A stretch of DNA of 64,000 bases from positions 1,116,001-1,180,000 of the forward strand of contig NEEC01000002.1 in assembly GCA_002189035.1 (NCBI GenBank), read 5' to 3'. The position numbers were made by a program, and so were the translations under genes. The DNA is from Utricularia gibba (Eukaryota > Streptophyta > Magnoliopsida > Lamiales > Lentibulariaceae). Positions 1 to 64,000 of the stretch are shown piece after piece (position 1 is the stretch's first letter; every line of letters begins with the position of its first letter). The notes under the pieces were generated by a model that searched no databases, was not told the origin of the DNA, and saw only the letters and a list, made by a program, of their open reading frames with translations.

Positions 1-174
1 TCGCCTGCTTGTTTGGATAAGGGTCCAGGCTCCAGTAATCGCTAGATCGGAACTCTTCCGAACCTCCATGGACTGACCAGTATCCGAAATCCGACTTGCC
101 CTCCAACTCTGATCCCTCCAAACCAGGATTCTTCTCTTCCCTCCAAAGCAAAGTATTCCTCTTGGTTCTTCTAC
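1..174 (-). CDS. Possible partial exon of a gene running off the left edge
   Basis: Read on the minus strand, this stretch stays open to the window edge. One frame has a composition typical of plant coding sequence, rich in Ser, Gly, Glu, Trp and Tyr and ending near residues WSLDPYPNKQA. An in-frame stop lies just upstream of about 174, next to a possible splice acceptor, so this could be an internal exon. A second frame is also open, so the frame choice is uncertain. I do not recognise the family. A 125-codon minus-strand ORF at 265-642 could belong to the same transcript, but nothing confirms it. Confidence 0.22.
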
Positions 175-879
175 GAAAATTGGATCTTTAGAATCAGCGT
201 TGTGTCGGAAAAAAGGCTCTTCCAACCAACAGGTCAACAATGGTAGTCGTTTTCGCTTCGACGGTTATAATTGTGTGAATAGAAAAAGTTCAGAAAAGGG
301 GTTTTGAGTGTAAATTTGAATAACTGAAGGGGTATCACCAAAATGTGGCATAACATATGCGTGAAGGCCAAGTCTTTCGAGCGAGGGAAGCAGAAGGAGA
401 CAGCGCCATGGCGGTGGTCTGGGGTGTAACGTATTGATAAATCCCCCGTTGCTGGGCTTCGGTTTGTTAATGGCGAACAAATTTTCAGGAAGATGAGAGA
501 GGAACGGCCCCCCAGTTAGGTAACTCCGCAGATGAGAAGCAAGGTTCGAGTAGGGCGACGATTTTGAACGTGAATCACCTTCTCTGAATCGGTCTTGATT
601 GACCCATCTCGGAAAGTGAAAAGGGGAGAAATTGCCACCCAAATCTCACACAGACGGAGCCCAGCTTCCGGGTTTTTTCGCGAAAACAGCGGCCAATGCT
701 GAGGAGAATGGCGGCGCGTGGCACCTATCTTCCAAAATCGATAGCTTGAGGTGATAAATAGTGGAAGAAGACTAATTATTGGAAAGGGAACACCAACCGC
801 CGCGCGGAAGGAACAGGGGAACCATCAACCTAGTTGGGTACTGAAGGAAAAAGGGGACAAAAGAAACTTGCAAGTCTTT

Positions 880-3800
880 ATGAGATCGATGGAGGAAGTG
901 GCGGTTGGGCTGAAAAGGAAGAGGATGACTGCTTGGTCATTCAAGGCATCATTTCGGAACCCCCAGAAAAAACGAGCAAGTAATTTGGTGCATCCTTACG
1001 ATAAATTGTAGCAGAACTTATGTTTTTTTCTTCTGCCCCGTAGAATGCTCATTTGGGTATCTTTGTCACATTTTTCTGGAGATTTTTTCTTTTAGAATGT
1101 TGCTAGTGAGTATAATCATGCTGGAGTATAGGTGAGATGTATATTGAGGGTTTAAGCGTCTTATCTTCTATCAGGTGGGGATGCTGAGGTTGAAAATGCA
1201 AAAAAAGCATCCAACAGCTGCAGTAGTAATGATAATAGTAAAGATGGCTTGATGAAGAAAAGGATTAACAGAGAATCTGGTCCTGCCTTTGTTCAAGATG
1301 GGGATCATCAACCAGCTCAACTTGCAGTTGCTGTTTCTAATTCTGATAAAGGTAGCAAGAATTTTCTTATGCAACTGCCTTAGTAGCATTTCAACTTGAC
1401 ATTATTCTGAAGTTTATTTGTGTTGATCTGAGGAAGTCTGTGACCGATCCCAACAATTTCGGAGAGACAGCATGATTGATGAGGTCAGCTCATGCAGCTT
1501 GTCCGGCCTGGAATCATTTGCTTCCGTGTCTGTGTCTGAAGATAGGGCATCATCATCAGTTCAGATGAACCTTAATGATCTTCCGCAGGGGGCACCAATA
1601 GGATCACAGGTAACCATTGAACTTTCAGTAAATGCTTTTCCTTTTTCTTCATTTATTTTTTTTCTCACAGTATGAGATTTGATACCGGCCTATTGGTGGA
1701 CAGGCTGATCTTATGATTCATTGGTGCTAGGGTTGTGTTCATGAAAATTTTGTCAATAGCTGATGGATTTTTATTTATGCCTCTTTGCTGTTGAATAGAA
1801 TATGATGGGGAATTCGGTACCTGAGGATGTCTTTCTGTTTGGAATTATGCCATTACCTCCAATCTTAATAAACAATTGTCATCGGATTCAAGACTTGGAT
1901 TGTTGACTGTGGTGGTGCTGTAATTTGTTATCTTTCCAACCAGGAGGAATTTCACAAGATTTGGGAGAAAGAAAGGTGTAGACTGGAAGAAGATCACAAA
2001 CTGGAAGTTGCCCTCATCCGGCTAATTTATGGCCATGGTGGCATTGCTAATGGCAAACTGGCACATTTGGAAAAGACATTTTCTGATAAACTAGAAAAGC
2101 ATAATCTTCTGAAAAAACAGCGGATTGAAGAACTTGCGATGGAGCAACTAGCTGCTTCAGAAAATGTGGCTGCTTCTCTACAGCAGAACCCTGATGCTGT
2201 TCCTCCTGAGGGCTCCAGTGGTCTGCTCGTTAAAGGGGTAAATGATGATAATCGTGTGGAGCCAGATGCAGAATCCGATGCAGAAAATAATGGTGCTTTA
2301 AACGAGGATTTGGGAAGGCAAAGGAATGAAATTGATTTAATAGCAGATGGTGGCTTGCAAAATTTTGGAGAAGCGTCACCAGACTCACAACCCATGGTAC
2401 ATATTGTTTATTGTTTTCAATCATTGGCGCATCAAATAATACATTTGCTGTGCCTTCTGATTTATAAATTGAATTGGTTATTGTTGTTTTTTTTTGTCAT
2501 TTTCAAACCAAGCCCATGTCTTAGAACTTAAGGGGTGGCATATTTTCTTGTCATGAATTATTTAGATCAGAAAATTGAATAGCCTGCTTACTATCACTAA
2601 AATAAAAAACCTTGCAGGTGCAAAGACAGGAATCTGGTGAGCTGCAAATCCAAACTGCACCTCCTGCGGAAATCCAATCCATGTCGGAGAGGGAGGTCAT
2701 AACATCAGCCATGGTGGACAATGCTGGCAGCAAGTCACCCAGTCTTCAAGTGCCACTGAATGATGGTGTAGAAGCTCCCATATCGTCTGTTGATGCACGC
2801 CTAGTTTCTGAGACATCAGAACAAGCACAACCGATTTTGGCTAATTTAACTTGTGGTGAAAATCTCTCTGGCGATGAACTTCTGGATCAAGGAGCAAGTG
2901 CACCTCAAATTGCAGAGTCTATTAGAAGAGAAGAACTTCCGGAGGAATCATTGTCTTCAAATCTTGGGAATCTGCAGGTGCCTATGGGCTGCAATAGGCA
3001 AGCTGCATGTGATGGTGCTCCTGCACAGCCTCCCCAGGTAACTTCTGTATTGCTTGATACCATTGCTGCACCAAGAGACGTGTCTGCAGTTGGAATTCAA
3101 AACGAACCGCCCCCTTCAATGGGCATTGCTCTCAACCATAGTGTTCAATCCCCAATATGGAATTCCACTCAACCATCACCAGCTGGTCTGTTTCATTACT
3201 CAATACAAAAAATTCTTTCAGATGCTGCAGATCTAGAGAAGAACCATCGCGACATGGTTAGTTTCCAACCCTCTATTTTGTACTGGCTTTTGCTGCTTTC
3301 TCATGATAGTTAAACCCCATTGTGTGTGGCCAGATGTCTAAGGTGAAATCTGACTGTGAGAGAGAGCTAAGTGAAATGCTTGTACAAGTGCGTAGGAAGT
3401 ATGGACTGAAACTTGAGGAGGCTGAAGCCGAATTCAAACGAAAACGAGATGAACTTAACAGAAACCAGAAGAAAATTATTGCTAGCCAGATGTTGGCCGA
3501 GGCTCTCAGGTCCAAAGGACCAGGTATTTGAACGATTTTATATTTGCTGGATGATACATAAATGCCTTTTTTTTTCCTAAATTGGAGTGTATTTTCCATT
3601 TCTATATTGATCTGTGTGCATTTGCTGATTTTGATTCCAGAGATAGGCGTCTCTGAATGCATATTCATGTTTTCAACGCTGTCTAGTCACCAGGACGTTC
3701 TGTGTTTTGACAATTGTTGAACTTTTTGGAACGTATGCTGACATTTCAAGTCATTCTACAGCTTGTTTCTCCTGCTGAACATGGTTTGGGTTTTCAATGC

Positions 3801-4402
3801 AGTTCCCTGTGTTCTCCAGCAGCACCATTTGCCATATCCGCCATCATTGACACCACAGCATGGATCCTCAGGTGGCTCTGCTGCTCCAGGGCATGGAGCT
3901 GTTTCAGCTCGACCAGGTGCAGTTCTACATGGCGTGGCTCTCCCCTCGACCTCTGCTTCAAGGCCATCCATCCTGAATACCGCTGGCCCCCCTGCATATT
4001 TTCCTGGTAACAGTGGAGAAATCCCCACGGCTCGTTCCTCCACAGTCCCTGCTGTGACTCTTAACCCTGTGAATTATTCTCCATCACCGCTTCAGCTTCG
4101 GCAGCCACACATCACACTACAAGGCATTTCCAGCTTCATCTCTCAACCCAGTCCAATTCTGGGGGGAGGATATTTACCCCCTACCGTTTTGCCCTCTGCT
4201 GCTTCAGGACATCAGCCCCAAGGGGCTGCAAATCCTCTACTCCCGCAACATCTCTCTGGGCAGCCTCATCCAATGCAGCCTCCTGAGTCTCCCAGCGCAG
4301 TGTTGTGCAGCCCCTGCCACAAGTAGCCATCCTGGTGACCCCGTAAGTTCCATTACACGAAACATAGCAGCTGGTGTTTTATGCCTGTCTGATGATGATT
4401 AG
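880..4402 (+). CDS. MOM1/MOM2-like transcriptional silencing factor, C-terminal type without SNF2 helicase
   Basis: Proposed exons are 880-979, 1175-1351, 1437-1609, 1944-2396, 2618-3256, 3334-3523 and 3803-4402. Their phases are compatible as far as the last exon. Two charged coiled-coil segments resemble the conserved C-terminal part of plant MOM1 proteins: one near 1944-2160, and one near 3225-3520 that looks like the CMM2 dimerisation motif (key residues LKSDCE-like, then RKKY-like, then NQKK-like). The final exon is Pro/Ser-rich and finishes in another frame with CLSDDD and a stop at 4400-4402, an ending I associate with MOM1 proteins. No SNF2 motifs are visible upstream, so the gene resembles Arabidopsis MOM2 or an engineered mini-MOM1. 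MOM proteins act in the nucleus to silence methylated loci without changing bulk DNA methylation. The first exon (start at 880) is the weakest part. A frame break of +1 or -2 must lie at about 4250-4330. Family call good; start and integrity uncertain. Confidence 0.62.
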
Positions 4403-4415
4403 CCATTCTTACATG

Positions 4416-4420
<5 letters not shown>

Positions 4421-4450
<30 letters not shown>
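4421..4450. repeat. (GA)n microsatellite
   Basis: Uninterrupted GA dinucleotide run of 30 bases just after the stop of the MOM-like gene, probably in its 3' UTR. Confidence 0.95.
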
Positions 4451-4457
<7 letters not shown>

Positions 4458-5239
4458 TAGCTTGGTAGATGGGGTATCCAACACTGTGAATACTTTTGTA
4501 GGAGCCCCTTCACTTCTGTCCCCAGCAGCATCAGCTTCTGTCTGTAGAACCGCCCATGTGGGATTGCCTCTTATATTAATCAAAATCAGATTAATTACAA
4601 ATATTATATTATTTACTTTTTATTTATTTTAAATTTATTTATTTCATAGTAATTTATTTATAATATAGATTTAATTTTATTAAATTTTATAATACACATT
4701 TATATTATTATACAAAATAGGTTTATAACTAATTATATTTATATAATCTTAAAATTGATTACATATCGTATAATTTGAAATACACAGAACACAACTTTAG
4801 TATGTAACACATTTCAAAATCATTAATCCTCCAAACATATGATGACTACTGTAGACAATGTCATTAATATAAGTTTAATTGGTATTACGTGATCACTAAT
4901 CAACGTGTACCTAGGCCAAGGAGCGTTTCCCAGCCCATTACACTAGCAATCGACTTGTGTTATGCTTCAATGGAATTTTTTTTTTTTTTTTTTTTTTTTG
5001 CGCTTCTTCTTGATCAAGAATTTCTTCATGTGGGTGGTCTTGGATTTTTTTTTTAACAAAAATAGGAATTTATTATTTTTTTAAAAGAGGAATATTTCTT
5101 TTTTTTGTTTTCTGTTTTTTGAAACAAAAGTCGTTCGTACGATTTCAAACATGTAGGTGGTATCATGGTTCGCGTTTCGTGCCATTTATTGAGGCATTGA
5201 TTGCTGTATTTAGGTGGGATTCAAAGCCCACATACGCAT

Positions 5240-5275
5240 GTAGTAGTAGTAGTAGTAGTAGTAGTAGCAGTAGTA
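5240..5275. repeat. (AGT)n trinucleotide microsatellite
   Basis: Roughly a dozen AGT units, interrupted once by AGC near the right end. Confidence 0.93.
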
Positions 5276-7200
5276 ATATACAGTAGTAATGAAACCCTTT
5301 CATTAATTGTGACACTTTGGGTGGCTGATTAATCATAAAGTCAATGTGAAAATTGTGCTACTTTCTCCACCCCAAATGCACCATTTATTAGGCCACTTGC
5401 ACCCCAAGGACTAAGGTAACCTGACCTCCCACTTCACCTCACATTTTTGGTAACTTGTCCTTAGGGTTTTGGGTCAAACACAAGTAGGGGGCACATGGCT
5501 TGGCTTCAAGACATGCCATGCAACTTGTGCACCGCGACTAATACTGCATCCAGTCAATGGCAGGTACAGTTGGTACCTGGGCCTTCGCAAGATGCAATTT
5601 TTAGGTCCCCCAGAAGGCCAAAACCCTCATGTCTGGTTCGCATCATGCAGAAGTGACTGATTGAATTCAACCCAATTGTTTCTTGGATCAGGATACCATC
5701 TCATCGTGCAGCAGTAGGAGGAGGAGGAGGAGGGGACTTGCCAAAAAGAAGAGCAGGTTTGAAAAGAGGAAGGCTAGCCGTAGATCATCAAGCGCCAGAG
5801 AGATTTGGGCATTAAAAATGGCAATATTCCACGCCCCTCATTACACAAAATTCCTTCTTCCAACCCAACTTTTATTACACAAGAAACTATCCTTATATTA
5901 TGTCCTTGAAACGCCTCAGAGGAAGAAAATCTCGCTTTCTTTTGTTTTACGAACTGCAAGAACAGCAACTGGTCTGGGGTTCGAAACCGTACATGGGTTC
6001 CTGTGATGAAGATGAAGACGTGAGGTGAGAGGTCCATAATGGGCTTAAAGACTTGGGATCCGAGGAATGATTGAGGCAGATCTTGCCCGTCCTCAAGGGC
6101 AGTGAACAGCGGTTCCTTTGGTCCTAAAAATCAATGAAAAATAATTGCAAACTGATCGTCACTTGCAGTAGACGACGGAAATCACTACAACCAGGCTTAA
6201 GGAATATTAATTGCACATCAGCCTACTAATCCTTGATTTAAAACTCTGCGTAACATTCGCACGATGCTGCATCCACCAAATATTCACCGCTTTCAAACAC
6301 TTTCCTCTCAGAAAAATTCACCGCAAACGACAAAAGGTCATGGGCATTCACCAAAAAATTATTTTGACAATATGTAACGCAGAACATAATTAGTTCATGG
6401 ATGTGTGATAATATTTCACATTGGTTACGGAAAGATACATATTTAAATATAAGAATTTTTTTTTAATATTGTATAAGATATTTTTCTTAAAAAAATAAGA
6501 ATATAAAACTGTGATTATTGAGTATCTAAATAAGATAATATGGTATAATAATAATATTTTACATAATCTTCTCACTGGGACAACTGATGCTTAAAGCAAA
6601 GATCATCTTTGTTTTGGTAGCAAAAAAGAAAAAAAAATCCCACCAACCTTTTTTTAATATATATAAAAAGAAATTAGGGTTTGAAATGATGAAATAAAAT
6701 ATTTGTGCTACATTATCTACATATATGACGAAGCTTTTAGATCCTTGGCATTCTACTTACCGTTTAGGTTTGAAATGCTTTTTTAAATTTGAATAAAAAT
6801 ATACATGAAGTGATATCTTTTTTCTATATTATATTATATTTTTTTTTAGAAAACTATATCAATTGATATCACTTGCTAAATTTTAATTGAATGTAAATTA
6901 AATTTATTTTAGTATAATATTATACTATTTAACTTTTTTTTTCGCATTTTGAACCGGAATCATGCGATTTCTGGTTTGTTCGTTATTTTTAGAATCAATA
7001 AACCGTTTTTCAACTTGGAACTGATTTTCAAAAATCGAATTATTTATAATTCAGCAACGGGAAATCGGGTTCTTCATTATGTGCAATAATTTAGAGAATG
7101 TTGTTTGGTGTAGCAGCTACTGCCCCCGCTCATCATCTTTGAACTTCGCTACGTGTATCATTTCGGACAAATTCCCCCTCAATTTACAACATTTTCAATC

Positions 7201-7500
7201 ATCCATCTTCCAAACACCATACCATTTTGGATTGACTTCAAAAACCTAAAATTTCTCCGAAATCATAAAAAACCAATGCGATCTATTTCAAAGACACGAA
7301 TCCATAAAACGCTGGTGTGTTTGGTTGATGGGATTACATAAGTTTAAAAATCCATCCTACAAACATCATATTCTTTCAAATTGACCACAAAAACCTAAAT
7401 TTTCTTTGAAATCGTAAAAACCCAATGTGATCTATTTCAAAGACTAGAATCCCATAAAACCCTGGTACGTTTGGTTGATGGGATTACATAAGTTTAAAAA
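7201..7500. repeat. 150-bp tandem duplication, two diverged copies
   Basis: Two head-to-tail copies (about 7201-7350 and 7351-7500). Both contain CAAAAACCTAAA-like, GATCTATTTCAAAGAC-like and ATGGGATTACATAAGTTTAA blocks at a spacing of 150 bases. They differ by scattered substitutions, so the duplication is not recent. No coding frame is conserved between them. Confidence 0.88.
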
Positions 7501-7711
7501 TAGAATTACGAATTACAGATTTGAATAAGTTAGAGATCACACCAATTTTTTAATCTCATCTACATAAATTCATAAACCCTAATTCCAAAATACTAGCCCG
7601 CATTTTCCTATAACACGAATGAGTATATAAAAGTTATTATTCGTGAAAAAAATTGATAATTTTTAATATATAATTTTGGAAATGAGGGGTTTGACTTTAG
7701 AAAGTCAGAGG

Positions 7712-7733
7712 AGGAGGGGGTGGGGGTGGGGGT
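7712..7733 (+). other. G-rich tract able to form a G-quadruplex
   Basis: Three runs of five guanines separated by single thymines, preceded by GGAGG. This fits the usual G-quadruplex pattern only if the flanking GG pair or a split of a longer run supplies the fourth stack. It lies about 1.2 kb upstream of the glycosyltransferase start. Confidence 0.55.
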
Positions 7734-8811
7734 TATTCTGCATTGCATTTATGGGGAGCCGCTTGAGGCGAATTAATGTCATTATGCAGCCCCTCCCTTT
7801 TTCTTATATTATAATGTATTTAATATAAGAAATTGTACGTCCCTCACATTCATTCATTCATTCATGGCCGTCTCGCTACTCCCACGTAGCTACTACCGTT
7901 TTTCAAACTTCCATTTCACTCTTGCAAATTAATAAATACTCTTTTTTTATTAATAAAGAAATTCCCCCACCCTATTTTCCATGTGCACATTTCGCATGGA
8001 AATTGTACAAATTAAAATTATAATGCTTTTTATTTCAGAAATTCACACCAAATCTTGGTTAGCCACCATCACGTAGGATGGAGCCCATGGAGGGATGCTC
8101 CTCATTCATTATTTAATAGTAATAGCATGTTTGATTAAATATATAAGATTTATTCTCAATTATATATATATCGTTGTTTGATTAATTAGGATATGTATAT
8201 CAATATTGTATAACTATATCACTCGTATTCTCATTTTTTGAGTATATGAGTGATTTATATAAATGAAAAGACTAAATAAGTCTATATATATATATACTTA
8301 AATTTTTATTATAGAATAAAAAACGTTAAATACAATTGAGTATATGTATACTCAATTACATTATATTTAAACATAAAAACACTCTATTATTAAAGCATCT
8401 CTAATAAAAATGGACCCTCCGACCGGCTTATGCGGTGTAACCCGGGTCGGTTTAGGGCAGTCCCGGTCGAAGAATGGGCACGTGATTTTTGTAAAAGAAT
8501 GGTTCATGGGACCTGCCTGATGCAGAGGAGGATGAGCTGGTAACATCGTACATGGAATTAGGCAGCCGGGTTGATGTATTCAAATACACGTGTTTTTTTT
8601 TTCCTGAGTGTTTTAATGGAATGGGAAGGTTTGAGGGGGGGGGCTCTGCGTTCTAAGGGACATGGCAATTCCCTTTTGACCATCTGATCAAGTCATAAAT
8701 ACGTCTGAGAAAAGGAAAAATTTTCATCATCTTTTCCACATTCCCTGTTGAAGATCCGCCAGGGTTTCAGACTTGCGCTCCTGCCTCTGCATGAGATCTA
8801 CAACTGTGTGT

Positions 8812-8820
8812 GTATATATA
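8812..8820 (+). promoter_or_regulatory. TATA box of the glycosyltransferase gene
   Basis: TATATATA-type element about 90 bases upstream of the chosen ATG at 8907, followed by a short GA repeat (about 8827-8840) that would fall in the 5' leader. Confidence 0.6.
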
Positions 8821-8906
8821 GCGCGCGAGAGAGAGAGAGGTAGGGGGTTTTCAGATCGGGAGAGTGATTCATTTTGCAGAGAAAGCTCCAAGCTGATCGT
8901 GCGTTG

Positions 8907-11816
8907 ATGAGGATGAGGCTGTCAAGAAACCACACCAAGAGAACTGGGGACTACCTGGAGGGGATGATAAGCGATTACTACTTCATGCAAGGGAAGCCCA
9001 AGGCCAGGGTTTCCAGAGGGGATTCATCTCGGTTCTTGACGTGCTTGCAGTTCATGTTCGCCATCTACGCGACGTCTCTGTTGCTGTACATGAGCCCGAC
9101 GATTGATCTCCGAGGGAGGATCTCGCAGCACCTGTCGCAGTTCGTGGTGACTTCCCGTGTGGTGAGTCATGTGCAGGATGGGAGTCCGGTGGCGGAAGGG
9201 GGTTGCGAGTACGAGAAGATCGACTTCGAGCAGAAGAAGTCCAACGACAGTGTGACGATCAAGATGAAGAAGGATCTGTACCAGGAGGTGCTTGATTTCC
9301 AGAGCAGGACGATCGGGACGGAGACGCTGGCGGAGCTGATGGCTATGAAGTCCAGGTGGGATTTGAAAGGCGCAACCTTGCCTAAGATCACTGTGATATT
9401 GAATCATTTCAAGCGGAAGACGCTGTGCGCGCAGCTGGACTCGCTTTTGAACCAGACGCTTCCGTTTCATCATGTCTGGGTGGTGTTCTTTGGGAGCTCT
9501 ATAGAGACATCCTTGAAGAGGATAGTTGAAAGCTATAACAATTCGAGGATCAGCTTCATCAGTTCAAATTATGATTTCAAATACTACGGGAGGTTTCAGA
9601 TGGCGCTGCAGACGGAGGCTGATCTTGTGTACATTCTTGATGATGACATGATTCCTGGGAAAAAGATGTTGGAGATCTTAGCACATGCTGCAGGAACTGA
9701 CAAGTACAAGAACGCTGTTCTGGGAAGTATTGGAAGGATTCTACCGTTCAGACAGAAAGACTTCACTTTTCCAAGTTACAGAAAGTTCAGATCAAAGGAA
9801 GCAGGCCTCTATGTCCCAGATCCTGCTTATGACATAACTCTCGACAAAGTTGTAAGAGTTGATTTTCTCTCCAGTTCTTGGTTTCTATCCTCTGAGCTTG
9901 TGAAGACCCTCTTCATAGAAACACCTTTCACATTCGCAACGGGAGAGGATCTTCACTTGAGGTATGAATCGATTTCTATCTTGCTTTTCGACAGCATGAT
10001 CATGACTGGATTTTTCTCGATTTCTGCCCAGTTATCAGCTTCAAAAGTATCGAGATGCAGGCTCTTTCGTGCTACCTGTGGATCCAAATGACAAAGAAAC
10101 ATGGGGAGATAGTGAGCATAGGCTGGCTTATGTCTCTGAAACGACTGTGATCTTCAAGGATGTGGTGAAAGTAAGAGACGATCAATGGTGGAAAGCTCTC
10201 ACAACAGGGTATATAACACAGTGGGCTTCCATGTACCCACAGCGTATCGATGCACTCTTCTACGCTCACTCTCTGGAGGAAGTGAAAGCACTGGCTCCTC
10301 TTATTCAAAAGTTCAAGACCACAACGGGTAAGAAGGGTTACCTTGTTGTCTCGGGAGGCAGTTTCTGTAGGTGCGAAGATGCAGCCCCGTAATGAAATGG
10401 AGTCCCTCTATCTGCAATGAGAGAAGGTTCAAGGTTCTTGATCTAGGAATCCACTCGTTATCCGGAGCATCGAATTCAGAGGTGCCCATTTTGCAAGCCA
10501 TCTACGCTAGCATGAAGGGGATCATTAGGATCCATAACCCAAGTGTGGTGATCACCGTCTCTGACATTGATCAAAATGTCAGAAAAGCCTTGTCTTTGGC
10601 CACAGACACTAGTGCAAATGGAACAACTCTTGTTCTCCTACCAAAAGAATCGATTTCCAACGCTCTTTGGATAGCTGATCTGCGCTCCACGGCCTTACCA
10701 TGTAGGACACTTTCCCCTGACTTGAAATTCATGATGCTGTGCTTTTCAAGCTGCTTATTGTTACAACTCCTAACCTTTCCAAATCACAATTTTGCAGACT
10801 GGAACCGGATGAAGTTGTCCATCAACATCATCACACAGAACCGTGCTCCCTCTCTTCTGAGGCTCCTAACCTCACTCAATAACGCCTACTACTTGGGAGA
10901 TAGTGTTCCAATAACCTTCAACATGGACAGCAAAGTAGATGAACCGACATTGCAGTTAGTGAAATCTTTTGAATGGGCACACGGGCCCAAGATCATCCGC
11001 AGAAGGATCATTCAAGGAGGCTTAATCCGTGCTGTGAGTGAGAGCTGGTATCCATCTTCAGATGATGACTTCGGTTTGCTTTTGGAAGACGACATCGAGG
11101 TCTCCACTTTCTACTATCTCTGGATCAAATACACGGTCCTATCATATTACTATGACCCAAAAGCCTCACTCCCAGAACTCAGCTCGGTATCCTTATACAC
11201 ACCTCGACTGGTTGAAGTGGTGAAAGAGAGACCCAAGTGGAACGCCACGGAGTTCTTCAAAAAAATCCATCCAAACACACCTTACCTCCAGCAACTCCCC
11301 TGCAGCTGGGGCGCAGTTTTCTTCCCCAAGCATTGGCGAGAATTCTACGCCTACATGAACATGAGATTCACCGAGAACGCAAAGGAGAACCCAGTTCAAA
11401 TCCCCAAATCCAGAACAAATGGATGGCAAGCCTCATGGAAAAAGTTCCTCATAGACATGATGTATCTTCGAGGATACGTGAGTCTCTACCCTAATTTCCC
11501 AAATCAGACGAGTTTCTCCACAAACCACATGGAGCCCGGTGCGCACATCAGCGCCAAGGACAACGTCGTTCAGCACGATAAGAGTGACTTCGAGGTCCCA
11601 TTGATGCAACAAGACTTCACGAAGCTGTTACCACGAGGGAAACTTCCGCAGGCTTCAAAACTACCATCCTTGAATCTCTTCAATCGCGCAGTGTCATTGA
11701 AGGGCCTGAAAGCCGCCGGCGCGAAACTGGGGAAGGACGTCTTGGAATGCCAATCGAATGAGATCGTGATGGCTAACCATGAAACCGGTTTGCCTTCCCA
11801 CTGCGCTGCCTTCTAG
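8907..11816 (+). CDS. Plant GT2-like glycosyltransferase, type II membrane protein
   Basis: Three exons: 8907-9961, 10032-10701 and 10798-11816. The ATG at 8907 is the first in the open frame and is followed by a basic, cytosolic-looking N-terminus. A single hydrophobic segment at about residues 43-63 suggests a Golgi type II anchor. Two GT-A-like blocks follow, each with an acidic metal-binding motif: ILDDDMIPG near residue 243 and LLLEDDIEVS near residue 670. The second block also carries NIITQNRA and NMDSKVDE motifs. From memory the closest relative is Arabidopsis At5g60700 (glycosyltransferase family 2). Acceptor and donor sugar cannot be read from the sequence. The frame breaks in a C4 run at 10385-10388. 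Restoring one C gives CEDAAPVMKW and a total of exactly 915 codons, so the break is probably an assembly deletion. Confidence 0.85.
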
Positions 11817-11884
11817 AATCTTCCCAGACGGCGGGCGCCATTGTTGCGGTTTTCAAAGCAATTTCCCACCATATTTATACTACA

Positions 11885-11932
11885 TCATATGCATCCATCC
11901 ATACATACATATACATACATACATACTACATA
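11885..11932. repeat. (CATA)n-type microsatellite in the 3' flank
   Basis: Imperfect CATA/CATC tetranucleotide run shortly after the glycosyltransferase stop codon. Confidence 0.8.
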
Positions 11933-12214
11933 CCGTGTTGGACGTCTGATAATTGTATTGATGATTTTAAATTTATATTCTTATTTTTCAATTCCTTTGA
12001 AGATTTATTTATAAAATCATTATTTGTAGCATTATGAGAAATTTTATTAATAAATCAATAATCTGGAATATAAATTAAATTCCTTATTATAAGGAATGTC
12101 TGAACAAGGCGTTGCTCTAACGTTCCAAATTTGGGCCTCCATGAATTTTAAAATAGAGAAGCCCGGCCCATTTTCACGGACAGGCCTCTGGGCTTCGCGG
12201 ATCCAAATAAAAAA

Positions 12215-12232
12215 GGGGGGGGGGGGGGGGGG
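12215..12232 (+). repeat. Poly-G run of 18
   Basis: Eighteen consecutive guanines, preceded by an A run. This is unusually long for plant nuclear DNA. Its length should not be trusted, because shorter C/G runs elsewhere in this window appear miscounted. Confidence 0.9.
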
Positions 12233-12665
12233 ATTTTCATTAAAAAGGTAACCCAACCTAGCTTCACATATGTGTGTTCTTAAGCTATGTTTGGCTCTAA
12301 AAAATAGTTCTAAAAAAAGTGATTTTAAAGCACTTCAATTTTTATTGGAGTAGCAGTACCTCAATTTTTTAAAAAAATTAAAGCACTTCGCTGTTTCAGT
12401 TTTATGTAATCAACATGTGTTTTGTCCGAAAATCACTGCTAAAATTATTAAAGTTGAAACTGCACCAAACATACTCTTATTATTGTGTGTTTCTCTTTGA
12501 TCAATCCTACTTGTGAGGCAGGAGACAAACAAGAGGATGCAAGATTGGGACGAGCAAATGGCAAATGTTTGATTTTGCATGTGGAATGAATGATCCAGCC
12601 CCTGTTGGCTCCTTTCTTGCTCGAGCAGATGTTGGAGGCATGGTGGAGCAAGGGGACGAGCTGCT

Positions 12666-12689
12666 TGTGTGTGTGTGTGTGTGTGTGTG
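12666..12689. repeat. (GT)n microsatellite
   Basis: About a dozen GT units in the gene-free interval between the glycosyltransferase and ARF10. Several overlapping minus-strand open frames run through it and are not real genes. Confidence 0.93.
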
Positions 12690-13247
12690 ATTGTTTTTGG
12701 TGCAGAGAAGGACCATTTGACATAAAGACAATTTGGTGAGAAGGTAGCTGGTTTCCTCGCCATGGTCCATGTCACATGCCCCCAACCCAACCCGGAGTCA
12801 CACAACAAAACTGATGCTGCTGCTATGAAAGCGAAATTCTTGAAATCTGGATTCCCAACCCACCCATGACGCTTTCTCTTTTACATCTTGTGGGGTTTCT
12901 GGTGCTGGTCCAAATCACACTCAATTCCCTCCCTCATCTCTCCTATACACACTCACTGCTCCCATCAGCAAAGCCCACTTCAATACGACGGGTTACTCTG
13001 TGTAACCCCATACCATCTTGTTTGTCTGTATCCCACATCGACAGGGATAACAGCATCCCTTTGGTGCTCCCTCTGGATATTCCCAGAAACAGGATACCAA
13101 TGAAAACCTCTTGTGGGTTAACCCACAGATGACTAACCACTCCTTGTAACCCTAATCTTTTAGGGGTTATATAGCCACCATTTTTTATAGCTTTTTGTTT
13201 GAATAAATAAAATCAGTATTAAGCACACACTCGTTAGAAACATCACG

Positions 13248-13808
13248 AGGTTTGCCAGCAGGGAGAAAAAGGTAAAAACGCCTGGAATCAATTACCTTGG
13301 GTTCAGGTCAGAACCTTAAAAAGGCCTTAAAAAAATGGACAGTCATCGGTTTAATGACAATTTTGCCCCTGATTACTACCCCACCCACACGTATGACGTT
13401 TTTTTTCGAATAACCCCAAGAAAATTAATCATTAATTCCGATTAGGGTTTCCCAGCAGGGAGAAAAAGGTAAAAACGCCCGAATCAATTTCCTTGGAATC
13501 AGGTCAGAACTTTAAACAGGCCTTAAAAAAATGGACAGCCCTCGGTTTAATGACGAGTTTGCCCCTGCTTACTATCGACCGACACGTGTTTCATGTTTTT
13601 TTTTCAAAAAAACTCTTGAAAAATAATCACTAATTCCGATTAGGGTTTCCCAGTAGGGAGAAAAAGGTAAAAATGCCTGAAATCAATTTCCTTGGAATCA
13701 GGTCAGAACCTTAAAAAAATGGACAGCCCTCGATTTAATGACAAGTTTGCCCCTGCTTACTTCCGGCCGACACGTGTTTTACGTTTTTTTTTTGTCGAAA
13801 AAACCCTA
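13248..13808 (+). repeat. Three-copy tandem array, about 198-bp unit, upstream of ARF10
   Basis: Three direct copies begin near 13248, 13446 and 13644. The shared GGGAGAAAAAGGTAAAA block recurs at about 13261, 13458 and 13656. Each copy also has ATGGACAG, TTTAATGAC and TTTGCCCCTG. The third copy lacks about 14 bases around AGGCCTTA. Copies two and three contain ACACGTGT, a G-box/ABRE core; copy one has a degraded version. The array ends 0.9 kb before the ARF10 start, so it may influence ARF10, but no promoter function is shown. Confidence 0.9.
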
Positions 13809-14707
13809 GGAAAATGTTTGGGAATCCCCGTTTGTATTAATTAACTTGGAAACCCGGGGTGAAATTGGAACAATGAAATTGACGCAACTTTCATTTGTAT
13901 TAATGACTGAGATTAGGCTCATAATTATCAGTTGATTATCTTAATAATAATATATTGTTACCCTGGTGTCTTCCGTTACACCGTTGAGTTAGTCCATTAG
14001 CTATGTTTTTTTTCCATTAATAGATTCCATTAATTATTTGAATAAACACTTTGAATTTTTTGAATAAATTTGAAATAGCAAAATGGATCGCCTTTTGGCG
14101 ACGGTGTCGGTTCGGGAATTTGACTTCGGGGGGAGGAGGAGAAGGGATGGCGGGGGTGGGGCGGGAACTTTGACTGAGAGTACATTAGAAAAAGACGATT
14201 TGAGGGGAGACAGAGGTAGGCTTTTTATGTAGGTGCTTCGATTTTAAAGGCTTTGAAGTTGTTATCTTCAATCCGGATACTGAACAACCCAACTTGCTGT
14301 CTCCCATCTCCTTTCTCTCTGCTGGTTTCCCTTCTTTTCCTTTCCTTCATTTTTGTGTTGGTTCGGGGTGGTCTAGTGGTATTTGGTGACATGAGCTCGT
14401 GATGCTTTGTTTTGGGCGTCAGATGGATGTGGGTAATAACCCAGATCTCTGTTTTGGACTTTTGTGTGCTTTCTTTCTTTTTATTGTTTGTGGGTTTTTG
14501 TTTTCTGCCTTAAATTCGATGCCTTTGCTTCGTATTCAATTCAACTCTTATTGGCTGTGTCTGTGGCGTGTTCTTATTGGTTCTGCATCTCCAACACCGC
14601 TACTGCACAGTACTCTGTTTCTTCTGGATTTGCATATTTCTGGGTGTTGTCTGTTTTGAACAGATTCTTGAGTAAGAAGTGAAAAAAAGGCGTCGGAGGA
14701 GGTGAAG

Positions 14708-16810
14708 ATGAAAAACTCGGCTGACAAGAGCGTGGATCCAGAGCTATGGCACGCCTGCGCCGGAGGAACGGTGGAGATTCCGGAGGCGAATACCCGCGTC
14801 TTCTACTTCCCACAGGGACACGCGGAGCACGCCTTCGGACACGTTGATTTTGGGGTTTTGCCCAGAATCCCACCCATGATACCTTGCAGGGTTGCCTATG
14901 TGAAATTCTTGGCAGATCCTGAAACAGATGAAGTTCATGCCAGAATCGGGCTGATTCCTCTGAGGAACAACGATGTTGTCGGTTTTGACGATGAGGGTGA
15001 TACTGGGAGCAAAATGTCCGAGTCCATTGAGAAACCAACTTCCTTTGCAAAGACACTGACTCAGTCTGATGCCAACAATGGCGGGGGATTCTCTGTTCCT
15101 AGGTATTGCGCTGAGACCATTTTCCCACGCTTGGATTACACTGCTGACCCACCTGTGCAGAAGGTGGTTGCTAAAGACATTCATGGAGATAGTTGGAAGT
15201 TCAGGCATATCTACAGAGGAACACCTAGAAGGCACCTTTTGACCACTGGATGGAGTGCATTTGTGAATCATAAGAAGCTTGTGGCTGGTGATTCCATTGT
15301 TTTCCTCAGGTCTGAGGATGGAGACCTCTGCATTGGTCTCCGAAGAGCCAAAAAGGAGTGTGCTGGTTTGGGAGGATATGGAGCTTCATCTCTTTGGGAT
15401 TATGAAACCAAGCTGTCTCCAAGAAATGCCTGCAATGGGAAGATGAGGGAGAGGGGGAGGGTGAAGCCAGAGACAGTCCTTGAGGCTGCTTTCATGGCGG
15501 CAAATGGCCATCCCTTTGAGATCATCTACTACCCCCGTGCCGGCACACCGGAGTTCTGCATCAAGGCCTCCTCTGTGAGGAATGCAATGGCGACACAATG
15601 GCGCCAAGGAATGAGGTTCAAGATGGCCTTTGAAAGCGAGGACTCTTCCAGGATCAGCTGGTTTATGGGCACAGTGGCGTCTGTTCAGTTCAGTGATCCT
15701 AAAAAATGGCCCAATTCTCCATGGAGACTGCTGCAGGTAATCTCTTTCTTGTTCTCCCACCTTGCATTTCCAGATCCACTCATACTGTCTGATGCAATAG
15801 GTAATATGGGATGAGCCTGATCTGCTGCACAATGTGAAGTGCGTCAGCCCTTGGCTAGTGGAAGTAGTGTCAAGCATACCACTTCTGTCAATCCCACCAT
15901 TGCCATCTCAGAGAAACAGGCTGCGGTTTCCGCATCCTATGGATTTTACCCTCGATGGTCGATTTCCAATGCCATCGTTTTTTGGCAACACCCTCCGCCT
16001 GAGCAGTTCCATATGTTGTCTTCCGGACAATATAGCTGCCGGCATACAGGGAGCCAGGCAATCCAAACTGGGAGTTCCCTTTTCGGATCTCCGCATCCGC
16101 AATGAAATGCAGATGGAACTTTTCCACAACGGCAATGCAAGGCAAGCTGCATCTCAGAGGACGCCGAGGATGAGGACATATCCTGCTTGTTGAGTATGGG
16201 CCATAACCCTGATCAAAAATGGGAGAAACAGGAGGAAGGGAGGAGGACTCAGTTTGTCCTCTTTGGTCAGCTCATACTCACTGAAGAGCAAATGTCTCGT
16301 GATCATCAGCAGGGCAGTGAATCACCTTCTCCTTCAATGCCCGAAGGAACTTCGAGTGGCGAAAAATGGAGGACTGAAGTCTCCACTCCTGTGGCAATGG
16401 AGCTTGAGAAACAAGGACTTGATGATGCCACTGAACTCGGCCTTGATGCTCCTCCAGGTATCTGCAAAGTATTCATGGGGCCACAAGATGTGGGTCGAAC
16501 CCTCCATCTATCTGATCTTGGATCATATGAGGAGCTATACGAAACACTCAAACACATGCTAGAAATCGACAGGAGTGACATAATCGGTCATTTGCTGTAC
16601 CTTGATGCTTCTGGTGGTGCAAAGCAAGTTGGGGAAGAGCCATTTAGGTGAGCCTACTGTCACCTGTTAGTCGTCTACGACTACTGCTTTTCAAGTACTG
16701 ATAATCATCAATCTCTGGGCGTTCACATTTGCAGTGATTTCACCACGTCTGCCACAAGACTGATGCTTCTCACAAAACCCTCTACTGTAGCAAGTGGCGC
16801 TGAGAGGTAA
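14708..16810 (+). CDS. ARF10: Auxin response factor ARF10 (ARF10/16/17 clade, miR160 target)
   Basis: Nuclear transcription factor that binds auxin response elements; clade C ARFs act as repressors. Exons are 14708-15736, 15801-16647 and 16736-16810. Order of parts: ELWHACAG start, B3 DNA-binding domain (about residues 112-215, with GGGFSVPRYCAE and RRHLLTTGW), ARF dimerisation domain (about 265-350), a middle region with AGIQGARQ, and a C-terminal PB1 domain (CKVFMGPQDVGRTL, then EEPFSDF). AGIQGARQ is encoded by the miR160 site. Two frame breaks are present. One lies between 16107 and 16180, where frame changes before DISCLLSMG. The other lies at 16739-16740, where one T is missing from the conserved SDF codons. 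Restoring one base at each makes all phases fit. An alternative last exon (16873-17008) could extend the protein by about 45 residues. ARF10 rather than ARF16 is favoured by gene order. Confidence 0.92.
16040..16060 (+). promoter_or_regulatory. miR160 target site in ARF10 mRNA
   Basis: A 21-nt site containing CATACAGGGAGCCAGGCA. Compared with the perfect complement of miR160 as I remember it, only the first base of the site (opposite the miRNA 3' end) differs. The expected cleavage point opposite miRNA bases 10-11 is fully paired. The site is in frame and encodes AGIQGARQ. Confidence 0.95.
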
Positions 16811-17475
16811 CAGACCATCTCTATGAAGTTGGCTTGCAGTGTGGAGATAACCAATCTTGATCACCCTTACAGGAAACTCATCGCTGATTTCGCAATGGCT
16901 GAACCGCGAATGCTCGGCTCTTCTTCGAACCAGACAGGTCCTTCAGCGCGGTTGCCTGAACGGCAGCCCGGATCCCTCCTGAGCTCCTCATCCTCCCTAA
17001 CTAGTTGAGGAGGCGGCTATATCTCCTTCTGTGTTCCTTTCCGTACCTGTAACAGTGTTTCAACTCAACCTGAAGGTTACTAATTGAATGTGAACCTAGA
17101 AAATGTGCACGTTGCTTTGTGACTGATGGTGTGAACAATCCAACAAACCTACAACACAGCATCAGCAAAATCATGAACGTTAGAAAATCAACAACACGGA
17201 TTCAGTTACATTCAACTCAGGACAACATCATGCATGTTAGGACAATGCATTTATTACGATTGGGCACTCATATCAGCGTCAACAACCTCAAAAAGTGGGA
17301 GTGAGTAGACAACAGGGACATGGGAATTAACGAAACAACCGTAGCTAACCATCAAACAATACGATCCTGAATGAGTATCATCATGTACACATAGCCGCCG
17401 ACGGCAGCGGAGACATGGCGTTGGAAGAGCCCGCGGTGTTCCAGATACTGCAAGGGTGGGTTGATCGACACAAAC

Positions 17476-20400
17476 CTATTCCAGAACTGCAACCTCCTGA
17501 TCAACTCTCCAGTAGTTGGCGTCATTGAACTCCAACCCAGCGCCTTCCTCCTCCCCATCAGGTTTTTTTGTGTTGACAGTTTTCTTCAGTGGCCCAGCTT
17601 CGCCGACTATACCTTCCTTGAGGGCTTGCTGCATAGCTCTCTCCGTACCCCTGGATTCTACGCCAACGAATTCAACATCTTCCTCGAACAAAGATGGAAC
17701 GGCAGCATTAATGTTCAGAGTAGAATGTGACTGGGAGGTGCCATCGTGGGGATCTTTAGCACTGACCACGCCATTTGGTACAGAGTTTCCACCTGAAGGG
17801 CAGACTTGAGGAGCCCTCACATCCAGTGAATCGTCCGGATCCACAGAACATCTAGTTGGATCACCAAAGGGGTTCAGGCTTGAACCATCACCCTGGAAAT
17901 CTGATGCCTCTCCCCATGCTACCCATTCAGGGATCGGACGATCGGAAAATGTGTCATCATTTTCTGGCGTCTCAAAATCTAAGGAATTCAAGTCATGAGA
18001 GTCAGCTGCCTTCTCATTTCCAGGATCTGGGCCTGTGCCATCCTTCGATTTGTTAATGCTAAATCCGTTGAAGGAATTAGGATCAAAACTGGAGGAGATG
18101 ACGGCAGAAGTACTACTCTCCATCATATCTTCATCATCTCCAACTACAACCTCATCATCACTACTGCTGTTGCCACTATTCAAACTAACATCTTTCATTG
18201 CTTCAGAAGGCGCACTACCTACAGGAGCTCCTTTCTGGTCATCTTGGAATGCAAACCAGTTGGAATTGGTGAAAAGACTGCCACACGAGAAAGAACCCAG
18301 TCAAGACTACGTGAAAATCGTGGAAGACTCCACATCCAAAAGATTGATTTAGAGGAAAAGTACAGACCTCCCATGCTCGTCTCCCAACCTTAATGACGAA
18401 ATTACAACTTCAGCTGTTTCATCATCAAAGTAAACATCCTGCGAGTCATCACGAGATAAGGAAAACAATTAGCAGATGAATGGCATTCTGAAGAGATGCG
18501 TGGGAGATGAATGATAGTTCCATCATCAACTTGGACGACATGGCTGATGTAGGGATGAATATGCAGACTACCTACCTCCTCATCTCGATCCAGAGATACA
18601 TGACCCTGGAAAATACAGTCATATATAAATCTAAAAATGATAATGTAATAATCCTGGTGTAAAAAATGTATATGCCCAAAAACAGAGTTTTCCAGCCCTA
18701 TTATTTCCAACCTCAGCATCGTCATTATCATAAATCGTGTATCTAAATGCTTGGCTTAAATTATTTGCCAAAGCTGCAACATCAAAATCTTTGTCATTTG
18801 AATCTTCTTCGTCACTATCCCTGACCTTATCCTGCAACGAAGAGGGTCTCCTGCAAGTTGGACTAGAAAAGTTTAGGACGTGAATATTTGCGTCATGAAT
18901 CATCTGCTGGGAAAAAAAAGAAAAAGTATGAATCATCATTTTTTTTTAAATAAAAGATGAATGCCAAAGTAGATCTTGAGCACTGAGAGACCGACTGGAG
19001 GACAATACAGCATAGATATAAAATGGTGGCAGGACATACCCACATGCCCACCGGTAAACATTTTCAACTGCATTACGCTCCTGAAGGACAGTCATTTGCC
19101 AATCAGCCCAACCATCATTCTCCTTCAAAATAGAAAAACGACCAAATTAACAAGATAAAAATGATTGAAATAATTTCCATAGCATATGCCTCCAGACTAG
19201 CTTGATAACGTAATAGATGGACTTATTCTATATGACAAATTCGAAAAAAGAATCATAACCAAAAATGACCATGAATATGAAACCACCTCAAGGTGTTTAT
19301 GGATGCGATCATCACTGTTTCCTAACTGAATTAGCTTATTTGCTATCCTAGTCAAGTGTCCAAAATATCCTGCTCGAGGTGCTTGTCTCCTGGAATCTGA
19401 GGCAGTTGGCTGCATATGACTCAAACAGCAAGCCAAGAATCAGAGAGTTGCCACACCATACACAATCCACCGATAAAGTGAATGCGGGAAAGAAGGTAGC
19501 AGAAATAAAAGTACCACATTATGTTCCCTAGAAACATTCGGGTTTTCCTCTGCAAGAAGGATTTTTCCAGCTAAATCACAATCAACCAGAAGATGATTGA
19601 CAGCAAAATCATCTTTGCTCTCAAGCACCGCAAATACAATGCTCTCCACATGGTGATGTACAGCATTGTTGTATGGATACCTGCATCAAGAAAAAAGAAA
19701 CATTAGACATGTGCATCGACTCCCATGCAGCAAAATTGCTCTGGTACAATTAACTTTGATGCACGGATGATATAGTGCAGCTGATACGTTAAAGAGATGT
19801 TAAGACAAATTCTTACTCAAAGAGCAAATCAAAAATCCTCCGAATGGCTCCAGAGCTAACCAATTCGTTTACTGCTGCCTCGTTGCCAGATTTCATCAAC
19901 AATGATAAGAATTCAACAATCTAAAACGTTACAAGAAAAAATGTAAAATGGCAAGGACACAAGGACGCGCTTCTGGGGAATGAAAAAAACAAGAGACTAA
20001 CAGAAAGATGAGAGTAATAGGATCAAGAATGCGGGGCCCAGTCAAATCTTACATTATGCTAATTATTTAAATAAAAATATGTCTTCTCATTAAATTTAAG
20101 CTGTAAGAAAACAAAAGGAGAGACAAATCGCATTAGCAGGTCATCTCACCTTTAAGCGATGCTTTCCAAGAGGAGGTCTTAACTCACCGAAGGTTGTGGG
20201 CAACATATTCTCATCGGATGAAATATCCAAGAGCTTTAACAAGTCACCTGAAAAGGATTTTTAGATAACTAAGCAGGCTCATGGTGTAATTGTCGATTGA
20301 ACATCAAAGATAAAAGACATGACAAGGGTAAAGAATTAACAACGATACATTTTCCTTTAGCTTCACCAAAAAGGTTTGTGCTGATTTAAAGAAATCCACT

Positions 20401-22980
20401 GCAGCCACCGCTAGTTTAACAATGCAACAAAAACAAGGAAAATGAAGATCATGCGCAATCGTGGCATATAATCTCACCAAGAGGCAGGAGCATAGCACCA
20501 ACAGTGTCTGGATTAACCCTCATAGGTGATTCATATGCTCGTTGATTTCTGAATGAGTACATAACTGGAGGAGGAAGAGATCTTTTATTATCCAACAACG
20601 AGATGCACACAGAAAGAGAATTTACAAGGGAAGATCTTGAATGCAAGTCTTCAAGTGCATGGCCAAATATCCTCGTGACGAAGCTACATATAAGGAGAGC
20701 CATAAATCCGATAATCAATCAACAATGTCATGCAGCAAAACACTAATAAGAACTCCTCAAACCTAGGACTGGATAATTTGGTGGCAAGTGGTGAAGGATA
20801 TGTCCTCGTTATTGCGCATAATGTTTCTGCTGCATTTGCATGCACTTCACAAGAATTCTAGAAGCAACAGACATGCAATGGTTAGATGCTGAATGTTCAA
20901 GAATCTCTCCTGAGGATAGAAACAATGCATAACAAAAAAAAAAAAGCATTTTTATTGAAAAATATATCTAAAAGCTGGAAGAAAAAATATCATGCAAATA
21001 CAGTGGATCATCTAAAGAAACAGTTCTCATACTTACTGATTTGTTTAGCTTATCCACGATCATTTCTAATAAGCAGCTATCGGCAAGCCATTGCATGACT
21101 TCCGATGAATTTGGGTACAAATGATCATCTGCACCAACAAGTCGAACCAAAACCTGAAAAAACAAAAAGCAGTACACCATATCAGATGCGGGATAGTGAA
21201 CTACAACTCTCCTAAAGGTCATGAACGCTCAGTGAAATCAGTGGTTTTCTCAACCTCCATGATGGATGTAATTCCAATTAAATCAACCAGCTTTCTGATA
21301 ACATCTTGGTGAACCTGCAAATAACAAACACACAGAAGAACAGTGACGTTCAAAGTAAAGGTTTTTTTTGTGAAATTATGGAAATAATGTCTGATCAGTG
21401 GTATTTCAACGCCGGTCTTTCAAGTATCAGTAAACCCACATTGCAACACAATCAAATCCTGAATTTTCCTTCATACTGTTAAGCTAGCACGAATGATTCA
21501 ATCTATACAATAAAATTATTCCGGCAACTAATATTTATCAATAAAAATCATGGAAATAAAAAAAAATTGCTTGGGAAGGATGGCACAATATCTGGCATCA
21601 ATCAGGACAAAATCTATAGATTTTTTGTAAGTATTTTGAAGAAATTAGGAAATGAGAAAAAAGGGAGAAGTATGCAATGACCCTTTCACAAGCAACAATG
21701 CTGTGGAAAAGAAAAATAGAGGAACATGAAAGTTGAGGAAAAGGGCAGCTAGAAAAGCTATAAATTAGACTAGAATAAAAGGGTTCATAAATTGCATGAC
21801 ACGGCACCTTGACATAATTCATCAGAGGAATGGCCTTCCGTAACATTAGACAGACAACAACCTGCATACATTAAAGATTGCATCTTAGACCTTAAAAGTT
21901 AATTGCACTCCAGCTTGAAATCTAAGAAAACAAAAATCAACCTTGCCAAAGTATCCAGCCAGCAATGCACTATGCGTATGGTCGGGTTCCAGAAATGAGA
22001 AAAGCAAATCCATAAGCTGCCATACAACGGAAATCCATCAGCTGCTCACATTACTTTGATTTTCTAAACACAGTAATCTTACCTCCTCTTCCTCAACCAA
22101 AGTCTTCAAGATGACATCAATTTCACATGTAAATATTTCGCAAGCAACAAATGGAAACCTAAGCATGGGAGACAACATATATATAAGGAGAATTCCAACA
22201 AAAGCTTCCATTATATGTTTCCTTCACATGATCGATTAAAAAAGCTCCCAGAAAAACGTTGATAAATAGGTAATAAACTCTGAACTCAATGTAGACATAC
22301 TTGAAAGCTCTCTTGGTATCAGCATCCTCGGGAGCCTCATCAACAATATAATGCAACAACTGCTCAACTTGAGATCTATCTCTCAAACTAAGAAAAATTA
22401 GACATTAAAGTAAGAAATAGAATGATGACCATGACGCCAATGAAGAAACAAGATTTATTAGGATCTCATTCTGATCAGAAAATAATAAGCTGTGTTGTCA
22501 AGGCTAAACCATACAAATTTATGAGACGACTGTTCAGCGCTTTGCACTCTTGGATTATCTCTTCTTCATCTAAAAGTTCTTCCAAGGTAAAGTTCTCCCG
22601 GTCCAGTACAGAGTCAACCTGAATTCACAAAATATACAATTATGGCATCAGTAAGGAAGCTGTTACAAGCAATTCAAAAAGTAGGAACATGAAAAATTTA
22701 TATGAAAACTTAAAGACTGAAGCAGACTCCAGCTGAGCATATTCACATAAATGATTTCATCATACAATAGCACCATCATCACTCCCGTCCATAGACTAAA
22801 AAAATACACGCCACATCTCGCACAAAGCAAATTATAGTCGAAAGAACATCATCAATCGAACAATTCGGCTATCATGCATTTCAAAAATCCCAAACTCTAG
22901 GACGAAGTAAAAATTCGAAATCGCCTACGCCAAAAACTTACTGGAGAAGAAGCGGAGAGAGCTGTGAGCTTCCAAAACAT
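17476..22980 (-). CDS. SAPS-domain SIT4 phosphatase-associated protein (PP6 regulatory subunit)
   Basis: Start MFWKLTALSASSPVDS at 22978-22980; first exon 22942-22980, second 22515-22618. Many short exons follow on the minus strand, ending with NYWRVDQEVAVLE and a stop at 17476. The N-terminal two thirds is the helical SAPS domain: DRENFTLEELLDEEE, then SQVEQLLHYIVDEAPEDAD, then the LLAGYFGKV and CLMLRK region. It ends with QERNAVENVYRWACG and RRPSSLQDKVRDSDEED. The C-terminal part is acidic and Ser-rich with EWVAWGE and SLFEEDVEFVGVE motifs typical of plant members. Homologues are regulatory subunits of PP6/Sit4 phosphatases. The gene is convergent with ARF10, as I recall for At2g28350/At2g28360. 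I saw no frame break, but not every internal exon was phase-checked. Confidence 0.92.
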
Positions 22981-23169
22981 ATCGTCCGTCTACAAGCCCG
23001 CAATGTAAAAAGCCCGTCAGTAACGCCAGGGATTGAGGAGATGCCCAGCGGATCCGAAAACTTGGAAACTGAATCAGCAAGAAGCACCGGACAAGAACAA
23101 TAGAAGATGACCGCTGCGGATTCAAACGAGGAATCTGCGTCGAAGTTGGAAGCGTGGATTTGCATAAAC

Positions 23170-24168
23170 CCTAATATTCGAAGATCATTGAGCCCGCAAG
23201 TTATCCAGCGCGGCTCCCTTGTGATTACCTTCTCTTGCTTTATTTTGTTTATTTTATGTTCTATATTATATAAATAAATTATAATATAATAATTTCTTAA
23301 ATTCAGACCATTATTTCAATGTGGTAATAACGTTAGGTTTTGAAAAACCACAACAGAATTAATTTTAATAAAATAAAAATATTGATAAAATGATAATTTA
23401 TATATATTTAAAAGTGTTTTTTAATAATAATTCTTACAACATTGATTAATCTTTGTAAATGCAAATTACATTTCATCATAGTTATTAACAATCTTATTTT
23501 AAAAATCTAAAAATTAAATACGATATTTTAAAAATTCATTTACATTATATAAATTTATACATTATATTTTATATTATTATAATTTTTTAATAAATTTTCA
23601 ATACTTATAGTAATTTTAAAATCAATTTTGACTGAAGAAAATTAAAAATAGATTACATTCACTATACTCACAGCTCATCTAGAAAATTAATTATCCGTAC
23701 AATCTCTAACTCATATAATGATTTAAAGTTTTTATATTACATATAGTCACTTTTTTCACATATTGAATAAGAGATGGCCACATGTCTAATAGAACTTTGT
23801 ACTCCCATAATGTATGCTTACTTTAAATATTAAATTCACTGTATAATATATAATTAAAAGCAAAAAAAAATCACCATCCTAGAAACTTTTTTATAAATGT
23901 CTAACCGTCAATTAAAAAATTTGATCAAGTTATGTATTTATTATTTAAGCTCCATGTATATGCTAAACAGTTCATTGGCAATGACCATAATTTAATTTAA
24001 AACGCAATAAACTTTATTTTTTCATGGAAGAATGTCCACTAAACTCAATATCATAGAACAACAACTGAGTCATACCAAGTACACATGTCAAGGGAGGGAT
24101 GCCTCGTTGATGAAGATGATGATGAGTTTAGTGACAATAATTTTGTATTCTATTCCACTGGTCGGGAA
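23170..24168. other. AT-rich spacer between the SAPS gene and DRB2
   Basis: About 1 kb of AT-rich sequence with no coding signal. It should hold the SAPS promoter at its left end and the DRB2 3' UTR at its right end. No repeats of note. Confidence 0.6.
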
Positions 24169-27140
24169 TCAAATCTCTAGTTGTTCAAGACATCTGACAA
24201 CGGTATTCACATCGGGATCCACTTCGGAATCTTCTTCTCTCACGTTGTTGGCCTCCCTTGTCGCCGGAGCAGCGAGCTGACTTGAATCCAAGGGTGGGTG
24301 ATCCCGGCGATCACCACCTGGGCACGGCGGGGAAGCAAACAGGGGGACGACATGCCGGATGCTGATGGCCGGGGCCGGGGCGGGACGGCACTGTGTTCCT
24401 TGAGATGGAACCGGAGTAGGCCGTTGAGGAAGCGGCGGAGCAGAGAATACCGGCACTGCCGTTCTTATTGTCACCGGGGGAGCCATTCCTTGGTAGCTAG
24501 GCTTCCTGCACTGGTTTATAGGGACGTAGGGCGCAGCTCCTACTGCAAACCTGGGAGTGCTCATGGTATGCGACTCTGGGGCGGGGAGTGGCCGGTGGGA
24601 ATGGAGTGGAGGGGGTTTGGGCGAGGTGTGGGTATCAGAAGAAAACAGGTTCAGGGGAGGAAGTTGCTGATAGAGTAAAGGAAGGATTTTGGATGTGGCC
24701 ATTGAGGGGCGTTGTGGGCTCGAGGGACGAGACCCTGCAGCCGGGAACTTTGGCCGGAACGGCGAGCAGGTCGACAGACTGCTCGAGTTGATTGTTTCCA
24801 GCTTCCCCAATGTGGGGCGCTGTGGGCTCGAGGGACGAGATGCTGATGCTGGAAACTTGGGCCGGAACGATGAGCAAGATGACAAGGTGCTTGAGTTGAT
24901 AGCCTCTAGCTTCTCCCGGTTACGGTAGTTCTGTAGTGCCCTGGCAATTCTGGTCTGCTCTTGCTCGTCACCGTTTTCATTGTCCACTGAGGTGCAAACG
25001 TCCTGCTCAGCCACTGATCAAAAAAGCATACCCATCAGAAACCATAAAAAAACAGTAGCTCTTTTGTTCCCGATGACAAAACAATATGGTACCAAAGATT
25101 ACTTTTTTTCAATGATGTCCAAGCGGCAAGTGCAGCATTCTTCTCAGCTTGCTTCTTGTTCTTGGCCGGTTCACCATGGAATGTGATTCCAGCCAACTCC
25201 ACCATCCCGGTAAAGACGGGAAGGTGACTTAAGCCGGATCGGAAAGTAGTGTAATATGGCAATGGAGATCCAACTCTCTGAGCAATCTCTTGCAACAGGT
25301 TCTTGTAAACTCCAGTCTCATCCTGTAGAAAACAAATATCCCCACATCAAGATCAGATCCCAACCCCAGGTGTACCATAACTTGTTTAGAGTCTATGCAC
25401 CTAATACACCAAACTTCAGTGGTGCAAATGCAGTATAATCATTTGATCACAAACACAGACCTTGGCCTTTCATAATTTCTCCTCTACATATCACATATTC
25501 TAAACAAACGAAGAAAAAGGCAGGCCCCATAAAGTCCGTTGGCACTTTATCGAACGTCAACTGTTTTTCCAAGTAATTCCATGTCGTAAGATAGTAAAAT
25601 TTGAAGGCAGACCCCACAAATGACACAAATGTAGAGAAGCAGTTGGGGGTAATAAATACATTGGCCTCAATAACAATCAATGGAGGGGGACGGGCACATG
25701 AATGCAGCAGCATGCTGTAGATAAGAACAATAAATGAAGGGTAGGATGGGGGACAAGACTAAAACTGTACGTCTTTAGCTCAAAAAAATCACTTTTCCCA
25801 CGTACACCTATAATTCATCCCTAACCCCAAAAAAAACACCGCAACACAGCATATGGTATACACCTAAAATTGTACACATCAATCGAGGCAAAAAATATCA
25901 ACACAGAACACCCACAGCAGACTAGAAACAACACTAGTAATGGGAGGCAAACTTAAAATGTGTAGATGGAAATGAAAAACAAGTATGCGTGGAGGGCAGA
26001 TAAAGGATGTTTGAGTAATTTCTTGCGGCAGGCTTTTTCATGCATTTATTTGAAAAATAAAGAGAGTCAACAATACCATTATCCATCTCTATCATCGTAT
26101 CAAAATCATACAGCCAACTCGAAAATTAAAAATATTTCCCTAAAGAAACTTGCGTAAACTTTCAAATTAAACGTTTTTCCAGTATTGCAAAGTTTCCAAA
26201 AAATCCAATCTAAGCAGCAAACAGCGTTCAATCTCAGGCATTTCCATAGCATCCACACAACCTCACGGAAAAGTCAAAGAGACGAAAGAGTCAAAACATT
26301 TCATTGACTGGTCCAAGCCTCAACCTTCATTCGGATACACCCATGAAAAAATAACAAGCCCGCTATTTCACCTAAGCACGGGAAAATATAAGCATCCACA
26401 TCCATAACATTCTTATGTGATTTCATACACTTGAACTCAACCAAAAATTGCTTCTACCCTTTCTATTTCACCAAAAAAACGCAAAAAAACCGTCAACAAT
26501 GAGCACAAAAAAATGTGTAAACAAGACCTAAGAACAGCTTTGCAAGAATTCAAGCACAACAATCATATACAACGATGCATACCCGCAGCATATCTTGTAA
26601 TTGATTTAAAAATGACGAAAATGCCCCCACCAATACATACAGAAATATATAACATCTCCCCCCAAGTTATAGCTCCTGCCTAGGCGTAATCTCTAACTCC
26701 ATTTCCCAATAAATTCATTTCTGGACGGGCAAACTCGTCATTTCACTATCCGCCGGAAAACAAAGATGAGATTGCTCATCTACCGGCACGCCCTGGCAAA
26801 ACTAAACCCTAGCAAAAGCGAATGGCTATAGCGATCTAGGAGATCTACCGTCAATTTTTCAAAAATCGTGATTAAGCGTTGTTAAAAAACGAACCAGGAT
26901 GCGTGCGGCCAGGGAATGGGAGGGGCCGCGCGAGGAGAGGGAGGCGAGGGCGACCTCGGCTGCGGAGTGCTCGGCGTGACGAAGCGTGGAGCAGTACTGA
27001 GGGCTCTCGAAGTTCTCCCCATTGAAATTCACCACCGCCTTGAAGCGCGGCGCGTGGTCCGGGCCTTCCCTGACGCACGTGTACGACGGGAGATTGAAGC
27101 AGCTCCGCTGCGCCAGCTCCTGCAGCTGGTTCTTGTACAT
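24169..27140 (-). CDS. DRB2: Double-stranded RNA-binding protein DRB2
   Basis: Three exons: 26895-27140, 25103-25322 and 24169-25013. They total 1311 bases (436 residues), the usual size for DRB2. The ATG at 27140 gives the family-typical MYKNQLQELAQRSCFNLP. Two dsRNA-binding motifs follow (about residues 1-70 and 87-155). The second contains FHGEPAKNKKQAEKNAA, with the lysines that contact RNA. The C-terminal half is Pro/Ser-rich and contains a tandem 36-residue duplication and two IRxxVPxF repeats. DRB2 works with Dicer-like enzymes in miRNA and endogenous small-RNA production, mainly in the nucleus. The 1.57-kb first intron shows nothing else. Phases are intact. Confidence 0.92.
24697..24912 (-). 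repeat. In-frame 108-bp tandem duplication inside DRB2 exon 3
   Basis: Two adjacent 108-base units (24805-24912 and 24697-24804) encode 36-residue repeats. Each starts with KLE and contains FRPKFPA and RPSSPQRP. They differ at about nine residues. The frame is kept, so the protein has simply gained a second copy of this Ser/Pro-rich linker. Confidence 0.9.
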
Positions 27141-30100
27141 CCTCCACCGACACAAACGGAATGCAAATGACCTTCCCCTCGCTTCGCAGCCCTGAGCGCT
27201 CCGGGCAGTGAATTCGGCAGACAAAAGCGAATCAAATGGATCCACAAAGCACTTCTTGCTTTTGGAGAAGATACAAACAACAAGGTAGGAGGCAGGCAGA
27301 TGCAATGCAGCTAACCCTATTTTTCTAATTCTTCCTTCCTCCAACTTTCTATATAAAAATATTAAAAATCCTTAATTAATTACACCCCGCATTTAATTTC
27401 TTTTTTTTTTCAAGTTAGCATTAAATATCATACATAAACCATCCACCTTTCCCCGTCCTTCCTTTTCAAAACCAGACGTTACCAATAGTAAGGTTATGGG
27501 CTCCCGTAAATTTGACGAAGCCCAATGGGCCTAACAATCAGATCCCTAAAGCCCAATACCAATGCGGTCCACCCGTAAACCCAGAAAACGGGTTAATGAA
27601 GGATTTTTTTTGGCAGTAAATATGGTGATTTTTTTTTTTTTTAAAAAGGTTGAATTTGGTGTTGGGAGATGGAGACATGAGAGAGAGGAGTTCATGGGCA
27701 GGGGAAAGCGAGGTCTCGGAAGACGAATGAATGAGCGTGGGACAAATCTGGAAATATTATAAAAATGGGCGCGGCCCAAATCATGGTGACACTTCGGCAG
27801 CCTGGCCCACCAGGACAATTAATGTGTCGGCCCATTCGTCAGAAAATCTCATCCTCTCACTTTTTTTATTATTCAAATCGAAACAAATCGGACTCTTTTA
27901 CAGCCCATGATTGATTACTTCCCGGGTTCAACTCAATTAGCCGTAAACCAATTGTTTTAAATAACAAAAAAAATTCATAAGCAGTTTTCAAAACGATCCA
28001 TTCTATAATTATACTATATTTTTAATTTCGGATATCGAATTATTACGTTTTTATATTTGAAGTTTGACCTATTTAATCATAGATTAAACTGTTTAATTTT
28101 TTAAAAAATTATTTAACTCAATTTAATCTCGTTTTAGTCGAATTTTTTGAAATATTGATTTAAGCTTTCTCTTTGTTATTATTATTATTATTATTCAAGA
28201 AATAAGAAAGATGTTGATATATAGGATGTAAATTCTTTTAATAAAAAAATATTATATAATTGGGAGGGGGAGTTAGGGTGAGAGGGACAAGATGAAGATG
28301 GAAAGATACGGGGAACATTCATTGGAAATGGACAAATGCGACGGGGGCTGTGACATGGCCATTCATGTCAAGTCATGTCATGCATCATCATCCATCAGGG
28401 CTGCCATCGCACATGAAATGGAGCGAGCATCTCATGGAAGACAGACGACAGCAGCAACTCCCATGTCCCAGCCCCCCATCTCCACTCCTTTTCTTGCCCA
28501 TCCCTCCTTCCGGCATTCGCCTCCATGGAACTCCGTCGTCGCCCGGCCGGCCGGCCGGCAGATGCCCGGAGCCACTCATCCTTCGGCGCCGTCGAGTGGC
28601 AGCCGGCCCCCCGCTGGAGTTGATGCCTCCCGGCGGAGCCCCCTCATTCTTAAGGAGTGATGTCATCTGACATCATTTACCAAAAAAAGCATTATAAATT
28701 TGAATTACTACCATTACAAATTGAAAATATTAATATAAAAAATTCTTTTATCACGTGTTTGGTTGCAGAATTTAAATATAATTTAATAAAAAGATAATTA
28801 TCTGCTCATTATTCATGATAAAAATATCAAATAAATAATAAAATATATAAATTTCACATTTTTGCTAAAATTTATAAATGTTAAATTTCAATTTCAATCT
28901 TTCATAAATTTTATCGTAATAATTTTAATATTTTTCACTTAATACTATCTACGAAAAGTTACGCATAAATCTTGACTAGGTAATTTTCGGCCCGAAGCGA
29001 CAAAGAGATGTTATCTCATGTTAGAAAATTACAAAAGAATTAAATGGTTTATAATTTGACTTGTTCAAGTATTGTTAAGACTCCTTGGATTGAATTATTA
29101 ATGGGGGACACTTATGTCCGAATAGTCAAAAAGGAAGACAACGAGGTTTGGGAATAATAAATTAATAAACTAGGGTTAAGGAATCCTTAACCTGATTTCG
29201 TAGGGTTAATAATGCAAATTATGTGAGGATTAGGGTGTGGGAACCCTAAGTATGACGATTTCGGGGATCATTAAAGCCGCAATCAATAAAAGAGGAATCT
29301 TTTTTCCCAATCTCATTGACTGCGTGTGCATTTGTGAACCCCAACTGTCAAATTTTGTATGACTTTTGGAACCCCAATTTGTGTTCGCATCCAGGAATGG
29401 AGGTATGGTTCCAATTTTCGATTGCTTGGATGCTTTGACTACGGGATCTATAGATTATAGCATGAAGTTCTTTCTTTGTTTGCAATCGTTTTCAAAGCCG
29501 CCATTAATAGAGGTTAGAGTAGTTGTGTAGGTCATTTAGCTATGAAAAGAGAGTTATTGCGGTTGGAAAAATGCAAAAGAAAAAAAATGATAAGACCTCA
29601 CGAAATACTTGAGGGAAAAACGAACACGTTAACAAAAGCTGTGTCATACTTTGCCTAGTTTTTATGCCGTGTCGATTTCCGACACCTTTCGCATTTTATT
29701 GTCACCACTGGGGGGTGCGTGTGGTATTTCGCTGAGTGTTAATTTGAGAGAACTTAAAAGTGGGATGTTCCATGAAAGTGGATTTGTAAAAATCTTGTCT
29801 TGAAAAGTGTCACCTTGGGACCAATTGCAAGGGAAATCATGTCTTTTTTCTTGGAGTTTAGGAGCACGGAGTTAGGGAAGGATAAGATTAGAAAAAGAAT
29901 AACTTTGATGCGTTGTCAAAAAAACTGTTGGGCCTCTTTTTTTTATATGATGGATAGTCCAGTTTATTGGTATTCAAGAGAAGAAAAGCTCTGGTTTTGG
30001 TAATGGTCGTTGAGAGAGACTGATTCAAGTTGAACTAAAAGAATGGTTAAGAAGACAGATGAAGTGGTTTTTCCCCAAATTTCTTATTGCTTCGAAGAAA

Positions 30101-30713
30101 TGCGATCTCAATGATCACAAAATCAAATGCAAAGTAAGCGGGTTGTATAATGGCCGGGCCACTGCATTCATTTGTCCCCCCCACTAAAGACACTATTCCC
30201 TCTCTCTCTCCCCCTCTCTGGAAGCGTACACATAAAAAACAGAGGTGAGTCCAAAAGGGGTTTCCTTTGCCTTTTGCATCTGCACTCACCGAGCAATTGT
30301 CTATATCTGCTGCTGTTGGTGCTGCATCCCTTTTAAACAACTGGTTATGGGTGAGGAATTATACTATGAATTTCTGGTTATTATTTGACACCCTCATTTC
30401 TGAATAGTAATCCACCTCCTGTGGGCAATCTTTACCTGGAGATGACATGTTTTCATGTTGTTTCATCATTTGAAAACTGAAAATTCCATCTCTCTGAGGA
30501 GCTTGCTTTAAAGTCGGGGCCTTTATCTGTATTCAGGTCATAATTTGGCATCTTTTTCAGTGAAGCATAACTTGATTGCTTCAGACCCATTTTCTGGCCC
30601 TTTTTTGACCCTTCACCTGGTGGTTTTGGTCACTATTTCTAGTCTGGCTGTTGTGATGCTACACTACAGTGACTGAGCTGTTGGGCAATATCTCATTGAA
30701 AGGATAGGACCTC
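27141..30713. other. Intergenic region between DRB2 and ARF4
   Basis: About 3.6 kb holding the DRB2 promoter and ARF4 promoter/leader. A GC-rich patch at 28430-28640 includes a (GGCC)n block at 28544-28559 and an ATG-started 122-codon ORF (28292-28660) without a recognisable domain. 28960-29750 has a different base texture but no element ends I can define. The pyrimidine-rich stretch at 30195-30220 probably lies in the ARF4 5' region. Confidence 0.55.
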
Positions 30714-33700
30714 ATGGAAATTGATCTGAATCATGCTGTGAGTGGCGCAGAGAAGAAAAAATGCATCCATGGAAACTGTGTTTGTGGGTGCTGTTCATCC
30801 ACTTCCACTTCATCTTGCTCCTCAAATGCCTCTTCTCCTTGTTCAGTTTCTGCTCCTTTGATTTGCAAGGAGCTGTGGCATGCTTGTGCTGGACCTCTAA
30901 CCAGTTTGCCAAAGAAAGGAAATATGGTGGTTTACTTCCCCAAGGCCATTTGGAACAGACTTTCTCAGCTTCGTCACTTCCTCCCATGGAGATAAACACT
31001 TTTGGGGTTCCTCCTCATGTCTTTTGCAGAATTGTTGATGTTCAGCTACTTGTAAGTACCTCTTCTTTCAGGATCCATTGGTTTCCCCTTGTATTTACAA
31101 GTTATAGAAAATTGGACAGTTTTTTCTGATTTTTTTTCAATTAGGTATAGAACTCGATTCTAAATTAAGAGATTTTAGTCACCAAGTGTTACAGGATTCA
31201 GAAAAGTGAAGTAAGCGTAAATGTTGACTGAGAGAAACATGGTGTGGATAGAATATATTGAGCAATATTTCAAAAACACAGAGATATCAAGCATGACAGA
31301 GAGAGTGCACTGCACCAGTCCAGTCAATTAGAATGCTGGATTTTTAACTTCTTGCTTGTTTTCGGGCTGTCATTTTTAAGTTTATCGATGTTTTGAAGCA
31401 GGCCAACAAGGAAAATGATGAAGTTTTCACTAAGCTGACCTTGCTTCCTCAGCAGGAGGTAATTGCTTGTGAAAATCTTCTAGAAATGAAGATTTTTCAT
31501 TGTTATGGATTGTCTCTGTTCGGTGAAAATCTTCTAGAAATGAAGAAATTTCCTGGATTCTCCATTTTTCCATAATGTTCACTTTCTTTGGAGTCGTATC
31601 TATCATTGGCGCTAGCCATGTTGAAGTATTGTCTGTTGCAACAATGAAGGTGATGACTACCGATTTCGAAAACTATGACAGTGGTGATGAGGAGGGTACT
31701 AATGTTTTGCCATCGAAGTCAACTTCCCACATGTTCTGCAAGACGCTCACTGCATCAGACACCAGTACTCATGGTGGATTCTCTGTTCCACGCAGAGCTG
31801 CCGAAGATTGCTTCCCTCCTCTGGTGTTTATTCTTCTCGAATAGTTCTTTTTAGTTATCATGTTACTGTTATTTCTTAGGAGTTACTGTTTTTATAGGAT
31901 TATAACAAACCAAGGCCTCTCAAGAACTCATTGCTAAAGATTTGCACGGTGTGGAGTGGAAATTCAGGCACATTTACAGAGGTAAAAGTTTGATTACTTC
32001 TTTCCTTCTCACGCAATCTGATCTACAATCATATGTTGCAGGCCAGCCTCGACGGCACTTGCTGACTACAGGGTGGAGCATTTTTGTGGGTCAAAAGAAT
32101 CTCATGTCCGGAGATGCCGTTCTCTTCCTGAGGTACATTGCTTCTGATATTCTCATAATCTGCGCTGAAGTCACATGATTTGTATAAAAACTAGAGCTTG
32201 ACTTCACGTTCAGCTCACAACTGGGGAAGTTCAGATGCAGAGTGCTGTCCTAAATGGAAAAAATATACTACGTATTTAGCTAACTTCATTCTCTTGTACT
32301 GTCTGCACTCTAAAACCGCTTTTTAATATGCAGGGGAGAAGGTGGAGACCTACGGCTTGGGATTCGTCGGGCAGTTCACCCAAGAAACAGTTTACCTGAT
32401 TCAGTCACTAACAGACAGAGCTCTTATGTAAATGTCCTTTCACCAGTTGCTGATGCCCTTTCGAACAAGACCTCTTTTTCTGTCTTCTATAATCCAAGGT
32501 AACATGATCTGTGACTCGTACATGTTCTGTCAAAGGCTTACAGTTTTAGCCAGCACCAGTGAATTTGTTATATGAGTGCCAACTTGTGTTGCAGGGGGAG
32601 CTGTCCTGACTTCATCATTCCCTATCAGAAGTATGTGAAATCTACAGCAACTTCAGTGCCTGTTGGGACAAAATTCAAACTGAGATTTGACTTTGATGAT
32701 TCTCCCAAACGAAGGTTTCGATTCGTTTCGTTTTGCATCAGTTAATACCTGTTGCGATTTCCTGTTTCTATTTCCAGATAAAGGAAATGCATTGCTTCTC
32801 AAATTTTCAGTGGAGTGGTTACTGGCATCAGTGACATGGATCCCTACAGATGGCCTAATTCAAAATGGAACTGTCTTGTGGTATGTACATTTTTTTTTTC
32901 CGAATGACTCAAGTTTTTTGGATACTGCTTCACGTAACAATGCTTTCTGGTTGCAGGTTCGTTGGGACGATGATGTCTTGGGCCACCACCATGACCGTGT
33001 TTCACCATGGGAAATCAGTTTTCCACCTAACTGTACACCGTTTCGCGTTGAGTCCTCTCCTACTCCCAGACACAAGAAATTAAGATCAGACATGCAGGGA
33101 ACCCCTCATGGCTGCTCACTCCCAGGTGCTCATCTTTTCTTTGGAGATTCCTCCCCTTTCCACCTGTCTCTTCTCATTGTGTAGATGTATTTTCATAATG
33201 CAGGAAGGCATGGGATTTTGGACTTCAATGAGTCGATTCGACCCTCCGAGGTCTTGCAAGGTCAAGAAAATGGTGTTTCAGTACCATCTCTGTATGGAAG
33301 GGATCCAAGAAGTTTCAGGCTGCAACAGACTGTTAGTAGTCGCATGATGGAGCGAAGCAGCTACAATGAGCTCTTGCCAAACCATGCTCCTCCCACAACC
33401 TTCACTGGCTTTCTGGAATCAAACTGGTTTCCTAGGGTCTTGCAAGGTCAAGAAATTTGTTCTCTGAGGTCTCTAACTGGGAACAGGGAAATAAAACATG
33501 GTGCTTGGTCCAAGCCAGAACTGAACCCCAGGCCTCAGATGAGCTTCTACCCTCTAGCCTCCGAAGGTGTGAGAAATGTGACCATTTCTCAAAAGGGTGT
33601 CTATGTGATGGAACCACAAAGCCCTCTAACTCCCACAACCATCTTCAATGCCCAGCCTTTGAGCCACACCTTAGCAGAAACCTCCCTGCGCTGCAGAAAC

Positions 33701-34517
33701 CTTGTTGAGATCGATGGAGTATCTCGTCTTCAGTATGAACAAGGGGCGGTGGAGAAAACACCTGCACCAGAAGCATCAACTGTGCATAACAGCAGAAGTG
33801 GGGGTGACAGTGATAAGGAGAAGAACCCCTCAAGGTGCAAGATATTTGGTTTTTCATTGACTGATGATCCAGAAACTCGCAGTCTGCATGGCTCTACCAA
33901 GAGGAGGTGCACAAAGGTGAGATTCTATTTGACTTGGTGCATGCATGTCTGTCATTTTTGAGGAACTACAGTTCATTTCTGCTCTCTGATAAGGTTCACA
34001 AACAAGGTAGCTTGGTGGGACGAGCCATTGACCTCTCAAGGCTCAATAATTATGATGAGTTGCTGATAGAACTGGAGAGGCTGTTCAGCATGGAAGGCCT
34101 GCTGCGTGACCCCAAAGAAGGATGGTGCGTGTTGTACATGGACAAAGACAATGACATGATGGTCGTTGGAGATGACCCCTGGCAGTAAGTCCCCTTCCTT
34201 AACACTGAGTTCCCTGAATGCCAACCAGAAAGAGAGCCATAGCCTCTGAACCTGGAATCATTAAGATGTAAAGAAATGGCTGTTTCTCCTACTGCAGCGA
34301 GTTTGTGGAAGTGGTGACGAAGCTTCATCTCTACACACAACAGGAAGTGGAGAAGCTGACGATCATCACAAACAGCGATGACACCAAAAGCTGCTTAGAA
34401 GAAGCACCACCGGCCCCTGATGCATCAAAGTCGCCTTCAGTCGGGCAACTGGACTCTTCTTCCCCGCAACGTTGCGTTTGTGAACTGCTAAGAACGTCAT
34501 GCATGTCTTTCCCTTAG
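30714..34517 (+). CDS. ARF4: Auxin response factor ARF4 (ARF3/ARF4 clade, tasiR-ARF target)
   Basis: Twelve exons: 30714-31051, 31402-31458, 31650-31823, 31898-31981, 32042-32132, 32334-32498, 32595-32714, 32811-32880, 32957-33125, 33204-33916, 33994-34184 and 34298-34517. With two bases restored they give 798 codons, close to Arabidopsis ARF4. Parts in order: [11 protein letters not shown]3 domain ([17 protein letters not shown] to the GDAVLFLR region), ARF domain (VFYNPR to VRWDDD), a middle region with two VLQGQE motifs, and a C-terminal PB1 domain ([13 protein letters not shown], then DDPWHEF). The PB1 domain separates it from ARF3/ETTIN. The protein is a nuclear repressor controlling abaxial identity and phase change. 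Frame breaks occur at 30938-30941 (C run in YFPQGHLEQ) and about 31911-31920 ([10 protein letters not shown] region). The exon 3 acceptor is the least certain boundary. Confidence 0.95.
33248..33268 (+). promoter_or_regulatory. tasiR-ARF target site 1 in ARF4
   Basis: A 21-nt site with GGTCTTGCAAGGTCAAGAA as its core, encoding VLQGQE. Against TAS3-derived tasiR-ARF as I remember it, it has one mismatch near the 5' edge of the site and one G:U pair near the middle. Confidence 0.93.
33434..33454 (+). promoter_or_regulatory. tasiR-ARF target site 2 in ARF4
   Basis: Second copy of the site, 186 bases downstream of the first and in the same reading frame (RVLQGQEI). Paired sites are the norm in ARF3 and ARF4 genes. 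Confidence 0.93.
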
Positions 34518-35036
34518 TTCAGACACTTCTTGCTCTAAGAAACTAATTTGTAATGCTGGACATCCTTGATTTACATCAACCGCCCCTGATACTCGCAACT
34601 TCCTGATGCAGCAAGCCGTTTGTTATCTCTACTTAATCTAGTTAAATACTGCAATGCTTCTCACACAAGAAGCTTGTGGGTGCATTCTCAGACCACCCAC
34701 AGCACGCCACGCCACGGATGGTCATGTCACAAGAGTGGTTTGGGGAATTCTGTCTTTCACCTATCTCTCTTTTCAAAAAAAAAAAAACAAAAACAAAAAC
34801 AAAACAAAACATAATTTCATTTTTTTCTACAACCAACATTCAGTTCCTTTCTAAAGTTCAATCTCTCCCACAGTCAGTTTCTAAAAAAAGCTGCAAAAAG
34901 AAAGTATAGGCGACTGCACATAACCATGATGCAAATTTCTAGTTATTAGGTGGTCGTAATGGAGCTTCATGTCTGTAAAAGTAAAGTCGATGGAAGTGAA
35001 AAATCTCAGCTCCCGAGCTCCTCCAAGTCATTCATC

Positions 35037-35682
35037 TTAAATGGTCTGCTCCAGAGGGAATACTCCGATGCCATTCTCGTCCAGCGAGCAGCTCCCACTG
35101 TTGAAGTACTCCATAACGCAATACGAAATATCGTCGAACGTGTTAAAGTTGATCAGCGGCGACACGGTCTCCCCCAAATCATGGCCTGGAGACTATCCTT
35201 CTCGCCCTGCAGTTTATCAAGCTGTGCTTGTGCTTTTGCCAGCTGCGCCTGGAGCTCACTCACTTGTCTCTGGAGCTGGAAGATCGCTCCGGCGCTCCCG
35301 TACACCGGATCTCTAAGCCTCGCATTCGCTTCATATACGATGCTGGAAACTGCGTCCGCCCTCTGGGACTCAGGAAGTTCCTGCAAACACTGAAGCTTAA
35401 TACCGCATGTCATGAGATCATGTTCCATAGTCGGCATGCCACTACACTATCCACGCCGTAGCAGTGCCAGTGCATTTAGACAATTTAATAAGATTGTATC
35501 GCCGGGTCACCAAAGTGGGCAAGCTTACGTACCTGCAAGTTTTTGATGATGTTGCTGGCACCGAACACGCGATGAGCGGTGGCGAACCTGAGAGGATCCG
35601 AAAGCGGGAAGTATGGCGCCAGAAGGCAGTTGTCCGCGCACCGGCGCCGGAGAACTCTACAGGCGGCGCAAGGGTAAACCAT
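35037..35682 (-). CDS. LBD11: LOB-domain protein, LBD1/LBD11 type (class I)
   Basis: Two exons, 35533-35682 and 35037-35380. Plant-specific nuclear transcription factor. The zinc-finger-like C block CAACRVLRRRCADNC (pattern CX2CX6CX3C) is followed by the FGASNIIK part of the GAS block. Then come DPVYGSAGAI and a leucine-rich coiled coil (LQRQVSELQAQLAKAQAQL). The start at 35682 places the C block at residue 5, so the N-terminus is short for the family. The frame breaks in a five-base C run at 35171-35175. One more base extends the protein through YCVMEYFNSGSC to a stop at 35037-35039, giving 164 residues with phases that close. LBD11 is favoured over other class I members by its position next to VHA-a1. 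Confidence 0.9.
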
Positions 35683-35764
35683 GAAGAAGACGATCGAATT
35701 AATTCCAGACTACACCTTGGTGAGGATATTTATACACGCTGAGAGAGAATTTTCCAACAGGTAT

Positions 35765-37573
35765 ACTGCTCCTCTATAACCATTGGAAATGACTTCACTT
35801 CTCTTATTTTTGGAAATTAAACCTAAAATCATAATAATCATGGTAATCACATACAAAATTAAATATATTTTTATTTGATGTAGTAAAATAATTTAAAATA
35901 AAAATGATAAATTATAGTATATTTATCTCATATGTTTAAATAAATTTAAAATTGAATACCATATATTCTAAACATTCTAATTAAATATGATATATAATAT
36001 ATTTTTAATAATATTGACTAAAAATCATATGAAAAATTAATCTATTTACTTGATTTTTTTAAAAAATTTAAATAAATTTAGTTCTATTCTAATTTCATTG
36101 TGATGGAACTTCAAATCAATAAGTGACATGTGGAGGCGAGCACAAGAAATATTTATGAATCAACTAATCGGGGATAACAAAATTGATTTTTCTTGGACGA
36201 AATCGACTGGAAATAGGTTGGGACACGGCGGCCATTTTGGTAGAATCTAAAAAATAGTGGAATGATATAAATGTGGAAACATGCAATTGTTATTTGTTAT
36301 TAGGCGTAGAAAATAGAAGACACTTACAGAATTCGATCGAATCGACTTCAACTATAAATATAATGAATTTTGAAGAAAATAGGATTGTACTTTCTACATT
36401 CTACTTATATCATTATCTTATCTATGACCACAACACAACCATCAAAAACGTGCTAAAAATAATAATAATATGTTACTTATTATAAAAATATCTTCCTAAT
36501 ATTCTATATATATTGACCTATAGGGGCACTCAGATTTGCCCTTGGACGTGGCTGTGCCTCATTCGCAAAAAAGTGAAGCTTTTTTTGTATGAGCTTCGCA
36601 TTGTGGAACTAATTTGAGGAATAGTCCTAGTTGGCGTGATGTATTTTTTAAAAATCACCGTTTAATCTTAATTTTTAATAATAAAAATATTACTTTTTTT
36701 AAAAAAATAATTCATGATTTTTTTGACGATTTAAAACAAACCAAATTTTCTTGTAACGCAATGATAATTAAATATTCCGTAATTGACTTTTCCCTAATTT
36801 CAAAGAGATGGGCCCCCCGCATTTCAAACATTTCATCTGCCGTGGTACACGTTTGGGCGTTAATTTCACGATACGACAACGTTTTCTGGTTCAACTGCGG
36901 CCGAACAGAAGAAACGCCATCGCCGTTCGGTTGTCCGGACGCTGAGGGAAAATCAACTCGAAGAATCCGACAGCGGACTTCTCTCATTCTCTTCTTTACT
37001 TTGACTGATGTCATCATAATAGACGTCACGCTGCCATTTTATTATTATTATTATTTTAATGCCGAAACTGCCTGAGCGTGGGTTACGAGAATGGGCTGCA
37101 ATCTCGTAGCCCAGGCCCGTTATCTAGCCGGATATCTCATTGGGCCCAAAAATGCACAAATCCATATTTCGGTCCATTTGGAGTTGGATTATAAGGTATA
37201 TTTTATTTTTATTTTTACAAAATAAAAATTTTTTTGTTTGTCTTTATTTATTTTAAAGGCAAATATATAATAAAACCGCGTGAGAATTGTAACTTCAACG
37301 CCTATACAAATGCATCCCTTGGAATCAACTGAAAACGACACCTGAAATCCCGGTAATTCCCGCTGCCGACGGTCATCGGTGCCGTCGTGAAAGGGTATTC
37401 TAATCTGTGCATGGGAATCTTTCATTACTGCATTCAAGAATCCGGATAATAGTGAGATTTCTGTGTCTTACGTTGATTCGACTGGATTCAGATCTGAAAG
37501 AGGCTGTAGAGAGTAGAGGGATTGTGTGATCGCTGTATTGGAGAGTGGAGGTCTTGTTTGGCGGTGATTGAAA
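35765..37573. other. Intergenic region between the LBD gene and VHA-a1
   Basis: About 1.8 kb, very AT-rich at 35820-36500, with an (ATT)n stretch near 37040. The two genes are divergent, so both promoters lie here. The longest open frame (36614-37075) has no family resemblance. Confidence 0.55.
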
Positions 37574-40500
37574 ATGGAGTACGTCGACAATTTGCCAAGC
37601 ATGGATCTGATGCGCTCTGAGGAGATGATGTTAGCGCAACTTATCTTTCCTGTTGAGTCGGCGCATCGCGCTGTCTCTTATCTGGGTCAACTCGGTCTCC
37701 TCCAATTCCGAGATGTACGTTTGGATCGGATCTCTCTGTTTTACTCCTGTTGTCGCTTCAACATGTTTCTTGGATCCTCTATAGGTTTTGAGTTCTAGTG
37801 TAGAGTTTCTGGGGAATGTGAGTTGAATAAAAGCCAAAAGGTAAAGCACGGTACTTGGAAAAATGTGATTTATTCTAATGATGCGTCTAGTCTTGTTTCA
37901 CTAATTAAAAATGATCACCTTGGAGTGGCTTGCACTGTTGTTTAGATTATATGTATCGGAATCAATGGTAAGGGTTCAAGATCTTATAAAATATTGTTCG
38001 GTATTTTTAGGCTGGAAAAGTGCTGTATACCGACATGGTAGAGATTTGAATGAAAATTAGACTGCCGTGTAAACATAATTTACTGCAAACTTCGTATTTG
38101 AGTTGGGAAACAAGAATTTGACTCAGTTGCATGCTGGGTTTAAAAAGTGAATAAAATCAAGTGTTGGCATGGCCAAGTGGAACATATTTTACTGGAAAGG
38201 ACCCTTTCATTTTCTGGCAGTTTTACCAAGTCTTTAAGCTGTGAGAGTTTTATCGAGATTTTCATCAGGGTAGTCTTGGTTTAATGTCTTGCAGTCGCAG
38301 AAGTGGAATCATTTGAGCCAGGTTTTTCTATTTATGATGAATCTTTTTAACTGTCTTTCATAAATGAATCTTTCTTGCAGTTAAATGAGGAAAAAAGCCC
38401 ATACCAGAGGACATTCGTCAGTCAGGTAGTCTGATATATAAGATTCTACTGTGTCCTGCAAGCCTTCCGTGCTACTATTTCATTGTTCACAGCCTCTCAT
38501 GCTGCACATTTAGTTCTTGACTAAGAGTTTCATTATTTCGTCTTTTGCAGGTAAAAAGATGCGCTGAGATGTCCAGGAAACTGCGGTTTTTCAAAGAACA
38601 GATCCACAAAGCTGGTTTATTGCCTTCTGCCTCTCCAGCTTCGCAACCTGATATTGACTTGGAAGAACTGGAGGTTTGTTTGTTTTCATTTATATTGAGG
38701 GCGTTTGCTGATTGGCTAAATTACTGGGATGTGTTTGATCCCCATACTTGCTATCATTTTTGTTGTTTCCATTTTTAGTAACTGAAGATCATCATCTGCT
38801 TTTATGTTGATTAGGTTCGACTTGGTGACCATGAACACGAGTTAATTGAGATGAATGCTAATGGTGAGAAATTGCAGCAGTCATACAATGAGCTGCTCGA
38901 GTTCAAGATGATACTGCAGAAGGTATCCTATCAGCACCTTTGCCTCTGTAAATAGAAAGCAGAATTTCAAAATTGGTAGCGATTGAAATGTCATGCGCTT
39001 GTATTGGATTCATGGTTTCGTGTGGAAAGTAATGTTTTTTGAGTTGGGATTGCATTTTTTATGGACTCAGGGTAATGATTGGGGACAAGAAATGGCATCT
39101 TCAAATAAAAAAAAATGGAAATATTTAAGGATACGTGGAAGATCTCTGTGTAATATATTTGTACTGCTTCTTGTCAGTTAGTCATGCCTTTTGGAGGATC
39201 CTGAAAATGTTATATTAACGTCATTCTTATGCACATCATCTCATATGGGTTATGCAGGCAGGTGATTTCCTTGTGCCAAATGGGAGTCATTCTCGAATAC
39301 AAGATACTGAATTAGATGAACATATGTATACAAACCATGACCACTCAGATACTGTGTCATTGCTTGAACAGGCAGTAAGTAAGACGACATTGATTGCTTG
39401 ATTAACTAGAACTTCAGAATTACTGCATCATGGGGATTTTTAATCTCAGGAGATGCAGCCTGGGCCATCACACCAATCTGGAGTAAAATTTATTAGTGGC
39501 GTAGTCTGTAAATCAAAGTCCCTCAGTTTTGAGAGGATGCTATTTCGAGCAACCAGGGGAAACATGCTTTTTAATCAGTCTCCTGCTAAAGACAAGATTT
39601 TGGATCCCTCATCAAACGAAATGGTAACAATTTCTCCCAGTTGTGATTGATAGGGTTATTTGATGTTTATGAGTATTTCTTCTCTATTACTGACTTTAAA
39701 TAAGATGTTTCCTGTTTTGTATGATTTCCATCTTTTGAGTTATATTATATTGCTTAATACTGCATCTCAGATATGTTGGCCTTCTGCAGGTTGAAAAAAC
39801 TATTTTTACGGTTTTTTTCTCGGGAGAGCAAGCACGGAAAAAGATCTTAAAAATCTGTGAAACATTTGGCGCGAACTGCTACCCAGTCCCTGAAGACACA
39901 ATAAAGAGGATGCAAGTATCAAAAGAAGTGAGACCTTCATTTGTACAGTTAGTGAAGATTCTGGCTGCATTTTGCTCAGCAATTTTACGCTTGGAGAGAT
40001 TTGATTTCACTGTTTACTTATTTCTCAATGTTTATGATTCACCTTTGACTTACTGTGAGTTGCATTCGTGCTTGTATCAAGCATTGTGGTTTTGGGTGAA
40101 ACCATAACATATTGATGCTAGGAGCTTCTGATTTTCAGGTTACATCACGCTTGTCAGAGTTAGAAACAACACTAGAGGCAGGCATACGTCATCGTGATAT
40201 GGCTCTCACTTCTATTGGTTCTCAGCTTACAAAATGGATGAATATGGTTGGTAATTCAACCGGACTTTACGTAACTAGATAATTTCAACACAATGGTGCT
40301 AGTTTTTTTGTTGAAGGCTGTTTCTTACATTTTTTCTCCAGGTAAAAAGGGAAAAGGCAATTTATGACACCCTAAATATGCTGAATTTTGATGTCACAAA
40401 GAAGTGTCTTGTTGGTGAGGGTTGGTGTCCAGTATCAGCAAAGACCTTGGTATGGATGTGACCAACCATGTAGTATGCTTCATTTTTTATGTAAATGACG

Positions 40501-42971
40501 CATGCTTATGTTTAAAACTTCACAGATTCAAGAAGCCCTACAGCGTGCTACTTTTGATAGTAGTTCACAAGTGGGTGTCATTTTTCATGTTGTGGATTCA
40601 ATTGAGTCACCTCCAACATACTTCAGGACCAATCGTTTTACCAGTCCATATCAAGAAATCGTTGATGCATATGGGTAAGACCATCTATTTGCATGTTTTT
40701 TGAAAGTCAGAAATTTCTTTTTAGTTATGTTGCTTATCTGACATTTTCCTTTTACATCTTCTGGATAAATTTGAATGTGTTCCTTTTTTCAATAATTAAA
40801 AAAATGTAGTTTTTCTTTTCTACTAATATTGATGGAGTACCGTTTCGTGCATGCAGTAGCTTGTAGTTAGCATGCTGCTGATGAGAAAATTTTATTTTGA
40901 CAGAGTTGCCAAATATCAAGAGGCAAATCCTGCTGTTTATACCATTGTTACATTTCCATTTCTTTTTGCGGTGATGTTTGGGGACTGGGGTCATGGCATA
41001 TGCTTATTGCTAGGAGCATTAGTCCTTATAGCTCGCGAAAAAAGGCTTGGTTCTCAGGTACGCTTTGCTTGTATTGAAGGATTTGTCTATGCCTCATTTT
41101 CCACATGAAATAATTTTCGTATTAGCTTTGAGTACCATGGCACTACTTCCTTATATGAGATTGCTGTCTCTATATTCCAACCCCATTTCCTGTTTAATGA
41201 ACCCCTTTTTTTTTTTAGAAACTTGGAAGCTTCATGGAGATGTTGTATGGGGTAGATATGTCCTCCTTTTGATGTCTCTCTTTTCTATCTATTGTGGATT
41301 AGTGTACAATGAATTCTTCTCTGTTCCTTTTCACATGTTTGGAAGTACTGCATACAAATGTCGGGATGCTACCTGCAGGTATATGCCAATTTCCCTTCTA
41401 TTGGTTAGGGGAAATTTCCAGTTACATTAGTTTCATTTGATCTTTTCGCTCACTTGCAATATGTGTTAAATATGCATTGATATTTTCCGGTTTCTTCCTT
41501 TTCCTCAACAGTGATGCTCGGTCAGTTGGATTAGTAAAATTTGGCAGTACTTATCCATTTGGTGTGGATCCAAGTTGGCGTGGTAGTCGTTCTGAGCTGC
41601 CTTTCTTGAACTCTCTGAAGATGAAAATGTCTATCTTGTTTGGTGTGACCCAGATGAATCTAGGAATTGTATTAAGTTATTTCAATGCAAGATTTTTTGG
41701 AAATTCACTTGATATCAAGTAGGTTTTATATTCTCCTTTTAACTTATTTTGTTATTCCTCAAGGATGGTAGCTCATTCCTTTTACCTTCGTATCAGGTAT
41801 CAATTTGTGCCGCAAATGGTCTTCCTAAACTGTCTCTTTGGATATCTTTCACTTCTCATTATTATCAAATGGTGTACGGGTTCTCAAGCAGACCTCTATC
41901 ATGTGATGATATACATGTTTTTAAGCCCCTTTGAAGATTTGGGTGCCAATAAGCTCTTTTGGGGCCAGGGCATTCTTCAGGCATGATTCGAACTTTTGTT
42001 ATTTACTAAATTTATGGAGCATGCCATTGTGTTGAGTAGTGTAAAAGTTTGGCAGGTCATTTTGTTGGCTTTGGCTGTTGTTGCCGTCCCATGGATGCTG
42101 TTCCCCAAGCCTTTTATTCTAAAGAGACTTCACAGTGAGGTATCAGTCTAATCGAGATTTCTAAGTTTTATAGCCTTGGCTGCTCCAATTGATTCTTAAA
42201 GAAGGGGTCACGGAGCGGGTGGGACAGGGACTGGACTAAGTGGGAAACATGAATCATAGGAAACATCATCTAGGATGATGTTTAATGATGAAACAATATC
42301 TGTTGCATGTTTCTGGGATGATTTAACACTTCCTACTGTTGCATATTTAAGAGGTTCCAAGGCCAGACATATGGGATTCTTGGAGTCTCAGAGATGAACC
42401 ACGACGAGGAACCCGACTCCGCCAGACGGCCACATATCGAGGATTTCAATTTCAGCGAGGTCTTTGTGCATCAAATGATCCATTCTATAGAGTTTGTGTT
42501 GGGTGCCGTTTCCAACACAGCCTCCTATCTCCGCCTCTGGGCTTTAAGGTACGCACACCATCTCCCCCATTGCCCTGCCTGCATTTCCATCATTGATTCC
42601 CATGATTGCTGCTTCATCCTCGCTTCACTGCAGCCTTGCCCATTCGGAGTTATCCACCGTTTTCTATGAAAAAGTTCTGCTTCTTGCGTGGGGGTAAGTC
42701 ACCCGATCCCACCTCTTCACGATGCATTCATCATCATCACCCATTCTCGCTGATGATCTGCCGCAGGTACGACAACCTGGTGGTCCGCCTGGTGGGCCTC
42801 GCAGTCTTCTCCTTCGCCACAGCATTCATTCTCCTGATGATGGAGACCCTCAGCGCATTCCTGCACGCTCTCCGTCTCCACTGGGTGGAGTTCCAGGGCA
42901 AGTTCTACGGTGGAGACGGCCACAAGTTCAGGCCCTTCTCCTTTTCTGTTGCAACGGAGGACGATGACTAA
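37574..42971 (+). CDS. VHA-a1: V-type proton ATPase subunit a, a1 isoform
   Basis: Large membrane subunit of the V0 sector; it forms the proton half-channels. Eighteen exons were traced from the ATG at 37574 to the stop at 42971. Their phases give 821 codons once one missing G is restored, matching the a1 isoform length. The N-terminal cytosolic half starts [16 protein letters not shown], which I associate with VHA-a1 (trans-Golgi network/early endosome) rather than tonoplast a2/a3. The C-terminal half has the membrane helices, including [17 protein letters not shown] and the [16 protein letters not shown] helix with the essential arginine. The C-terminus is [11 protein letters not shown]. 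The frame break is in a G4 run at 41249-41252 (MLYGGRYV). Intron 14 (41981-42055) begins with GC. Confidence 0.97.
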
Positions 42972-43593
42972 GTGCTTGTTCCTTTTTCAGCTCATTTTTG
43001 CAGGGACGAATGGACCAGACAAGCAAGGGATATAACACGACACAGGGTAATTAGACTTGTAACTACTACTTTACATCCTCAGGATCACATATCATATGAT
43101 TTGTAACCATGGAGCCCCAAGACATGGAATAATTTATGTTTCTGAAAAATTATTTCATAAGTATTTTTAAATTTTTTTAAAAATAAAAATTTATTGTTTT
43201 TAAAATTTATGAAATCTCAGTAAAAAAAATTTATTAATTATGGTATAAAAAAATTAATAATTTAAAAGTAATTTTTTAATTTTTAATGAGTTACGGAAAT
43301 GGGGCAAGTGAGCTGTTTGGATAATAACGAATCAAATCTTCAAAGTTGGTCTCATATTTGGCTGCGGAGTTTTGACCAAGTCAAAGGGGTTGTTACTAGA
43401 ATATTTAGATTTTGTTCAATTAAATATGTCCAAAAATAATAAAAATATCAATCTGTTGATTGCAATTGTAAATTATTTGTTATTTGAGAAAACATTATTT
43501 AAAAAAAAAAAAAGCGATCCACCATCTCATCATCTTCCTAAGCTTAGAGGCTGCTGTCGCGCCCTATCCATCTGATCCACTAATTCTGCTTAG

Positions 43594-46500
43594 AATGGCG
43601 ACTGAGGACCCAACGCGCGCATTCATGCGCGATGTCAAGCGTGTTGTCATCAAGGTTGGTTGTGTGTAGAGTAATGTGCATATGGAATTTGTTTTTATGG
43701 TTTTGGAAATGTTTGTGTTACGTGGGTTTTCTTGATTCATGACAATGGTTTGCATTGTTTCCTTGTGAGGTGTTCTCAAAAAAGTCTGTATAAAAGTTCT
43801 CTTTTTGTATTCATTTTTTTCTTGCGTCTGCCAAAATGCTGGGATGACTTCCATCCATCCCATACGTTGAAAAGCTTGCGCCTTTTTATCCCTGTCCTGG
43901 TTTTCGTGTTTCTATCGATTGTTGCAATGCCAAACCTTTTGCATTCTCGTGCCGTGTATTGTATGGATCAAGGTTGGAACCGCAGTTGTCACCCGGGCTG
44001 ATGGTAGAGTGGCTCTTGGAAGACTAGGCTCTCTGTGTGAGCAGGTTATATACTGTGCTTCTTATTATGTGGCACTCTGAATTTACTAGTCTTCTAACCT
44101 TTTGCTACTGAAATTGACTGCGGTGCAGATTTATGAATTGATTTCAGAAGGTTACGAAGTTATTTTGGTGTCATCAGGTGCTGTTGGTATTGGTCGTCAG
44201 CGTCTTAGACACGAAGTGATTCACAACAGGTTTTTGATTTCCATGTAGCATTTGGTTTTCTCTGTCACAACAGGTCGTCAGCGTCTTATTATGTAGAATT
44301 GTTTTTCTGTTTCCTTAGGCTCTTAAAGGAAAAGATAATTTTTTTAATAATCGATGACTTCTGTTTCTTACCTTCAGTTCTGTTACTTTTCATCATTTCA
44401 GCTCGCAAGACCTGCAAAAGCTTCAGGTGGAGCTTGATGGGAAAGCTTGTGCAGCTCTGGGACAAAACGGCCTTATGGCCTTGTATGACAATTTATTTAG
44501 TAAGGTGAATTTCTTTGACAACAGGCTTTTGTATTCACCATGTTACTACGTTATTGTATCTTCAGAGTATTTTCGAGGTATTGGACAGAATGAGTGTTCT
44601 GCCATTAACTTTTCGAGATATCTAATACTCTTTTGAAACAGCTGGACGTGAGATGTGCTCAACTTCTCGTCACTGATAATGATTTCAGAGACCCAGCTTT
44701 TAGGAGACAGCTAAATGTGACTGTTAACTCTTTATTATCTCCAAAAGTAGTTCCTATATTTAATGAAAATGATGCTGTGAGTACCAGGAGTGCTCCTTAT
44801 GAGGTTTGTTCATTATCTCTATTTCTATACAAAAATATGCCATGTTTAATCTATGAATCAGATCATGATTGATTATTATGATTTTTTTAGGTATCTTGAT
44901 TGTTTTAATTGGGATATTAATTATCAGCATTTTCGAAGTTTTTTTTTATTTTAGGTACATATTGAATTCCTTGGCCACCTGTTCATCCTGATTCACTTAA
45001 TCATTTCATAGGACTCTTCTGGGATATTTTGGGACAATGATAGCTTAGCAGCTCTACTGGCACTCGATCTGAACGCTGATCTTCTTGTACTGCTGAGTGA
45101 TGTAGAAGGTCTTTATAGTGGGCCACCGAGTGATCCACGTTCTGAAATGATTTATACATACTGTAAAAAGATGCATGAAAGTCTTGTAACTTTTGGAGAG
45201 AAGTCCAGAGTGGGAAGAGGAGGCATGACTGCTAAAGTGAAATCTGCTGTTTATGCTGCCGATGCTGGCATCCCAGTTGTTATAACCAGGTAAAACCTTT
45301 GACGTAAATCCCAAAGAGTTGAACCTAGCACAGTTCTGTGTTCTGCAAACATAAAAACGGGCGTTTTGATGTGAATCCCACAGAAATATTTCATAGAAAA
45401 TTGTTTCCTTGTACTTGTGTGTACCACAGAAATAAAAGAAGTTTTTATTTAACCAAAATTTCTGTCTTTTTTTCTTTGTCTTTTCTCCGGTAGTTGGTTT
45501 TGACTCATTTTCTTTCCTGGTAAACAAACTCTTCTGCGAGAAGTGGTTATGCGGCTGATAATATTTTAGAAGTCCTGAAGGGGAAGCGTATTGGCACATT
45601 GTTTCATCGAGATGCAAATGAATGGGTGCTGCCTGGAGAAGTCAGTGCACGCGAAATGGCAAAAGCAGCAAGAGAAAGTTCAAGACTACTCCAGGTAATT
45701 GCTGAAATTTTTTTATGATATTAGCTGCTAAGGTGAGAAATATATATATATTTTTCAGGCTTTGTCTTCCAAAGAGAGGAGCGGGATTTTGCTTGATGTA
45801 GCTAATGCACTAGAAGCCAATGAGAAATTAATTCTGGAAGAAAATGAAGCCGATGTTACTGATGCAAAACAGGCTGGGTATGAGAAGTCTTTGGTATCTA
45901 GACTTTCCTTGAATCCTGGTAAGGTAAGACAGATAGCATGAGGGAACTCCCAGAACTTTAACTGCATTATGGTTCGCTGACAAGACCTTTCTCTGACCCT
46001 TTCTTTCAGATTTCAAGCCTTGCTAATGCAGTCCGTTTGCTTGCGAATATGGAAGAGCCTGTTGGCCAAGTTCTGAAGAGAACAGAGGTAATCAACAATA
46101 TATGAAGATTTATAGATGCGTTATTTCTTGCATGGTAATCTAAATTACTAATTAGCTGATTATAGGGTAAATAGATTTTCAAACTAATGCAATTTGAACT
46201 TGTTATCAGGAATGATCTGAATTCCTGATTTTTTTTTCTTTTTTGTAGGTCTCAGAAAGTTTTGTATTAGATAAAACAGCATCTCCCTTGGGTGTTGTCT
46301 TGATCATTTTTGAGTCACGGCCTGATGCTCTTGTCCAGGTAATGAAGGAGGACACGTTTTATGCATGCATACCCATTTGTTAATGAAACTAGGGAACTAG
46401 GTGTGCTTGTTTGTACGCCATGAACTTGTATATATACTGGAAGTCCAATTGTTTTATCCCTTCTGTGATTCTTTGGTGTATCCTTAAAGAACTATTATTA

Positions 46501-48632
46501 TAATTGCATTGCGCACCTGTTGACAGATAGCATCATTAGCATTACGAAGTGGTAATGGTTTGCTTTTAAAAGGGGGAAAAGAAGCCAGACGATCAAATGC
46601 AATCCTGCATAAGGTTAACTTGACTAAGTTGTCCTTGAGTTTTCTTCGCATGTTAAAAATTTTGCTACTAGATTTGGTGCCTGGTATATCTCTTTTTTTA
46701 AAAAAAAAAAAAATCATGTTTCCTATATATTAGGTAATTACTTCGGCTATCCCAGACACCATTGGGAAGGGGCTGATTGGTCTGGTGACTTCAAGGGAAG
46801 AGATTCCTGAATTGCTCAAGGTGACTCCATATGATTCCTTTTTTTTTTATCAAATGTCTGTAGCTTAAGAATACACAACCTGGTTCCTGGTGTTTGAACT
46901 GATGGTGATTGTTCTGGTGAAGTTGGAAGATGTCATCGACCTTGTCATACCGAGAGGCAGTAACAAATTAGTCTCTCAAATCAAATCATCAACCAAGATT
47001 CCGGTCCTAGGCCATTCTGGTAGCCTTGATGTGTAACCCTCATTCATAATTTTTTTTATCAATTGGTAACTAAGTATTTAAGGCTGCATAACTTTTTTTC
47101 ACAGATGGTATCTGTCATGTTTATGTTGATAAATCGGCTAATATGGATATGGCAAAACAGATTGTGGTTGATTCGAAAATAGATTACCCTGCTGCATGCA
47201 ATGCTATGGTATTTTTTTTTCTATACCATCACCTGCATCTGTTACTATATGGGAATGATGATTGTGATATATGTTATCTTCCTTCCTAATGTTGGCCGCT
47301 GTTATATTAATAGTTTATATCTTAGACACTGACCGAATTCTCTGTTTCAAGGAAACACTACTTGTTCATGAAGACTTGGTTCAAGATGGCCGCATCAATG
47401 AACTTGTCCTGGAACTTCAAAATAAAGGTAAGTTTCCATGTAACCATTCTTCCTTATTTTCTGGTTTTTCCATTGAAGTTGTGAACTCCAATACATGTGG
47501 CACATTGTTGCATCAAGCGATGTTTAAAATTTGATGTCATGAAGGTTAAAAACTTAAAATCACAGTCAATCATCCTGAGAAGTTGCCTTTGGCCAATTAC
47601 TAGTGGCAAAATGCATTACAAATACAAGATTTGAAAAAAGAATATCTCCAATCCATTGCATGTTGATTCTTTCTATGCTCCTGCATTGAGGATAAATCAT
47701 GTTACAATGAAGATATGGATAAGTTGACACTTCATTGTTTATGAAATGAAAATGTAGGTGTCGAATTATTCGGTGGGCCTCGAGCAAGTTCTTTGCTGAG
47801 TATTCCTATGGCACCTTCCCTCCACCATGAATACAGTTCTCTTGCTTGCACTATTGAAATCGTGCATGATGTAGAGGCTGCAATTGATCACATACACGAG
47901 CATGGAAGGTACGCCTTCCATTTGTTCTGCAGTTCTTGTGTCATTATGCGTGCACACGGATTGTGGCTTCATCTGTTCTCTGATGTAGCATTGATCCTTT
48001 CATTCATCAGAGTTTTCTCTTGATTGCAGTTCTCACACAGACTGCATTGTGACAGAAGACCAAAATGTCGCCGAAGTGTTCTTGCAGCGCGTCGACAGGT
48101 GCTTCGAAGTTACATCTTACTCTGATCCCTTTGCATGCTCTTAAACCTGCTACCTCGAAATCTCATTGTGGAATTGGATATTCCAGTGCTGCTGTGTTTC
48201 ACAATGCAAGTACAAGGTTCAGTGACGGCTATCGATTCGGGTTAGGTGCAGAGGTAAGCTCTGGAACTTGGTGTCCACTAGGAATCATTCCACAGCTGTT
48301 ACAGCACGGTTCTGCCGATACTGAACAGGTTGGAATTAGCACAAGTCGGATCCATGCTCGTGGTCCTGTGGGGGTTGAAGGATTGCTTACTACACGATGG
48401 TATGTCCCCGGAACATCCTCTTTCGGCCATCCTGCGGTTGATTTTCGATGACTCGCATCATGGTTCATCAACCCTCATTCACCTGTTTCCCCTCCGAAAT
48501 CAACCTGCTTTCTTTTGGCATAAATGTCTCAGGCTCGGCAGAGGAAACGGGCACGTCGTAAACGGAGACAAAAACATCCTGTACACCCACAAGGACCTCA
48601 CTCGGCAGCTCCTACAGGAAGAGTCCAAGTAA
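43594..48632 (+). CDS. P5CS: Delta-1-pyrroline-5-carboxylate synthase (bifunctional, proline synthesis)
   Basis: Catalyses the first two steps of proline synthesis from glutamate: phosphorylation by the N-terminal glutamate 5-kinase domain (about residues 1-290) and reduction by the C-terminal gamma-glutamyl phosphate reductase domain (about 300-716). Twenty exons were followed from [20 protein letters not shown] to LLQEESK without a frame break. Visible motifs are [11 protein letters not shown], the [10 protein letters not shown] segment, GRGGMTAKV and [11 protein letters not shown], plus the conserved [15 protein letters not shown] around the catalytic cysteine. Phe127 in DNDFRD corresponds to the phenylalanine known for proline feedback inhibition in legume P5CS, so feedback control is probably kept. 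Active in cytosol and plastid in other plants. Convergent with the MAM33 gene. Confidence 0.98.
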
Positions 48633-49074
48633 GAGGCCACCCCTCTTTGTTGTGTCCATATGCTACTGCGAGTTTTGGTGCTGAGTAGCGGTTTTCTGTT
48701 CGTTTGGACGAAAAGAGAGTTAGCTTTAGGTGCTGAGTTTAGCATTACCTTTCATTACTTCAGGACTCCATGAATATCAATCTGCTTTAAGTAAAACATA
48801 GGTTACCATCAACATTTCAAATTAGTGGCTTTAGTCTCATCATAAATACTCAAATCATTTCAGCAGAGTTACATGATGGAGATTAGAAGTAAATAGTGGC
48901 AGAGGACAAAATTTCAAAGCTTCTCATTGAGAACACTATGAAGGTTTAGCTACTACCTCAAATTTAGGAACCAAACAAACTGATAAAATCACTGTCATGC
49001 TGTAACCCATGGAACATTTCATAATTCATGAAAATGACGAACCTTGACTAGAATCAAGGTCATGGAGTTTGCCA
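48633..49074. other. Short spacer between convergent P5CS and MAM33 genes
   Basis: 442 bases holding the two 3' UTRs; no coding or repeat signal seen. Confidence 0.6.
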
Positions 49075-50173
49075 CTAAGCCTGAACAAACTCCTGAAGAT
49101 TCTTCAGCCATGTTAAAAATTCTCTGCCATCCTTGTCTACCATGTATCCATGCAAGAAGTTTGTGGTGCTGGGCCTGATCCCTCTGATCTCCAGATACTT
49201 GTGAAATGCCTTCTGCAAGTTCTCATCAAGGTCCCTAGGAAAGAAAGAGTAGGAGCCATTTCATCCCATCTGAGTGAACATTGACAGAATCACAATATTA
49301 TGCAAAGCTTACCCGAAATCAGGTCCCTCATATGCAATTTGATCTTCGGAGTTTTCAGGATCCCTAATAGATAGGCTGTCGATTGCAACCTCATCAGGAT
49401 AGGCAGTACACCCAAATTCTAAAACAGGTCTCTTCCCCTTGGCAACCCTGACCACCAAGGGTAAGCTAGATGAGTTTGGACTTTCTGTTTCATCATCTTC
49501 ATCTTCATCCTCGCGCCTGTCATCCTCTTCACCAGTAACCAGGGCAGGCATGTGAACCTCAACAGTTATGTCTTCACCTTGATACTCTCTGTGCAGTGTT
49601 ATTATTCGTTGCCCTGGTTGATCTTCAATTTTGAATGGAAACTCTGGTGGCGTATCCTCAGCCTACAGCAAATCCAAAAAACGTTTACGGCATTACGGAC
49701 GCTTCAAAAACAAACATACAAACAGCAATGCGAAGCATACGTTCTAAGAAATAACCACGCTACTCCAAAAATCAGTCGCAGCAATCGATCCAAATCATAA
49801 GAGACGAATTCACTAGCAAAATTCCATCGATTCATCCAAACGTAGTAAATGCCGAATGCTTTATAGATATCAACTCTATGGAAACACATAAATCAATGAA
49901 AAATACCTGTTCTTCCTGGGACTCAACCGCACACTGGATCTCGGACTCGATCACTTTTAAAAGCGCTTCATCCGATTTCCCCTTGGTTGAGTAGCTGAAC
50001 AGTGATCCTGGAAATTGCCTCCGCAACAGTACTCCCGACGATCTTCCAACAGCGGGAAGTATCGATGAGAAGACATGAGTGTAGTGAAGGCCCCTTTCAC
50101 TTCCAGCGACAGTCCGGACGGCCAACGGTACAACTCTAGCAGCTGCTTTGCGAAGAACGCTACTCAAAGCCAT
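49075..50173 (-). CDS. Mitochondrial glycoprotein family protein (MAM33/p32 type)
   Basis: Three exons: 49907-50173, 49313-49662 and 49075-49234, giving 258 residues in phase. The N-terminus (MALSSVLRKAAARVVPLAVR) is Ala/Arg-rich and amphipathic, as expected for a mitochondrial transit peptide. The mature part has the p32 hallmarks: KSDEALLKVIESEI, a beta-strand region with PGQRIITLHREYQGEDITVEV, an acidic loop rich in Asp/Glu, then YEGPDF and a C-terminal helix ending LKNLQEFVQA. p32/MAM33 proteins form acidic doughnut trimers in the matrix and act as chaperones for respiratory or ribosomal assembly. From memory the Arabidopsis neighbour of P5CS1 is the same family (At2g39795). Confidence 0.93.
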
Positions 50174-50502
50174 CGTCGGAGTGGACGAGGGTTCAAGCTA
50201 GGGTTTTAGTGACCCCGTGACGTATATATACCATACTATAATTCATACCATTTTCAAAATGTTGGAAAAAAAATATTAATTTAAAATCCGGTTTTAAAAG
50301 CATTGTTCCCGTTTCGTTTCCCTTTTCCATCCAACAACTCGCTCCACGACGCACAGAAAACCAGATGCTCGGTGCATGAGGGCGATGTAGTTTCATAAGA
50401 ATCACTTGGAAAAGTGATACCTCTCCCACCAAAGCGAAAAGGGTTGCCATTATTCAACATAAGCATCATCAGACAACTCTCTGGGGAGCTCGATGGAGAT
50501 GG

Positions 50503-50916
50503 ATGAGCCTCCATTTTCATCTTTCTGCTGCTGCTGCTTCTGTTAAATTACAGCAGTTTCTAGCTGAGATTCAGCAGCTGCTGCCGGCTATTCTTCCCCC
50601 TTTTAGTACTGTGTCTTCATTCCCTTGGATTGTTGCAACTGATCAAAGTTGGTTCACAGTAAAGTTACTCTTTCAAACCAAGAGGCTAGAGAGAGTTGAT
50701 AATGGGATTGTTGCAACTGCTTCTGTTAGATTACAGCAGTTGCTAGCTGAGATTCAGCAGATGCTGCTGGCTGTTCTTCCCCCTTTTAGTACCGTGTCTT
50801 CATTCCCTTGGATTGTTGCAACTGATCAAAGTTGGTTCACAGTTAAGTTACTCTTCAAACCAGCATGTGTGAGGAGGCTAGAGAGACAGCTGATAATGGG
50901 ATCCATTCCATTGTAA
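50503..50916 (+). CDS. Unrecognised 137-residue ORF made of two 61-residue repeats
   Basis: ATG-started frame between the MAM33 and TOPP genes. Almost all of it is a two-copy tandem repeat with a unit of 183 bases (61 codons), so both copies share one frame. Each unit reads LQQxLAEIQQ, then ILPPFSTVSSFPWIVATDQSW (VLPPF in copy 2), then FTVKLLF. I do not recognise the family. No signal peptide or membrane segment is evident. It could be an untranslated repeat that happens to stay open, or part of a longer transcript. Confidence 0.3.
   Translation: MSLHFHLSAAAASVKLQQFLAEIQQLLPAILPPFSTVSSFPWIVATDQSWFTVKLLFQTKRLERVDNGIVATASVRLQQLLAEIQQMLLAVLPPFSTVSSFPWIVATDQSWFTVKLLFKPACVRRLERQLIMGSIPL
50535..50905 (+). 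repeat. 183-bp tandem duplication, two copies
   Basis: Copy 1 about 50535-50716 and copy 2 about 50717-50900. The CAGCAGTTxCTAGCTGAGATT block recurs at 50551 and 50734, and ACTGATCAAAGTTGGTTCACA at about 50638 and 50821. Long stretches are identical, so the duplication looks fairly recent. Confidence 0.92.
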
Positions 50917-51099
50917 ACAGCCAAGAAACTAGTTTTCATGCGCATGATTCGTTCCTGACATTCACTATCTACATCAAACGCGGTGCGTCTGTTGATCTTA
51001 GCACGGCACGGTGCTGAATGCATGAATGTAAAGCAAAAGCCGAGAGAATGGTTTTATAGAATGGAGGATATCACAGAGAGGTTAGCCAACCTTCTTGAA

Positions 51100-52850
51100 T
51101 CACATTTTAGTGGACATCAAGACCTTGCCTTTCCGCTCTGCGGGCTTCAGGATTTGAAATGAACACATCAAGTTTTCATCTACACTCATCATTGCTCCAG
51201 CATTATCGAATTCACCACAGTAGTTCGGGGCTGAAAAAATCGTCACAAGCTGCCGATCCGCGAAGAATTCATACCCATCTTCCACAACCTGAGAAGCAAG
51301 CTCAGAAGCATGCACAAAATGGAACATAACAGAAGTTTTAAAAGAAAAGTGGAAGCAGATGTAACCTGATGTGCCCGACAAATGAGATCCAAGTCATGCT
51401 TTGTCAGGAACTCTGAAACCTTATCAGCACCAAAAGTGAAGGAAACTCCCCTGTCATTCATGCCCCATCCTCTAACATCCTTACCAGGATCAGACCAGAG
51501 TAAATCGCAAAGCAAGCCGGTGTCGGGGATCACGGTTGGGCGGGGCAAGTTTCTGATCTGATCTAGGTGGTTCAGTTCTGGAGAAAGGCCACCGTGCATG
51601 CATAGTATCTTGTCATCAACAAGTGCAGCAACAGGGAGGCAATTGAAGCAGTCAGTGAAGGATTTCCATAGTTTCACATTGAAACGACGCTTGCATTCAT
51701 CATAGAAGCCATATATCCTATTTATGGAAGCGCATTCATGGTTGCCCCTGAGAAGGAAAAAGTTCTCTGGATACTTGATTTTGTATGCAAGTAGAAGGCA
51801 TATTGTCTCCAAACTCTGTTTCCCACGATCTACATAATCTCCTAGAAATAGGTAATTCGACTTTGGAGGGAATCCCCCATACTCAAAAAGGCGTAGAAGA
51901 TCGCTGTATTGCCCATGAATGTCACCTGCAACAATATCCAACAGTGCAAGTCTGTATCCATATACCATGGGAGAAAGTAAGAAAACACAGAGCAAAATAA
52001 AGGATCAGTGATACTTTCTGTATTATCAGGACAAGGAGGAAATGGATAAAGGGATCCCCATTCACTTTTGTAAACCATTCTGGGATACCTCTATGAACTT
52101 AAGAAGCAACTAAAGATTTCAAATACCATAAAAAGTGCATATCGAGTAACCATCTGATGCAACTTTGGGAAATTAGTGAGGAGATCAAGATTTCAAATAC
52201 CACGCAAAGTGTCTACTCAAGAAAGTCATGAAATCACGGAGTTCTGTTTCATGGGAGAACCTCATGAGCATTCAACTTCAAAACAGAGAGAACTTTCATG
52301 ATCACATTGTTATTTCTGATTTCCAGATTCACTTCACTGCACATCAATATTGTAACATGGGTTTTCCGAGATACTTATGAACTGATGTACTTTGACAAAA
52401 CCATGAAAAATTCTGCATAATCAGGCTATGGAAACTGAGGACGGAGACGCGCATCCGCCCTAAACAAGTGAAATGGAAACAAGCAAGCACGGAAGGAAAC
52501 AAAACACAAGCTGAAGAATCCCTGGTAAACCCCGAAAATACGAATAAAAAAGGAGAAAGCATCTTTCGGCAACAAACCCATAAATGGATAAGCCTTCAAT
52601 ATTCACCCGAGAAAAAAGAAGGAAATTTTGCGCACACAGAAAAATCCACAAATCGGAAGAACAAAATCATACCACAAATCTTGATGGGCGCTTGGAGTTC
52701 GAGAAGATTTGGCTGACTCGCAAAAATTTCACGCGACGCAACACACAGCTGCTTTATTTCAGATTCAGCAAGCGGTACCAATTTCCCCGGCTTAAAGGAT
52801 CGAACTTCCACCAGTTTTTCAATAATCCTATCCAACAACGCAGGGTCCAT
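51100..52850 (-). CDS. TOPP: Serine/threonine protein phosphatase PP1 catalytic subunit (TOPP type)
   Basis: Three exons: 52673-52850, 51366-51925 and 51100-51288, giving 308 residues in phase, normal for plant PP1. All metallophosphatase motifs are present: GDIHGQ, GDYVDRG, RGNHE, the [12 protein letters not shown] segment, MHGGLSP and [17 protein letters not shown]. The enzyme dephosphorylates phospho-Ser/Thr substrates in cytosol and nucleus as a complex with regulatory subunits. The C-terminus is short after FQILKPAER. The first intron (51926-52672) is 747 bases long. In Arabidopsis a TOPP gene (TOPP4, from memory) lies close to P5CS1, which matches this arrangement. No anomalies seen. 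Confidence 0.97.
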
Positions 52851-55260
52851 AACTTCCCCAGCGCCCCCAAAATCCTCCCCCTTTTCTCTTCACCCCCTGA
52901 AACAACAAAATTGTGCAAGGAAAGAAATTTTTGTTTGTGAGTGGGGTGGGGTCTTCAAGTCTGAATTTTCCTTGGGAAGAATACTTCCCCACTTCTCTTT
53001 AATCGAATTTCCGGGGATCTGCTTATTTCGCCTTTTTTATATAATATTCACCAGGAAAATCACTGTCTCTGGACTAGTGGCAGAAGCAGTGCTCCCAACA
53101 CCATTGACCTTAGGCGTAGATTAAGCTTCCACAGATGGGTATAATTGCCGGTTCTACTTCGACATCGCTAGGCGGAGCCATTTGCTGTCAGTAGCATCAG
53201 CTTCGTATCATTGCCTTTGTATTCAACTTGGTCCACCACTCATCCTTATCAATTATCCGTTACAGGTTTCCGTATCCCGCCCGCCACCTGCAAACATTTA
53301 AAGTAAGGCAATGAAGAGAACCAGCAAGGACACTCCATTTAATGAAAAGATTCATATGTCCTAATCGCTTAGGTTTATTTCTTGATAAACTATTCTGACA
53401 ACTGTTTGGTAGTAAGCAGATTAGCTTTCTACATTTTTTTTTTTCGCACAGCTTTAGCTTTCTACATGGGGGAGGGGAAATGTATCACTTTCTAGTTTCT
53501 AGCGTTTCTAAACTCTGCAACGCTACCCAACATCGTGATGGCATGGTGTTCGCCAAAGCGACAAGAGAACGGTTAACCTTATGGCAAGTTTTGAACTTTC
53601 AGCAATTCTATTCTGAATACCTTGTAGATTGGTGTGGTGGTGATTTTCATTAGTATTCATTGCCATGACGTGTGAAAACATGAACTAGAAAATTTCCAAG
53701 ATCGCTTGACGACCACCTTGATAGCATTGAAAATTTCCAAGATTGCAGATGAAAGTTTTTTTTTTTTTGAAGGCAGAGATCGAAGACCAGACTTCTGGAT
53801 GCCTAAAATTCAATGGGCCATGAATTATCAATTTTGGCCGGCTCAAGCTAAAAAGGTCCCGACTTGTAGATGTTTCACAGTAATGGAGTAGACTTGAGAA
53901 TCTTGAGCGTTGTGAAATTTAAAACGAGTGCCATTTGTATTCCAATACCCCACATGGGAGTTGCCAAGTCGCTTTAAACCTCTTTTTTTTTTTTTTTTTT
54001 TTTGAATGAGGCATCTTTTGCCTTTCATTTCATAATCTCCATGAATTCGCTCGTTGAAGATCACACTTCACAGCAATACATAATATCTCCATCGGAACCC
54101 CACAAGGGGAATTGGAACTTTCCTTCCATATGTATGCCATGGATTGAGCTGTCTTGTGTGGAACTAAGAGTTACGTCCCGATTCGAGTTTTCGGTGGCTG
54201 TTGAAACCTAAGATTGTCTTTCTTGCTACTTCTTTCCTTATCTTCTTACTTTCCACCTCAATCTTTGTCACTAGATTCCTTTCCATTCAATTTCTTTATT
54301 TCTTTCCCCAAGCTAAGAATCTCAAGTTCTTGCTTTGTCTTGGAAATATAGCTTTATCACCGACATTATTCCCCCTTTTTTACCTCCTTTCCTTTCATTT
54401 TCGTTTCTTGTAGTCCCTTTCACGGTTTCAGACTTCCCTTTCTCGCCTCGCAACCACGGCAATACGGCACCATTTGCCTGCATTTGTCGTATCAGCCTCG
54501 GCCTTATATCGTCTTCTTCAAACATCAGTCACTCGCAGGCCTGCATTCACGTTGTGCCTATCATCCTTTTTTTTTTCATTCGAAAGTTCGTGTTTTTGGA
54601 GGTTTGGAGGGTACCCATTTGATCATTTCAGTTGCATGTGCATTAGGCTGGCTAGAGATGTTCTCTTTTAGTACATTTTTCCCGGTACTCTTCCTAGTTC
54701 TTCCGTCAATGCAAAAGTATCCCCCTTTCCATTTGAAGGCCGTGCGGCCGATGGGCCACAGAACCCGTGTTACTTTCTTAATGTTTTGGTCATGCATAAG
54801 GTTGATTCTTTTTCAAGCTTGTAAATCCCCTTTTGTTTCAGTCGATACACTTATCTACACCTCATACAGTTAGTTGAATTCTTGCTTTGAGGTTTTGTTT
54901 GTCCGCATAAAGTTGGTTTTCACAAGTGGGGCTGGCAACGAGGAAACCCAAACGGGTAGCCGGCATCCTCTGTCCTCTGGCGATGAGAAGATGGTACAGA
55001 ATCCACCTATTAGATCCATGGCAATGCTCTATGTCCTCTCAAAGATTGATGGCCTGTTTTTCTTTTCTGATGCTTGTATTTAAAGCACTGTCGTTTGAGT
55101 TCTGGCCATGTGCAAGAAGAAAATATTTGGCTTTGTGGTTCAACAATCCCTAATCACTGAATGTATCAGTATGATAGTTCTCGAGTTGTTAGAGCCTCTT
55201 TCTAGCATTGAATCCAAATGAATGAAACAGAAACTGCATGATTTGGGCAGCTTCCCATCC
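52851..55260. other. Gene-free region between TOPP and RopGEF
   Basis: About 2.4 kb with no recognisable gene, containing a T run at 53981-54003. The left end carries the TOPP promoter and the right end the RopGEF 3' UTR. Several open frames of up to about 130 codons around 54200-55100 are T-rich, hydrophobic by composition and without domain signatures. Confidence 0.6.
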
Positions 55261-57439
55261 TCAGCTGGTAATCTTAGCCTTGGCATCGTTGCTGAGGTAA
55301 CTTGTGAGGGCCTTCTTGACTCCGAAGCCATGGCGAGGAGCCTTGCTGCTGTTGTAACTTCTTGATGGGGTGCCCGAGCCAGGCACAGGATCAAACTTCT
55401 TGTTCACTTTGGTTACAGAGAACACAACCTCATCAGATTTCCGGCTTATGGTATCAACATACAAGACATCGTCAATGCGAGCCACGATGCTGAATGCCAA
55501 GCTCTCCAACACCCTGGAGTAGCTCTCGAGAATGGCCTTCCCCACATCCTGTAAATGAAACAAAAACAGATAGGAACCATGTGATGAAGTGGAATCTGCA
55601 GCAGAGGAATGTAGATGGATGGATATCTGCAACCTTGTTGCCTTGAATTCTGGAGATGTCCAAGTTAGTTTGTGAGAGGTTAGGGAATCTCTGTTTCAGG
55701 CAATGAAGCAGGATCTCTGCTCTCTCAGCTAGAGCTTTGCCTTTGAGTCCATTCATCATGAAGTCCTGAACAAGACCCCAAGATGAAGATGAGGATCTAT
55801 TTTGCTGCATCTCGGGTGCACTCTCCGGGTGCTGCTTTCTCCATAACACGTATGTAGCTGCCTCGAGGCGATTGGCTGTCTCAAGAGCAGCATGCTCGGA
55901 AGAGAGATCAATGCAATCAAGCAGGCATTCCGGGGAGAAGCTTTCAGATGTCAAGTATCGATATATAACTTCACCAAGGCATGCTCTCCCAGTCTGAGTT
56001 CATTCAATGAAAACAAGTTGTGCAAAGGTTAAATCTTTCCATTGCATACTTCTATATAAAAAACCAGATTCATTCGAAGTTCAAACCTTGGGAAGAGTTT
56101 CTAGGTAGGATGCAGGAACTTCCATTTCTGACAAAACTAAGCTGTTTATGGAAGCAGCTGCCTTAAGAATTTGGTTTGTGGATTCACGCTTATGAGACAA
56201 CTTCTTTCTGGTGGACTCAGAAAGGCCATCAGGAGGGACTCGAGGTAAAGGCAGCCACCACTTTCCTTTCTCTCGTGGAGTTGATTTCCCAGATCCATCT
56301 ATTTCTGGTGTAGCAGCAACAATCCCTTGATCAACATACCAAAATTCTGTGTCTGCAAACCCATCAAGTACTTCCTGTGCAAGACATTCCAGCTAGACAA
56401 TAAGCAAAAAGGTGGAAAAGAACAGAATGTGCAACTGTGTGATTCAGTTCCTACAAGTAGCATGTTGTCAAGTTTGCAGAGAGCTGGTAGATTAATGGCC
56501 AGATCCGATCTCGGGCGGCATGTCATCACCTACGAAATGGAAATCAATTCAAATGAGAATGAACCAGGATTTAAAAGCTTCAAATTTTGTGAAACTGAAA
56601 CAGACTTGCCTCAAGGTGACCACCATCAGGGAAAGTTTGCAATGAAGGGACAAACTCAACGATGAAATCACTAACGGAAAGAAGCCATCTCATCTCTCTC
56701 TGCCACATTGCCTTCTTTCCATAAGGTAGTGGTTCCAATCTCCACAATTGACCGAACACGGTAGCTACATAAAGGGGTTGCACAGGTTCATCAACATAAA
56801 ATAGAACACAAAGACAGCTAAGAAAATTCAAAAGCAGTTTCCACTAACATCACATGCTTCTAGCAGTGAAAAATAAGAGTTATTAAATGGAAGGGATGCA
56901 TGAATATAGTGAATCTTCTAACCGCATAGATTAGTTATGGCATTTGAAATTGTCAGTGCTGAGCAAACCCCTTTCCCACCTCCAGACATGTCTTCACCAA
57001 GCAGAAGCTTTGCAAATCGCTCTTTCATCATCTCCAACTCTGCGGGATTCACAGTTATCATCATTCACTCTAAAAGAAAGCAATTGTGGAACAAAAAGGA
57101 TATGAAACTCTGATTCCATCCAGTCTGGGGTTGAAACAAAGAAAAACAGTAGCTGAGAAGTTTAACAAAAATAGTAAAACATCGTAATGTACCTGAAGCC
57201 TTGTTATTCTGCTTTATCAAGGACTCATCCTCTGAGCTCAAACAAGGTTTGCCATTTGCAATTCCCACAGAAACACAATTTGCATCCTCCCCTGTAACCC
57301 AAACCGATGGAAAAAAACTAGAATCGTCAGAACTACTCATGCTCTTGCTACCCTGACCTGAATCCATCATAGAATCACCGCTAATCGACTCATGCCCATC
57401 TTTCTCAACGGTCTTCTCAGCAGGATTTTCACTTTCCAT
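55261..57439 (-). CDS. ROPGEF: Rop guanine nucleotide exchange factor (PRONE domain)
   Basis: Activates plant Rop/Rac GTPases by exchanging GDP for GTP, usually at the plasma membrane downstream of receptor kinases. Seven exons on the minus strand run from [18 protein letters not shown] (57439) to DAKAKITS with a stop at 55261-55263. The N-terminus is acidic and Ser-rich. The PRONE domain spans most of the rest, with [37 protein letters not shown] and [17 protein letters not shown], then [15 protein letters not shown] and the [10 protein letters not shown] block. The short C-terminal tail ([14 protein letters not shown]) resembles the variable regulatory tail. Exons read in frame throughout. 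One intron (56530-56609) uses a GC donor. The subgroup is not certain. Confidence 0.95.
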
Positions 57440-57839
57440 TCAAACACACAAGCCCAAATACGGAAATGCTCACACTCGGGGCCGAATTCGAAAATGGGTT
57501 GACTCATACAACAAAATTCTACTGTAATGTCGAATCCCAATAAGCTCAAAAGGTGCATGCAAAAGAGAAAAAAAACCCAGAACGAGCTCCTTGTTAAGCG
57601 AGTTACTGGAATAGGGCTTATTCAATCAGGTTTGTGTTTGTCGCAGCAAGAATTTGATTTAAAGGTAGGTAGTTGCATTCATTCAGGCAGAAAAAGCAAC
57701 GTCTACTTCCTTGCTCGTGAACATTCAAATCATCCATGGCGGCCATACCCTGGAATGGAATTCGAAATACGCCAGGATCTTGCTGATAATTACAGTTCTA
57801 CCATTCCTGGTCCCGTTTACCGTTAGCACTGGAGGGGGG

Positions 57840-58180
57840 CAACTACCTTCCAAATTTGAATTTTTTTTTTCCATTTCAGATGCATTTTTTTATTAATAAA
57901 TTTTATATAATTTTAAAATATATTCAATGAATTAGCTACCTAATATAAACATCAAGTTACAATAATTTATAAGCTATAATTTTTTTAATATTTTTTAATC
58001 ATTAACATTCAACATGTATGATTTTGATCTCAAATTTTGATCTGTTTATATTTCATTTCAAGTTCAGTCTATTAAAATTATTATTATTTTAACAAAAAAT
58101 GTAAAATAAAAAATAAATTCTGGAAAAATATTAACGTATTTAAATTTTTTGTTATTATCCTTCAGACATAAATTGGCCAC
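57840..58180. other. AT-rich spacer upstream of the sHSP gene
   Basis: About 340 bases of A/T-rich sequence between the RopGEF 5' end and the heat-shock promoter; no coding signal. Confidence 0.6.
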
Positions 58181-58186
58181 TGTAAT

Positions 58187-58199
58187 TTCTAGAATGTTC
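58187..58199 (+). promoter_or_regulatory. Heat-shock element, perfect three-unit
   Basis: TTCTAGAATGTTC is a perfect alternating TTC-GAA-TTC array for heat-shock factor trimers, about 115 bases upstream of the TATA box. Confidence 0.9.
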
Positions 58200-58274
58200 G
58201 GGTAATTTCACCATCCTCTTCTTTTCTATTTCCACCGAGCTCTAGATTTCGCGGTGCGGTGCGGTGCCTTTCTG

Positions 58275-58287
58275 GAGCCTTCAAGAA
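58275..58287 (+). promoter_or_regulatory. Second heat-shock element
   Basis: GAGCCTTCAAGAA matches GAA-TTC-GAA spacing with one imperfect unit (GAG). It lies about 25 bases before the TATA box, the usual proximal position in plant sHSP promoters. Confidence 0.75.
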
Positions 58288-58312
58288 AACTCGCGTTTCC
58301 TCGAAACGCTCC

Positions 58313-58319
58313 TATATAT
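58313..58319 (+). promoter_or_regulatory. TATA box of the sHSP gene
   Basis: TATATAT about 80 bases upstream of the ATG, directly after the proximal heat-shock element. Confidence 0.8.
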
Positions 58320-58395
58320 TTCTCTGCTACTCCAGATGATCATCATCGTCGATCAGTTTCAAACGGTTTAGCAAAGGATCAACTAGCGTCTCACC

Positions 58396-58857
58396 ATGTC
58401 TCTGATTCCAAGCTTCTTCGGTGGCCGCCGCAGCAACGTCTTCGATCCGTTCTCACTGGAAATCTGGGATCCATTCCAGGGTTTGGAAGCGATCGCGAAT
58501 GTTCCATCGGAGACAACCGCCATCGCCAACCCGCGGATTGACTGGAGGGAGACGGCGGATGCGCACGTCTTCAAGGTAGATGTTCCTGGTTTGAAGAAGG
58601 AGGAGGTTAAAGTGGAGGTGGAAGATGGGTCGATTCTGCAGATTAGTGGGGAGAGGAGCAAGGAGCAGGAGGAGAAGAACGATAGGTGGCATCGTGTGGA
58701 GAGGAGCAGCGGGAAATTCCTCCGCCGATTTAGGCTGCCGGAGAATGCGAAACTGGATCATGTGAAGGCGGGGATGGAGAACGGGGTGCTCACTGTTACC
58801 GTCCCCAAGGAGGAAGCCAAGAGGCCGGAGGTCAAAGCTATTGACATCTCCGGTTAG
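58396..58857 (+). CDS. Class I cytosolic small heat-shock protein
   Basis: Single-exon gene of 153 residues (about 17.5 kDa), the usual form for class I sHSPs. The N-terminal arm begins [20 protein letters not shown], the class I signature. The alpha-crystallin domain (about residues 46-135) contains [20 protein letters not shown] and ends with GVLTVTVPK. The C-terminus has KAIDISG, carrying the I-x-I-type anchoring motif. The protein forms dodecamers that hold unfolding proteins for HSP70/HSP100 refolding in the cytosol. Regulation is clear: a perfect heat-shock element, a second proximal element and a TATA box precede it. The 3' end faces that of Rubisco activase 263 bases away. Confidence 0.97.
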
Positions 58858-59120
58858 TAGATTTTGTTGCACGTAAGGTGTTTGTAAGCTTGTCTCTGAT
58901 GAATAAGAAGCCACTTCCTGTGGCTCCATGTTTGGTGTGCTCCTGTATCTAGCCTAGATGTGCATCTCTGTGTGTAAGGCTGTGGACTGTGTACGCTATA
59001 TGATACACGATCATGTAAATTTTTGACCCTTTTTTCAAGCAACAACACACAACCCAGAAACAGGGGAAAACCAGAGGTGATAGGAATCATTCCAAGGCTT
59101 CTTCTTTTTCTTGCTGTTGT

Positions 59121-60847
59121 TTAGCCTTCGAAGAAGGTTCCTCTCTCAATGGCGTCCTTATTGGCGTCACCAAGAGCGGCGTCTTTCAGGTAAGTCTCTG
59201 CCAACTGAACTCTTTTAACATTCTCCTGCTCCTGCACCAACATGTTTCCGTACTCCAGCAGCTTGGCAAGGGTCATCTTCGGCTGCTCGAATGTAGGAGG
59301 GCCTTCTCGTGAGTTAACTAGCTTCTTCCCAATGTTTTCCACCCCGACTCCGGTGACCCATTTCCGAACTTCGTCGTCATAAACTCTGGCCCTCAGAGCT
59401 CCGAAAAAATCTGCATCGATTTGCCGGAGAAGAAGAAAGATTAGATTTGGATGCATAGTGATATAAGATGTGTACTCCGGAAGTCATCACCGTACCGATG
59501 GATTGCCCGGGGAAGTTGTCGACGAGGGTGACGATGGCGGACTCAGCGACGTCGTCTTTCTTGAAGATGCCCTTGCAAACACCGATCCGATCCTCGCGAG
59601 TAGGAGCCCAGTAAAATTTCTCCATACGACCGTCACGGATGAGCGGGGCGTAGAGTGTGGAGAAGTCGTTTCCGGTGACGATGATGGGGACGCGAGGATT
59701 CTCCTCCTTGTTGTACATGCCTGGGAGCTGCACGTTGGTGGGGTTATCGGCGATGTTCATCAGAGTAGCGTTAACCATCTGGTTGTTCACAGTGTATTGT
59801 GTGGTGCCGCCAAGACGGCCAGCGCCGGCGTCGAGGTCGTTGATGAAGAGGCAACACATTTTGCCCTTTTTCTTTATGATATCCGCCGCCTCGCGGTACC
59901 TTTGCCGGATCAGCTTCGCTGGTTCTCCGGCGTTTCCACTCTCCAACTCTCCGGCGCTCATCATAATCGGCCTGAAAACCGAAGCATCAGACTTTTAACT
60001 CCACCGAGCAGAAAGCTCTCAGTAGTAGAACAACCCCAAATTGATTTGGCTTACGTGATTCCCATCTTAGCGAAAGCGAGCTCGCATTGGAACGATTTGC
60101 CCTGCCCTTTTCCTCCCCAGATTCCCAGAATCAATGGCACCTGCAACAAACAGTTCAAAATTTACCAAATCCCCATCACTGATGCGCTCAAAAAGTAACT
60201 GAACCAGACCCACCTTGATGTTGGGCAAGGTCATGAAGTTCTTGGCAATGTGAATGACGAGCTTGTCCAAGAACGCCGGCGCAATGTAATAATCTCCCAT
60301 CATGTTGTCAATATACCTGAAAACTCAACCATATTCAGATTCCCCATCTCTACCCCGAAATCGAAATCTGGATCAAAGTAAACGGATTCGGTTTCAGTTC
60401 ATTACACTCTGAGCCCCTGGCTGATGTAATCGTAGGAACTGAGAACAGCGTCGTGAGTGCCCATTCCATCAGGCGCCTGGAACAGCGTGTCCACCATTCC
60501 CTTACCTCTGGTAATATCCTGCTGATCATCGGAAATATCCTTAGCCAATCCCCCCACCTGTCCTTTTCCGTCTGAGTATCCTCGTCGATTTCCTTCGCAG
60601 CGACGATTCTGAAGCACCCAGAAGAAACTTTAGACGCATTCGAGGAGGAGCAAACTTTCTTCAACCCAACCCCAGTCAGAAACGACGAACTCGGAAGCGC
60701 CGCCGTTCCATTCAATCTTACCTGCAAAAATGCTCGAGATGTAAACCCCATAACGCGAAGAGAGTAAAAAGAAAGTGACGTATGCATGTAAGAAAAGTGT
60801 ACCGGCAAGCGGTTGACGGCGCCGAGGCTGGAGACGGCGGTGGCCAT
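59121..60847 (-). CDS. RCA: Rubisco activase, short (beta-like) form, chloroplast
   Basis: AAA+ ATPase that removes sugar phosphates from Rubisco in the chloroplast stroma. Six exons: 60803-60847, 60406-60721, 60214-60316, 60055-60140, 59496-59971 and 59121-59410. With one base restored they give 438 residues. The transit peptide begins [15 protein letters not shown]. Walker A is GGKGQGKS and Walker B is LFINDLDAG, followed by [20 protein letters not shown] and [20 protein letters not shown]. The end is [11 protein letters not shown], with no redox-regulated cysteine extension. A shifted frame across the stop reads [13 protein letters not shown], but without those cysteines either. The frame breaks in a C6 run at 60550-60555 ([13 protein letters not shown]). 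A TATA box (60886-60892) and an ACACGTGT G-box (60957-60964) precede the gene. Confidence 0.96.
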
Positions 60848-60956
60848 GACTTTCCCTTGAGCAAGCAATGAAACAAGGAAGCGAGATATATAACCAGGGG
60901 AAATCAATGAAGGATATCGTCGGGAGTAGTAACCACATAATCGGGGATCAGATCGG

Positions 60957-60964
60957 ACACGTGT
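60957..60964 (-). promoter_or_regulatory. G-box upstream of Rubisco activase
   Basis: Palindromic ACACGTGT about 65 bases upstream of the TATATA element (60886-60892). G-boxes are common in light-regulated photosynthesis promoters. Confidence 0.65.
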
Positions 60965-61399
60965 CGAAAAGCTATTGAACATCGAAATGGGTGCAGGAGA
61001 GTGAAGTGGAGGTTATCAGCTCTCCTCCCTTCTTCTCCACTAAAATTGCTAATTTCCGATTCAAATTAAAATGAATAAATTTGTGACTGCAGGATGCTAC
61101 CCGAGGAATGGACGGCTGTGATTTTTTCCAGCAAACCGGGACCCGTAACCGGAAGCGACGTGTATGGTCGGAAAAATTGCTATGGATAATGCATTTTAAA
61201 AGACGAAAATTTCCGGAAGCTTCCACAAGCACACAAAACAATGCATACCACAAATTTTCATTCCATGGATCAAAATGGATGGCTTTGGTTAGGCTTTTAG
61301 TTCCAAACTCCATCTCACACTTTCTAGTGACATAATTTAGGACCTGATGTGTAGGTGACGAGAATGGCAACGAATGAAATGTGATTGAGGAGTGAGTGG

Positions 61400-62490
61400 C
61401 GGAGCTTGAATGAGTTTTTGAGAGGAGTTGATTCCTTGTGTAGAAGAGTTTTGAAGTACTAAAATTTTAAAATTAATATTTAATTTTTTTTAAGGATGGG
61501 TTAGGATTCAATTTGGTCATGTTTATTAGAGTCAAATCGAAGAGTGTAACATATGATAGGGTAAATCTCAACGATGGGATTTAGTTTTCAAAAAAGGGTG
61601 GAAGGATGCGATTCAAAGAAGAGTATATAAATCTTAGTCGAATCTCACATCGTTATAAATGGAGTAGATTAAGAGTTTATGTAGAATTAGTTATTCTAAT
61701 TTTACATTAGATCTTTTTCTCGAAAAAAAAAATTGTGAGATTGGAATATTCAAAATAAACAATATTGTGTAAAAGTATGTGGATCGTTGCAATTTTAGTC
61801 TTGAGGGGAAGTCTTCATCGTTCATGCTCATGCACTCACTATCTTTTTGTTGTAGACATACTTATGGTTATGTAATGAAACTTGTATTTTTGTGATTAAT
61901 AAAATTATGTGAATCAATTGTGTTTTAAATTTGATCCATATACATGATCGTTACCATTCTTGAAATAAGATGTTTTAAAATTTGATTCTATTTTTAGAAA
62001 ATAAGATGTTTTAAAATTTTTATTCTTTTTTAAAGTAAATAGCATATATTTGGAAGATAACAATTATTCTTGAAATATGAATTTTTTTACAAAAATTGTC
62101 TATTTTATCAATCCACTTTTTTAAAAAAGTATTTAAATTAATGAACTTAATCAAATAAAAAAAGTTATAAAAATATTATTAAAGTGCATTTATGCAAGTA
62201 TTTTAAAAAGGAAGGTGCCGTGCAGCTCCGTACTCCGTAGACTAGTCCCTAGTAGCTCCATAGCCGTGTGAAGGGTTAAGTAGGCTACGGCCCCGGAACG
62301 ATAGCACAACGGTTTTTCAACGGCGGTGATACTCATTGGGTATTGCATGGACGCATGTATTTCTTCTGTCGCTCACGCCGGTGGACCGGAGATACTGAAA
62401 CCGCCGTGCCGGCGAGCTCATGGGCTTGACCAAAGAAACGAAGATGATGTAAATGAATCAAATCGTGTATTCATCCTACATACAAACTAA
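61400..62490. other. Intergenic region between RCA and the zinc-finger gene
   Basis: AT-rich, with no coding signal. 61490-61830 has an LTR-like look (a TATAAAT near 61627 followed by TCTCACATCG), but I cannot find paired TG...CA ends or a target duplication. The segment from 62210 is more GC-rich and leads into the zinc-finger 3' UTR. Confidence 0.4.
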
Positions 62491-62492
62491 TC

Positions 62493-62936
62493 TCAGTCAA
62501 CAACAACCTTTCCAAAGTTCAGGAACATGTTTTCGGAAGGAGTCAAGTTCAAATCTATACAGAACGCTTTCTTCACCATCGGCGCCGCCTCCGTCGCCAC
62601 CGTCAGAGCCAGCGGCAGCTGTATAGATTTCCCATCAACAATACTTTCCCTATGCCGCCGCATATGCCCACCTAAGGCTTGCCCCAAAGCGAACTCCAAC
62701 CCACAAACCGAACACTCGTGAGTCTTCGGCTTCGGCGGCGACGGTGGCTGCTCCGCCGTCATTCTCGCCTTCTTGTGACTAGCCCGGTGACCCCCGAGCG
62801 CCTGGAAAGATGAAAACTCCCGGTTACACGTCTTGCAGGTGAAGACACGGCCAGGGTCACCCCCCTGACGTGATAACAACATCAAGTAACCAGCCATCAG
62901 AGCAGCATCATCGTCCGCACTCCTCTTGGCCGCCAT
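62493..62936 (-). CDS. C2H2 zinc-finger repressor with EAR motif (ZAT11/ZAT12-like)
   Basis: Intronless gene of 147 residues, typical of stress-responsive C1-2i zinc-finger proteins. Two plant-type fingers are present, each with the QALGGH helix: [19 protein letters not shown] near residue 33, and [19 protein letters not shown] near residue 73. An N-terminal [11 protein letters not shown] segment resembles the L-box. The C-terminal DLNLTP is the EAR repression motif that recruits TOPLESS-type corepressors. No B-box-like basic cluster is obvious. The product should be a nuclear transcriptional repressor. A TATA box lies on the minus strand about 110 bases upstream (63044-63052). Assignment to ZAT11 or ZAT12 specifically is not possible from this alone. 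Confidence 0.93.
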
Positions 62937-63043
62937 GAAAATGAATCAGAGAATGAAACAAACAAACGAGGTGTGGCTGCAGAGAGAGAAGGAGATCTAG
63001 AGATACAAACATGTACAGATACATCAACATATATTGTACTTGG

Positions 63044-63052
63044 TGTATATAG
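63044..63052 (-). promoter_or_regulatory. TATA box of the zinc-finger gene
   Basis: CTATATAC on the minus strand, about 110 bases upstream of the ATG at 62936. Confidence 0.6.
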
Positions 63053-63516
63053 GGAGAGGAGGTCAGAACGTAGCTGCACAATTTTTATTGCGAGCTGGAG
63101 AGATTGACTGGATACAAGTCCACCGAATTTGGCGATCGGAATGAAGAATCAATTCAATTCAACATAAACATGCTTTCCCTTTTTACACATGGGATCTAGC
63201 TCGGGCTACAACTAACAAACGAACCACCAATGATGCCGATGACTCGGCTTCTCTGGTCACCACAAACTCAAAAGTCAAACCTTACTTCCATTCTAATCCA
63301 ATGTATACATGAATAATAGTAAAGGCGCCACCTTTTTAAGTCAAACATTAAAATAGAAGCTGATACTTAGCAACAGTGATGCAAGTGATGAGGGGAGCAT
63401 GACGAAAGTGCTTACCAAATTGGGGAGGTAAAGATTCTCTCTTTATTACCCCAGTAAAAACATGTGCCTTCATCACATTTTACTAAGGTTTCAAGTCAAA
63501 CTAGAAAGCGTGTGGG

Positions 63517-63987
63517 GTGTCTTACTCGGTGAGTAGAAGGAATAAACAAAGAGTTCTTCTGGAACCCCAGAACCCGAAGCGGCATTCGGAGTTCACACGG
63601 CCATGGTGGTTGAACTGGTTAAAGGGACTTTTATCCATTACTCTTCAAGATCCATCAAGACTAAGAAAAGTAAGTTGCATGGGGACAAACGGTATGAATG
63701 CTGAGTGGAAGAAAAGAACACACAGCAAGGTTTGCATTATTGAATTGAATAATCGGATTACTGACTTGCGCGTTCATCGGGAAGTGGTTTCAGAATCTCC
63801 GCTTGAACGACTCTTATTTCTGCATCCAGGCCATACGTCCCTGCGAATCAGAATGGAACACTACCTGAAACTACATAGAAAATTACCCCGAAAAGAAGGC
63901 AGGGATGAACTTGGAGTTCTTCTCCCCAGACGATTAGGAACGAAGCGAACTACAATCCTTCATCCTCGAGAAGACAGGGATGCCTAG
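63517..63987 (+). CDS. Unidentified 156-codon open frame at the right edge
   Basis: Open frame rich in Arg, Lys, Leu and Glu, beginning with GTG; the first ATG is internal. Its composition differs from the AT-rich spacers nearby and resembles plant organelle-type sequence, but I cannot match it to any plastid or mitochondrial gene. No domain is recognised. It could be an organelle-derived insertion, an exon of a gene beyond the window, or chance. Confidence 0.2.
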   Translation: MSYSVSRRNKQRVLLEPQNPKRHSEFTRPWWLNWLKGLLSITLQDPSRLRKVSCMGTNGMNAEWKKRTHSKVCIIELNNRITDLRVHREVVSESPLERLLFLHPGHTSLRIRMEHYLKLHRKLPRKEGRDELGVLLPRRLGTKRTTILHPREDRDA

Positions 63988-64000
63988 TTTTCCGGTTCGC

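Follow-up and report, generated by a model that had tools for sequence, protein, structure and literature searches.

Several conserved genes in the stretch of DNA analysed here (the window, 64,000 nucleotides; bases 1116001-1180000 of the 6.8-Mb contig C451 in an assembly of 100.09 Mb and 516 contigs) are interrupted by breaks of the reading frame, which raises the question of whether these genes are broken in the plant or only in the assembled sequence. From its size and contiguity, the assembly is, we infer, the PacBio HGAP genome of Utricularia gibba, which has been described as about 101 Mb in size (PMC6982007) and as an HGAP assembly of 88-fold coverage with a contig N50 of 3.4 Mb, HGAP being a PacBio-only procedure with polishing by Quiver (PMC5793159). 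No statement on short-read polishing was found in the literature on this assembly, and a literature search for frame breaks in U. gibba returned no relevant report.

Frame breaks in the window genes

Most window genes have duplicates elsewhere in the genome, many of them in collinear blocks on contigs C142 and C2. The open frames of each window gene were compared with those of each duplicate, and it was determined which copy shifts while the other reads on; window and duplicate were then aligned as DNA at each break site. The second ARF4-like break and the breaks in the LBD and V-ATPase subunit a genes were placed by DNA alignment, because the automatic frame chain gave no clean isolation of them. 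Some out-of-frame or intron-spanning pseudo-breaks from chains against distant duplicates were left out of the counts. Seven window breaks were found to stand in six genes, and by comparison with the duplicates all seven are -1 shifts in the window copy.

The glycosyltransferase gene (about 8904-11816), whose domain Pfam assigns to the GT2 type (PF00535), breaks at a CCCC run at 10385..10388 on the forward strand; the C142 duplicate (L025) is in frame, and its run is one base longer than that of the window. A third copy of this gene (L026, C451:319300-322900) has about four -1 breaks of its own, some at C runs. The ARF10-like gene (about 14708-16807, forward strand) breaks within 16122..16145, at an uncertain position with no long homopolymer, and downstream of its B3 and ARF_AD domains; the C142 duplicate (L027) keeps the frame where the window copy shifts. 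Past this one break the frame reaches the end of the exon, and the last exon closes with a TAA near 16807 that matches the C142 duplicate, so that the second ARF10 break proposed in the initial annotation is not needed. Two breaks stand in the ARF4-like gene (about 30714-34492, forward strand). At the first, a CCCC run at 30938..30941, both duplicates (L029 on C2 and L030 on C321) are in frame; at the second, at about 31916..31921 and outside any homopolymer, the window is one base shorter inside the exon than the C2 duplicate in the DNA alignment.

The LBD gene (about 35030-35683, reverse strand; LOB domain PF03195) breaks at 35171..35175, where CCCCC corresponds to five G on the coding strand; when it was aligned as DNA with its duplicate in L029 on C2, the C-terminal motif common to both continued in the shifted frame only. 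For V-ATPase subunit a (gene at about 37574-42971, forward strand; V_ATPase_I domain PF01496), DNA alignment with the C409 duplicate (L031) revealed a break at the GGGG run at 41249..41252. Finally, the gene for Rubisco activase (RCA; about 59121-60860, reverse strand; AAA and RuBisCO_activase domains) breaks at 60550..60555, where CCCCCC corresponds to six G on the coding strand, and three duplicates (L035, L037 and L038) are in frame at this site.

Thus, the nine breaks in seven genes of the initial annotation came down to these seven, with the second ARF10 break dropped, and its count of five breaks in C or G runs of 4-6 proved exact for the seven confirmed sites, with runs taken as called. 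The other two sites (ARF10 and the second ARF4) lie outside homopolymers. A further break was suspected in a MOM-like gene on the forward strand, at about 4290..4345, where the open frame ends at 4326; no duplicate of this gene was found in the genome, and the place lies outside the span within which the initial annotation had put its breaks.

Neighbouring genes had been described as intact, and this was upheld for P5CS, DRB2, TOPP and sHSP. P5CS (43595..48632, forward strand), which served as an intact control, splices cleanly from 20 exons into one open frame of 722 codons with a single terminal stop. The window copies of DRB2, sHSP and TOPP showed no clean break against their duplicates, the TOPP comparison being with C480, and MAM33 looks intact as judged by eye only. 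The TOPP duplicate on C142 carries a break of its own.

Selection was assessed by codon counting against the duplicates. Ka/Ks was 0.06-0.24 before the breaks and 0.05-0.27 after them (the latter range covering the genes other than LBD), and 0.12-0.16 in intact neighbours, much like the broken genes; because several genes have Ks values close to 1 or higher, the absolute ratios are approximate, and a gene lost very recently would not yet show it in them. As far as can be measured, these ratios indicate that the broken genes remain under purifying selection past the breaks. Besides the frame breaks, no further decay was seen in the broken window genes.

Missing bases across the assembly

Parts of the large contigs C412 and C451 recur almost unchanged as two small contigs, C316 (38 kb) and C41 (36 kb) respectively, which could be used as replicates. 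When 10 kb was aligned between the pairs (L020/L021 for C316 and C412; L022/L023 for C41 and C451), 28 indel events were counted versus 3 substitutions. In 27 of the 28 indels, sequence is absent from the small contig, often one base of a C/G run of 2-5; single bases are also missing outside runs. Moreover, C412 (2.6 Mb) has a GRAS gene with an open frame of 615 aa, which one missing C in C316 splits into frames of 229 and 412 aa. The C316/C412 pair shows directly that the assembly makes the missing-base error and that genes break by it. The small redundant contigs probably have lower coverage than the 6.8-Mb contig of the window, and their error rate should therefore not be applied to it. No redundant contig was found over any window break, where the matches were diverged duplicates and repeats only.

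A set of 29 clean breaks was then assembled, drawn from GRAS and HSP70 genes as well as from the window genes and their duplicates. Every one of the 29 is a -1 shift. Random placement within these genes would put 2.8 of the 29 in contact with a C/G run of 4 or longer, whereas 17 were found there (P about 2e-11); for runs of 5 or longer, the figures are 0.43 expected and 9 observed. For three window sites in this set, two of which lie in runs, the position was assigned manually on the alignments; the excess at C/G runs does not hinge on these three. When C/G runs were counted by length over the whole window, no clear cliff was seen.

In profile searches, the complete domain lay in a single frame at about 25 GRAS loci and many further loci were split, and split loci were also found for HSP70. 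Where adjacent GRAS or HSP70 profile matches left too little space for an ordinary intron, the shift was -1 in 21 cases and +1/-2 in 5, and match pairs that overlap in the DNA were all -1; split matches separated by 40-60 nt were left aside as possible introns. One of the five +1/-2 cases, a GRAS gene at C244:1854416, is best read from its sequence as two separate missing bases. About a third of GRAS loci have such a break. One conserved set of GGPP codons, which form a C run in the coding sequence, is the break site in several GRAS genes, including two with DELLA-like sequence; in other GRAS genes the frame stays open across the entire domain. Miscounting of the run would be expected to produce such a common break site, which is hard to explain by independent mutation. 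Cpn60/TCP1 was considered as a third family for estimating the rate and was set aside, its genes being split into many exons.

The break rate in the sampled genes is roughly one per 3 kb of coding sequence. The window has 7 breaks over a coding length estimated at 20-22 kb, and the GRAS genes have about 17 over an estimated 44 kb, so that the two densities are similar; the window is therefore average, and the locus is neither special nor a hotspot. Local biology would leave other genes clean, and the GRAS and HSP70 genes are broken as well. The missing-base problem is genome-wide, beyond what the initial annotation could see.

Real frame breaks appear to exist in the genome as well. Two HSP70 copies (L045, C241:12500-18800; L046, C304:2235300-2241600) are 16 substitutions apart over about 3.2 kb and have one frame break in common, outside a homopolymer. 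As the copies have diverged and still have the same non-homopolymer break, this break looks like a real, inherited one. For this reason, the ARF10 and second ARF4 sites are held with less confidence. Because the redundant contigs also lose single bases outside runs, these two breaks are probably the same error as the run sites, though they may be real mutations.

Explanations for the breaks

The breaks are very probably long-read consensus errors, in which single bases were dropped, mostly from C/G runs called one short. One could instead propose that the frameshifts are real, and that the genes are duplicates recently pseudogenised after whole-genome duplication through replication slippage in C/G runs. 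The duplicates of the broken genes could cover for such a loss, slippage likewise favours homopolymers, and at least one break, that in HSP70, looks inherited; frame-disrupted copies of genes that have duplicates are, moreover, what pseudogenes of this origin look like. However, slippage yields insertions as well as deletions, whereas no +1 shift occurs among the clean breaks. Selection does not appear relaxed, given Ka/Ks values as low after the breaks as before them and as in the intact neighbours, and the genes lack the additional decay of such pseudogenes. The proposal would also need independent loss at the same run in several GRAS genes, and one broken gene has an intact replicate contig, again unlike pseudogenes that follow whole-genome duplication. 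Pseudogenisation is therefore considered improbable as the explanation for these breaks.

Two other proposals were considered. If the breaks were very short introns or alternative exon ends, the compactness of the genome would be in keeping with this, and introns could indeed account for a few split matches elsewhere in which the gap is 55-60 nt. At the clean break sites, however, the duplicates read straight through and the two frames abut or overlap in the DNA, so that there is no room for an intron; at those in the window this reading is excluded by geometry, and we give it next to no weight. It is just as hard to credit that the bases are truly absent and that programmed ribosomal frameshifting or transcriptional slippage on C/G runs restores the frames during expression. 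A conserved C run broken repeatedly in several GRAS genes would fit such restoration, as would continued purifying selection past the breaks. Yet the window genes' duplicates have the site at full length and are in frame at the homologous positions, so that the frame change conserved among homologues at the same site, by which programmed frameshifting is recognised, is not seen in them. Other GRAS genes likewise remain unbroken throughout their domain, a near-identical replicate contig differs by exactly such a base, and the sites vary, with no common slippery sequence or stimulating structure seen. That a slippage peculiar to this lineage acts at C/G runs to restore genes truly lacking bases is accordingly scarcely believable.

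We thus return to consensus error, and the initial attribution to homopolymer undercalling is borne out for most sites by the uniform sign, the concentration in C/G runs, the purifying selection and the differences between redundant contigs. The long-read consensus would drop single bases mostly where C/G runs are called one base short, and the same error would operate throughout the assembly, at the rate seen in the sampled genes. Since the same error breaks many other genes across the genome, the damage is almost certainly technical, not biological, and the affected genes are almost certainly intact in the plant. Reads would be expected to show one extra base at each window site.

Assembly errors of this kind are well described for long reads (Kastor, BMC Genomics 2025, PMC12007338); that work cites the analysis of Watson and Warr on homopolymer indel errors that pseudogenise genes in silico. 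As in those cases, single-base deletions tied to short homopolymers fragment conserved genes throughout an assembly. Unlike those cases, which involved mainly A/T runs, the present runs consist of C or G and occur in a plant; moreover, our evidence came from duplicates and redundant contigs rather than from reads.

Consequences for annotation and structure of the locus

Biologically the case is an ordinary one, and it serves as a useful warning on annotation of this assembly. With about a third of GRAS loci broken, claims on gene loss, pseudogenes or family size that are drawn from this assembly alone would be inflated, and the small redundant contigs, if annotated, would inflate gene counts. 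Screening frame breaks by sign and run context would allow likely errors to be told apart from real pseudogenes.

Positions 8900-64000 of the window are collinear with two duplicate blocks, C142:1207000-1256000 and C2:5468900-5518100. The C142 block holds the glycosyltransferase, ARF10 and TOPP, and the C2 block holds ARF4, LBD, sHSP, RCA and others; this division of the window genes between the two blocks gives a picture of what may be fractionation after genome duplication. Upstream of ARF10, at window positions 13240-13800, a unit containing cagcagggagaaaaaggtaaaaacgcc occurs about three times in a tandem-like arrangement. At window positions 8100-8415 lies a repeat about 300 bases long that is dispersed over the genome, some 40 copies having been scored at 71-78% identity.
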